Part shown: one piece after another, positions 1-64,000 of the stretch
Position numbering within the stretch: the first letter of the stretch is position 1
Layout of the letters: the number at the start of each line of letters is the position of its first letter
From: Theobroma cacao
Lineage: Eukaryota > Streptophyta > Magnoliopsida > Malvales > Malvaceae
Length of the DNA stretch: 64,000 nt
Direction: 5' to 3'
NCBI RefSeq assembly: GCF_000208745.1
Contig: NC_030852.1
Location: 9,632,529 to 9,696,528 of the forward strand
Notes under the pieces: model-generated
Seen by the model: only the letters and a program-made list of their open reading frames with translations
Databases searched by the model: none
Told to the model about the DNA's origin: nothing
Made by a program: the position numbers and the translations under genes

Positions 1-234
1 TTTCTTACTTCCTTTCACCCACTTAGATTAGTCATATTATCCTTTTTTCGGATTAATTTCCACAATTGATAAAATATTAATATTTTAATATTATTTTATT
101 CATAAAATAATATTTTATTTCAAAATATTCTTTTCACCCGTTCCCACTCTATGGCACTTAAATTTACATCAAGTGACCCTTCGTCTTATCGATAGGGTCT
201 CATTGTCTGCTAAATGAGGGTACGGGGTGTTACA
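1..234 (-). repeat. 3' LTR of element 1 (partial, cut by window edge)
   Basis: The LTR begins, on the minus strand, with TGTAACACCCCGTACCC directly after the polypurine tract. The segment matches the matching end of the 5' LTR at about 31493-31725. Only 234 bases of about 3.3 kb are inside the window. Confidence 0.9.
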
Positions 235-247
235 ATCTCCCCCACTT
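235..247 (-). other. Polypurine tract of element 1
   Basis: The minus strand reads AAGTGGGGGAGAT immediately before the 3' LTR. This is the plus-strand-synthesis primer of LTR elements. The same tract borders the 3' LTR of element 2 at 7449-7461. Confidence 0.85.
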
Positions 248-297
248 AAAACAAATTTGTCCTTGAATTTAAATAAAGTAGGTTGGTAAAGCATACC

Positions 298-810
298 TTA
301 GTCGTGAGAGAGGTGTGGGTATTCTTTCTTCGTCTCCTCTTCGGGTTCCCAGGTCGCCTCTTCCATCGAACGATTTTGCCACAAGACCTTTACTAAGGCA
401 ATTTCCTTAGAGTGCAGTTGCTTCACTTGATGGTCCAATATTGCCACTAGCTGCTCTTCGAAGGTTAATCCTTCATCCAATGGAACCAAATCATAACGTA
501 TAACATGTGTCGGGTCCCTAATGTACTTCTTTAACATAGACACATGAAATGTAGGATTCACTCGAGCTAGTTCCATCGGTAAGGCTAGCCGATATGTTAT
601 GGGCCCAATTCGTTCCAAAATCTCGAAAGGTTCAATATATCTTGGACTCAATTTCCCTTTCTTCTCGAATCTTTTACTTCGTTTCAGGGGAGATACCTTT
701 AGAAATACAAAATCTCCCACCTGAAGCTTCAATGGACGGTGCCTATTATCGGCATAAGACTTTTGTCTACTCTGGGCTGTCTTTAGACGTTCCCTTACTA
801 AACTCACCAC
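298..810 (-). pseudogene. Element 1 pol: integrase C-terminus and chromodomain
   Basis: A 170-residue open stretch covers the end of the polyprotein. Near its N-terminus it has the integrase C-terminal signatures VGDFVFLKVSP and LSPRYIEPFEILERIG, then FHVSMLKKY, as in plant chromoviruses. The last 50 residues match the chromodomain pattern VKVLWQNRSMEEATWEPEEE, which binds modified histones and steers integration into heterochromatin. The methionine at 810 is internal to pol and not a true start. A frameshift or stop separates this piece from the integrase core upstream (811-1600). The stop just upstream of 298 is probably the natural pol terminus, about 50 bp before the polypurine tract. Confidence 0.88.
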
Positions 811-1600
811 CTCAGTTGCTTGTTACACCAAATCAAGACCTAACAATTTTTTTTCTCTCACTTCAAACCATCTAATGGGCGATTTGCACTTTTATCCATA
901 TAACGCTTCAAAAGGAGCCATTCCGATACTAGCTTGGTAGCTATTGTTATATGCGAGTTTTGTTAAAGGTAATTGTTGATTCCACGTGGTTCCCAAATCC
1001 AACATGATTGACCTTAGCATGTCTTCGAGCGTTTGTATCACTCGCTCTGACTGACCATTCGTTTGAGGATGATACGCAGTATTGAAGTCTAAACAAGTAC
1101 CTAAAGCTCCATGTAAACTTCTCCAAAACTTATTATTAAACTATGGCCCTTGATCAGACACTATGGTCACGGGGAACTCCATGCAATCATACAATACAAT
1201 CAGTATAAATCTTGGCATACTTAGCTGACCCATGGCTAGTTTTTACATAAATGAAATGAGCCGATTTAGTCAATCGATCCACTATTACCCATATCAAATC
1301 ATATCCTCCACTAACACAGGGCAATCTTGTCATAAAATCCATAGCCACGTGTCCCCATTTCCATTCGGGAATTGGCAAGGGTTGTAGCAAACCTAGGGGT
1401 TTCCCATGTTCAGCTTTAACTTGTTGACAAGTTAAGCACTTAGCTACATATTCAGCTATGTCCTTCTTCATCCTTGGCCATCAATAAATCATTTTTAAAT
1501 CATGATACATTTTAGTGGCTCCTAGATGTACGATATAGGCAGTAATGTGAGTTACTTCAAAAATTTCTTCTCTCAGGTTATCTCGATCCAGTACATACGT
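811..1600 (-). pseudogene. Element 1 pol: integrase zinc-binding domain and catalytic core (broken)
   Basis: Translating the minus strand gives the HHCC-domain segments HLGATKMYHDLK and CLTCQQVKAEH. These are followed by the catalytic core with WGHVAMDFMTRLP (first Asp), IWVIVDRLTKSAHF, VSDQGP (second Asp) and NGQSERVIQTLEDMLR (catalytic Glu). Integrase inserts the cDNA into the host genome. The longest uninterrupted part is 1187-1471. At least three in-frame stops or frame changes lie between 811 and 1186, and a proline replaces the usual tryptophan/glycine context in YWPRMKKD. Domain order and spacing are normal for Ty3/gypsy, so this is point decay rather than rearrangement. Confidence 0.85.
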
Positions 1601-1704
1601 TCATGATCCATACTTCAACAATCCCTCATCTCCATACTCAAATTCCTGATCTCACTCTTCGGATCCCAAAATTTTCATCACAAATTCATTTTGTTCTTAG
1701 GCAT

Positions 1705-2258
1705 TCAAATTCGATCCAAGATCATTGGTCGTACTCGAAAATGAGCAATAAGGGCACTAGGCCTACCAATATCAATCTTGACCCCCATACTGCCTAGGCT
1801 CTGCCATCCATGTACTATACTTCTTCGTTCAGTAAACAAATGTGCCAAACTACCCATAAACTTTCGACTTAAAGCATCAACCACCACGTTCGCCTTACTA
1901 GGGTGATATTGGATGGTACAATCATAATCCTTAAGCAATTCCATCCATCGACGTTGCCTCAAATTGAGATCACGCTATTGAAATATATACTTCAAACTCT
2001 TGTGATCAGTATATATTTCAAAACTTCCCCTGTACAAATAATGACGCCAAATTTTTAAGGCAAACACTATCACTGCCATTTCCAAATCATGAAAAGGATA
2101 GTTTTGCTCATGCCTCTTGAGTTGCCTTGAGGCATAAGTGATCACCCTACCATTTTGCATCAGCACACATCCTAGTCCAACACTTGATGCATCACAATAC
2201 ACAACATAACCTCTTGTACCATTTGGTAAACTTAAGATAGGTGCAGAAATCAAGCACT
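1705..2258 (-). pseudogene. Element 1 pol: RNase H domain (broken)
   Basis: The minus strand encodes [20 protein letters not shown] (first catalytic Asp), the tract [40 protein letters not shown], and then [20 protein letters not shown] ending in VVDALSRK. This is the Ty3/gypsy RNase H that removes the RNA template after reverse transcription. Two open segments (1975-2253 and 1705-1962) are separated by a stop near 1970, where the usual [13 protein letters not shown] motif is interrupted. Confidence 0.87.
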
Positions 2259-2259
2259 A

Positions 2260-3060
2260 TTTCAGTCTTAAGAAGCTGCCTTCACACTCGTTAGTCCATT
2301 CAAACTTAGCTCCTTTCCGAGTTAACTTGGTCAATGGTGCCACGATTTTTGAGAAATCCTACACAAATCGATGATAATATTTGGCCAGTCCAAGAAAACT
2401 CTGAACCTCAATAACCATACTTGGTCTTAACCAAGTTTGGATCGATGCAACCTTTTGCGAATCCACGCTAATTCCTTCTTTTGATATTACATGCTTGAGA
2501 AAGCTAACACTCTCCAACCAAAAAGTGCACTTAGAGAACTTCGCATACAATTCATGTTCTCGAAGTGTTTGTAACACCATTCTCAGGCGCTGTGCATGCT
2601 CTTTGAGACTTCGAGAATACACCAGGATATCATCAATAAATATTACCATAAATCTATCCAAATAGAGCCGAAATACTCTATTCATAAAATCCATGAAAGC
2701 GGTGGGAGCATTAGTTAAACCAAAAGACATCACTAAAAATTCATAATGTCTGTACCTCGTACAAAATGCGGTCTTTGATATATCCTCCTCCAAGACTCTT
2801 AACTGATGGTACCCCAAGCGTAGATCAATTTACGAGAAACATTGTACTCCTTACAGTTGATCGAATAAATCATCGATCTTGAGAAATGGATATTTATTCT
2901 TAATAGTCACACTATTCAACTTCCGATAGTCTACACATAACCTCAAACTTTCATCCTTTTTCTTTACAAATAATACTGGAGCTCCCCAAGGCAAAGTACT
3001 TGGATGAATAAATCCTTTTTCTCCTAACTCTTGTAATTGCTATCGCAACACTCGTATTTC
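2260..3060 (-). pseudogene. Element 1 pol: reverse transcriptase (broken)
   Basis: The minus strand carries the RT blocks in order: [72 protein letters not shown], and the catalytic block [30 protein letters not shown] and [12 protein letters not shown] follow. The catalytic Asp pair is intact, but stops occur around 2820-2870 and 2350, and the glycine of the usual FLGHVIS is replaced by lysine. The longest open piece is 2359-2817 (152 residues). Confidence 0.9.
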
Positions 3061-3720
3061 TGCTGGTGCCATTCGATAGGGAACTTCGGATATTGGTTCC
3101 ATGCTAGGAATCAAATTAATGCAAAACTCAACTTCTCTTTCTAGGGGCAAGCTTGGCACTTCATCTGGGAACACATCTTCAAATTCGTTAACTATTGGCA
3201 CCATTTTAATATCTGGAACTTCTTCCTCCATTAGCATATCTTCGTTGGCCACTACACATGCCAAGTAATTCTATCTCGTTTCCACCCTAACGACTCCTAC
3301 CAATATTCCTTTGTTGCACGACTCCTATGTCCATAAATAATAAAAGGGACTTCTTCAGGAAACTTAAATTCCACATATTTATAGTGACAATCAACATTGG
3401 CATAACAATCATACAACCAATCCATTCCCAATATCGCATCATAGTCCAATGTCACCAACAACACCAAATCCACCAATGTCTTCCGATGGTTAATTTTAAC
3501 TAACTAAAACTTATACACAAACTTCGCCATATAAATTTCTTCTAAAGGTGTGGTCACTACCAACAGGTCTACCATGATTTTGCAAGGTTTATTCAACTTT
3601 GACACAAAATAAGGGGAAACAAAAGAATAGGTAGCCCCGGGATCAAATAAAACTAATGCTTCAGATCGCAAATTAAGAAAGTAACTATCACCACATCATT
3701 AGAAGCAAGCACATCTTATG
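3040..3720 (-). pseudogene. Element 1 pol: aspartic protease and protease-RT linker
   Basis: The minus strand reads LVLFDPGATYSFVSPYFVSK, the plant chromovirus form of the retropepsin active site (D-P/S-G-A), at about 3600-3660. It continues with DYDAILGMDWLYDCYANVDC and the linker FEDVFPDEVPSLPLEREVEF that leads into RT. This protease would cut the polyprotein. There are at least two in-frame stops (for example near 3510 and 3275). The linker segment 3040-3264 is open for 74 residues. Confidence 0.8.
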
Positions 3721-3879
3721 GACCCACAGCAAACATTCTCACTTGTCCTCCCCCGGAAGTGCCTTGTGGCACTAACTCCATAGGTCGGGATTGGGAGGTA
3801 GAAGCTATTCTTTTACCTTTATTGAGTCGATTTTTGCTAGTTGGAGGTTAAACTACAGATGCTACCGTTGATGTTGGTT

Positions 3880-4940
3880 GTACATAAAAACGGCTAGTTC
3901 CTTGCGATCTTCCTTCATATGGGCAATCCCTTCTCATATGCCCCGGTTGACCTCAGTTAAAGCACACATTATATGACTGAGCACATGGCCCCACATGCGT
4001 AGTACCACAACGTGTATATTAAGGACTCATATGGCCCTTCTGTCTACTGTTAGGGCTAGTCATTTCTTTACCAGGTCCTCGGCGGTTACTTGATCTAGAA
4101 AAGTTCCCACGACGAGGTGGACTGTTGAACTAGGGGTTTCTCTTATACCCTTAAGATCTAGTTGACACTTACTCTCTATTCTGCATATTCTCTTTTCGAC
4201 TAGACTGACTTGACCTCTTAAAGGTCATTTCTCGACCAGTGTGCCTTTGACTAGTCTGTCCTTCAGCCTTAGTCTGTCTAGTGCTTTCACGTAGTGCCCT
4301 AGCCTCCACACTGTATCCTTTTATTAGTTGGGCACAATCCACGACATCAGAATACGAATCGAACCTCTACCGAGCAACCGCTCTAAACAAATACTCGAAC
4401 AATCCAACCACAAACCAATTCACTCTCATTTCTTCTAAAGATACTAAGTATGGGGTGTACCTAGATAATTGCGTAATTGTACATCATACTCAGACACCGT
4501 CATCCCGAGTGTCTGTCTCAAAGCCTCAAACTCCCTAGCCTTAGCCACTCACACACTCCGAGGCATAAATCTATCCATAAAGGCTTTATCAAGTTCCTTC
4601 CACCCAAGCGGACCAGCATCACTAGATCTATCCCACATATATGACATAATCCATTGTAGTGCTACATCCTCTAGACGAAAACTAGCCAATGTTACTAAGC
4701 TTGTGCTTGAAGCTCCTAAAGCGCGACAGATCCTTCCCATGGTGTCCAAAAATCTACGTGGGTCTTCTCCCACTGTGGAACCAGTGAAGGATGGAGGTTT
4801 TAGCTTCATAAATGAAGATAATGAAACTGAGTCATCTCCCTCGTCATCATTTGAATCATTTTCATCCTTCTCCTCTGACCCTTCCTCTTCTATTATATTT
4901 GTATTTGGATCATAATTCGAATCTTGTGAATCTAAATCCA
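3880..4940 (-). pseudogene. Element 1 gag: capsid C-terminal part and zinc knuckle
   Basis: The minus strand encodes a retrotransposon gag domain: [51 protein letters not shown], then about 80 residues downstream [16 protein letters not shown]. It ends in a CCHC zinc knuckle, CFN*GQPGHMRRDC, whose second cysteine codon is TGA. Gag forms the virus-like particle and binds the RNA. An acidic linker ([20 protein letters not shown]) precedes the capsid domain. The open stretch continues past 4940 for ten codons, but these belong to the LTR of element 2, which is inserted here. Frame changes occur near 4548 and 4420. Confidence 0.85.
4936..4940. repeat. Target-site duplication of element 2 (left copy)
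   Basis: ATCCA here equals ATCCA at 17648-17652, directly outside the two LTRs of element 2. The duplication shows that element 2 is a complete insertion into the gag of element 1. Confidence 0.92.
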
Positions 4941-7448
4941 TGTAACAACCCTTTCCTGTCGCTACCGGCATTCGAGACCTCCAAGAAAACCCGTCAAGTC
5001 TCGAACAAGCCTAACTTGAAATGCCTGTTAGATCACTACATACAATCACCATCCCATATTAATAATTAAAATAGTATACTTTCATAACATGAATGGGAAA
5101 CATAAACATGCTAATCAATTCAAGCTTCGAATCATTTAGTCATAAATTTATACATTAAAATATGCAATCTCTAATTATTTACTTATACCATTATCAATAG
5201 TTGGTTACAACTCAATGAACAAAGCGCTACTACTTGACCTCTAACAGTGGAGCAACTCAGGAGGAAATGCTAGGAGATGCTTTTACCTATCCGCAGTGGA
5301 CTGAACGCACTAATAATTACACGCTAGGCCGATCCCCATCTGTAAAAGGGAGAAATAAGGGTTTAAAAACTAACAGAGATTTTTGTCTCGAGTAGGAAAT
5401 CAAATAAAATCTGTGGTCCCGCTACCACGTAAAAACCTTTAGGGGCCTCGCTCCACCGGATCCCACATGCCATGGCAGTCATAACGATGTTGGCCAACAT
5501 CGGAGAATAAAGCGATCGCAACCACGTAATCATCTAGTGGCCTAGCCACGCATACATATATCACAGGCTATGGCCCCCGCCACGCCTAACCGCCCATCAG
5601 AGACCCAAGGGTTTTCTAGCTAGAGCTCACTCGTGCAAGAGGGTCACACTTAACCGAAGTGACAGTCGGCCTACTCTCGAATCTCTCGATTTGTAAAACA
5701 ATTTTTGAAATTTTCTTATGTCTTTAAAAGCTTGTCTCAAAATTATTTCTAAAGCATTCAACACAGGGTATGATAAAATCTATTGTCATTTTCATAAAAT
5801 AAAGTTGGTGCATGAATTTCGAAACAATAACTCGCAAGGTGAATAAGCATTATAATTATGAATGCACATTGCACAAATATATAAAGCACATTTTTTTATA
5901 GAAATCGTCTTGAAAAGCTTGTTTCTCGGTTTGAAACACTTTAAGTATAATTTATACATATATATTCAAAACACGTTTGAAAATCATGGCAATCACAAAT
6001 TTCCTAGAAATCTACCAACTCATGCTTTCCACAAATTTTCATGTATAATAAATCACACGTGAAGATATATATATATATATATATATATATACGCATAATT
6101 ACGAAAATTTAAAATTGACACCCCCTACTCACCTTAAAATAACGGGATAATACGTCACTATTTCTATTTGTCAATGGCTCTTTATTTTGTTCGGCACTCC
6201 CGCACAGCTCACTTCCTTTACCTCTGCATTTTCTTTTCTTCCTTGTTTTTCTCTCTTTTTCTTGCTCTTTTGGACCCATCCTTCCTTGTTGCTATTGGGC
6301 CCTTCTCATGGGCTCTTTCCACTTCTCCTTATTGGGCTATGCCTACTTTTTTTTTCTTTCTTTCTTGTTTCTCTCTCTCTCTTCTGCCCCTCTTCTTTCT
6401 TACCATATTTGCAGCCACCATCATTCCTCCTTCCCTTTCAACGCTGGCCACGTATTCCTCATTTCTCTCTCATCGCTGGTAGCACCCTAAAAACCCAGCT
6501 TCTTCTCTTTTCCTTCCTCAAAATTCAGTAGCACAAAGTCCGTCTTTCCTCTCAAAAATTGACAACACAAAGCCTCATTTTTCCTCTTTAAATCGACAGC
6601 AAATCAGCCCTCTTTTCTCTCTCAAAATCAGCTCATTTCTCCCTTTTATTTGCTCCATAAGTGGCTGTCAGTAGTAGCATGAGGAAATAAATTTTTCTCT
6701 TGCTCACCAACTTTCTCTCTCCTTCCCGTTTTGTCTCCTCAAAGTCTAGCCCTTCTTCCTTTTTCTTGTTATTCTTTCTAGCCATCCTTATCCATTTTGT
6801 ACTTGTCAACTATATTTATTTATTTTTTAATTTTTTTTACTTGGCCAGCGTTCCACCTTCATTTTTAATTCTGTTTCCTTTATTATTCCTTAAATGGCCG
6901 GCCCCTACTAACTCAATTCATCACTTAAAAATATATTTTTTTAACTTATTCATTTGCCACATGGGCGGTTGCCTACTCCACCTTTGTTCCATTTTTTTTC
7001 TTTATTTTTCCTTTCTTTTTCTCCCATGTGGTCAAAGTAAAGTCAAAAAGCCATGCTTCATTTTCCACCCGTCCTACCTTTTCATTATTCAACTTTTATT
7101 TATTCATTTCATTTTATTTATTTATTCATTTATTGTTATTATTATTAGTAATATTTTAATATTATTTTATTAAATAAAATATTTTTTAAAAAATTTTCTA
7201 CTTGTCTCCTCTAGTCCCGAAATATATTATTATGTCCTGCTTCACTTCCAAATCACCTTTTAACACGTTAATTCATCCTCAACGAAGATATTATTATTAA
7301 ATTATTATTTTCACGTGTGCAAAATATTTTACTTTGGAGCATTCTTTTACTCCTTTATCACTCTTTAGTACATCAATTCGCATCAATTATTCCTTCGTCT
7401 TACCGGGACGGTTATGTTAACTACTATACGGGGGTACGGGGTGTTACA
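4941..7448 (-). repeat. 3' LTR of element 2 (2508 bp, with internal deletion)
   Basis: It is bounded by TG...CA ends, the polypurine tract on the right and target duplication ATCCA on the left. It aligns along its length with the 5' LTR 12134-17647, except that about 500 bp present at 12552-13052 are missing at 5359. It contains long pyrimidine-rich tracts on the plus strand (6180-7140) and a (TA)n run at about 6067-6091. Confidence 0.9.
6065..6092. repeat. (TA)n microsatellite in element 2 3' LTR
   Basis: A run of about 13 TA units. A shorter run is at the same place in the other LTR (about 16293-16311), so the repeat has changed length since insertion. Confidence 0.85.
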
Positions 7449-7461
7449 ATCTCCCCCACTT
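7449..7461 (-). other. Polypurine tract of element 2
   Basis: The minus strand reads AAGTGGGGGAGAT next to the 3' LTR, identical to that of element 1. Confidence 0.85.
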
Positions 7462-8440
7462 AATAGAATTGATCCCCAAATTCATGTCAACGTTGGGTCG
7501 TTAATCCCACTCTAGGATCTTATTTTATCCCTTCCTCTATAAGGAATTTTGGTTTATCCACCTTGTTTACCTTCCATTCGATTAGAATACTTCATTTATG
7601 TCTATTATCACCTTTTAAAATCAAGTTGGGGGTACCTTCCACAATCATTATCACTTATTATTAAAATGCCAAGCATGCCTTTATCTCCATCGTTAACTTT
7701 GAAACATAACTCCCTCTCAATCAAGCCAATTTCGATCACATGTTATATTTATGTATACCTAATCACCATTTTATTACTTCATTCATTTCATCTCTATACC
7801 ATATTTGGTAGCTTACAACATCATAAACATGCCATATTCATTCCTATACGTATTCTCAACGTTGGGGGAAAATTAATGCCTTCAATTGTTCGCACATACT
7901 TCATGTTTATCTTGCACTTATGCAACTCCAATCTTCTCCATCTTTTCGTTAATTACATGTCTGAAGATTCACACTTCTATATCATTTTTAATTTAATACC
8001 GTTCAAATTATGTAGAAAGGCAATTCACTTGTCAAGCTTTATCTTTAATGTAATTCTTTCATTCGCCATTAAACTCTTTTCAGTAGTTCTAGTCCCTTTA
8101 TGCTTAAAAATATATTATCCTTACTATGACTTAGAACTTTTTGACCATCTTTGACGAAATTAAATTTTATCTTTCTTACTCAATCCCTTCATCTACTCAA
8201 ATTATAATACTAGCACCATTTATTCTTTATCCATCGCATTATTGCCACACACAAAATTAAGCATAATTAAGAAATAGCATTTCATTTATTCATGCAACTC
8301 AATCATATCATTCCATCTTAAATATTATTCCGGAGTTCTCTCTATATTCACATAGCTGAATTTCTAATGGTATATCTTATTATTGTACCACTAATGCAAC
8401 TCATCAAGCATATTATGTTCAATTCTCAAATCGCTAAAAA
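7462..8440 (-). other. Element 2 interior, 3' part: no recognisable coding sequence
   Basis: This is AT-rich sequence where integrase and chromodomain should lie. I find no integrase motif or chromodomain tail on the minus strand. The 201-residue plus-strand open stretch at 7549-8154 is antisense, of low-complexity composition and unlike any family I know. Confidence 0.6.
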
Positions 8441-11400
8441 TAATTCTATATTCCCACTGATGACATGAGTAACTACACATGTACATATATACATCCATTA
8501 AATATCAACATCCATTACCACATGTAAGAACCCCTTTTTACTTTCCTCAATTTTGTCGTTTCCAATTTATCCTTCTGTTTCATTTCCATAGATCATAGTT
8601 AGTCCACGAACATCAAAATATAATCAGTTCCCAAAGTACTCTTTGGACATTTAAGTTATCATTCAACTTGCATTCTACCATATTTCATCCTTTATATAGT
8701 CCATATGAACTCGCATTATACTGATGCACGACTCTACATATGTACAAACTTAAGCTTTTCTCTTATCATTTCCAACCATATACATGAATTTCAGTATACT
8801 ATGTATCATTGTATCATAGTGTCATTATCCACATCTCAATCACTAAATATTGTTTTTATCCAATTATATTTCGGTATCCATGTATGCTTTACAATCTTAT
8901 TGACCCTTCAGGTTCATTTTTGCTAGATCACTACATCTTATGCAATATCACAATCCCTAAAAGTCACCTTCATTTCTCATTTACCTTCTGTACTTCCATT
9001 GTACATGTCCTTTTTCATTTTGATATTAGTTAATCACTTAAAATTTAGATTCGTCGAGGTCATGTACACTTCTTACATTTTGAATACTAATTTCCCACAT
9101 TAGGAAATTTTCATTAACCAACTTCATTATCGGGATTACCTTCGATCATCTTATACTATTCCTTTATACCAATATATCATTACTTTCCCTTTAGCGTCAG
9201 CACAGTCAACTCTGATATTTATAAAACTTAATATAGATTTTACCTAAGTGTCCCTTGACATCATCGCCAATATCTAATTTCAACCTCACATCGTGCGACC
9301 TTATAACTTATGCTTTAACCATTAAGCTCCTTAACAATTCCAAGTTTCACATTTCCTTATCATGTATATAAAATATTTTAAAGTATTATTAACCATTATT
9401 CTTGACACTTGCAGTTTAGTCTATTCGTTTCAAGACTTTTATACATTTCCAATCACTCAGTTACTTATTTACTCTTTAATCCTTCAAACACCTTCAGTTC
9501 AAAAGCATGCACTTATTCTCTAAGATATTTTAATGTGTCCTCATCCATTCATACCTCTATTTATGTTCTTAGGTTTCTAGTACACCACAAAATTGACCTT
9601 GTCTTATTACTAATCTCTTTTCTTCCAACTATATCAAATAAGATTGCAAATCCTTCTAACAATACGGTAAATTAGCTCATTTGTTATGCCAACCTTATAA
9701 TTCTTCATTCCCCATTTCCTCACTTGGTATTGGCAGTTCTTTATTTCTTAAAATTCATCTTTAATTAACTTAATGTTCCTCTCAATTTTTTACATCGTAG
9801 TTTATCCCAAAGACTTTTCATCTTCCTTTTTCTTACATGCCATGATATCTAAAACAATGAAGAAACCTTTTGGTTCAAGTAATATTCTCCAAATCATTTA
9901 AACCTCCACATAATAATGTTTAGTACCAAGGTTAACGAATTGATTTCAGCTTGTAATTTATTCCCACACTTCCACATTTTACTCATGCGTCTAGTACTTG
10001 AGATGTTCCTAGCGCTGTGGCACCGAATAGTTGGTGTTGCAACAGTGCAACTGCTAGAAATTTCTTCCACAAGGAAATTCTCCTACCTTTAAGACTACTA
10101 CATTAGTCACATGCTCTAGGTCTAGTCAATAACTTTAATTTTATGTTGTCTCATAGCACTTGTGATCAATCAAACAAGTCTCACTTAAAGATACCCTTTC
10201 CATATGGTATGACAAATTTTCAATTCCATATTACCACACATATTTATTCATCCATTCTAGCATCCACAATTCCTTTAACATTCGTTACTGATTATTTTCC
10301 TTTTCTTGCAACTCACATAGTCTAGTCACTTCAACTTAAAATTGTCATGAAATTAATCCATCTGGATCAACACCTTATGTTTACCTTATTATTAATTCAG
10401 GAATTTCATCTTTCCCTACTTCCATATTTACTTCAAATAGTGTATTTCTAAGTCAATTATCACCATATAGTATCACGACACTATGTGCCTCCTTTCCACT
10501 ATCTTTCATACCCCACAGGAATTAATTAAAAGATTTATGTACTTTGACTAATGCTAATTCCCTTCAACCATATCTTAAATACTCCAAACTCACAAATTAC
10601 AACTCCAAGTGTATACTCACATATTGATAACCTTCATCTATTTCATGATCATGAAAACTACAATTTACAAACTAACTTTCTATCGTACGCACGTTATCAG
10701 AACATTAATTTCAACATATCTATTTCACCCCTTTTTGTGGTATGCCAAAATCGTCGTTTAGGCATATTTCACTACTAGCAATCATATTCCTTTACTATAA
10801 CATCTAGTCCAAATTTGATTAAGCAATTGTCTCCAAATAACTCTTAAATACATAAATATCAAATCGTACACCACTTAATGTTAAGATCTTAACTTTACTC
10901 GTCGATCCTTAACCAATCACATCTATAAAGTGAATAATTTACTTAATTATTACACCTCACCCTTGCGGTCATAAGATCAAAGTTGTCCAAAACTTAGGAT
11001 GCAAAAGCTCCGTCTTAAAGCATATCCAAAAATCAATATTTTTTAAGTCCCTTACCTTTGAAGAAATCAAATTCAAGACTAATCATTTGCACCATAGTTT
11101 GCATACTAATCGAATTAGACTCCTAAATTGATCCTTTAAAGTGATTTGTATATCAAGCTCAAATTTAGAACTCCATATGGTATTTAGACTAGAATCAATT
11201 TTCTTGAGCCATTTAACTTTAAACTACCACATTCACCGCTAGTCCTTTAATTCATTGGCTTCGTACTAAGCATAGCAAAATTTAAGCTCATCCTTAGAGC
11301 ATATTTACTTACTAACCTTTTACTTCTTGACCACACATCAATTATAATAGTCACTGATTTCCACCCTTGAGCTAATTCATGCACTTACAACTATAACCCA

Positions 11401-11980
11401 TAATAGTTCAAATCAAACCTTGGGATCTCACCGTCACTTAATTGAATTCAAAACCAGCTCCATTTAAGCTGCTATACACATATTTAACACATGTACATTT
11501 ATAAAATATTTCGAAAGTTCAACACCATTCATATATGGGTAGGGCAAGCTTAATTAACACAGTGCACTTGCCTCCGTGCATGTGAGTATCAGTTTACACC
11601 TCTCTTAATACTTAGATGTATAAGCCTCAAGTGAATCTCAACGATCAATATTTATTCCAATAAAGATGCACTCCTTATTACCAATATCACATGGGCTCCT
11701 TTACATTGACCTTAATAACCATTAAATATTGTCTAATTTCTCCCCATTAATAATCCTGTGCTCAATTTATAACTCCACCAAATGCATAAGTTATTTTGGA
11801 CCTATTAGTCTAACTCCACTTTCCTTCATCCTTGGTCGAAGGATTACATCATTACAGTGCCCGTTCATTAGGAGCATTTGCTTTAAAATCTTTCCAACAA
11901 TAGCTCATGTCACGGGTGGCATCTCAAGCTCAAACAACAGCACCACTTATAACCTTTACATGACGATAGCAAAAAGGTAG
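8440..11980 (-). other. Shared non-coding module (copy in element 2)
   Basis: This non-coding stretch aligns with 41082-42946 in element 4 (same strand) and with about 20900-22680 in element 3 (opposite strand). Examples seen by eye: 8701-8930 matches 41330-41550, 9361-9450 matches 41980-42070, 10850-10930 matches 42510-42600 and the reverse complement of about 21960-22070, and 11241-11310 matches 42880-42946. The segment 11721-11980 matches the reverse complement of about 20930-21170. It holds no conserved reading frame. It may be a decayed pol or a structural non-coding core; I cannot tell which. Confidence 0.75.
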
Positions 11981-12116
11981 ATTACTAGGAATAAGAGTTT
12001 ATATAGCCTCCTGTCTATGACTTGTGCTGCAATCACAAACCATAAACAAGACTCTACATTAACTCCGACAACTCCGCTGATTGACACAAAAATCCTTAGG
12101 ACTCGACTAAACCTAA

Positions 12117-12129
12117 GGCTTTGATACCA
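12117..12129 (-). other. Primer-binding site of element 2 (initiator Met-tRNA type)
   Basis: The minus strand reads TGGTATCAAAGCC four bases after the 5' LTR. This is the plant consensus TGGTATCAGAGCC with one change. Confidence 0.85.
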
Positions 12130-13129
12130 ACATTGTAGCAACCCTTTCTCGTCGCTACCAGCATTCGAGACCTCCGAGAAGACCCGCCAAGTCCAGAACA
12201 AGCCTAACTTGAAATGTCTGTTAGATCACTACATACAATCACCATCCCATATTAATAACTAAAACAATATACTTTCATAACATGAATGGGAAACATAAAC
12301 ATGCTAATCAATTCAAGCTTCAAACCATTTAGTCATAAATTTATACATTAAAATTCGCAATCTCTAATTATTTACTTATACCGTTATCAATAGTTGTTTA
12401 CAACTCAATGAACGAAGAGCTACTAATTGACCTCTAACAGTGGAGCGACTTGGAAGGAAATGCTAGGAGATGCCTTTACCTATCCATATGGACTGAACAC
12501 GTCGATGATTACATGCTAGGTCGATCCCTATCTACAAAAAGGGGAAATAAGGGGGTGTGAGTCTCACAGACTAAATGATCATCGGCTCCGTGAGCAGGGC
12601 ATAGATGGGAAACAAGCAATAAGGTAGAGATTTTGAATATTAAAAATCACAAGAGTCGATAAAAATATTTTAATCCAAATGGAGATTTGTGACTTATATA
12701 AAGAAAATAATATCGAGAATTTCTTGTAAGGCGTAAACAACTATAATGTATATCAAATCAAGTAAGTAAACTTTTGTGCATCGAGAAGGTTAATATCCAC
12801 TTTCAAACTAAATCAGTAAAATATCATTTTAAACCTCGTGTTCGTAAAAGATCTCCGCAGTCAAAATTATCTCATGTAATACTCAAATCAAATCAATAAA
12901 GTTGGGCAAGCACCCGCGAAACCAAATAGTAACCAGGTTTATACAATATTCACAAATCGCCTCACACGCGAGGGTAAAAATTCATATAACAGTAAAACCA
13001 GGGGAAGCTGCAGAAAATCGTATAATTTTGTTTTCACCATGCAACAAATAAGAGTTTAAAAACCCAAAGAGATTTTTGTCTCGAGTAGGAAATCAAATAA
13101 AATTCGTGGTCCCGCTACCACGTAATAAC

Positions 13130-15659
13130 TATCACGACCCGATTTCCAAGCCGTGACCGGTGCATGGACTTAATGGACGTAGTCCATTAAGCCCTAGCAA
13201 ACCTATCTATATTATCCTGCTCATTATTCCATCAAAGTTACTAAAGTCACATTTTGTAATTTCGAACCAAAATAATGCTAACCATTTCCGACTCGTAGTG
13301 ACATACCAATCCAAATATACATACATTGTCTAAAATATGTCTTAACAATTTACATCAGGTTTGACCATACATATAAAAAAGTAGACTCGATTTCCAGCGG
13401 AGAGACTCAGACAAATGTACAGCTACTGAATGCCGAGACACCTACCAAGGGTCGAATATACGAAGACACCTCGACCTATTTACTAGCTGCCTCTTGATTT
13501 GAAAACATGAAGTTGAAACCGATGAGAATAAACCCAGTGAGTGAACATATGAAGAGAACAAGCAATATAATAAGGAAAAGTTTGAAATCATAATGCACTT
13601 ATTTGAAAACGATGCACTTTAGCTTAAGTCCTTATTAAAACCCTCAATTGAACCCTTGGTTGATAAATCATGTGACGATAGAGAATTCATATCCAACATG
13701 AAATTAGAGAAGTGGAAAATATGGCAAAAACCAGCCAAATGATAAACGGAACAGAAAGTTTCATTCTCGCTACAGCGAGAAATAGAGCAACAAGAAAGAC
13801 TTCCTTTCATCCCAAATAAACCATTTCACTGCAATGCAAATCAATTTGGATCACAAAAAAAATTCTCAAGGTTCAGCTAGCAGGATTCCACATACATTAT
13901 AGTCACACACGTTATTCATAAAATCTTTATTGCATTAATACATGTGAACATATGCAAACATATATGTATATATATACATCCATCGCCTCCCCAGCTCAAG
14001 AACATCCCCCCACATCGTGCACATAGCTGAAGTCATCGTGTGCATGCCCCCACATCGTGCATATCTAATGCTGTCGTGTACATCCCCCCACATTGTGCAC
14101 ACGAGCAATATCATCATCTGCCTACCTCACCACCGTCATCACCAGTATGTGCATCCCCCCACATGTGCACACACACAGTTATATCCATTACACAATATTA
14201 TTAACCAATGTACTATACATATATATATATCAACATTATACCGAAACACATGCGTTCATCACACTTTCCATTTCACAACATAAAGACATTTCATAAGGGC
14301 TTGTTCCCAAGCACTTTTTTTTTTTTGAAAGAGAATTGGATAAATCATTCAAAATATTTGTCCAAATACATTCACATATCCCAAAACAGTTTTGAAATAC
14401 AAGTTCACTCACCTGTCTTTGTTGATTTTTAAAGCAGCTCCAACTTCCACTAATGCCCCGAATGGTGATGTGGGGTTTCAGTGGAGCCTATCACACATTA
14501 GCATCACAATCAACTCAATCACATAACCAAAATTCTAAAAGCAATCTCCTAAATCATGTTCAACTGGTTATTCCTAACTAGCTTCCAACTACCATCAAAT
14601 GGCTATTTATTTGCACTATTATAATCACACCAAAATGAATAAACCGCCTCAACTACAAAACACTCATAAATCTAACTATTAATCAATCTCAACAACTAAA
14701 ATATCAAATCAATTTCAATGCTCACCTTGCTAGATTTACAATTGAATATCCCTTCAAGAATTCCCAACTATTATAGAAGGTCTTTCTTTCTCTCTCTAAA
14801 ACCCTAATTAGTGAGAGAAAGTATTGATCTAAGACATTTCAAGGGTTTTAAGGTGAAAGAGTGAAAGAGCATAAGAGGTTCTATAAAAAAAATGCACAAA
14901 AGCATGAAAATGAAGGCTAACTTGAGAGAGTTATGGAAGCTTGAAGAGTACTCCCATGGAAGGTGAAGAAATGTGGGATGGGAGGAAGAACAAGAAGACC
15001 AAGTGCTCGAAATTTAAGGAAGGTGCTGGAGAATAAAGATATTTATAGTTAAAACTTATCCAATTATTCATAAAATTACAATAATGTCCTTAGCAATGCC
15101 ACTTGTCTTCCTCTTGTTCTTGTGAAATCGTTTACTCTTTTGACACTACGGAAAGGTCCAAAATCCTTTGAAAGAGGTCCCTTAAGTAGCCCCCAAAAGT
15201 CATAGCTTCAAAAACCCAAAAATCTTGTTATTTGTAGAATTTATGATGAGGGTCGCGGCTCTCAATTTCCAGCGTTGCGGTGCTCAAACATTCTACCAAT
15301 TTCGGTTCTTTTGGCACAAACCTTTCACTTCGACAAAGATTTTGACCACATTCTCTCTAGAATTGGGAAAAGTGGTAAACATAAAAGTTGTAGCCCTACC
15401 TCTTAGCTTTCTAATGGTTAAAAATCATGTTATTTGAACTTCTGTAGTGGGAGATATACTTAAAAAACTAAAATATATGCAAATAGGGCTACTGTTCATT
15501 ATGCACCTTTCTTCACCAATTAAAATTATTTTTCATCTTACTCCTAGAACGACATAAAATAATTATAAGTAACGTAAAACTAGCATCATTAGCCCAAATT
15601 AAACCTTTAAACATAAGTTCCACCTTGAGTTACGCGCCTATGAAGGTAGAGGTTTCACA
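13130..15659 (-). mobile_element. Solo LTR of a third gypsy family (2530 bp)
   Basis: It is flanked by ATAAC on both sides (13125-13129 and 15660-15664). The interrupted LTR resumes immediately after it. Read on the minus strand the insert starts TGTGAAACC and ends GGGTCGTGATA, a TG...CA LTR with one terminal mutation. It has no primer site, polypurine tract or coding sequence inside, so it is a solo LTR left by recombination between two LTRs. It contains a C-rich minisatellite at about 14001-14175. Confidence 0.88.
14001..14175. repeat. Minisatellite with CATCCCCCCACATCGTGCAC-type unit
   Basis: Four imperfect copies of a unit of about 41 bp or a multiple, with cores near 14003, 14045, 14083 and 14151. 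Each has a run of five or six C followed by CACAT and GTGCAC or GTGCAT. The surrounding LTR is far less C-rich. Confidence 0.75.
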
Positions 15660-17647
15660 ATAACCTCCGAAAGCCTCGCTCCACCAGATCCCACATGCCA
15701 TGGTAGTCTCAACGATGTTGGCCGACATTAGAGAATCAAGCAGTTGCAACCACGTAATCATCTGATGGCCTAGCCACGCATACATATAGCACAGGTCGTG
15801 GCTCCCGCCACGCCTAATTGCCCATCGAATACCCAAGGGTTCTCTAGCTAGAGCTCACTCGTGCACGAGGGTCACAGTTAACCGAAGTGACAGTCGACCT
15901 ACTCTCAAATCTCTCTGTTTGTAAAACCATTTTTGAAATTTTGTTATGTCTTTAAAAGCTCGTCTCAAAATTATTTCCAAAGCATTCAACACAGGGTATG
16001 ATAAAATCTATTATCATTTTCATAAAATAAAGTTGGTGCATGAATTTCAAAACAATAACTCGCATGGTGAATAAGCATTATAATCATGAATGCACACTGC
16101 ACAAATATATAAGGCACATTTTTTATATAAATCATCTTGAAAATCTTGTTTCTCGATTTAAAATACTTTACGTATAATTTATACATATATATTCAAAACA
16201 CATTTGAAAATCATGGCAATCACAAATTTCCTAGAAATCTACCAACTCATGCTTTCCACAATTTTTCATATAAAATAAATCACACGTACAAATATATATA
16301 TATATATATAGGAATAATTACAAAAATTTTAAAATTGACACCCCCTACTCACCTCGAAATAGCGGGATACTACGTCGCTATTTTTGCTTGTCAATGGCTC
16401 GTTATTTCGTTCAGCACTCCCGTACAACTCACTTCCTTTACCTTTGCATTTTCTTTTCTTCCTTGTTTTTCTCTCTTTTTCTTACTCTTTTGGACCTATC
16501 CTTCCTTGGGCCCTTCTCATGGGCTCTTTCCACTTATCCTCATTGGGCTATGCCTACTTTTTCTTTTCTTATTTTTCTTTTTACTTTTTTTTTTCCTTTC
16601 TTTCCCGTTTCTCTCTCTCTCTTCTGCTTCTATTCTTTCTTACCATATTTGCAGCCACCATCATTCATTTTTCCCTCTCAACGTCGATCACATTTTCCTT
16701 CTTTCTTTCTCACCACCGGTAGCACCCTAAAAACCCAGCTTCCTCTTTTTTCCTTCCTCAAAATCCAGCAGCACAAAGCCTCATTTTTCCTCCTTAAATT
16801 GGCAGCAAATCAGCCCCTTTCCTCTCTTAAAATCAGCTCCTTTCTCCATTTTATTTGCTCCATAAGTGGCTATTGGCAGCAGCATGAGGAAATAAAATTT
16901 GCTCTTTCTCACCAACTCTCTCTCTCCTTCCCGTTTTGTCTCCTCAAAGTCTAGCGCTTCTCCCTTTTTCTTGTTATTCTTTCCAGCCGTCCTTATCCAT
17001 TTTGTACTTGTCAACTATATTTATTTATTTTTTATTTTTTATACTTGGCCAGCCTCCCACTATCATTTCCTCTTCGTTTATTATTCCTTAAATGGTCAGC
17101 CCCTACTAACTCAATTCATCACTTAAAATATATTTTTTTAAGTTATTCATTTGCCACATGGGCGGCTGCCCACTCCACCTTTGTTCCATTTTTTTTCTTT
17201 ATTTTTCCTTTCTTTTTCTCCCATATGGTCAAAGTCAAGTCAAAAGGCCTTGCTTCATTTTCCACTTGTCCTACCCTTTCATTATTCATCTTTTCTTTAT
17301 TCATTTCATTTTATTTATTTATTCATTTATTGTTATTATTATTAGTAATATTTTAATATTATTTTATTAAATAAAATATTATTTTTTCAAAATTTTCTAC
17401 TTGTCTCCTTTAGTCTCGAAATGTATTATTATGTCCTGTTTCACTTCCAAATCACCTTTTAACGTGTTAATTCATCCCTAACAAAAATATTATTATTTAA
17501 TTATTATTTTCACATGTGCTAAATATTTTACTTTGGAGCATTCCTTTACTCTTTTATCACTCTTTAGCACATAAACTTGCATCAATTATTCCTTTGTCTT
17601 ACTGAGACAGTTATGTTAACTACTATACGAGGGTACGGGGTGTTACA

Positions 17648-17652
17648 ATCCA
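17648..17652. repeat. Target-site duplication of element 2 (right copy)
   Basis: ATCCA, identical to 4936-4940. Confidence 0.92.
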
Positions 17653-17728
17653 TTTACTCTTCAGCTGCATTAGCACATCGCTGAGTAAATTCAGTAAACT
17701 GTTGGGTTAAATTCCGTAATCCAGCAGT
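17653..17728 (-). pseudogene. Element 1 gag: short middle piece between two insertions
   Basis: Only 81 bp of element 1 (17653-17733, including one target duplication) remain between elements 2 and 3. The minus strand encodes TAGLRNLTQQFTEFTQRCAN, a typical chromovirus gag N-terminal helix region. It ends in an in-frame TAA just before the ATG at the element 2 insertion point. It joins in frame to the first gag block at 27955-28183. Confidence 0.85.
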
Positions 17729-17733
17729 TAATT
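17729..17733. repeat. Target-site duplication of element 3 (left copy)
   Basis: TAATT, identical to 27950-27954. Confidence 0.92.
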
Positions 17734-18334
17734 TGTAAAGCCTGACCTTATAAAATATTTGTCATGACATACATATGATGGATAGCATTTTTGCATGCTA
17801 AGAGAGTCCCGAAGAATTTACAAAAGTCAGTATTGTACCTAGAGGTACAACAAAGTTGATTTAAGTCTCGAACTAGATCAAATAGGGATTTTAGGGTGAA
17901 ATTGAAAATTTTAAAGTCCTAGAATGACTTAGAATGGTGATTCGGGGTTCGAGGATCAATTCGGAGTCAAACCAAAAATTTCACTATCTAGGGGCAAAAT
18001 GGTAATTTTGCCACTCAAGGACAAAATGGGAAATTTTTTGAAGAATTTTGATCATATATGACTTATTGGAGTATGATTTGAGGTTGAGAAGTGAAAATTT
18101 TGTAATCTTGGTATTTTTCGGAGCATAGGGGTAAAAGAGTAATTTTGCCACCCTAGGGGCAAAATTGTAATTTTACACACCCAACACTTGTCCAGCACAT
18201 GGATTTTACCCAATATTATCAAGAATAATTGAAGGAATTTATATGGTGGAGAGAGAAAGCTTAATAGTTAAGAAATAAAAATGGACTAACGAAATGGTGA
18301 CACATGGCATATTTATAACCATTAACTATTTGGC

Positions 18335-18343
18335 TTATAAATT
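18335..18343 (+). promoter_or_regulatory. Candidate LTR promoter TATA box (element 3 5' LTR)
   Basis: TTATAAATT lies about 600 bp into the LTR. It is kept in the 3' LTR at 25589-25597 and, as TATAAATTA, in the solo LTR near 38530. The short leader ATGGCCGGCCAA starts about 30 bases downstream. This is consistent with the U3/R border; the transcription start is inferred. Confidence 0.6.
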
Positions 18344-18486
18344 AACACAAATCAGCCCATTTTCTCTTCATATGGCCGGCCAAACCAAGAACAAAGGAAG
18401 AACAAAGGGAGAAAAGAAAAACAAGAACCGTAAGTGGAAAAATTCAAGGAAAAATTGGTGGATTTCAAGGAATCAAGCAATCAAAG

Positions 18487-20073
18487 GTAAAATTTCTTGA
18501 TTTTGACTTGTGATCTACCTTTCCCATGCATTTCTCCTTATTTTCCATGGTTAGATTTCATGTTTTCATGGTGAATTCATGGCTGGTCAAAATGGGTATG
18601 GAGAGAGAAAGATGTTAGATTTATTTGATTTTTAAGTTATGTTAGTGTTTTTAGTCAGTTTAGCATATTTAGAAACAAAACAACAAGAAAAGAATTCATT
18701 TTTCCCATCAACCATCAATGGTCGTGTTTCCTAGGGAGGATATTGTGGCCGAAATTGATGAAATTTCATGATATTTGATGTTTGGTGAGGCTAGAAATTA
18801 AATGGAAAATTTTGGTGTGAAAATTCGAATTTTTACCTCATGTATAGACATGTGTGATTATTGACCCAGGATTGATAAATTGAATCTCATTCACAGTCAC
18901 TGAGGTAATTTAGGTATAATTGGAGTGTAGAAAGTGAAAGAAATTGAGTTGGAGTTAAATTGGAGGTTTTAGCCAATTACATCGAGAATAGTGCGAATTA
19001 GGTTGAATACCGTATTTAAACGGTTATTCGGACATTTTGCATCACATTTCGTGCATTCATATAGATTTATAGAGCCTAAAATAGTTTATGATAAATTGAA
19101 ACAATTTATTGAAATTCATGTCACGTATGATGTATAGGTGGTGAGCCCTCTAACAAGGGTAAAGAGATTGTGCCCGAAGACTGGGAATAGGAGTATATCG
19201 AACTCCTAGTACTGTGAGTAACCTTACTATCATTTTAATTATCTAAAGTATGTTTTTAATCGATTTTGGTGAAATTTTATGAAAATGAGTTTAAATGGTA
19301 AATCTTTGTGTTTTACAAACAAAATGCGTTTACATGAAAAGATTTTATAAATTGTCTTGAAATTGAATAATGATTTTGAAAAATAGAGTAATTAGAGACC
19401 ACTTGTTATATTGTAAATTTATGATTTGAAATCGAATGGCTTATGACAATATTTGCATGAATGGCTGAATAGATATTTGTGTTGAAATATATGAATTATA
19501 TATTTAGCCTTGAAGGGCTGTGAATTACGATAATTGCCATATCATGTTACTGAATTTTATTGTATGGTGGGTTTAGCTTGCTGCAGTACGCGAGTTTTCG
19601 TGGACTAGCCTATTAGAGGGGCACGGTAAACCCCATTATATTTTACCTCGGTTGGAGAAGCGAGTAGGGTAACTCTCGAGGTATAACTTTTAGAGTTCAC
19701 TTCACGCTAAACCACCACGTGAGGGGGAACTCGACCAACGCCAAGGAATGGCTATGTTTTCAAAATAAAACATGACTTTCTAATAGCCTTAGTGGACTCA
19801 GTTGGGATAGCTCTCGGTCAAGGTATCCTAGATAACTGAGTATGATAATAATTTTTAGCATGAGCCAAGCTTTTAAGAAATTCATAAGCCATATTGATTA
19901 CTTGATTTAAATAAATTGATTTCATTTGGTTGAAATAAGTTGAAAAGTGATAAATTACAATTTGATGAAATGTTTTAATAGTCTCCTTTTACTTGACTTT
20001 AGATATTTTGAATGATGTTTGTTTACTCACTGGGATTTTATAATCTCACCACCGTCCTTTCCACCCATTTCAG
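18487..20073 (+). other. Candidate intron inside family B LTR
   Basis: The donor AAAG|GTAAAATTT at 18487 recurs in all six complete copies of this LTR (25741, 38669 and 59424 on plus; 35908 and 45987 on minus). Near the LTR end a pyrimidine tract ending in TTTCAG or TTTTAG (20072-20073) recurs at the matching places (about 27335, 40275 and 61004), with a TACTCAC branch-like sequence about 35-45 bases upstream. These are splice signals by pattern only; there is no transcript evidence. Confidence 0.4.
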
Positions 20074-20695
20074 GTTTAGAATAGATTGTAGATAACTGAT
20101 AACAGCGAGGACTACAGTTGGACTTGCCACATCCAAAAACAGTAGGTTAATTTCTTTTGATACTTTTAGTCATTCGTGGGCCCACGTGTCACTGTAAATT
20201 AAATTTTATACTTTGGTTATCTATATTACAACATTTATGAATTTATTTTGCTTTTACGCTGTAAAAATTATTTACACAGTATTTTAAAAATATTCTTTTA
20301 TTAGAAAATTGAATATTTTATTCTATATTTTTATTTTACTCAAATAGTCATAATTTCATTTTAGATGAATGTTTTAGACATCCAAAATTATTTTTTATTA
20401 TGAAATATGTGTTTTCCACTTATATACTACATTTTTAACTGATTTTGAGATTTTTGGGAAAAATGACCAAAATACCCCTGTGAGACAAAAATTATTATTT
20501 TATTCTTTTTAAGTTGAAAACAGCTTAAAATCTTTTAGAACACGATATTCAACAACGGTTACTCACAGGGGAAATGAGAACCTGATATTAAAGCCTTGCG
20601 GGGTTTCGGTTGACATTCTGGGTAATGAGTGTCGATCAGAACGTCGGGACGATTGTCACGGGCTCGAGGGGAGTGCCGAGTCGTGACAATTATAT

Positions 20696-20707
20696 TGGTA
20701 TCAGAGC
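20696..20707 (+). other. Primer-binding site of element 3
   Basis: TGGTATCAGAGC, an exact plant initiator-Met-tRNA primer site, seven bases after the 5' LTR. Confidence 0.92.
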
Positions 20708-22665
20708 TTTTGGTTTTAAAGATCAAAGCCTTTGGTTTTAAAGATCATAGTACAAAGCTTTTTGTTTTAAGGTTGTTTTAAAAACTACAGTGTTAGTGTG
20801 GCCCAAGTTAACTTAAGTCAGGTTAAGTAGAATAGAATACGTGTATCTGCATATAGAATTTGGAGTTGTTTAGACTCGTTCTGTTTTTTCTTATAGATCT
20901 TATAGGAGCTATAGGAACTTCTGTTCCCAATAATCCACTTCCTTGTTAATGTCATGCAAAGATCATAAGTAGGGCCGTTGTCCGAGTTTAAGATGCCACC
21001 CATGACACGAGCCAGTGTTATAGAGATCTTAAAATGAGTGCTCTTAATGAAAGATTAATGAAATGATATATCCCTCCGATTAAGGATGAAAAAATTTAGA
21101 GTTGGACTAATAGGCCGTGATAATTTATTCAGTTGGTGGAGTTATAAGTGAACTCATGGTTGTCAATTGGAAAAAGATTTGGGGACTATGGATTGTACTG
21201 GGGTTAATATAAAGGAACACGTGTGATAATGGTAATAAGGGGTGCAATTTGGATAGAATGAATAGTGATGGTTGTAATTCGCTTGGAGTGCATAAATTAA
21301 GCATTGAGGTAAGAGTAAATTCATACTTATGTGCATATAGATAAGAACGCTATGTTAATTGAGCGTGTTATGCCCATATAAAAGTGGTGTTGAGATTTTG
21401 AAATATATTATATGTGAATATGTCTGGAATAGGTATAGCAGGTTAGAGGGAACTGGTGTTGATTTCAATTAAGCGATTGTGAGATTTCAAGAATTGATTG
21501 GACCTATTATAATTCATGGATATAAGCACGTGAATTAACTTGAGAGTGAGTATCAATGATTTCTATAATTGATGTGTGGTCATGAAGTAAGAAGTTAGTA
21601 AACAAATCTGTTCTAAGGATGAGCTTGAACTTTGCTATGCATAGCAAAAAGGGGAGCCGAGGGATTAAAGGACTAGATGTGATATTGGCAGCTTGAGGTT
21701 AAATGACTTGGAAATGTCGAATTTAGTCTAAGTGCCATATGAAGTTCTATAATTGAGACTGATATACGAATTACTTGAAAGATCAATTTAAAAGTTTATT
21801 CGGTTCAAAGTGTGGTCTATGATACAAATGATCAGTCTTGAAGGTGATCTCTCTAGAGTAAGGAATTTAGAAAATGTTAATGTTTGGATATACTTTAAGA
21901 GAGAGAACTTCTATATCCTAAGTTTAGGACAACTTTGATCTTATGATCACAAAGGCAAGGTGTGATAACTAAGTAAATTATTCACTTAATAAATGTGATT
22001 GGTTATTGATGAATAAAGTCAAGATCTTAATATTTAGTGGTGTACAATTTGATAATTATGTATTTAAGAGTTATTTGGAGACAATTCCTTCATCAATATT
22101 GCACTAAATGCTATGATAAAGGCATATCAATGTTAATATAGAAAAGGTGAAATTTGAAATTTCAGTTGTAGCTACAAAATTTGAAAGGATATAAGTGACG
22201 CTTATAATGGATTTTTGATTCTATGAGGATTGTGAATATAAGTGTAAAGAAAGATGAAGATATGAGATATCGATGAGGAATATCAATGTTAAGTGATGAA
22301 GTATGAATAACGGATTACAAGTGTTATAGGATGAGATGAATTTCAAAATATTGACTTTATCTATTATATGTGATGAGCACAAGAAGATATAAATGGTTAT
22401 GGAAATTGTGACGTAAGCTTGGAGGGAAACCAAACGGTTGAGAATGATTAGTGTAGTAACCTTAAATATAGATGAATAACATTGATTAAGTAAACTCCAA
22501 CAGCCACCATGCCGCGGTGTTAAGAACACTTCATGTCTTGGACGCATGAATAAAATGAGACAGATGTGAAGTTAAACTTACGAGTTGACCTAAAGGCATT
22601 GAACTTGATTCTAAGTTTTGTTAACTAGAATTTTAAGGTTTTGGAAGATATCGATATGAATGAGT
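20708..22665 (+). other. Shared non-coding module (copy in element 3) and leader
   Basis: Bases 20708-20890 are a leader that matches the leader of element 4 (reverse complement of about 43610-43737). From about 20900 the sequence is non-coding and matches the reverse complement of the element 2 and 4 interiors: 21640-21685 matches 42880-42915, 21960-22070 matches 10860-10930, and 22290-22650 matches 42110-42440. No gag or protease frame can be read. Confidence 0.72.
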
Positions 22666-22667
22666 TA

Positions 22668-22905
22668 AAGCTGAACTGGTTAAAGACGTTCCCTTCAGGG
22701 AACAGCAAAAGGTCTGGGGTTCGAAACTTGGCGAGAAGGTCCTGCAGGGCTCGTCATGTGGCCCTTAAGCGCGATGGAAACGAGTAAGTCAAGTGATAGG
22801 GACCCAGACATAACAATACCTTGGAGTGGGCCCGAAGAGGATCCCACATAAATGGCTAAGTTACGGGTTAAGTGATCATATCTTGTGAGACATAAGTTTA
22901 AGATA
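22668..22905 (+). mobile_element. Probable tRNA-derived SINE in element 3
   Basis: The segment is GC-richer than its surroundings. It has a polymerase III B-box (GGTTCGAAACT at 22718-22728) about 45 bases after an A-box-like CTGGTTAAAGACG. The homologous region of element 4 (around 42100) runs from the flank without this segment, so it is an insertion. The limits are approximate, and I could not fix a target duplication or a poly-A tail. Confidence 0.45.
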
Positions 22906-24835
22906 GATATCTTCAAGGAAATACCCAAGAGAAGTTCTGCCGTGGATCTTGTAAAAGCAAGCACTAAGTTATGTGATTATAAAAAGGAAGCTATAAGCGG
23001 AGAGTAATATTAGTATTAATATTGAAAAATACTTGAGGAGAATCTGGTTTTAAGTCTTGCAATTTCAAGTACAATTTGTAAATTGGTTAAGGAAGAATGA
23101 TGTTATATTCGTATGAAAGAGTGAAACTTTATTAAAGGAAGCATATGGAAAAGCATAAGAGAATAAATTAGTTTGGCTTACTATAAGAGGTCAAAAGTTG
23201 GATGGCCATGAGTGGCTTGTAAGTAAACTAGGAATGTATAGGTAAGTTTGTAAGGGAGCTATGATCGATAGATAAGGGTAGAACTTTAATGATGAGACAG
23301 TGTTTGCTGCGTTAGACCTTGAACTATAAAATATGGATATGTATCCACCTTATTAATACTCTGATGTGATAAATTTGAAAGACTTTTCGCAATGAGAAAA
23401 CATTAAAGCTTAAGGAGCAAATAGCTATACAGTCAAGTTAGACTCATGACTGAAATGTCATATACGTATGAGGATGGGATAGAAGCATAAGTATACTTGA
23501 AAATACTGGTTTGAAGCAATGATTATCCTACTGTTTTATGGAGTCGATGAGGTTCTGGTTTAGACATAATTGTAGATGCAAAACATAAATTGTGAAATGT
23601 ACTCCCCCACAAGTTTCAATTTATTTTTAAGTAATTATCAAGGCAAAGTATTTGATAATGGTTGGCAAAGGTTGAATTGTGTTTTGAATGTTTAGAAAAT
23701 GAGGATGATACGGTTTGATTAAATGACACTATTATCTATAAAGGAATAGAAATACGCTACGGGAATTGTAAAGATCTACTTAAATAAAAAAAGAAAAGAA
23801 ATGATGATTCGAAAATTCAAGTACTCATGTACAAGTAAGGGTTTGGTGCTGAGATATGACATAGGGTTGAATTACTCCAATATGAACTTTGACTCTAAAA
23901 ATTTGATTTATATGATACGTGTTGTTTGGGGATGATGCCAACTAGTGGTTAACTCTCATACGAGAATGGAATATGTGCAATCAACTTCATGTAATCAAAA
24001 GTGTGAAAATTTGCCTTGATTGGCATAAGCCCATGACTCAAAATGGATGATTATGGATTTAATCTTCCTAGGTAAAAAGGGCCGAAAGAAGTTGATATAA
24101 GAAATATCTTGATAAATGATACTTTGATTTTAAAGTGTACGTGAGGGGAGATAAATGTTTATTTTCATCTTCAAATTGATAAACTAATGAGGCCATGAGA
24201 TCTACTGTTTGGAGAAAAATTTGAGGAATCACAAGTTGAATATGTTTGTAGGTGACGTATAACTAACCAGTTGGTTATGACCTAGGAATTTAAGGATTGA
24301 TTAAGTCCATAAGGATACATCCAAAAGTATGTTTATTTGTTTAAATGTATTGTGGAAATAGTCGATATCTACTTAATAAGTACTTGATCATAAAATACGA
24401 GAGTTTCTTTTTGAGAATATGGTTACTAATGGTTACCAAATTTAAATTATCTGTGATGCTAAATATATATATGGACAAATAAATAGTGTTTGATCCTTAT
24501 GTATTATTAAATGTTTGAATAGGAATTGTAGTGCACACCCCTTTAGGAGAAAAATTGATTTGGAAGCAGTTATAATATGGAAAGAGTATTCTGAAGTGGG
24601 AATTATTGATTGTTGACAAGTTATAAAGGTAGCGTAACGATAAGAAATCCCATTAGAGGTTGAGTTGCATGGATATAAGAGACTTTGAGAGATAGTTAAG
24701 GAAATGGTATCAAGGAAATGTAATCTATAGCACGGTTAAGCCGTACGTGATAGACTAATATGATTAAGAAGATTGAAGCTACATAAATGTGAGGTAAACA
24801 TAAATATGAGGATAAGTACAGGAATGAATAAGAGC
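22906..24835 (+). other. Element 3 interior, 3' half: nothing recognisable
   Basis: AT-rich sequence with no RT or integrase motif that I can read in the element's orientation. By position it should hold pol. It is either fully decayed or never coding. Confidence 0.55.
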
Positions 24836-24838
24836 ATC

Positions 24839-24950
24839 CCAATGGTTAAAGTATTGTGGATGAATGCTTAAATGGAAGAGATGACATGGGAAGTTGAACA
24901 TCAGATAAGAAGACAATACCCCACATTTTCTTTGAGTTCAGCAGATGAAA
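24839..24950 (+). pseudogene. Element 3 pol remnant: chromodomain tail
   Basis: The plus strand reads NKSIPMVKVLWMN, a TAA stop, then EEMTWEVEHQIRRQYPTFSL. This matches the chromodomain end of chromovirus pol. It closely resembles the same part of element 4 (36715-36873, MVKVLWKNAQIEEMTWEVEH). It lies 25 bp before the polypurine tract, as expected, and is the only coding remnant I can read in element 3. Confidence 0.8.
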
Positions 24951-24973
24951 TTTTGAGGTCAAAATTTTATTTT

Positions 24974-24987
24974 AAAGGGGGTAGTGC
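24974..24987 (+). other. Polypurine tract of element 3
   Basis: AAAGGGGGTAGTGC, directly before the 3' LTR. The same tract occurs in element 4 (36659-36672, minus strand) and differs from that of elements 1 and 2. Confidence 0.85.
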
Positions 24988-27949
24988 TATAAAGCCCGAC
25001 CTTATAAAATACTTGTCATGACATACATGTGATGGATAGTATGTTTGCATGCTAGGAGAGTCCCGAAGAATTTACAAAAGTCGGTATTGTACATAGAGGT
25101 ACAACAAAGTTGATTTAAGCCTCGAACTAGATCAAATAGAGATTTTAGGGTGAAATTGAAAATTTCAAAGTCCCATAATGACTTAGAATGGTGATTCGGG
25201 GTTCAAGGATCAATTTGGAGTCAAACCAAAAATTTCACTATCTAGGGGTAAAATGGTAATTTTGCCACTCGAGGACAAAATGGGAAATTTTTTGAAGATT
25301 TTTGATCATATATGACTTATTGGAGTATGTTTTGAGGTTGAGAAGTGAAAAATTTGTAATCCCGATATTTTTCGGAGCATAGGGGTAAAATAGTAATTTT
25401 GCCACCCTAGGGGTAAAATTGTAATTTTACACACCCAACACTTGTCCAGCACATGGATTTTACCTAATATTATCATGGATAATTGAAGGAATTTATATGG
25501 TGGAGAGAGAAAGCTTAATAGTTAAGAAATAAAAATGGACAAATGAACTGGTGACACATGGCATATTTATAACCATTAAATATTTGGCTTATAAATTAAC
25601 ACAAATCAGCCCATTTTCTCTTCATATGGCCGGCCAAACCAAGAGCAATGGAAGAACAAAGGGAGAAAAGAAAAACAAAAACCCTAGGTGGGAAAATTCA
25701 AGGGAAAATTGGTGGATTTCAAGGAATCAAGCAATCAAAGGTAAAATTTCTTGATTTTGACTTGTGATCTACCTTTCCCATGCATTTCTCCTTATTTTCC
25801 ATGGTTAGATTTCATGTTTCCATAGTGAATTCATGGCTGGTCAAAATGGGTATGGAGAGAGAAAGATGTTAGATTGATTTGATTTTAAGTTATGTTAGTG
25901 TTTTTAGTTAGTTTAGCATATTTAGAAACAAAACAACAAGAAAAGAATTCATTTTCCCTATCAACCATCAATGGCCAAATTTCCTAGGGAGGATATTGTG
26001 GCTAAAATTGATGATATTTTGGTGATATTTGATGTTTGGTGAGGCTAGAAATTAAATGAGAAATTTTGGTGTGAAAATTTGAATTTTTACCTAATGTGTA
26101 GACATGTGTGATTATTGACCCGGGACTGATAAATTGAATCTCATTCGCAATCACTGAGGGAATTTAGGTGTAATTGGAGTATGGAAAGTGAAAGAAATTG
26201 ATTTGGAGTTAAATTGGAGGTTTTAGCCAATTACATCGAGAATAGTGCGAATTAGGTCGAATACCGTATTTAAACGGTTATTCGGACATTTTGCATCACA
26301 TTTCGTGCATTCATATAGATTTATAGAGCCTGAAATAGTTTATGATAAATTGACACAATTTATTGAAATTTGTGTCACGTATGATGTATAGGTGGTGAGC
26401 CCTCTAACAAAGTTAAAGAAATTGTGCCCGAAGATCGAGAATAGCGAGTATATCGAACTCCTAGTACTGTGAGTAACCTTACTATCATTATCATTTTAAT
26501 TATCTAAAGTATGTTTTGAATCGATTTTGGTGAAATTTGATGAAAATGAGTTTAAATGGTAAATCTTTGTGTTTTACAAACAAAATGCGTTTACATGAAA
26601 AGATTTTATAAATTGTCTTGAAATTTAATAATGATTTTGAAAAATAGAGTAATTGGAGACCACTTGTTATATTGTAAATTTATGATTTGAAATCAAATGG
26701 CTTATGACAATATTTGCATGAATGGCTGAATAGATATTTGTGTTGAAATATATGAATTATATATTTAGCCTTGAAGGGTTGTGAATTACGATAATTGCCA
26801 TATCATGTTATTGAATTTTATTATATGGTGGGTTTAGCTTGCTGCAGTAGGCGGGTTTCCGTTGACTAGCCTATTAGAGGGACACGGTAAACCCCGTTAT
26901 ATTTTACCTCGGTTGGAGAAGCGAGTAGGGTAACTCCCAAGGTATAACTTTTAGAGTTCACTTCACGCCAAACCACCACGTGAGGGGGAACTCGACCAAC
27001 GCCAAGGAATGGCTATGTTTTCAAAATAAAACATGACTTTCTAATAGCCTTGGCAGACTCAGTTAGGATAGCCCTCGGCCAAGGTATCCCAGATAACTGA
27101 GTATGATAATAATTTTTGGCATGAGCCAAGCTTTTAAGAAATTCATAAGCCATACTGATTACTTGATTTAAATAAATTGATTTCATTTGGTTGAAATAAG
27201 TTGAAAGGTGATAAATTACAGTTTGATGAAATGTTTTAATAGTCTTCTTTTACTCAACTTTAGATATTTTGAATGATGTTTGTTTACTCACTAGGATTTT
27301 ATAATCTCACCACCCTCTTTTTTACCCATTTCAGGTTTAGAATAGATTGTAGATAACTGATAACAGCGACGACTACAGTTGGACTTGCCACATCCAAAAA
27401 CTATAGGTTCATTTTTTTTTATACTTTTAGTCATTCGTGAGCCCGCGTGTCACTGTAAACCAAATTTTATATTTTGGTTATCTGTATTACAACATGAATG
27501 AATTTATTTTGCTTTTACGCTGTAAAAATTATTTACACAGTATTCTAAAAAAATTGTTTTATTAAAAAATTGAATATTTTATTCTATATTTTTATTTTAT
27601 TCTAATAGTCATAATTTCATTTTAAATGAATGTTTTAGACATCCAAAATTATTTTTGATTATGAAACATGTGTTTTCCACTTATATACTACATTTTTAAC
27701 TGATTTTGAGATTTTTAGGAAAAATAACCAAAATACCTCTATGAGACTGAAATTATTATTTTATTTGTTTTAAGTTGGAAACAGCTTAAAATCTTTTAGA
27801 ACATGATATTCAGCAACGGTTACTCACAGGGAAAATGAGAACCTGATATTAAAGCCTTGCGGGGTTCCGGTTGACATTCTGGGTAATGAGTGTCGATTGG
27901 GACGTCACGACGGTTGTCACGGGCTCGAGGGGAGTGTCGGGTCGTGACA
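24988..27949 (+). repeat. 3' LTR of element 3 (family B, 2962 bp)
   Basis: Partner of 17734-20688. The first dinucleotide is mutated from TG to TA. The end GTCGTGACA is followed by the duplication TAATT. Confidence 0.92.
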
Positions 27950-27954
27950 TAATT
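27950..27954. repeat. Target-site duplication of element 3 (right copy)
   Basis: TAATT, identical to 17729-17733. Confidence 0.92.
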
Positions 27955-28183
27955 CATATAGTGTAACGTTCTCTAAAATAGGTCCACCTACCCTAGTGTT
28001 GTCCGTACTATCACTCCTTCGACCACTCGAGCTACCCTCACTTGAACGTCGGGATTTCCCCCTTCCCCTTATCTTAATATGACCTTGCCCTTAAGGGGCA
28101 AAAATCCATAATCGCTCGTCGGTCTCTCTGGGCACGTCTAACCTACCTACAGCCCTCAAGGACACTCGAGTTCGAGGCGGCAT
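27955..28183 (-). pseudogene. Element 1 gag: N-terminal piece with start codon
   Basis: The minus strand starts at an ATG (28183) with [17 protein letters not shown], a usual chromovirus gag opening rich in Arg and Pro. It then has one stop in the tract [15 protein letters not shown] and continues [12 protein letters not shown] to the element 3 insertion point. The start is supported by its position about 200 bp after the primer site and by the similar MPPR opening in element 4 at 43601. Confidence 0.8.
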
Positions 28184-28385
28184 CTCAAACCTAGACATCG
28201 GCAATCAATTCTCATTATTTCATTATCTCTTATAATTACACAAGGTAGTTTTCTAAAATAAAGAGGTCTACGCAACCTCTTGCCTATAATCGGTGTTGCA
28301 GTCACTAACTATAAGCAAAACTCTACGTTGACCCCCACTACTCCACTGCTTGACACAAAAACACCTAAGACTCGACTAAACCTAG
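28184..28385 (-). other. Element 1 untranslated leader
   Basis: Between the primer site and the gag start codon. It is similar to the leader of element 2 (about 11990-12116), for example TAGTCGAGTC followed by TTTTTGTGTCAA. No coding sequence. Confidence 0.6.
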
Positions 28386-28398
28386 GGCTCTGATACCA
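28386..28398 (-). other. Primer-binding site of element 1
   Basis: The minus strand reads TGGTATCAGAGCC, an exact plant initiator-Met-tRNA primer site, four bases after the 5' LTR. Confidence 0.92.
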
Positions 28399-28402
28399 AC
28401 TT

Positions 28403-31400
28403 TGTAACGACCTTTATCTCGATCGTTACTGGAGTCCAAGACTTATGAGTAAACCCACCAAATCCCGAACAAGCCTAATTTGAGATTCCAATTAAATTCA
28501 TTAAATATACTCTTAAGTACGTAAGCGATTAATAATAAATATACTACTGTTTACTCAATTCTAGATAATATTAATCAAATATCGATCACAAGGTCTTTAA
28601 CAATACATATCCATAAAGTTAACAATACTTTGCAACATTTAGCAATTTTATGTAACACAACCCTAGGTAGCGGAGTGACTTAAAGTGGAGGGCTATGAGA
28701 TGCTGTTACCTACGTCGTAGAAAAATTAGATCCATTGAGTGACACACCTGTACTGATCACTTATCTACAAAAGAAGATAAAGGGGTGAGTCTCACAAACT
28801 CAATGATCATAGACTCCATGAGTAGGGTGTAGATGGGAAACAAGCGATAAGGTAAAAGTTTTGAAAATGAAAAATATAAGAATATGTAAACAATTAACTT
28901 AAAAAGGATTGTGTGCCTTATGGGTAAATCAAGAAATTTAATGCAAGTTGAACAATTCAAATCACATATATATATATGTATATCAAAATCAGTGCGCATA
29001 AAAGTTTCTATTGTCGAAACCTTTTATAGCTTACTTAAACCTAATCAGTGTAACATGCATGCTCCCGTAAAGTTAAACCTTTAAAACTTATAACAAGTCT
29101 GTAAATCACCTTGTGTGAGAGTAGTTAAATTTACATCATTAAATAAACAAGGGAGCTACTGAAAATCATAAAATTCTCACCATGCATAAAAATATGATTT
29201 CGAAAACCCAAAAAGATTTTTAGTTTCGAGTAAGAGATGAAATAAAACTCGTGGTCCCGCTACCACGTAATAGCATCCGGGATCCTCGCTCCACCAAACC
29301 CCACATATGCCATGGCGGTTTCAACGATATTAGCCGACATCGAAGAATTAAGCGGTCGCAACCACGTATCACTGATGGCCTAGCCACGTATATATCACAG
29401 ACCATGGCCTCAACCATGTCTAACGGCCCGTCAAAGACCCAAAGGTTCTGTAGCTAGAGCTCACTCGTGCATGAGGGTCACACTTAATCGAAGTGATAGC
29501 CGGCTTCCTCTCAACACTCTCGGTTTGTCAAAACCATTTTTAAAACCAAATCAAGTTTTTCAAGGCTTTTTCTTGTAAACGTTTGAAATCCAAGTTCAAT
29601 AATCCTTCAAATTTCTTTTCACATTTAAATGGCACGGTGTAAACCAGTGTACAAAAATCAAAATAAAACTTATGCTCAAATCTAGCATTTTAAATTATTT
29701 AACGAATGCATTTAACTATGCATATCACACAAAGATACAAGGCACGAATTTTGATTCAAAACAGTATAAAAGGCTTGTTTCCTAGTTTCTAAAGCAGTTT
29801 ACATATATAACTTATCTATATATATATATATATCCAAAACAATTTCTAAAAACAATTTGCATCCACAATTTCCTAAGTTTTCTACCAGCTCATGCTTTCC
29901 ACAATTTTTGCATTGAAAATAAATCATCACATATGTATATGTTACGGACATTTGGAAATCGACACCCTCTACTTACCTCACAATAACAGGATGCTTTGTC
30001 GCTATTGATTCAAGCGCGTATCTAGCTAATTCTAATCGCCTATCACTCGTTACCTCGTCCGGCACGCCACCACGACAAACTTGCCTAGCAACAAATTAAA
30101 CTTAATATGTTTAATCGCACACAAATATATATAGGCAACAGCTTGATTAATGATTCTCTACCCAAATTTCATATTTTTCATCCTTATCACTCACAATTAT
30201 TAAACATACTATCCATATACTTTAACCAACCAAAGCTTGCTCAACACCATGTAATCATATTACATGCTTACCTCTTGTTTTTTTTTTGTTTTTCTGGGTT
30301 TTGCACACAAGTTTAGAATTTCTTCACGCTTATGGCCACCATTGCTGCCACAAACATATTTACACAATTACTTACTCATTTCCAAAGATTATTCATGCAA
30401 ACATCAAAATCCTTACCTTATTTCTCTTGAATCTTGAAACCCATTTAATATTTCTCCAAATGCCCTTGAATCACTCCTTAAAACATGTGTGCATGTATGC
30501 CTTTGAGATTCTAAGCATCAAAACATTGGTGAAATGGAAGAAAAAGACAAGAATTTCTTCCTTTCTCCCACGATTTTTCTCTTGATTCTCACTACTAGAG
30601 CCTTCACCTTTCTTTTCTTTTCTTTCTCTTTTTCTTCCCTTTCCTTTCCCCTTTCTTTTCTTCTTCCTTTCTTTCTTTCTCTTTCTCTCTTGGTTATGGC
30701 TGAACTTCACAAATGCCTAGCCTTAAAAAAAAGACTTCCTTTATTTTATTTCTTACCATCATTGGCGGATTCCCTATGCCACCTTTTTCCATCGTTCATT
30801 TTTTTCTCCAAGCCATGCTTATCCACTTGCTATTTCACATGGCCGGCTTGATTTTTATCTATTCATTTTTTTTCTACCATTTGTTGATTTTTCCTTGCAC
30901 TTTCTTTAAGCATTGATCACATGACACATTATTCTCACTTTTCTCTCTCCACCACCACTCACCCACTCCTTTTTATTTCCTTATTTTTTTTAATTCTTCT
31001 TCATGACTAGCCCCTACATCCTAATTCATGCCTTAAAATAAATTTTTTTTTACTACCTCATTCATGACATGGACAGCTGCCTAACTCATTCTTTATTCTA
31101 TTATATTTTATTTATTATTTTATTTATTTCTTAACTTGTCTTTTTTTTCATCTTTATCTTTTTTTTTCTCCCCACAATTTCCTCATAATCCAATCTTCTT
31201 TGACAATAAATTCCCATTTAACTCTAAATTTTAAAATTTTAGATAAGCCCTCAAACTTTTTTTTATTTACTGTAATACCCTCCAAACTTTCATCTTTTAC
31301 AATTTTGTCCTTCCAACACTTTTTAAATTTCTATTTCCTTCTATCTTTCTTCCTTTACACGTACATAATCAACATATCGAAGTTGCACTTCAACGCGGTA

Positions 31401-31725
31401 TCGCCATAATATTTAAATATTTACTTACATGATCTAGCTTAATTAAATAATAACGCGCCGGCCCTCCTAATATCATTTTTCCTTCAAAATTCTTCTTACT
31501 TCCTCTCCCCCACTTAGATTAGTCATATTGCCATTCTTCCGGACCAATTTCTACAATTGATAAAATATTAATATTTTAATATTATTTTATTCATAAAATA
31601 ATATTCTATTCCAAAATATTCTTTTCACCTGTTTCCGCTCTATGGCACTTAAATTTACATCAAGCAACCCTTTGTCTTATCGATAGGGTCTCATTGTCTG
31701 CTAAATGAGGGTACGGGGTACTACA
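28403..31725 (-). repeat. 5' LTR of element 1 (family A, 3323 bp)
   Basis: Its outer end, GTACGGGGTACTACA, matches the end of the partial 3' LTR at 1-234. Its 5'-half is clearly related to the LTRs of element 2, for example around 28790-28860 and 29220-29520. It contains short (TA)n runs at about 28965-28980 and 29815-29832 and long pyrimidine-rich tracts at 30590-30700. Confidence 0.9.
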
Positions 31726-32071
31726 ATGCTACACTTGAATTATTTTTATGTTGTATTGTTGTTGATTGATGGAATAGTTTTTAATTGTTAGTTAATTATA
31801 TATGAATTAATGTAAAACATTTTTATTCAAGTTTTCAATTTCGAGTTTGGGCTATTAAATGGGTATCCAAATACTAAAAATTTACTTTGAATAATCAAGT
31901 AATTAATGAATTTGGATAATTAATAGGTAGTGATATATTAATAGGGTTTAGTTTTGAGTAGTTATTTTAATTTTGTTCAGATTGTTATAGGGTTTAGGTA
32001 TCTTAGTATTTAAATGGTTTAAGGGTCGGGTACCTAAAAAATAGTGGGTACCTTACCCATTTACATCTCTT
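31726..32071. other. Unassigned 346-bp gap between element 1 and the copia LTR
   Basis: No coding sequence. The first five bases (ATGCT) should be the target duplication of element 1. The last 45 bases, read on the minus strand, start AGAGATGTAAATGGGTA and contain GGGTACC repeats. This resembles ends of plant hAT-type non-autonomous DNA elements, but no second end was found. Confidence 0.4.
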
Positions 32072-32348
32072 TGAAAGAACAACTATAAGAAAAAAGTATT
32101 AATAAAGTAAAAAAGATCTTATTAAAATGTGTATTTATAAATAAAGTGAGAGGCCTATTTATAGGCTAGTAACCCCTAAAATCCTAATTTTAATCCAACT
32201 CAATATATATCCAAATCTAGATATACATAATCAAATCTAAGAGTTTAAATTAGATTATACTTCTTGTGTTTGGCTTGTTGCATTGTTTGACTTGGTTTGA
32301 CTTGCTTGGGTCGTAATATAATGGACATTCGCACATTTATTTATAACA
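32072..32348 (-). repeat. 3' LTR of element 5 (277 bp)
   Basis: On the minus strand it starts TGTTATAAATAAATG and ends in GTTCTTTCA. It lies about 230 bp after the RNase H coding end, as in Ale elements. The limits rest on TG...CA ends and on the TATA box inside. The other LTR is absent, so the left limit is less certain. Confidence 0.72.
32154..32164 (-). promoter_or_regulatory. TATA box of the copia LTR
   Basis: CTATAAATAGG on the minus strand, a near-perfect plant TATA box, about 185 bp into the 277-bp LTR. Confidence 0.7.
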
Positions 32349-32579
32349 CTTTCCTTGAATGTCCATTATATTAAGATTATGCCTTGTTAAAAACTTATTA
32401 GGAAAAAACCTCATGGAAAAAAATTCGAATGAAGGAAAAAGAGTACATAATTCTTTTCAAGAATATACTTTTGAAATACTGCCCCATTAAAAACCTCATA
32501 AAAAAAACCCAATGGGAAAAACCTTGATGAAAGAAAAAAGTACAGTGCATAATTTACTGCCCCTGACGACTATATTATT

Positions 32580-32973
32580 TAAGATATTTAAAATGGTGCA
32601 TTCCAATATTTTATACTAACTTTTCAAATGTTGTAGTAAAAAGAGCTTTATTGAATAAATTTGCTAGATTATCACTTGAACGAATTTGTTGAACAATAAT
32701 ATCACTCTTTTCTTAGAGATCATGAGTGAAGAAGAACTTTTGGTGAATTATGTTTTGTCCTATCGCCTTTAATGTATTCTTCCTTTAATTGGGCTATGCA
32801 AGTGGTATTATCCTCATATAAGGTTGTTGGAATTTCCTTCTTGGTGGACAAGCCACATGTTTTTTGAATATGTTGAGTTATAGATCTTAACTAGAGACAT
32901 TCACAACTTGTCTCATTAATTGCTAAAATTTTTGGATGGTTAGAATAAATAACAACTATAATTTGTTTTAGAA
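32580..32973 (-). pseudogene. Element 5 pol: RNase H, C-terminal part
   Basis: The minus strand reads QIIVVIYSNHPKILAINETS, ITQHIQKTCGLSTKKEIPTT, LYEDNTTCIAQLKEEYIKGD, then RTKHNSPKVLL and QQIRSSDNLANLFNKAL. This is the copia RNase H end, including the catalytic Asp in YEDN and the terminal FTKAL-type motif. Stops and small frame changes are present, for example after CECL and near KVLLHS. The upstream part of the same domain is at 47825-48065, moved away by the insertions. Confidence 0.85.
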
Positions 32974-32982
32974 AACACTATG
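32974..32982. repeat. 9-bp flanking repeat of the 1.76-kb insert (left copy)
   Basis: AACACTATG, also at 47816-47824. Both copies lie at the same codon position of the copia RNase H. Confidence 0.8.
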
Positions 32983-33661
32983 TGCTGAAATGGCTTGAAA
33001 CTTAGAGATAACAATTATCATATGCAATAAAAAAATAAAAATTTAAATGTACTATGCCATGTTATTACCCATGGATCACCTTGGTGGTTTTAATACAAAC
33101 AAAACTAGAAGAGAAGTAATCTGAAAAATAACATTACCTTCACCAAGTGATGTGGCTATCACGATGCTACCTCTTCCTTGTCCAACCCATGAACACCACA
33201 AAGGAAGCAAAAAACATGAGCCATTCAAATGCTTAGCTTTTAACGGTTGCACTTGAACCTTCAAAAAGAAGGAGCTTTCTCAACTATGCTTTTGTGCTAG
33301 CAAGGTGGAGAACGACTTGTCCTCTCCACACAATCACACTCTTCGTAGCCGAATCATAAAGTTGGAAAACTATTTTTCTAGTCACTTAAGAAAGTGTGCG
33401 GTTAGGCTTTCTTGTTAGTTATCTGACGATTCAAAAACCTAACTTGAGTATTTCACTTGTATTATGAGGAGTAATTGAAAAATGATAATTATATCTAGGT
33501 CAATTAATGTCTTAAATTGTAAAAGGCCTCAATATTATGACTTCTTATAATATTAGCCTAGCACTTAATTAAACCTTTTTAATTAAGTCATTGTAAATTA
33601 AAATTGAATTAAATTTATTTATTTGTTAGCAATTAAGGTTTTAATATTATAACTAATTATA

Positions 33662-33666
33662 ATATT
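33662..33666. repeat. Target-site duplication of element 4 (left copy)
   Basis: ATATT, identical to 46738-46742. Confidence 0.9.
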
Positions 33667-36658
33667 TGTCACAACTTGGTACTCTCTTTAAGCCTGTGAC
33701 ATCTGCCGCGATGTCACGATAGACATTCATTACCCGGAATGTCAACCGAAACCTTGCAAGGCTCTCGCATCAGTTTTACATATCCCCTATGAGCAATAGT
33801 TACTAAATATCATGTTTTAAGGGAATATAAACTATTTTTAAATCAAAACAAACAAAAAAATAATTTCTGCCACACAAGGGTATTTTGGCCATTTTTACCT
33901 GAAAATTTTGAAACATGGTAAAAATATGATATATGAGTAATAAGCATCCATTTCATGTCTAAAAATAAGTTTCGTTGTCTAATTCATCAATTTAAAGTGA
34001 AATTATAGCTATTCAAATTAAACAAAAATATTAAATACAATATTCCATTTTCATATAAAACAAAATTTATAAAACTCTGTGTAAATAATTTTTATAGCTT
34101 AAAAGTAAAATAAATTCATACATATGCAGCCAGGTATACAAAATATTCTACAATGACATATAGGCCCCCAAAATAAACATATATGTACAAGACTATAGAC
34201 CTGCGATTTCTAAGGGTGCAAACCCAAAAGCAAACCCTCGATATAATCAGTGGTCTACAGACTGCCCTGAGCCTGAAATGGGTGAAAAGAAGGGGTGAGT
34301 TTTTATAAACCCAGTGAGTAAACAAACATCATCTAAAATATCTAAAGCCGAGTAAATGTAGACAACTTAAAATAGTTCATCGTACTATGATTCATAAAGT
34401 TTCAAACTCATTTCAACTAAATAAAATAATTTCATTTCACTCAAATAATCAACATGGCTTATGAATTTCTTAAAAATTTGGCTCCTGCCAAAACTCATTC
34501 TCGAGGATACCTTGGCCGAGGCATCCTACCGAGTCCGCTAAGGCTGTTAAAGAAAAGTTATATACGCTTAAAACACATTTTTACATTTAAAAGCATAGTC
34601 GTTCCTTGGCGTTGGCTGAGTTCACCCTCAAGTGGTGGTTTAGCGTGTAGTGAACTCTAAAACTTTACCTCAGGAGATACCTTCCGTGCCTCTCGTATCG
34701 AGGTAAAATATAACCGGGTTTACCGTGCCCCTCTCTAATAGGCTGGTCCACAGAAACCCACCACTGCAATGACTAATCAATATCCTACCAAATCAATAAA
34801 AGTTTCGACAGCATGACATGGCAATTATATTACAACCCAGCTTGTTAAGGCAAAACAAACAGTTTATACAATTTCAACACAATTTCCAATTTAGCCATTC
34901 ATTCCAATATCACCATAAGCCATTCAATTCAAATCATAAATTTACAACACAATCAAATAGTCTCCAATTACTCAATTTCTAAAATCATTATTCAATTTCA
35001 AAATGATTTATAAAACTCATTTCATTTAATCACATTTTACTTATAAAACATAAGGATTTACCATTTAAACTCATTTTTCTATAAAATCACAAAAATGAAT
35101 AAAAACTACTTTAGATAATTAAGATGATAATAAGGTTACTCACAATATCGGGAGTCGAAATACTCCTAGTCCCGATCTTCGGGTACAATCTCCTTACCTT
35201 TATCGGAAGTTTCATCACCTAAACATAATGCACAACAAGCAATTTACTATATTTGTACTAAATCGTTATAAAACTAATTTAGGCTCTATATGAATGCATG
35301 AAATGGGATGCGAAATGTTGGATTATTATCTAAATATGGTGTTCTACGTAGCTTCAATTATGCATCGAAATAAAATGGTATTGGCCTAATTTGATCTATA
35401 CACCGGTTAATTGGCCAATACATCCAATTCAACTCCAATTAACTTGATTCCACTTCCAACACTCCAAGTCATCATTATAAGTTAAATAATATGTAATATC
35501 ACAAAAATCCATCATCAATATCTTCCTTGTAAAATTCGGCCATTGAAGGTTTAGTGTAGAACATGTAATTTTCATGCTTGATTTTTACACCTTACATCAT
35601 AAAACAACTAAAAACACCTAAATAGCATGAAATTCATCAAAGTCCATTATCCAATTTCTCTCTTGAAAATTTCAGCCAAGGAGTGTGGGTGAAGGGCATG
35701 AAATTTCTTGCTTGTTTTTCATGCTAAACATCACCAAACAACTAAAAACACTAAGATACCTTGAAATCTAACCAAATAAATCATCAAATCTTCTCTCCCT
35801 AAATTCGGTCAGCCATGAATCCTTCATGAGATCTTGAATTTTAACCATGGTAATTGAAAAAGAATGCATAGGAAAGGTAGATCACAAGCTAGAATTAAGA
35901 AATTTTACCTTTACTTGCTTAATTCCTTGAAATCCAATGAATTTTCTCTTGATTTTCTTCTCTAGGGTTTGTTCTATGCTTTTTCCCTTTTGTTCTTGCC
36001 TTGGCCGACCAAAAGAAATGAGATGGGAGAGTTTTAGTTGTGTTTATAAAGGAAAATATAATAATATTAAAGCTTGACACTTGTCACCATGTAATTGGTC
36101 CATGCATAAAACTTAATAATTAAGCATTTCTTCTCCACCACATAAAATCCCTCAATTATCCAAAGTATAAAATGAATTTCATGGGTTTGACAAGTGTCAA
36201 GGTGGTGTAAAATTCCAAAAATTCTAATTACGTCCTTATGGACACGTGAAATGACCTTTTTGCCCTTATGTTCGAAAAATTGTCGGAGTTAAAAATTTTC
36301 ATTTCTCAAGCTCAAATTATGTTCCAAATAGTCAAACTTGATCAAAATTTCATCCACCATCCCAAATTTGCCCTCGGGTGGAAAAATGACCATTTTACCC
36401 CTACGTTATGAAAATTCCAATTTAACTCAAAATCAATCCCCGAACTTCGAATCACCATATTAAGTCATTGTAAGATTTAATAACTCTCAATTGCATCTTA
36501 AAATCTTTATTTGAACTAGTTCGAGGCTTAAATCAACTTAGTTGTACCACTAAGTACACTACCGTCTTTTAATGATTTTTTCGAGGTATTCAAGTATGTA
36601 AACATGTTGTCAAATACATGAATGACATGGCAAGTATATTATAGAGTAGGGCTTGACA
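33667..36658 (-). repeat. 3' LTR of element 4 (family B, 2992 bp)
   Basis: On the minus strand it starts TGTCAAGCCC and ends GTTGTGACA. It is nearly identical to 43757-46737 and is the same family as the LTRs of element 3. The splice-donor-like AAAGGTAAAATTT is at about 35900-35912 (minus). Confidence 0.93.
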
Positions 36659-36672
36659 GCACTACCCCCTTT
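36659..36672 (-). other. Polypurine tract of element 4
   Basis: AAAGGGGGTAGTGC on the minus strand, as in element 3. Confidence 0.85.
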
Positions 36673-36714
36673 AAAATAAAATTTTGACCTCAAAATTTCA
36701 CTTACCGGACTCGG

Positions 36715-37113
36715 AGAAAAGATGCAGGTATTGGTTTCTCATATGGTGCTCAACTTCCCACGTCATCTCCTCTATCTGAGCATTTTTCCACAACACCTTA
36801 ACCATTGGAATGTTTTTATTCCTCAACACTTGATTCTTTCGATCTAGAATACGTGCAGGTTACACCTCGAACTTCAAATCTTCTTGCAACTCAATCGGAG
36901 GTGTCTCGAGGATATGGGAGGGATCGGTACATACTTCTTCAACATTGAGACGTGGAAGACATTGTGAATCCGATCCAACTCTGGGGGTAACTCTAGTCTA
37001 TATGCCACTAGCCCAATCCTTTCAATAATACGAAAGGGTCCAATGTATCTTGGATTAAGGTTTCTTTGCCTTGCAAACCTGATCACATCTTTCATTATCC
37101 AACAAGATACCAT
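36715..37113 (-). pseudogene. Element 4 pol: integrase C-terminus and chromodomain
   Basis: The minus strand reads LNPRYIGPFRIIERIGLVAY, RLELPPELDRIHNVFHVSML, then, after a stop near 36873, VLRNKNIPMVKVLWKNAQIE, EMTWEVEHHMRNQYLHLFSE. The first open part is 36874-37113. The chromodomain tail is kept, and its sequence is very close to the remnant in element 3. Confidence 0.87.
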
Positions 37114-37919
37114 AATTTACTACAATAATATAATCAAATAAGACTTAATACCTCAAAGTATTCAAATCATTGCCTTTCCAAGGAGAAACCTTAAGAAAAA
37201 CTCTATCATCAACTTTAAATTCCAAATCTTTTCTCTGTCTATCCGAGTAACTTTTCTACCTATCTTGAGCTATCTTTAATCGCTCTCGGATAACCTTGAT
37301 CTTGTCATTAGTCAGATCAATCAGTTCTACATTAAACAATTTTCTCTCACCCACTTCATCCTAGTAGAGTGGAGTTTAGCACTTTCTCCAATACAGAGCC
37401 TTGTATGGCGCCATCCCAATACTAGATTGTTATTATACGTGAACTCCACGAATGGCAAGTGTCTATCCCAACTCCTAGTAAAGTCAATGACATAAGCCCG
37501 TAACATATCCTCCAAAGTCTAAATGGTCTTTTCAGATTATCCATCTGTTTATGGATGAAAGGCATGCTAAACCTCAAATTAGTTCCGAGAGCCTCTTAGA
37601 ATTTTGGCCAAAATTGAGAAGTGAATCGGGGGTCTCGATCTGACACGATAGAAACTGGGACTGCATGTAATCTCACTATTTCATCTATTTAAAGTCTAGC
37701 CAGTCTCTCAATGGAATACGTGCTATAAATAGCCAAGAAATGGGTGAACTTAGTCAATCTACCCACAATCACCCAAATCATCATTCTCACACTACGTCCA
37801 TGGTAAATCCAATACAAAGTCCATAGTCACGTGTTCCCACTTCCATTTCGGAATAGGTAAAGGCTAAAGAGTACCCCGATGGTTTCTGATGTTCCGCCTT
37901 GATCTGTTGGCATGTGAGA
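37114..37919 (-). pseudogene. Element 4 pol: integrase core (broken)
   Basis: The minus strand includes CLTCQQIKAEHQKPSG (zinc-binding Cys pair) near the solo LTR, then core fragments and, in 37327-37515, [20 protein letters not shown] followed by FVEFTYNNN. These match the Ty3/gypsy integrase around and after the catalytic Glu. Many stops and frame changes are present. The open stretch at 37787-37987 takes its first 22 residues from the inserted solo LTR. Confidence 0.78.
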
Positions 37920-37924
37920 CATTT

Positions 37925-40893
37925 TGTCAAGCCCGACCTTATAAAGTACTTGCCATGTCCTTCATGTGATCGACAATATGCTTGCATACTTGGAAAGCCT
38001 CGAAAAAAATCGCCAAAAGTCGATATTGTACCAAATGGAACTATTAAGTTGAATTAAGCCTCGAACTAGTCTGAATAGAGATCTTAAGATGAAATTGAGA
38101 ATTTTAAAACCCCAAAATGACTTAAAATGATGATTTGGAGTTTGAGGGCTGAATTGGAGTCACTTTGGAACTTTCATGTTCTAGGGGTAAAATGGTAATT
38201 TTGTCACCTGAGGATAAAATGAGAATTTTTAGAAAAGATTTTGATCACATTTGACTCATTGGAGTATGATTTGAGTTTTAGAGGTGAAAATTTTTAATTT
38301 CGGCATTTTTTCGAGCATATGGGCAAAATAGTCACTTTACCGCCCAAAGGCAAAATCATAATTTTACACTACCCAACACTTGTCCAGCACATGAATTTTA
38401 CCCAATATTTTCATGGATAATTGAGGAAATTTAAGTGGTAGAGAAAGATTGCTTAATGGCTAAGTATGACACATGGACCAATGGAATGGTGGCATGTGTC
38501 AAAATCTCATCCATTTATTATTTTCATTATAAATTAGCACAAAATCAGCCCATTTCTCACCCATATGGCCGGCCAAAGCATGAAGTGAAGAGGAAAGGAA
38601 AGAACACAAACCCTAGGCGAGAAAATTGAAGAAAAAGTGTGGGATTTCAAGGGATTAAGCTAATAAAGGTAAAATTTTGTGATTTTGTCTTGTGATTTAC
38701 ACTACCCATGCTTTCTTTTTCATTTTCCATGCTTAGAACTCAAGTTTTCATGATGAACCCATGCTGGCCGAATTTGAGAGGAGAGGTTTTGAGCATTGAT
38801 TTTGCTAGAGTTCAAGCTAATTAAGTGTTTTTGGTTGTTTGGTAATGGAAAGTATGAAAATTTAGTAAGGAATCACTTTGTTCTTCACAAACCCACAAGA
38901 GGTCAAATTTTCTAGAGAGGATACTGAGGCTGAAATTGATGATATTTCATGATATTTTGGTGGTATTTAATGATTGGTGAGGCTAGAAATTTAGTGAAAA
39001 ATTTTGGCATGAAAATCTGAATTTTTACCTAATGTATAGACATGTGCGATTTACGGTCTGGATTGATAAATTGAATCATATTCACAGTCATTGAGGTATT
39101 TTAAGTATAATTGGAGTGTAGAAAGTGAAAGAAATCGATTTGGAGTTAAGTTGGAGGTTTTAGCCAATTACATCGAGAATAGTGCGAATTAGGTCAAATA
39201 CCGTATTTAAATGGCTATTCGGACATTTTGCATCACATTTCGTGCATTCATATAGATTTATAAAGCCTGAAATAGTTTATAATAAATTGACACAATTTAT
39301 TGAAATTCGTGTCACGTATGATGTATAGGTGGTGAGCCCTCTAACAAGGGTAAAGAGATTGTGCCCGAAGATCGAGAATAGGAGTATATCGAACTCCTAG
39401 TACTGTGAGTAACCTTACTATCGTCGTAATTATCTAAAGTATATTTTATCCGATTTTGTGAATTTTATGAAAAATGAATTAAATGATTAATTTTTCGATT
39501 TTATAAACAAAATGTGATTTAGTGAAATGATTTCATAAAATTGTTTTAAAATTAAATAATGGCTTTTCAAATAAAGTAATTGGAGACCATTTGATGTATT
39601 GTGAATTTATGGTTCTAATTGATTGGCTTATGACAATATTGGCATGAATGGCTGAATTGGTATTTGTGTTGAAATGTATAAACTGTTGTTTGCCTTGATA
39701 GGCTAGATAATGATAAAATTGCCATGTCATACTGTTACAAATTTTATTGTATGGTGGGTTTAGCTTGCTGCAGTGGGCTAGTTTTGTGGACTAACCTATT
39801 AGAGGGGCACGAAACCTAGTCATATTCTTACCTCGGTTAGAGAGGCGAGTAGGGTAACTCCCGAGGTATAACTTTTAGAGTTCACTTCATGCCAAACCAC
39901 CACGTGAGGGCGAACTCAGCTAACGCTAAGGAACGACTATATTTTCAAAATAAAAAAACATGATTTATGAGTACATAACTTTTTAATAGCCTTGGCGGAC
40001 TCGGTTTGGGATAGCCCGCGGCCAAGGTATCTTTGATAACTGGGTATGAGAATGATTTTGGCACGAGTCAAAGTTTTAAGAAATTCATAAGCCATGTTAA
40101 TTACTCAATTTATATGAATTGATTTTATTTGGTTGAAACAAGTTGAAAGGTGATGAATTTCAGTATGTTAAACTATTTTATCTATCTCCATTTACTCGAC
40201 TTTAGATGGTTTAGATGGTATCTGTTTACTCACTGGGATTTTATAATCTCACCACCCTCCTTTTCAACCATTTTAGGCCCACGGTAGCCTGTGGATAGCA
40301 GATATTGTCAAAGATTATAGTTGGCTTTATTACTCCAAAAACTGTAAGTTTACTACCTTTGTGCACTTTTGTTCCTTGTGGGCCCACAAGTCACTGTAAA
40401 GTAAATTTCATATCCCAGTTATCTGCATTATAGTACGTATGAATTTATTTAGCTTTTACATTACAAAAATTATTTACCGATGACTCTATAAATATTGTTT
40501 TACAAGAAATTAGAATATTTTATTGAATATTTTTATTTTATTCAAATAGTTGCAATATCATTTTTAATAAATGTTTTAGACCCCCAAAATTATTTTAAAT
40601 AATGTAATATGGGTTTTCCACTCATCTACTACATCTTTAGTCGGGGTTTAGAAAATTTTGAGGAAAAATGACGAAAACGCCCCTATAAGGTGAAAATTAT
40701 TTTTCCATGGTTTTGAAATGGAAAAAGCTTAAAATTCTTTAAAAACGAGGTTTGGCGATGATTACTCATAGGGGAGATGAAAAAAAATGGTACTAAAGCC
40801 TTGCGGGGTTTCGGTTGGCATTTCGGGTAACAAATGTCTACCGGGATGTCGCAATGGTTGTCACGGGCTCAAGGGGAGTACCGGGTCGTGACA
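37925..40893 (+). mobile_element. Solo LTR of family B in element 4 integrase (2969 bp)
   Basis: It starts TGTCAAGCCC, ends GGTCGTGACA, and is flanked by CATTT at 37920-37924 and 40894-40898. The integrase reading continues directly across it. It carries the same TATA, donor (38669) and acceptor (about 40275) signals as the LTRs of element 3. There is no internal region, so it is a solo LTR. Confidence 0.93.
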
Positions 40894-40898
40894 CATTT

Positions 40899-41035
40899 CG
40901 CTACAAACTCGACTATATCTCATTTCATACCCGGCCACCAGTAACTTTTATCATCGTATCATCTATACAACTCATTAAACACGTCGAATTCAAAACTCAC
41001 GTTACCATGAATAATTCTTCACTTTAGTTGATCAC
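40899..41035 (-). pseudogene. Element 4 pol: integrase N-terminal (HHCC) fragment
   Basis: The minus strand reads IIHGNVSFEFDVFNELYR, a stop, then YDKSYWWPGMK, a stop, and DIVEFVAK. This is the start of the integrase zinc-binding domain (the YWWPGMK motif is diagnostic). It joins to CLTCQQIK across the solo LTR. On its upstream side, coding ends exactly at the palindrome 41036-41081. Confidence 0.82.
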
Positions 41036-41081
41036 ATAATCATCTCCATATATATATATATATATATATGGAGATGATTAT
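41036..41081. repeat. Perfect 46-bp palindrome with (TA)10 centre
   Basis: The left arm ATAATCATCTCCA (41036-41048) is the exact reverse complement of the right arm TGGAGATGATTAT (41069-41081), around a 20-bp TA run. It can form a cruciform or hairpin. It lies at the junction between integrase coding sequence and the non-coding module. Confidence 0.95.
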
Positions 41082-42946
41082 CCATCACTATCGGTAAGGA
41101 CCCTCGTCAACTATGTTCGAACCAAATTCCCTCTATTCATTCTAATCCATAACTAAAGTTCAATATCATATTCTCATAACACATGTTTCCCCTTTTTACT
41201 TTTCTATTTGATTCCCATAGGTCAAGTTTAATCCATGAATATTAGGGTATAATCAACTCCAAATTACCTTTTTGGATGTTTGAGTTACCATTTAATTAAC
41301 ATCCTACAATCAATTATTTCTTATGTAATCCATACGGATTCTCATTGTGCCTATGCATAACTTCACATAATTTACATGCTTATACTATTTTCTTATCATT
41401 TCCAATCCTATGTATAAGCTCCATTATACCACGCATCCTTGCATCACAATGTCATTAACCACATTTCAATCATAGATATCATTTTCATCCAATGACAATC
41501 GGGTATCCACATATGCTTTGCAATCTTATTGATCCTTCAGAGGTTTTCTTTAATTCATCCTCGTATCTTATGCAATAGCACAATTCCTAAAAGTCATCTT
41601 CGTTTCTCATTTACCTTGTACCCTTCCATCATACACGTCCTTATTCATTTCCATATTAGTTAGTCATTTAAGATTTAAATTCATTGAAGTCATGTGCACT
41701 TCTTACATTTGAATACTATTTTCCCACATTAGGAAATTTTTATTAACCAACTTTATAATCAGGATTACCTTCAATTATCTTGTACTATTCCTTTACACCA
41801 ATATACCCATACATTATCTTTAGCGTCTGCACAATCAACTATGATATTTACAAACTTAATATAGATTTTACTGAGGTATCCATCGACATCATCACCAATA
41901 TCTAATTTCAACCTCACATGACCTCATAACTTATGCTTTAACCATTAAGCTCCTTAACAATTCCAAGTTCCACATTTCCTTATCATATATATAAAATATT
42001 TTAAAGCACTACTAACCATTATTCTTGACACTTGCAGTTCGGTCTATTCATTTCAAAACTCTTATACATTGCCAATATATAAGTCAACAAAGAAACTTTC
42101 CAATTCATTCATATCTATACCTTTCAAAACCTTAAAACTCCAATTAACGAAGCTTAACATCAAGTCCAATGACCTTAATTCAACTCGTAAGTTCAACTTC
42201 CTGTCTTTCACCTCTTATTCCTACGTCCCAGATATGAGGTGTTTCTACTACTGCGGCACGGTGGCTGCTTAAGTTTACTTAATCAACGTTATTCGTCTAA
42301 ATTTAAGGTTACTATATTAATCATCCTCAACTGTTTGGTTTTCCTCCAAGCTTACGTCACAATTTTCATAACCATTATATTCTCTTGTGCTTATCACATA
42401 TAATAGACTAAGCCAACATTTTCAAATTCATCTCATTCTTTAACACTTGTCAACATCCATTACCACAAGTAAGAATCCCTTCTTACTTTCCTCAATTTCG
42501 ACATATCTCAAATTGTACACCACTTATCGTCGAGATCTTGACTTTACTCTCCAGTTTTTAACCAATTACATTTATAAAATGAATAATTTACTTAATTATT
42601 ACATCTCGCCTTTACGGTCATAAGATCAAAGTTTCTTAAGCTTAGGATGCAGAAACTTCCTCTTAAAGCATATTCGAAAATCAACATTTTCTAAATCCGT
42701 TACCTTTGAAGAAATCAAATTTAAGACCAATCATTTGCACCATAGTTTGCATACTAATCCAAGTAGACTTTTAAATTGATCCTTAAAATAATTTGTATAT
42801 CAAGGTCCAATATAAATCTCCATATGGCATTTAGACTAGAATCAACATTTTCAAATCATTTAATTTCAAACTACTAAATCCATATTTAGTCCTTTAATCC
42901 TTTGGCTCTACACTAAGCATAGCAAAATTCAAGCTCATCCTTAGAG
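41082..42946 (-). other. Shared non-coding module (copy in element 4, replaces RT and RNase H)
   Basis: It aligns with parts of 8440-11310 in element 2 and with the reverse complement of parts of element 3. In element 4 it sits where RT and RNase H should be, between integrase and protease. No RT motif can be read in it. The internal order differs slightly from element 2: the match to about 8511-8560 occurs both near 41190 and near 42455. Confidence 0.78.
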
Positions 42947-43540
42947 TAGATCAATAGAGAACTCAAGCTCTTAATCAGGAGGTAGTCCCGGTAATTCATC
43001 GAAAAATATATCAGAGAACTCATTTACTATTGAGACATCCTCTAACTTAGGTTCCCCTTTTGAAGTATCGATCACGTGTGCTAAATATGTTGGATACCCT
43101 TTCTGTACCAGTTTCAAAGCTTTGATGGCTGAGATTACACAGGACGGTAATACTCGATGTTCCCCTGCAAATACAATCTTTGCTCCCTCAAAATTTCGAA
43201 GTACAACTTCTTTTCGGAAACAATCCACGTTTGCCCGATGTGCAATTAACCAGTCCATACCTAATATTAAATCGAAATCCCGGATCTCTAGAGGAATTAA
43301 ATCACCCTTAAATTCTTCCTCACCAACCATTACCCCACAATCTCTATAACAAGTGTTTCTAACTAGCTTTTCTCCTAAAGGGGTGTTAACTACAATTTCT
43401 TCCTCTAATGGTGATAGGTTTCTATCAGAAAATGATGCAAATGTTGTGCTCACATAAGACCTGTTCGAGCCAGAATCTATTAAGACATATGCATCTCTAT
43501 CAAATACAGACATAGTACCTGTCATTGTACTAGGTCAGAC
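42947..43540 (-). pseudogene. Element 4 aspartic protease, ends abruptly in protease-RT linker
   Basis: An open stretch of 184 residues (42971-43525) starts GTMSVFDRDAYVLIDSGSNR, with the retropepsin Asp in LIDSGSNRSYVS. It includes FDLILGMDWLIAHRANVDC and the linker FSDIFFDELPGLPPD, then a stop and ELEFSIDLL. At that codon the coding similarity stops and the non-coding module begins (42946/42947). Upstream, the usual gag-protease linker is missing: protease lies about 60 bp after the gag start region. The Met at 43525 is internal to the ancestral polyprotein. Confidence 0.85.
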
Positions 43541-43601
43541 TCGTGCCTTTTCCTCTCCCAACTAATCTAGCGAGAGGTGGGAGTCCACTTCGAGGAGGCA
43601 T
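43541..43601 (-). pseudogene. Element 4 gag: start only
   Basis: ATG at 43601 on the minus strand begins MPPRSGLPPLARLVGRGKGT and runs almost directly into protease. About 1 kb of gag (capsid and zinc knuckle) is deleted. The leader from 43602 to 43737 matches that of element 3. Confidence 0.7.
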
Positions 43602-43737
43602 AATAATTTATAAGAAGAATCAGAACGAGTTTAGACAACTTTAGGTTCTATATGCAAATGCATGCATTCGACTTAATCTAACCTAACTTGGCGGTCACAC
43701 TGACACTGTAGTTTTTAAAATAACTTTAAAACCAAAA

Positions 43738-43749
43738 GCTCTAATACCA
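43738..43749 (-). other. Primer-binding site of element 4
   Basis: TGGTATTAGAGC on the minus strand, one change from the initiator-Met-tRNA site, seven bases from the 5' LTR. Confidence 0.85.
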
Positions 43750-43756
43750 ATAGAAA

Positions 43757-46737
43757 TGTCATGACCCAGTACTCCCTTCGAGCCCGTGACATCCGTCGCG
43801 ATGTCTCGATAGACATTCATTACCCGGAATGTCAACCGAAACCTCGCAAGGCTCTCGCATCAGTTTTACATCTCCCCTGTGAGCAATAGTTACTAAATAT
43901 CATGTTTTAAGGGAAAATAAACTATTTTTAAATCAAAACAAACAAAAAACTAATTTCTGCCACACAGAGATATTTTGGTCATTTTTACCTGAAAATTTTG
44001 AAACACGATAAAAATATGATATACGAGTAATAAGCATCCATTTCATGTCTAAAAATAAGTTTCGTTGTCTAATTCATCAATTTAAAGTGAAATTATAGCT
44101 ATTCAAATTAAACAAAAATATTAAATAAAAAATTCTATTTTCTTATAAAACAATATTTATAGAACTTTGCGTAAATAATTTTTGTAGCGTAAAAGCAAAA
44201 TAAATTCATACATACAGTGGCACACCCAGCTAGGTATACAAAATATTCTACAATAACATGTGGGCCCCCAAAATAAACATATATGTACAAGACTATAGAC
44301 CTGCGATTTCTAAGGCCCCAAACCCAAAAGCTAACCCTCGATATAATCAGCGGTTTACAAACTGCCCTAAGCCTGAAATGGGTGAAAAGAAGGGGTGAGT
44401 TTTTATAAACCTAGTGAGTAAACAAACATCATCTAAAATATCTAAAGTCGAGTAAATGGAGACAACTTAAAATAGTTCATCGTACTATGATTCATAAATA
44501 AAATAATTTCATTTCACTCAAATAATCAACATGGATTATGAATTTCTTAAAAATTTAGCTCGTGCCAAAACTCATTCTCGGGGATACCTTGGTCGGGGCA
44601 TCCAACAGAGTCCGCCAAGGCTGTTAAAGAAAAGTTTATATACGCATAAAACACATTTTTATGTTTAAAAGCATAACAGTCCCTTGGCATTGGCTAAGTT
44701 CACCCTCAGTGGTGGTTTAGCGCGTAGTGAACTCTAAAGCTTCACCTCAGGAGATACCTTTCACGCCTCTCATACCGAGGTAAAATATAACCGAGTTTAC
44801 CATGCCCCTCTCTAATACGCTAGTCCACGGAAACTCGCCACTGCAGTGACTAATCAATATCCCACCAAATCAATAAAAGTTTCGACAGCATGACATGGCA
44901 ATTATATTACTACCCAGCCTGTTAAGGCAAAACAAACAGTTCATATAATTTCAACACAATTTCCAATTCAGCCATTCATGCCAATATCACCATAAGCCAT
45001 TCAATTCAAACCATAAATTTACAACACAATCAAACAGTCTCCAATTACTCAATTTCTAAAATCATTATTCAATTTCAAAATGATTTATAAAACTCATTTC
45101 ATTTAATCACATTTTACTTATAAAACATAAGGATTTACCATTTAAACTCATTTTTCTATAAAATCACAAAAACGAATAAAAACTACTTTAGATAATTAAG
45201 ACGATAATAAGGTTACTCACAATATCGGGAGTCGAAGTACTCCTAGTCCCGATCTTCGGGTACAATCTCCTTACCCTTATCGGAAGTTTCACCACCTAAA
45301 CATAATGCACAACAAGCAATTTACTATATTTGTACTAAACCGTTATAAAACTAATTTAGGCTCTATATGAATGCATGAAATGGGATGCGAAATGTTCGGA
45401 TTATTATCTAAATATGGTGTTCTACGTAGCTTCAATTATGTATCGAAATAAAATGGTATTGGCCTAATTCGATCTATACACCGGTTAATTGGCCAATACA
45501 TCCAATTCAACTCCAATTAACTTGATTCCACTTCCAACACTCCAAGTCATCAATTACAAGTTAAATAATATGTAATATCACAAAAATCCATCATCAATAT
45601 CTTCCTTGTAAAATTCGGCCATTGAAGGTTTAGTGTAGAACATGTAATTTTCATGCTTGATTTTTACACCTTACATCATAAAACAACTAAAAACACCTAA
45701 ATAGCATGAAATTCATCAAAGTCCATTATCCAATTTCTCTCTTGAAAATTTCAGCCAAGGAGTGTGGGTGAAGGGCATGAAATTTCTTGCTTGTTTTTCA
45801 TGCTAAACATCACCAAACAACTAAAAACACTAAGATACCTTGAAATCTAACCAAATAAATCATCAAATCTTCTCTCCCTAAATTCGGTCAGCCATGAATC
45901 CTTCATGAGATCTTGAATTTTAACCATGGTAATTGAAAAAGAATGCATAGGAAAGGTAGATCACAAGCTAGAATTAAGAAATTTTACCTTTACTTGCTTA
46001 ATTCCTTGAAATCCAATGAATTTTCTCTTGATTTTCTTCTCTAGGGTTTGTTCTATGCTTTTTCCCTTTTGTTCTTGCCTTGGCTAGCCAAGAGAAATGA
46101 GATGGGAGAGTTTTAGTTGTGTTTATAAAGGAAAATATGCTAATATTAAAGCTTGACACTTGTCACCATGTGATTGGTCCATACATAAAACTTAATAATT
46201 AAGCATTTCTTCTCCATCACATAAAATCCCTCAATTATCCAAAGTATAAAATGAATTTCATGGGTTTGACAAGTGTCAAGGTGGTGTAAAATTCTAAAAA
46301 TTCTAATTACGTCCTTGTGGACACATGAAATGACCATTTTGCCCTTGTGTTCGAAAAATTGTCGAAATTAAAATTTTTCACTTCTCAAGGTCAAATTATG
46401 TTCCAAATAGTCAAACTTGATCAAAATTGCATCCACCATCCCAAATTTGCCCTCAAGTGGAAAAATGATCATTTTACCCCTACGTTATGAAAATTCCAAT
46501 TTAACTCAAAATCAATCCTCGAACTCTGAATCACCATATTAAGTCATTATAAGTTTCAATAACTCTCAATTGCATCTTAAAATCTTTATTTGAACTAGTT
46601 CGAGGCTTAAATCAACTTAGTTGTACCACTAGGTACACTACCGTCTTTTGACCATTTTTTCGAGGTATTCAAGTATGCAAGCATGTTGTCAAATACATGA
46701 ATAACATGGCAAGTATATTATAGAGTAGGGCTTGACA
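43757..46737 (-). repeat. 5' LTR of element 4 (family B, 2981 bp)
   Basis: Nearly identical partner of 33667-36658. The outer end TGTCAAGCCC (minus) is followed by ATATT. Confidence 0.93.
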
Positions 46738-46742
46738 ATATT
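46738..46742. repeat. Target-site duplication of element 4 (right copy)
   Basis: ATATT, identical to 33662-33666. Confidence 0.9.
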
Positions 46743-47815
46743 GGCCTTATAGTTAATTAAAGTATATTAATTAAGTCTTTAGAAGTTAAAAACCTAGTTT
46801 ATGATTTAAGTCCAACTTAAATCATCACACTCCCAATTTAATTTACAATGCAATTTATTGTGTGTGACCCATTAGGTTCCTAACATGTTGATAATGGAAT
46901 TGAATTATAATTTATATTAAATTAATTAATTCAATTCCATAGACCAAGATTGGCATTTAGCAATGCATCATGGCCATCCAATTGTTAGGAGAGTCAAAGG
47001 GTTATTTGATAACCTTTCAGTGTATAGTCTATGAGTATGGTCCAGTGTCTTCTCTTTATTGATCTCCATATTTGTTTTTAAAGTTAAATCATTAGTTTTA
47101 TAGAGACTTATGAAACATTTTTTCATAATCTCTAACTCGCCTTGGCCAAGGACTTCAACAAAATATCAACCAACAATTGTTAGGATATGTCCCTTAAATC
47201 GCTTGGAGTGATGATTTCTTTCTTGACCACTCATTTGCCTTCACATTCTTTCTCTTGTTTTGGCATTCTTGGTTAGGCACCCGTAGGGATGAAATCAAAG
47301 CATAACACTCCACATATAAAACAACTTAGTGTTTCAAGTCTAAGAAGTATTTACACAACTAACACATGAGAATTATTGCATAAACACTTGAGTGAAATAC
47401 CAAATGCACTTCTCATGGCGGGTCATGTTCAATGAACTTGCTCTTCTAGGCAACACCTACATTATAGTTCTAAGTATCTCTACACTTCAACCTATGAGAT
47501 CGATTGTTTACTTTTCAAGTAAGAAACATAGAATGTACCAGTCTCTAGAAATCATTGATGTCTAGTTTCAATGATACATCGACTAGGAACATTTAGAGAT
47601 TATGCTTTGATGCACAGGGATTTCATAACTACAAACCATTATAGTTTCCTTGTACGGCATATTAATCTCATGGACTTCATCCAATTATACTTATAACCGA
47701 TTATAATTAACGTCTTATTGGTGATGAAAAACCTCTAATCATTCAACATGAATGTTATTGTTGCATGATTGGAATCAAGCCTTAACTAATCCCAATTGGT
47801 TACAGAGCTCATCCC

Positions 47816-47824
47816 AACACTATG
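47816..47824. repeat. 9-bp flanking repeat of the 1.76-kb insert (right copy)
   Basis: AACACTATG, identical to 32974-32982. Confidence 0.8.
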
Positions 47825-48968
47825 AAATAGTCGTACCTCCATATATGAATAAGTAATCCATCTAGGATTGAGCTTTGTGTGAATCAGATAAATATTATGC
47901 TTCTGCAAAACTAATTAAATTTGATTTTGATACATTTGAGTAATATAAACTTGTGTCCATTATTCCTCAAAGAAATTAAAATATATGTTTAATTCCATTC
48001 CAATGTCTTTAAGTTGGAAAAAAACTATATCTTGCTAATAAATTTACAGCAAATGATATATCAGATCATGTATTGCTAGCAAGATAAATTAGTGCTTCGG
48101 TTGCACTAAGATATGATACTTTAGGACCAAGTAGTTCTTCCTCTTCCTCATCCTCACAAGGTCGAAAATGATCCTTTTTCACATCTAGTGACCCTACAAT
48201 CATTGCTGAACTTAATAGATGTGTTCTATCCATATAGAATTGTTTTAGCACTATTGTTATATAATTTGATTGATGGACAAAAATTTCATTTGTCAAGTCC
48301 TTAATCTGAAGACCCCAACAAAAATTTATTTTTCCAAGGTCTTTCATCTCAAATTCTTTCTTTAAGTAAGCCACGACTTTTGATACTCTTTAGAAGTTCT
48401 AATAATGTTTAGGTCATCAACATAAATAATAATTATCACAAATTCATATATAAATCTTTTTATAAAAACACATGGGCAAATAGAATCATTTTATAGCCTT
48501 CTTTTAACAAATATTCACTAAGGCAATTATACCACATGCGTTTGGAATGCTTAATCCATATACATAGTTATGTAATTTGATTGAATAAATTTTTCAAGAA
48601 TTGTGTGCTTCAGGCAACTTAAATCATTTAAAGATTTTATATAGATATCGATATTAAGTGAGCCTATTTATTTGACGTATTTCAATCTTCTCATGTATTG
48701 CCAAACTAATTAAATATAGAATTGTAATTGCATCCACCACAAGAGAATATGTCTCTTCATAATCAATACTAGGTTTTTGGGTAAAACCTTGTGTGACAAG
48801 CCATGTTTTATATCTCAAAATCTCATTTTTCTCATTACATTTTTGCACAAATACCCATTTATATTCCATTGGTTTTACATCATTTGGTGTACGGATTACA
48901 GGCCCCAAAACTTCACGTTTGGTAAGTGAATTCAATTCCACCTTGATTGTGTCTTTCCACATTGGCAA
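47825..48968 (-). pseudogene. Element 5 pol: reverse transcriptase and start of RNase H (broken)
   Basis: The minus strand encodes the copia RT opening WKDTIKVELNSLTKREVLGP, YKWVFVQKCNEKNEILRYKT, GFTQKPSIDYEETYSLVVDA (48654-48968). The late RT part follows: LGKINFCWGLQIK, YITIVLKQFYMDRTHLLSSA and KVSYLSATEALIYLASNT (48066-48374). Next come SFAVNLLARYS, RHWNGIKHIF and AQS*MDYLFIYGGTTIS of the RNase H start, up to the insert. The segment 48375-48653 around the catalytic YVDD block is too broken to read cleanly. Lineage wording fits Ale/Retrofit. Confidence 0.87.
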
Positions 48969-49577
48969 ATCATTTCTATGTCTACATTCTTCAACAAATG
49001 TAGGTTTAAGATCTTTTTATCCTTTCCATAATATTGATAGCTGCATTACATGCAAAAATATCATTGATGTCTATTTCATTCTGATTCCATCTTTTCCTTG
49101 TTATGATATAATTTATTGAGATCTCTTCATTTTCAATGATTTCAGGTTCTTGAATTTCTTTTAGAATTTTATCAATTATGTCAAGGGTTTCTTTTAAAGT
49201 TTCTGTTTTGTCTTTTTGACCATTTTTGCATATTTGCTCTCCTTTTCTTTTTTGAGGATTTTAACTTTGGAACCAAGTGGTTTCCCATGCTTTTGGTATG
49301 CCTTGTCTTACAAGGACATTAATTCTAATAGAAACTTTTACAGATGGTATATAAGATTTAGTTATTCTCTATAGGTCAGTAAATACATTTGGAAACTGAT
49401 TTGCTATATTTTGCTAATGAATTAATTTTTAAACTTCAATTTCACGTTGATTTGTGCAAGGATAAAAACTAAATAATGATAATCCATTCCAAGAAATTTA
49501 TTTTTCCATATGCTTATTTTCTCCCCATAATGTTGAACAAATTGTTTCATCAAAATGACAATCGGTAAACTTTGTTG
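48969..49577 (-). pseudogene. Element 5 pol: integrase C-terminus and integrase-RT linker (eroded)
   Basis: The minus strand shows short copia-like pieces such as LKPTFVEECRHRNDLPMWK near 48960-49015 and KAYQKHGKPLGSK near 49275-49310, broken by many stops. No intact domain remains. Confidence 0.65.
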
Positions 49578-49860
49578 TCAATAAATCTCTTGGTAATGTT
49601 TTAAATATTTAATTATAGATGGAGATTCGTATCCAACATATATTCCTAACCTCCTTTGATGACCTATCTTTGTACATTGTGGTGGAGCAATTAAGACATA
49701 TACCGCACATCCAAAAATTATTAAATGGGAAATATTTGGTTCTTGACCATAAACCAATTGTATAGGGGAGAATTTATGATAACTAGTTGGCTTGATGCGT
49801 GCAAGTGCTATTGCATGCAAAATGGCATGCCCCCCAAGGGAATGTTTTGAACTTTAAAAA
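49578..49860 (-). pseudogene. Element 5 pol: integrase core end
   Basis: An 80-residue open part reads HAIALARIKPTSYHKFSPIQ, LVYGQEPNISHLIIFGCAVY, then RRLGIYVGYESPSIIKYL. These are the conserved copia motifs after the integrase catalytic Glu. Upstream, GGHAILHA is the last recognisable codon run. The element is cut at about 49860. Confidence 0.83.
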
Positions 49861-50698
49861 TACATTCTAGACCACATCTATAGGTAGATGTTCATCATAT
49901 ATCAATAGTTCAAACCCAGAAAAGGTTTTTGAAGAACATTTATTAATAGATTGAGCCAATCTATCGATAGATAGCAACTCGAGCCAAATCTATCAATAGA
50001 TTGGCTCGATCTATCGATAGATTAGGCGTAGAATTGAAAAAGGTTATTTGATCTTTTTAACCTCATTTTAAAAGCCCTAAAACCTTAGACATTTCCCCAT
50101 TTGGCAAAAACATGGTTTTTCCTTGAAAACACAACCGCCTTCTTCCTCTTTTCTTTCAATTCTCATCTTCAACAAATCCATGGATTTCAAGTACTAAAAC
50201 AGCATTTTCAAGCTTGGATTTTGATTTTAAAGATTTTGGAAGGTAAAGCTTTTTGGTTTTAAGTCTTTATATTTAAGGTTTGATTTCCAAAAATTATGGA
50301 TTCTCAAAATATTGTTTTATTCATGAAAAACTTTGGTTTTGAGTTAGTTTTGGAATTGTCAAGCTCACCAAGGTAAAGTTGTTCTTAACTTTAGCTAGTG
50401 ATAGTTTAAATGCTTTAGTTAGAGTTACATTAACTACTGATTTGTGGATTAAAGGATTATTGGAAAATATTTGTGGAAAAACAAGATGATTATTAATCAA
50501 AAATCTTGTTCGAGAACAAAATATTAATGATGGAAACTTTGTGATAAGTGTTGTGGAGGAAGTTTGAGTTTTGGAAAATCGAGTGATCGATGAAAAATGC
50601 AAGAGAGTTAAGCACTCTTCATCGAGCTGGGTAGATGTGGCATTTTAATGATTTTAATATAATTAAGCATGGTTATTCTACAACCTTGCATATAAATT
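49861..50698 (+). repeat. Unclassified LTR-like fragment (A)
   Basis: No coding sequence of note. It contains inverted TATCGATA-type motifs (49947-50022) like those in the following LTR, and a leader-like part (50100-50250) of the same style as 51900-52030 with similar wording (AAAACC...AAGGTAAA). I infer it is the inner part of a related LTR, truncated on both sides. Confidence 0.45.
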
Positions 50699-51224
50699 GT
50701 AACACTCTCGATTTTCGATACAAACTAAGTCAATTGAGAATGATTTATGACATATATTGTGCCTTGAGGACTTTGATGATAAGTTAAGTATGCCAAGTTT
50801 ATAGGAGTATGCATATTGACACTTAGGAAAATTTTTATGAAAATGTGTGATAAGTACTATAGCTTAAGGTTTTGATTTGAATTTGATGTTATATTTGATG
50901 ATATAAGTACAAGAAATATGAGTTATAATAGTTGATTGAGGTATGATTTAAACAGGGAATGATTTGGGGTGTTAAATTTGGATTTTTGAGGAGTTTTGAA
51001 GGTTCAAAATACGTCGAGAAGAGAAAATGTATTGATACATTCCCTAATATATTAATACATTCTTGGCAAGAAGAACAAAATGAAGTGTTCTTAGGGTTTT
51101 CTATCGATACATTCAAGAATGTATTGATAGATTTGAATTAGGATGAACATCTATCGATATATTGTCCAAATGTATTAATAGATTTGAATTAGGAAGAACA
51201 TCGATTGATACATTGCATATACAT
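50699..51224 (+). repeat. First copy of a 526-bp tandem duplication (LTR start, B)
   Basis: It begins TGTAACACTCTCGATTTTCG and repeats from 51225 with TGTAACACTCCCAATTTTCG at an offset of 526 bp. Both copies are preceded by TTGCATATA, the likely duplication junction. The copies differ at scattered positions. Confidence 0.85.
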
Positions 51225-53720
51225 TGTAACACTCCCAATTTTCGATATGAACTAAGTCAATTGAGAATGATTTATGAAATATATTGTGCCTTGAGGACTT
51301 TGATGATAAGTTAAGAATGCTAAGCGTATAGGATTATGCATATTGACACTTACGAAAATTTTTATGAAAATGTGTGATAAGTACTATAGCTTAAGGTTTT
51401 GATTTGAATTTGATGTTATATTTGATGATATATACACAAGAAATATGAGTTATAATAGTTGATTGAGGTATGATTTAAATAAGGAATGATTTGGGGTGTT
51501 AAATTTGGATTTTTTGGGAGTCTTGAAGGTTGAAAATGCACCTACAAGGGAAAATGTATTGATACATTCCCCAATGTATTGATACATTCTTGGTAGGAAG
51601 AACAAAATAAAGTGTTCTTAGGGTTTTCTATCGATACATTTAAGAATGTATTGATAGATTTGAATTAGGATTAACATCTATCGATACATTGTCCAAATGT
51701 ATTAATATATTTGATGCAGGGGACCCATCGTGGAAAAGTATCGATAGATTTCCCCCATATATCAATACGATTAGAGCAGTAAGTAATTTGCTTGATTTTT
51801 ATCGATAAATTACCTAATATATGAATAGATTTAGTCGAAATCTATGCAAATGTATTAATACATCTTGGGGTATTTGCAAAAATAAAATGAGTTTTGAGCA
51901 TTCTACCTATTTTAAAACAAAACCTAAACACCTTCTCTCTACCCCTCCAAAAACCCTAATCTCGAACTGATTTTTGGAGCTATTTGGAGCAGATTGGATC
52001 TTGAGAAACTCCTCTAAAGGTAAAATTACGCCTTTTTACTAATTGATTTTCAATTTAATCGATTAATAACTTAGAAATTCAACTTTGCCAACTTTGGTGA
52101 GTTTCCTTTAATTTAATGGAATTTGGAGTTTAGATTTGTGCAATTTGGCTTTTAATGTAAGGATTTAGCTCATTGTTGAAGATTTTGAGCTTGTATAATG
52201 GATTGTTAAGAATTGAGTTATTTTTGAAAAGCTGGGCATTTTCGAAAACTAGGAAATAATTATTTTTGTGATGTTTGTGATGTTTTGCTATGTTCTAAGG
52301 GGGAAATTAAGATTATTGATGAATTTGTGAGTTGTAGGATGGTTGGAGGATAAAAGTTGAGCTTGGCTATGGAGCGCCTCTAATTGTCACTATGAGTGGG
52401 TTTTATTTGAAATGCATGTGAGACATGACACATTGTCAAATATGTTGCCATGGTATTAGAATAGAAATTGTATGCATATAAATTCCTAGATGAACATGCC
52501 TAGGCCAGAGAACAATATCTGTATGTGTGTTTACTTGTTTGTGCGATGTGTATGTGTGCCTTAGTGTAAGCCATATAGTGGCTTGTGTTTGTTAAGCCCA
52601 AACTAGGGAGTCTAGTGAGTATGGTGGATTTCTAGGAGTAGATTACTCTAAACAGATAACCCTTTGAGGGATTATGAGCATAAAAGTGATCTCTGATATA
52701 GATAGTGGTATATGAGATACCTAAGGCATTATGGCCTCGTTTGTGGATTTATGTTTCATTCAATGATGAGAATTCCGGATGTTGATTTGATTTGATGATT
52801 GAGTGGAGTCATATGCCCTGTGACTATATGTGCTTGTAGGGATGGTGGTAAGCAAGGGCGATGGTATTAGTCCTGCTTATAGTGCTTTGATGCCATCCAT
52901 TGAGATTACTTCAGATGATGATTATGTTTATGATGCCACTTGTCTGAGATTACTCTCTATGATGCCATCCATAGGGAGATTACTACGGATAATGACTCTG
53001 ATTCTCTGTTTGTTTCTTCGGCACTCGTGTGATTTGATTCTCCACCAACGGCTTAGCCTTGAGTGTGATTTGACTCTGTTGGTTGGCCATCGTCCATGAT
53101 TTGACTATATTCAGGGGAGGACCACTTTATGATAGTGATTTGAAGTATGAGGGATGTGATATCACCTTGGATAGGCTGAGGTAGATTTTATTGAATTTGA
53201 TATGATACTTTGGTGACTAAGGTGTGCCTATGGAGAATAACTTGAATGGCTTGAGAGTCAGCCTAATGATGTATACTACTTGAGGAGACTTAATATGGAT
53301 GATCGATATGCCCCTAACATTGGAGATGTTTGATAGAACATTTGGTTGCACTAATAGTGCATAATATGTGTATGCATATATTGCTAATTATATATATATA
53401 TGTTTGATTTATTTGCACCCCTCATTGAGTATTAGATGACTTACTCATTTATTGTACCATTTACAAATAAATAGGCCATAGGACTACAGGGCATGGGTTG
53501 TCCATTTACAAACCAATTTTTGCATCCAGTAGGTCCCCATCCTGACATGTCCATTTTGCTGTGACTATCATGAGCTTCTGCCTATGGAGCTTGGTTCAGT
53601 AGCTATGTATGTAGGCACATTATGCCATTTAAATTTGAACTAAGGGTTGTAAGTATGAACCCACTTGTTGGCCAATGTATAACTTTAGGGATATTGTATT
53701 AAATGTTGCGTATGAACAAT
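51225..53720 (+). repeat. Gypsy-type LTR fragment, plus orientation (C)
   Basis: About 2.5 kb starting TGTAACACTC. It contains hairpin motifs (51550-51850), a leader and a possible splice donor (AAAGGTAAAATTA near 52020), and the sequence CATTGAGTATTAGATGACTT near 53430. The last 200 bp expected from comparison with the inverted copy are missing. No primer site follows. It is a truncated LTR. Confidence 0.7.
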
Positions 53721-54573
53721 GTGTGCAACGACCCAAACCTAAGGGTCCATGACTAGTGCACGAGTCTAGTAGGCGAAGCCAACGAGACCCAAGCTAGTCT
53801 TAGAGTTCAAAATCATACATACACATAACACATAGCTCAGGAATTTCATATCGAAATATTCATAAATAAACTTTGAATTTAAATATATATAACATTATCC
53901 CTGGCACATAACTTATACAATGTTCATAAGGCCATACGTTGGCCATCAAATGGAGTTCATACGTAACAATCCTTACACAAATTCACATCACACAGTGTGC
54001 TTACATGCATATCAATCTAAGTATGGAGTAAAAGCTCATAACTGATGCAGTAGAATGAACATGACAGGTGGAGACCTATTAAATACCGAAATCAGTTTGT
54101 CACTAGACGACCTTTGCCATGCAATTTTGTGGCCTATTTCTTTGCACATGGTACACAATGGATGAGTCATCTAATACTCAGTGAGTGGTGCAGGTAAACA
54201 GAATCATAAATACATAGACAAACACATATAAATATTGCATTATCAGTGCATCCAAATGTTCTAACAAACATCTCCAAAATCAAAGGCATATCATAATCGC
54301 TAAAGCCTCCACAAATGATATTCAAATCACTAGGCTCATCCTTTAGCCATTCCAAATCATTCTCCATGGCACACTCTAGTAGTTGGAGTATCATATCAAA
54401 TTCCAATCAGAGTTATTTAAGCCTACCAAGGCTATATCACATCACTCACAATCCAAGTCATAATTATAAAGTGGCCCTCCCCTGGACATCATCAAATCAT
54501 GCATGGTGGCTAACCGACAAAGAAACAAATCACACTTAGGGCAAAGCTACTGATGAAGAACAAATCACTCGTG
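53721..54573 (-). repeat. Gypsy-type LTR fragment, inverted relative to C (D)
   Basis: On the minus strand it ends GGTTTGGGTCGTTGCACA. Its reverse complement aligns with 53060-53640 of copy C, for example CTGAGTATTAGATGACTCAT against CATTGAGTATTAGATGACTT. It is cut at 54573 by the SIRE LTR. Its remainder should lie beyond the SIRE element, outside the window. Confidence 0.75.
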
Positions 54574-55735
54574 TGTTAGTCCTAAGTAAATGTACTAAAA
54601 GGGGGTGAATAGCACTTTTTGGCTCTTGCTAAAATTGGCTTCTAATTGAGGACAAATGCAAGATAAAAGAAAGATTTAAAGATGAATGAAAAACTAAAAA
54701 CAGAGCAGACAATCACACAAAAATTTATAATGGTTTGGTCCAAGACCTAAATCCACGACCTTAATTGTTCAACCAAGGATTTTCAAAACTAATCATTAAG
54801 AATGGTGAAATTCACAAGCTTTCACCAAGCTTTTACAATGGCTTTTACCAGGCTCAGCCAAAACCTTTCATAATGGTTTTTACCGAGATCAACCAAAACC
54901 CAACAACTAAATTTTTTAGGCTAAGTTAGGTACTAAACACCCAATCAAGCAATCCAAACTTGAACAAATTCCCTTAGAGTGTGTCACACACTCTAAGTAT
55001 ACATGGAAAAGAGATATAAATGTGTACCTATGATCATTTACTTGATCTAAGTGGTACAAAGTGAAGTGCGTATCTCAAATACAAAGATAGGAGTAAAGTG
55101 CAGTAAGAGTGTAAAGAGTTTTTCTTGGTTTTTGAGGTCTTTTTGTTCTTGAAAGCCTTAATTACATTTACTAGCTATTGGGAGCTTCTTAAATACTTGA
55201 AGAATCAGCTCTAACAGGTGTTAGGCAGTTTTTGACTATTGGAAACAATTTGGTAGCAATTTTGTTCGTTAATCTGTCTTCTAATGCTTAATTCAAATTT
55301 TTTGACAAAATGATCTTAGTCGACTAACTGCGCTCTTAGTCGACTAAGTTGTCTCTGTCTTCTGATCCTAGTTTTTAACAGTGAGCTCTTAGTCGATTAA
55401 GTTGTTTCTGTCTTGAAGTCCAGATTTCTGGTAGTAAGCTCTTAGTCAACTGACTTGTTTCTTAATCGACTAAGTCTTCTCTGTCTCTTAAACCTCTTGA
55501 GCCTGCCAACTTTTTATTTTAATTTTAGCTGATTAATACCTTTCATTATCCAACTAAAAAGGCTTCTGTTTTGTTGATCAATTGTGGCTCCTTACTCATA
55601 TGATTTTAGATATGTGCCTTCGAATGATTTATTTATTCTTGGCATACAAATTTTTATCCTGTACACTCAAGTAGAAATATTAGACACAAATGAATGGGAA
55701 TGTTTTATTATCATCAAAAACTAATGGGGCCAACA
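54574..55735 (-). repeat. 3' LTR of element 6 (SIRE type, 1162 bp)
   Basis: On the minus strand it starts TGTTGGCCCCATTAG and ends TTAGGACTAACA. Just outside is TCGTG (54569-54573), the expected target duplication, whose partner is off the window. It holds repeated palindromes of the CTTAGTCGACTAAG type (55315-55480). Confidence 0.85.
55315..55480. repeat. Repeated palindromic motif CTTAGTCGACTAAG in SIRE LTR
   Basis: Five or more copies of TCTTAGTCGACTAA and variants occur within 165 bp, separated by TTGTCTCTGTCTT-like spacers. Related copies with TTAGTTGACTAAG lie at 61640-61680, after pol. Confidence 0.85.
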
Positions 55736-55750
55736 ATCTCCCTTTTTTTT
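55736..55750 (-). other. Polypurine tract of element 6
   Basis: AAAAAAAAGGGAGAT on the minus strand, preceded by TTTTGTCATCAT, as in SIRE elements. Confidence 0.85.
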
Positions 55751-56450
55751 ATGATGACAAAACATTTCTTGATTAACAGCATAGTGTCTATTGGTTCCTT
55801 TTTGTTTTGCAGAAAATGGAGGTTTTCCTCCCCTTAAGTGTGTGCTCCCCCTTAGTGTGTGCATGTTTTATTATTCATTTCAACAAATTTTTATTTATGT
55901 CATACAGATAATGACATTATATATTCATAATATATTTATGCAGACATATAGAATAATCAACAATATGTGACTAGTTGACAAAATATCATCAATATTTCAG
56001 TTAATAGTCTGTCATCAGCATATTGTTATCAGATTTTATTTATGCCCCATTAATCATCCAATAGATATAGTATAATCAGCATCCATATACATTTTCAATC
56101 AAATTCCATTCACAATATCATGATAAAAATTAATTATCAGCATAACAGCCCAATATCAGCACAAAATCTTTAAACAGCAGTAGTTAAAATACTATAAACA
56201 TCGAGAACAGATTTAAATGTTCAACCATCAGCAACTAAATAATATAAATAGCTTAATAACATCCCATATTCAACACAATAACATAAACAACAAAATTCAA
56301 ATGTTCAACTTTCAATAGAACAAAAAAAATAGCAGAAAAACAATAGTCATTGTTCTATTCCTAAATTGCCCTTAAATCATTTCTACCCTCTATCTCTCCT
56401 AAGTTTTCTATAATTCTCCCATTTTTTGTCATCATTAAACTGAGGGGTGT
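55751..56450 (-). other. Element 6 3' untranslated region
   Basis: Between the env-position ORF and the polypurine tract. AT-rich, no coding sequence seen. Confidence 0.6.
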
Positions 56451-58355
56451 TCAATCAGTTTTTGAAGAGGTTGAAGGGGTAGATTCATCAGTGCCATAGA
56501 AAACATTAAGGGGTTTAAGAGATGGTTTTGGTAGTGATTTATGTGGTGAGGGTTCAGGGGATGATTTACCAAAAATTTCAAGGGGGTTTTGAGGATAAGA
56601 GATGGCTGATGGTCCAGCTTTTTTGGCTATTCTAGAGGATTTCCTTCTCTTGAGGAATTTAGTCTTGGTTGCCATTGTCTTCTTGCCTTTACCAGATGGT
56701 TTAGGCTTGGCTTGTGGAGCTGCAGCAGCTTTTTCTTTTCCTTTCTCAGATTGTTCCTCTGTAGCATAAGCTGGTTCAGGGGATTTTCTTGGAGATACTG
56801 ATTTTGGTGCTTTCCCTTTAGCTGCTTCCTTTTCAGCTTGTTATTCCTTGACCATTTGGTGGAAAACATCCATTATTAAGACTTCTTCTGAATTTGGGGG
56901 AGATGGCTGATCTTGCTATGGTTCATGATGAGATAGGGAATTTTCAAACGAGCCAAGCACTTCAGTGCCTTGATTTGATTCATCTTTATTCTGAGGCTCA
57001 AGAGTTAGAGATTTCCTTGGTTGATCAACTTCTGGTTCAAGACCCTCGGCTTGAATTACAGAACTTGTAGCTTGAAAAGTTAAACCTTCTGCCTGAAAGG
57101 CAGGGCCTTCAGCAGCTTGTCCTACTGATGCTGAGGTATTTGCAGTAACAAGTTCAGAAGTTGATTTCCCTTTTCCTTTCATCATATTTTCAAGTTCTTC
57201 CAACTTTTCTTCTATTTTCTGCAACCTCACAGTCTGGTCAGTAAACTTTCCATCAATTCACATGAGCAGATTCAGAACCATTTCATTTGAGAACTGGGAG
57301 GGAGTTGTCTCAAGTTGAGCAGAGAGAGAAGATTCTTCTCCTAGAGTGACTTTGGGGGTCTTAACAAATTTTTCTACATCCATTTTATACCCCATCTTAG
57401 GCAGACTACCAAGATATATAGCCTAGTCCCTGCTTTTCACTAAATCCATTTCATATCTAGAGCTCCATATCTCCTTCTTCCTAACCAATGAGGGGATCAC
57501 ATTTCCATATGGTAAATTTTACCTTGTCAACTTTACAAGCTCCCTTCATTCTCTCTATCATGAATCAGCTTGGATTGAATGGAGCACCATTGAAAGCATG
57601 CTCCATCAGCCATAAGTCTTAAAGACTAACATAGCTAAAGCTGCCACTTCTTCCATGAATGTTTGTAGCAATAAAATAATGCAAAATTCTGATTTGGGGG
57701 CTTGTAATGAGACCAACATTACTTTTGGATGAGTATTTTTCTTTCTTTCCTATTATAATCTCCCATAGAGATAATGGATCATAATTCTCAAGCATTTCAA
57801 AATCTCCCTTTTCACGTTCAATTTTAAGCAAGCTTCCTAAGTCTGCAACAGTCACAAAAAAATTCTTTTCCATTTATGAAGACATTCAGACCATCCTTAA
57901 TGAAATCTTCAGGCTCCTCTAGTTCATTTTCATCTATAGCTATGCTAGCATAAAATTCTTTTACAAGGCTAGGACTATAGGTTCGGCTCTTGAAAGTGCT
58001 AAATTTTTTCAGTTTCATTTCCTCAAAGTAATCTAATAGATTTATCGAAGCTCTTCCAGTCAATAAATTTTCCACATGTAATCGGAGCATTATCAATTTT
58101 CTTGAACCTATCCTCATGGGTTTTATTTCTAAACTTTGAGGACAAAACCTTATCTTTCTTGGAGGATTTTTCTTTCTTTTTCTTTTTCTCTGCTCTGTGT
58201 TCTTTCTTTGTCTGCTTTTTCTTAATTTTCTTAACCTCAAAGGGGGACACAATATTTTTCTTCTTTTTTTGAATTTTTGCTTGTGGACTCTCTTCCATTG
58301 GCCATTTGCACTTCTTCTTTTCCATAATTTCTTTGGACATGGGGGATTTTGCCAT
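56451..58355 (-). pseudogene. Element 6 env-position ORF (plant transposon-protein-like domain), frameshifted
   Basis: The likely start is ATG at 58355 (MAKSPMSKEIMEKKKCKW). In order there are: a lysine-rich stretch (about residues 25-75); a domain with CGKFIDWKSF, SPSLVKEFYASIAI, VFINGKEFFVTVADLGSLLK and RILHYFIATNIHGRSGSF, which resembles the Transposase_32-like 'putative plant transposon protein' domain; a predicted coiled coil (RLQKIEEKLEELENMM, near 57200); and a Ser/Pro/Lys-rich tail (56451-56870). It breaks into at least five open pieces through frameshifts and stops. This third ORF lies after pol, the place of the env-like gene of SIRE elements. I see no signal peptide or clear membrane segment. 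Function unknown. Confidence 0.72.
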
Positions 58356-58658
58356 TTGGTTTTGAGATGTTTTTGGCTTAGGGTTTGAGGATTGGGGAGA
58401 GATGGGATTTCGATTTTTCTGAGTAGAGGCTCCTGGTAAGAGAAAATGAAGAATATGGATGAGAAGTTATGAGAAACAATCTGACTCCCCTTTAAATGTT
58501 GTTAGTTTTTCTCCTTTTCAAAATTTAACACTTTACCTCTCATTTTTATCTTTTTTAGTTGGGTGGTTTTTCTCTTCTTTTTTCTTCACCCGGTAGATTG
58601 TTCATTTTTACTATTTTATTCATTCTCTCTTTACGTGACTGAGGCTTATTATTTAAAG
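58356..58658 (-). other. Spacer between SIRE env-position ORF and solo LTR
   Basis: AT-rich sequence with no coding content seen. It ends in the duplication TAAAG (58654-58658). Confidence 0.6.
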
Positions 58659-61628
58659 TGTAAAGCTTGACCTTATAAAATACTTGTCATGACATACATG
58701 TGATGATAGCATGATTGCATGCTAGGAGAGTCCCGAAAAATTTACAAAAGTAGGTATTGTACCTAAAGGTACAACAAAGTTGATTTAAGCCTCGAACTAG
58801 ATCAAATAGGAATTTTAAGGTGAGATTAAGAGCTTCACAGTCCATGGATGACTCAAAATGGTAATTCAGAGTTTGAGGATCAATTTGGAGTTAAACCAAA
58901 ATTTTCACTATATGGGGGTAAAATGGTCATTTACCACCTAGGGACAAAATGGAAATTTTTAGAAAAGATTTTTTTGCCCCATTTGACTTATTGGAGTATG
59001 ATTTGAGTATAGGAGTATGATTTGAGGTTGAAAAGTGAAAAAAAAATTGTGATCCCGATATTTTTCGAAGCATAAGGGTAAAATGGTAATTGTACCATTT
59101 TAGGGGCAAAATTGTAATTTTACACACCTGACACTTGTCCAGCACACGGATTTTATCCAATTTTATCATGGATAATTGAAGGAATTTATATGGTGGAGAG
59201 AGAAAGCTTAATAGTTAAGAAATAAAAATGGATCAATGAAATGGTGACACATGGCATGTTAATATCCATTTATTTTTTTTAGCTTTAAAATCAACAAAAA
59301 TCACCCTATTTTCTTCATTATGGCCGGCCAAAGCATGAAGTGAAGAAGAACAAAGAAAGAACAAAACCTAGGTGGAAAAATTGAAGAAAAAGTGTGGGAT
59401 TTCAAGGGATTAAGCTAATAAAGGTAAAATTTTGTGATTTTATCTTGTGATTTACACTACCCATGCTTTCTTTTTCATTTTCCATGCTTAGAACTCAAGT
59501 TTGCATGATGAATTCATGGCTGACCAAATGGGTATGGAAAGAAAATGAAGTTGGATCGATTTGATTCTAAGTTATGTTTGTGTTTTTAGTTAGTTTAGCA
59601 TATTTAGAAACAAAACAACAAGAAAAAAATTCATTTTCTCCCATTACCCAAAAGAGGCCAAATTTTCTAGGGAGGATATTGAGGCTGAAATTGATGATAT
59701 TTCATGATATTTTGGTGATATTTAATGATTAGTGAGGCTAGAAATTTAATGGGAAATTTTGGCATGAAAATCTGAATTTTTACCTAATGTATAGACATGT
59801 GTGATTTGTGATTCGGATTGATAAATTGGATCATATTCACAGTCATTGAGGTATTTTAAGTATAATTGAAGTGTAGAAAGTGAAAGAAATCGATTTGGAG
59901 TTAAATTGGAGGTTTTAGCCAATTACACCGAGAATAGTGCGAATTAGGTCGAATATCATATTTAAACGGCTATTCGAACATTTTTGCATTCCATATCATG
60001 CATTATTAGTCTAAATTAGTTTAATTTCGATTTAGTACCAATGTAGTAAGTTTCTCAATTTTGTACTATGTCTAGGTGGTGAATCCTCCGATAAAGGCAA
60101 GAAAATTGTACCCGAGGATCGATAGTCAGAGTACTCTAGAAATTCGACTCCCGAAATAGTGAGTAACCTTACCATCATTTTAATTATCTAAAGTATGGTT
60201 TTATAAGGTTTTGGTGAATTTTATGAAAATGAGTTCAAATGGTAAATTTTTATGTTTTGTAAACAAAATGTGTTTAAATGAAAAGATTTTATAAATTGTC
60301 TTGAAACGAAATAATGCTTTTAAAAATAGAGTAATTGGAGACCACTGGTATGTTGTAAATTTATGATTGGAAATTGATGGCTTATGTTATATTGTTATTG
60401 TGTTGGCATGACTGGTTGGGCTGTGTTTTATGAATTGTATGAATTGTTTTATTTTACCCTTGCAGGCTGGGTAGCATTATATTAGCCCTGTCATGTTGTT
60501 AAAATTTTATTATATGGTGGGTTTAGCTTGCTGCAGTGGGTGGATTCTGTGGACGAGCCTATTAGAGGGGTGCAGAATCTGGATATATATATATATATAT
60601 ACCTCGATCGGAGAGGCGCGTAGGGTATCTCCTGAGGTATGGACAGAGTTCACGTCACGCTGAACCACCTCGTGATGATGAATTTCGCTAACGCCAAGGA
60701 ATGGCTATGTTTTTCAAACTAAAATATGTTTACGTGTATACGAACTTTTTAACAGCCTTGGCGGACTCGGTTAGATGCCTCGGCCAAGGTATCCCCGAGA
60801 ATGATTTTGGCAGGAGCCAAGTTTTTAAGATACTCATAAGCCATGTTGAATATTTAAATGAAATAAATATTTATGTTATGAAATAAATATTGAGATGAAA
60901 TATTTAAATTGTCTCCTTTTACTCAACTTTAGATATTTCGAATGATGTTTGTTTACTCACTGGGATTATAAAATCTCACTACTCTCTTTTCCACCCATTT
61001 CAGGTTCAGATTAGGTTGTAGATAGCTGAGTTCGTCGAGGACTACCCTTGGATTTGCATTTCTCCAAACTGTAGGTTCACAGTCCTCTTTACTTTTGGTT
61101 ATTCGGGGGCCCACTGGTCATTGTAAATTAAATTAAATACTGTGGTTTACTATATTACAGTATGTATGAATTTACTTTGCTTTTACGCTACAAAAATTAT
61201 CTACATATAACTCTGAAAATATTGTTTAATAAGAAAATAGAATATTTTACTTAATATTTATTTTATTTTCTTATTATATCCAAATAATCATAATTTCATT
61301 TTAAACGAATGTTTTAGACATCTAAATTTATTTTTGATTTTGAAATATGTGTTCTGCACTTATATACTACATTATTGGCTAGTTTCGAAATTTTTAGAAA
61401 AATTACCAAAATACCCCTGTGAAACGAAAATTAATATTTTATTTGTTTTAAGTTGGAAACAGCTTAAAATCTTTTAGAACATGATATTTGACAATGGTTG
61501 CTCACAAAGGAAATGAGATACTAATATTAAAGCCTTGCGAGATTTCGAGTTGACATTTCGGGTAATGAGTGTCTATCGGGACACCGCGACTGTTGTCACG
61601 AGTTCGAGGGGGGTATCGATTTGTGATA
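58659..61628 (+). mobile_element. Solo LTR of family B in element 6 (2970 bp)
   Basis: It starts TGTAAAGCTTGACC and ends TTTGTGATA (last dinucleotide mutated from CA to TA). TAAAG flanks it on both sides (58654-58658 and 61629-61633). It aligns with the other family B LTRs but is more diverged. It has the splice-donor-like GT at 59424, a pyrimidine-tract acceptor near 61004 and a (TA)n run at about 60583-60601. Confidence 0.9.
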
Positions 61629-61726
61629 TAAAGAGTCAGAATACTCTTAGTTGACTAAGAAATTCTTAATTAACTAAGTCTCTACTATTTTGTGAATGGA
61701 AAACTCAAAAGATTTTCTTATAGCTC

Positions 61727-63541
61727 CTACACATTAACCATCCCTAAATTTCTCCTAATTTCACAAAATCTTTCCTCATTTAGGGGTTTGGTGAATATAT
61801 CAGCTAATTGTTTCATGGTGGTAACAAACTCAATTTTAATGTCTCTTTTAATTGCATGGTCTCTAATAAAGTGATGTTTAATCTCAATATGATTGGTCCT
61901 AGAGTGCTGCTATACAGGATTCTTTGATATATTAATGGCACTAGTGTTATCACAAAATATTGGTACATTATGCAAGGTTATGCCAAAGTCTTTTAATTGT
62001 TGTCTGATCCATAAAATCTGAGCATAGCAACTACCTAAAAATATATTCAGCTCAGCTGTGGAGAGTGCAACTGAGTTTTGTTTTTTACTCGACCAGGATA
62101 CAAGCTTATCTCTTAGAAACTGACATGTTCCACTAGTGCTCTTTCTATCTATTTTGCTCCCAGCAAAGTCTGTATCTGAATATCCAATAAGATTGAAGGA
62201 TGTTCCTCTAGGATACCACAATCTTAAATTTTGTGTGTCTATAAGGTACTTAAAGATTCTTTTTACTGCAGTCAAGTGTGACTCTTTAGGTTGTGATTGA
62301 AATCGTGCACACAAACATACACTAAACTGAGTATCAGGCCTACTAGCAGTCAAATAAAGTAATGATCCAATCATACCTCTATAGAGTTTTTGATCAACAT
62401 TTTTCCATTTTTTATCAACATCAAGTTTGGTGGATGGACTCATTGGTGTGCTAATTGATTTCAGCTTCAGCATGTCTTGAATGTATCTTTCTTGGCTGAT
62501 GAAGATTCCTTCCTCACTTTGTTTGATTTGAAGGCTAAGAAAGAATTTTAGCTCACCCATCATGCTCATTTCAAATTCACCCTGCATCTCTTCAGCAAAA
62601 TTCTTGCATAAAGCTTCATTAGTTGAACCAAACATAATATCATCCATATAGATTTGAACAACAATTAAATCATTCAAGCATTTTTTGACAAATAGTGTTG
62701 TATCAATGCTACCTCTACTATATCCTTTCTCAACTAAAAACCTAGAGAGTTTTTCATACCAAGCTCTTGGAGCTTGTTTTAGTCCATACAAGGCCTTATG
62801 AAGTTTGAACACATAATCTGGTTTTTCATAATCCTCAAATCTGGGGGGTTGCTCAACATAAACTTTCTTTTGAATGAAACAATTTAAAAATGCACTTTTT
62901 ACATCCATTTGAAACAATTTAAAGTTCATGAAACAAGCAAATGCAAGTAACAATCTTATAGCTTCTATCCTAGCAACAGGTGCAAAGGTTTCATCATTGT
63001 CAATTCCTTCCTCTTAGTTATACCCTTGAGCCACTAACCTAGCTTTGTTCCTAATAACATTTCCTTGCTCATCTACCTTATTCTTAAAGACCCATTTTGT
63101 GCCAACTATGGGATGATTTAATGGCCTAGAAACTAGAGTCCACACTTGATTTCTCTTAAATTGATTAGGCTCTTCTTGCATGGCCAATGTCCAACTTTCT
63201 TCTTTTTCTGCCTTCTTAAAGCTTTTAGGTTCAATTTGTGAAATGAAAGTTGTTAACTCACATGTTTCTCTAGTTCTTCTCCTAGTCTTGACTTATGATT
63301 TGCTCTTGTGGATGATCCTTGATATACCTTTAGCTCTTTGAAAGATCATTATGTTGATTTTCTGTCCTTTGCAAGGTTTCTAAGGATGGAGATTCTGTTT
63401 CTCTTTCTAGGGAATTTTTTCACTATTTTAATTGTCATCTAAGCTCATTTCTTCCATTTGTTTTTCAAAGTCATTCGTATCATCTTCATCAGTAGGAATT
63501 TCCTTTTGCAAGGCATTTAATTCATCAAAAACTACATAGAT
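61727..63541 (-). pseudogene. Element 6 pol: RT and RNase H (347-residue open core)
   Basis: The minus strand has the copia RT order: ESWTLAMQEEPNQFKRNQVW, VGTKWVFKNKVDEQG, a stop at about 63014, then FKLFQMDVKSAFLN, KALYGLKQAPRAWYEKLSRF, and the catalytic block VVQIYMDDIMFGSTNE (about 62630-62670). RNase H follows: LIGYSDTDFAGSKIDRKSTS, WSSKKQNSVALSTAEL, FCDNTSAINISKNPV, a stop at about 61910, and DHAIKRDIKIEFVTTMKQLA with a natural end near LGMVNV at 61727. The catalytic Asp pair is present. The open core is 61910-62953. The region 63270-63541 upstream has several stops, and a family B LTR cuts it at 63542. Confidence 0.92.
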
Positions 63542-64000
63542 TGTCACGACCCGGAACCTCCCTCGAGCCCATGACAACCGCTGCAACGTCCCAATTAACA
63601 TTCATTACACGAAATGCTAATCAGAACCCAGCAAGGCTTACATATTAGTTTCTTGCATTTTCTGTGAGCAATCGTTTTTAAACATTCCATTTTAAACAAT
63701 TTCCAGTAGTTTCCTGCTCAAGTAAATCAAAAGACAAAAATATTTTTAAAGGATTTATAGATAAATATCACTATTCAAAATATTGATTAAAATATAGTAT
63801 TTTTTTTATATAAAACAATATTTATAGAAACACGTGTAAGAAATCTTTTGTAACGTGTAAGTAAAATAAATTCACACATACAAAAATTTACAAAGTTATA
63901 ATGTACAATAATGGTTACAATGACAAGTGGCCCAAAATACACCCAGTGTTGGTGCTAGAAACCTACTGTCTGTGTGGTAGAGATGTCAACTGGAATCCTC
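63542..64000 (-). mobile_element. Element 8: start of another family B LTR (cut by window edge)
   Basis: The plus strand begins TGTCACGACCCGGAACC, the reverse complement of the family B LTR end, and continues like 33667-34130 and 43757-44220, with more differences. The five bases before it, TAGAT (63537-63541), are the expected target duplication. Whether it is a solo LTR or a full element cannot be seen. Confidence 0.87.

Follow-up and report, generated by a model that had tools for sequence, protein, structure and literature searches.

A window of 64,000 nucleotides from the Theobroma cacao genome, which is the whole stretch analysed here, raises the question of how one and the same non-coding stretch can lie inside LTR retrotransposons with different terminal repeats. 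Elements 2, 3 and 4 of the window (Table 1) are insertions, each with a 5-bp target duplication (ATCCA, TAATT and ATATT, respectively), and each possesses the two LTRs, PBS and polypurine tract of an LTR retrotransposon. The explanation that we consider probable is that they are non-autonomous, trans-mobilised Ty3/gypsy elements resembling large retrotransposon derivatives (LARDs), in which template switching has combined an old non-coding core with various LTRs and coding flanks.

Elements 2 and 3 are inserted in element 1, which also served as the positive control in RT detection. Because two insertions split the 5' LTR of element 2, its interior is delimited as 7449-12133. The 5' LTR of element 3 begins with TGTAAAGCC and not with TGTCAAGCC, as the initial annotation had it. 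Over ttggtatcagagc, the PBS-like tracts of elements 1, 2, 3 and 4 show no more than a single-base difference. The pol remnant of element 3 has 72% amino acid identity with the best full-span relative; a weak PR-like fragment (61 bp, 77%) is seen in the same element at 24521.

Table 1. Retrotransposon features of the window (positions in the 64,000-nucleotide stretch)
Feature	Position	Strand	Remarks
Element 1, family A	250..4824	-	decayed, recognisable gag-PR-RT-INT
Element 2 3' LTR, family A	4941..7448	-	pairs with 5' LTR; TSD ATCCA
Element 2 interior	7449..12133	-	no Pfam domain in three sense frames
Module block M4, element 2	8558..9508	-	common to element 4
Module block M1+M2, element 2	10767..12014	-	common to element 3; part 10843-11304 also to element 4
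Element 2 5' LTR, family A	12134..17647	-	pieces 12134-12553, 13046-13129, 15673-17647 (alignment)
Element 3 5' LTR, family B	17734..20688	+	TSD TAATT
Element 3 PBS-like tract ttggtatcagagc	20695..20707	+	directly after 5' LTR (sequence)
Module block M1+M2, element 3	20902..22144	+	common to element 2; 21598-22052 also to element 4
Module block M3, element 3	22317..22666	+	common to element 4
Element 3 pol C-terminus remnant	24827..24943	+	39 codons (tblastn)
Element 3 3' LTR, family B	24988..27949	+	p 0.054 to 5' LTR
Element 4 3' LTR, family B	33667..36658	-	TSD ATATT
Element 4 integrase C-terminal part	36677..37920	-	SH3 (PF24626) and chromodomain-like end; broken frames
Solo LTR B nested in element 4 integrase region	37925..40893	+	TSD CATTT
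Element 4 integrase start (H2C2 region)	40887..41033	-	
Element 4 non-coding module	41036..42945	-	M2 42505-42951, M3 42102-42450, M4 41185-42133
Element 4 protease ORF, 184 aa	42971..43525	-	RVP_2, E 1e-28
Element 4 5' LTR, family B	43757..46737	-	

The interiors of elements 2, 3 and 4 have non-coding blocks in common, with 74-84% identity and in the same relative orientation. Self-comparison pairs element 2 with element 4 at 8558-9453 and 41185-42076 (80%) and at 10856-11299 and 42505-42946 (84%), element 2 with element 3 at 10767-12012 and 22144-20904 (75%), and element 3 with element 4 at 21606-22052 and 42951-42508 (77%) and at 22317-22666 and 42450-42102 (83%). The best local scores between interiors were 759, 665 and 300 bits, against maxima of 54, 49.5 and 40.8 bits in 50 dinucleotide shuffles each. 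Element 2 matches element 3 only weakly over 9509-10766 (55%, 70 bits), its matches to element 4 over 8572-8370 are likewise weak (63-66%, 65-67 bits), and the remaining matches of 55-60% identity, which at 31-55 bits are near the shuffle level, were left out of the count. The proposal in the initial annotation of homologous, non-coding interiors therefore stands as to orientation and identity and, in elements 2 and 3, as to the absence of coding sequence, but the similarity is blockwise and not continuous, and element 4 has protease and integrase parts. A perfect 46-bp hairpin (41036-41081) was observed in element 4 only, most other aligned copies having a TA repeat.

The LTRs placed over this common core (family A in element 2, family B in elements 3 and 4) are unrelated, with scores close to those of shuffled sequences: 39.6 bits between elements 2 and 3 (shuffle maximum 34.4) and 38.7 bits between elements 2 and 4 (maximum 42.2), the best match, 57% over 261 bp, amounting at most to trace similarity. 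In the block common to all three elements, element 2 agrees with element 4 against element 3 at 59 sites and element 3 with element 4 against element 2 at 32, so that the nearer relative of element 4 is element 2 and not element 3, even though it is with element 3 that element 4 has LTR B in common. The genome search for further copies found the module under LTRs of both kinds: the 12 more distant copies comprise six with a family A LTR, two with a B-like LTR and four with none in reach. Both this distribution and the site pattern agree with recombination between families, one of the two possibilities raised in the initial annotation, as the likely source of the arrangement.

Element 4 has the protease (PR) upstream and the integrase (INT) with a chromodomain-like end downstream of the module, and gag and RT/RNase H (RH) are absent; as protease and integrase are kept, the module occupies the RT/RNase H place. 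The SH3 domain of its integrase (SH3_Tf2-1) was found at E 3e-23, whereas the Chromo match is weak (E 0.0017, under the Pfam cut-off). Twenty element-4-type copies were fetched from T. cacao and searched with five full-length queries at E<=1e-3, a procedure that detected the control element 1: PR is present in all of them, INT in 19, and RT/RH and gag in none, and the 5'-side LTR is of family B throughout. The join between PR and module has an identical position in the 18 copies aligning there and is gone in two (L020, L023). Element 4 belongs to a semi-coding family, with the order LTR, PR, non-coding module, INT with chromodomain-like end, LTR, and its protease ORF and integrase parts, together with the PR and INT of the sister copies, keep it from being classed as a LARD. 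Elements 2 and 3 do behave as LARDs, their interiors having no coding capacity apart from the 39-codon pol end of element 3. The element 4 PR is 82% identical, at 98% query coverage, to that of the RT-bearing T. cacao protein P0002, and the pooled PR pN/pS among element-4-type copies, 0.50, falls within the values of module control frames (0.48-0.72), so that a working PR in them is at most putative. Element 4 may be a member of the Tekay/Del clade of Ty3/gypsy chromoviruses.

Module, LTR and coding flanks form a mosaic. Distances in the LTR correlate with those in the module and INT at -0.38 to 0.20, while the LTR-PR correlation of 0.57 counts against the preferred explanation. Compared with the other copies, element 4 has a PR that differs at 0.39 of the synonymous and 0.09 of the non-synonymous sites, yet a module that matches theirs. 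Only three of the best 40 places for the element 3 module, element 3 included, have an LTR among the best 40 places for the element 3 LTR. Element-3-type and element-4-type copies are fully separate in the LTR tree (one label change, at least six in shuffles), hence no recent LTR exchange is seen between them, and site incompatibility is high throughout, in the module too, so that part of it may reflect recurrent mutation.

The reading under which elements 2, 3 and 4 inserted with a common pol that has since decayed can be given almost no credence, even though a decayed gag-pol lies next to them in element 1. Summed over three frames, 68 of 98 stops of element 2 in M4 are common to element 4 and 78 of 115 in M1+M2 to element 3; mismatches are spread evenly across codon phases, and none of the 9 and none of the 12 indels in two block comparisons has a length that is a multiple of three. 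The initial annotation had argued that plain decay would leave RT traces, and simulation bears this out: RT stretches with 12.5% of sites changed were detected in 20 of 20 cases at 139 bits or more, whereas with the same 12 queries the actual element 2 interior reaches at most 21.2 bits and the element 4 module 21.6. The translated pol search that it had called for returned no RT from either, as tblastn of the element 2 interior against 78 plant pol proteins gave nothing at E<=1e-3 (best 0.027) and comparison of the element 4 module with the proteins of 78 relatives nothing under E 0.08. Pfam identified no domain in the sense frames of the module regions and no match in the antisense stretches 8440-9510, 20900-22666 and 41000-42945 (which do not cover 10767-12014 of element 2). 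PR and INT are still recognisable on either side of the module in element 4, and RT is missing from all 20 sister copies. Plain decay since the common ancestor of the copies is refuted; the module was already non-coding before that ancestor. Two other candidates were rejected. An antisense gene in element 2 would consist of a 203-codon run (ORF 7549-8154) that Pfam does not recognise and that none of the shared blocks includes; the longest antisense run was reached by 3 of 300 shuffles for element 2, 91 of 300 for element 3 and 93 of 300 for the element 4 module. Hypermutation, that is, strand-biased loss of C from the C-poor module, is at odds with the polarised changes in the three-way block (35 G>A, 17 C>T), which fit a G frequency about twice that of C and hence no recent strand bias.

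A much older decay is a different matter. The module might be an ancient RT/RNase H fossil, in its original place, that became unrecognisable before elements 2, 3 and 4 split, an origin that we regard as somewhat unlikely, yet worth serious attention. It would account for the location of the element 4 module between PR (FSIDL) and INT (YWWPGM), for a gag-like start, ATGCCACCC, close to the 5' edge in elements 2 and 3, and for the weak resemblance (63%, 67 bits) of 8533-8370 in element 2 to the element 4 integrase start; moreover, with 0.4 changes per site simulated RT scores under 35 bits in 8 of 20 cases, with 0.5 in 18 and with 0.6 in all 20. The interval from FSIDL to YWWPGM, about 2.0 kb in element 4, can be set beside the 541 codons (1.6 kb) of five of the 13 relatives that have both motifs in order (range 234-541), but the module's length is unlike the PR-INT interval of the relatives. 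The fossil reading also has to face the empty protein and Pfam searches and M1, which precedes M2 in elements 2 and 3 and has no counterpart above 60% in element 4. It concerns the origin of the module and is compatible with the preferred explanation.

Divergence provides a further line of evidence. The module has diverged least of all parts of the element-4-type copies, and its excess divergence over insertion age is -1.1 to +0.5%, against 2.9% for PR, 4.4% for INT and 5.2 and 10.6% for the LTR, a contrast that is favoured by the selection of the copies on module similarity, which lowers module divergence relative to the flanks. Insertion age hence accounts for all of the module divergence, with an older extra in LTR, PR and INT. 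These ages come from the 12 of the 20 copies with a usable LTR pair and from element 4; L009 and L019, whose repeats are seemingly mosaic or spurious, and six copies with no LTR pair in the stretch were left out. Element-3-type copies have LTR tiles at 0.09-0.23 and M2 tiles at 0.025-0.042, whereas the difference is mild in family-A copies (module 0.154, tail 0.179-0.190, LTR 0.204). A sharp step at the module's 5' edge separates only element 4 from the rest; among the other element-4-type copies divergence declines gradually across PR toward the module.

Such a pattern could also arise if selection kept the module because it acts in cis, as RNA or as DNA, and is usable by more than one LTR family, whether for packaging, for dimerisation, in regulation or as a non-coding RNA. 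We find this improbable. The low divergence of the module in both element-4-type and element-3-type copies is what it would lead one to expect, but recent common ancestry alone suffices for the near-zero excess, and family-A copies, an older group, have a module just mildly better conserved than their other parts. Elements 2 and 4 have 44 identical bases running in M4, a length reached by one of 500 shuffles (127 and 33 of 500 in LTR controls), and the lowest tile among the copies (42036-41917, 0.034) coincides with 97% identity between these elements; mismatch clustering is equally strong in LTR controls, and conserved motif islands were rejected on that ground with this run as the sole exception. 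The packaging or non-coding RNA role raised in the initial annotation is putative: in folding, M2, M3 and M4a do not surpass column-shuffled controls, and M4b, the last of the four parts tested, is borderline, as its fold beats 60 of 60 such controls (z -2.5) and its covariation score is attained in 9 of 500 shuffles, but its pairs contain 8 cells with double changes against 3 to 10 in slid structures. Rfam gave no match at the gathering threshold within the window, and the tRNA scan was likewise empty. Still a shade less probable is the bolder proposal of a cis-acting RNA element, transferable and under selection, which survived the loss of its coding sequence, replaced RT/RNase H in a PR-INT element and moves among families by template switching, admitting any holder LTR family to helper particles, so that the module would be the lasting unit of inheritance.

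Under the preferred explanation, reshuffling of an old core among trans-mobilised elements, coding relatives would supply proteins in trans and so propagate the module, and template switching between co-packaged RNAs may join it to different LTR families and coding flanks. That the module has diverged little within the families of elements 3 and 4 would most simply reflect a recent expansion from a single module sequence, the mark of which could persist if the module recombines only with other module carriers while LTR, PR and INT are exchanged with diverse relatives. Candidate sources of trans help are the window's family-A element 1, with its gag-pol, and the T. cacao gene models P0010 and P0006, which extend into family-B LTR sequence. 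The same non-coding stretch under differing end repeats points to an exchange of parts among these elements and to their dependence on enzyme-making relatives. The locus offers a natural example of plant retrotransposons whose LTRs, coding flanks and non-coding interior each have a history of their own, and a multi-copy family that lacks gag and RT/RH yet has protease and integrase. Within one genome it becomes testable what a non-autonomous element must retain for mobilisation, and whether the core of a LARD is maintained by selection as a signal or simply carried along.

Gaucho is a named cacao element; a literature search for it found no paper containing the terms, and among the matches listed no title or abstract start describes the present elements. 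Tekay and Del are chromovirus names or clades (PMC6317226, PMC4029996); element 4 resembles them in PR, in an integrase with SH3 and chromodomain-like end and in its long LTRs, but its lack of gag and RT/RH precludes an RT-based placement. LARDs have, according to PMC7215508, a non-coding conserved core, presumed help in trans and, typically, conserved RNA folding. Elements 2 and 3 share with them LTRs, target duplications, PBS, polypurine tract and a core without coding capacity; unlike in LARDs, the cacao core is found beneath LTRs of an unrelated family as well, and within a PR and INT element, and typical folding is not found in M2, M3 and M4a and is borderline in M4b. In einkorn, RLG_Quinta is the non-autonomous partner of RLG_Cereba, with some proteins and with internal recombination blocks that differ in divergence (PMC11302176). 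The element-4 family likewise has a partial protein set and blocks of unequal divergence, but Quinta retains GAG, and the available part of that paper describes no non-coding module crossing LTR families. Wheat RLG_Sabrina / RLG_WHAM with RLG_Wilma, and likewise the RLC_Angela sub-populations, are, according to PMC9744471, semi-autonomous elements without RT and INT in which unrelated sequence replaces interior stretches, and the conflict between their LTR and interior trees is ascribed to host switching via gene conversion or template switching. The cacao family is similarly semi-autonomous, with a replaced interior and disagreeing LTR and interior histories. Sabrina_SA retains GAG-protease, whereas the element-4 family has lost gag and retained PR and INT with its chromodomain-like end, and its RT/RH place, unlike in wheat, is taken by a module common to non-coding elements of another LTR family.

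The initial annotation held that three LTR retrotransposons of the window, elements 2, 3 and 4 (E2, E3, E4), carry homologous interiors under LTRs of different families, and this is borne out. In a self-comparison the interiors share blocks of 350–1,250 bp at 74–84% identity, equally oriented relative to each element; for each pair of interiors the best score exceeds the highest among 50 shuffles seven- to fourteenfold. Further parts are linked by weak 55–66% matches (65–70 bits), and matches of 31–55 bits, about the shuffle level, were left out of the count. The LTRs of families A and B show trace similarity at most (E2–E3, 39.6 bits, shuffle maximum 34.4; E2–E4, 38.7 bits, below the shuffle maximum of 42.2). 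We call the common interior the module. The window contains nested LTR elements, E2 and E3 being inserted, on the basis of their flanks, within element 1. Duplications of 9 bp are of the length usual for Mutator-type elements.

Features of the window, with observations on each
Feature	Position	Strand	Observations
Element 1, family A	250–4824 (pol matches)	minus	gag-pol decayed, still recognisable
E2, family A		minus	5-bp target duplication ATCCA; LTR-pair difference 8.7% of sites (2 kb compared)
Antisense open frame in E2	7549–8154	plus	201 aa, outside shared blocks; exceeds 297/300 shuffles; no Pfam match
Insertion, E2 5' LTR	12554–13045		9-bp near-duplication on both sides, AAATAAGGG / AAATAAGAG
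Insertion, E2 5' LTR	13130–15672		begins TATCACGACCCG; 38-bp tandem repeat at 14002–14101
E3, family B		plus	5-bp target duplication TAATT; LTR-pair difference 5.4% of sites
Segment of E3	24521–24581		61 bp like E4 protease coding sequence (77%), outside expected order
E4, family B		minus	5-bp target duplication ATATT; LTR-pair difference 4.8% of sites
Solo LTR B	37925–40893		own target duplication CATTT; within E4 integrase region
E4 module	41036–42945	minus	
Hairpin, module 3' edge	41036–41081		perfect, 46 bp, TA core; TA repeat instead in most other aligned copies
Copia-type RT	~48200–48900	minus	decayed (RVT_2, E 3e-19); SH3 domain match upstream
Direct duplication	50683–51187, 51210–51714		505 bp, 92.5% identity
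Inverted repeat	53022–53699, 53915–54575		~680 bp, 72% identity
Family-B LTR	58653–61626		without close partner in window; 70–78% identity to other family-B LTRs
Copia-type RT	61620–64000 (ORF 61910–62953)	minus	RVT_2, E 7.5e-68; open frame 347 aa

A module that was a recently decayed pol should, as had been argued beforehand, retain traces of reverse transcriptase (RT). Between E2 9508–8558 and E4 42133–41185, 68 of the 98 E2 stop codons (three frames) are common to both, as are 78 of 115 between E2 and E3; mismatches in both alignments show no preference for any codon position, no indel has a length divisible by three (0/9 and 0/12, respectively), and stop density in the sense frames is about that expected from composition. 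Pfam searches of translations with X at stops gave no match in E2 or E3, although the same procedure detected copia RT elsewhere in the window, even in a decayed copy. Those parts of the module that were scanned in antisense likewise had no Pfam match. All 20 simulated RT stretches with 12.5% of sites changed were recovered, with scores of at least 139 bits; the score dropped below 35 bits in 8/20 at 0.4 changes per site and 18/20 at 0.5; the same 12 queries scored at best 21.2 bits in E2 and 21.6 bits in the E4 module. In tblastn with the proteins of 78 relatives, the best match had E 0.027 in E2 and 0.084 in the E4 module. The common stops, even mismatches, non-triplet indels and RT simulations thus rule out recent decay, and the module was therefore non-coding already before its copies split. 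A much older pol origin is possible.

All three interiors had been described as non-coding, which stands for E2 and E3, but not for E4. The latter is a semi-coding element, with a protease (PR; RVP_2, E 1e-28) upstream of the module, SH3 and chromodomain-like parts of an integrase (INT) downstream, and no gag. Its PR and INT motifs, FSIDL and YWWPGM, are separated by ~2.0 kb of module; where relatives have the two motifs in this order (13 of them), the distance is 234–541 codons, five having 541. The best full-span relatives of its PR are T. cacao proteins at 77–82% identity. Among 20 fetched genome relatives of E4 (element-4-type copies), PR is found in 20 and INT in 19, with no RT/RNase H (RT/RH) or gag match in any. 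The PR–module join lies at the identical place in all 18 copies that align there; two copies have lost it.

These copies come from a host-genome search with the E4 module, in which 40 of 714 first-look candidates were scored (all 83–100%); of the 39 non-self places, the best 20 were taken as 10-kb stretches and the last 12 (83–87%) as 3-kb stretches, the seven between being left out. The module proved to occur under both LTR types: a family B LTR lies on the 5' side in all 20 closest copies, and in 6 of the 12 more distant ones a family A LTR starts directly after an element-2-like tail, three of these six showing the polypurine tract and TGTAACACC LTR start. Two of the 12 have a B-like LTR and four none within reach. 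In the module tree, 21 element-4-type sequences (E4 included) form a shallow, star-like group (median pairwise difference 0.056), and a second set of 13, including E2, is more diverse (0.174). Relatives of the E2 module have 77–87% identity at 39 other scored places (of 749 candidates), those of the E3 module 94–96% at 39 other full-length places (of 664).

The presence of A and B LTRs on module copies supports the recombination between families suggested initially, as does the grouping of sites: in the block common to all three elements, 59 sites group E2 with E4, 38 E2 with E3 and 32 E3 with E4, contrary to the LTR grouping. Along E4 the close relative is first both E2 and E3, then E3 alone, then E2 alone. 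Distances between copies in the LTR are uncorrelated or negatively correlated with those in the module or INT (−0.38 to 0.20); the correlation is 0.57 for LTR and PR, and 0.35–0.40 for adjacent module parts. The difference between the E4 PR and that of the remaining copies is 0.39 per synonymous site and 0.09 per non-synonymous site, which marks it as a coding lineage of its own attached to the module that all of them carry. Counting against recombination, PR among the other copies is under constraint no stronger than module control frames, and element-3-type and element-4-type LTRs stay separate in the LTR tree; LTR exchange between these two types is therefore not recent.

With 11 to 21 element-4-type sequences compared in each segment, median pairwise differences are 0.055–0.069 in the module, 0.09 in PR, 0.12 in INT and 0.13 and 0.16 in LTR parts, and a tile analysis confines low divergence to the module; at the PR edge, divergence changes in a step for E4 versus the rest and in a gradient among the remaining copies. 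Once the expectation from insertion age is subtracted, the module retains an excess of −1.1 to +0.5%, PR of 2.9%, INT of 4.4%, and LTR parts of 5.2 and 10.6%. Element-3-type copies (12 of 39) have LTR tiles at 0.09–0.23 and tiles of module block M2 at 0.025–0.042, M1 being intermediate, and only three of the 40 best E3-module places (E3 included) have their LTR among the 40 best E3-LTR places. The contrast is mild in the family-A set (seven sequences; module 0.154, tail 0.179–0.190, LTR 0.204). Since copies were chosen by their module, part of the module-versus-flank contrast is sample selection. We favour a passenger module that expanded recently while its flanks were shuffled over a selected signal, with which the data remain compatible. 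The lowest module tile among 19 copies, 42036–41917 (0.034), coincides with 97% E2–E4 identity, in an alignment whose 44-base identical run is equalled by 1/500 shuffles, and it may be a functional core. RNA folding tests were negative for blocks M2, M3 and M4a, with M4b a borderline case, and the window had no Rfam family match.

Wheat non-autonomous families with replaced interiors and conflicting LTR and interior trees (PMC9744471), partner elements with recombination (PMC11302176) and large retrotransposon derivatives with a non-coding core (LARDs; PMC7215508) have been described. Relative to these systems, as presented in the accessible portions of the three reports, the T. cacao case differs in its combination of features: one non-coding module lies under two unrelated LTR families, and is present also in a family with PR and INT, without gag and RT/RH.
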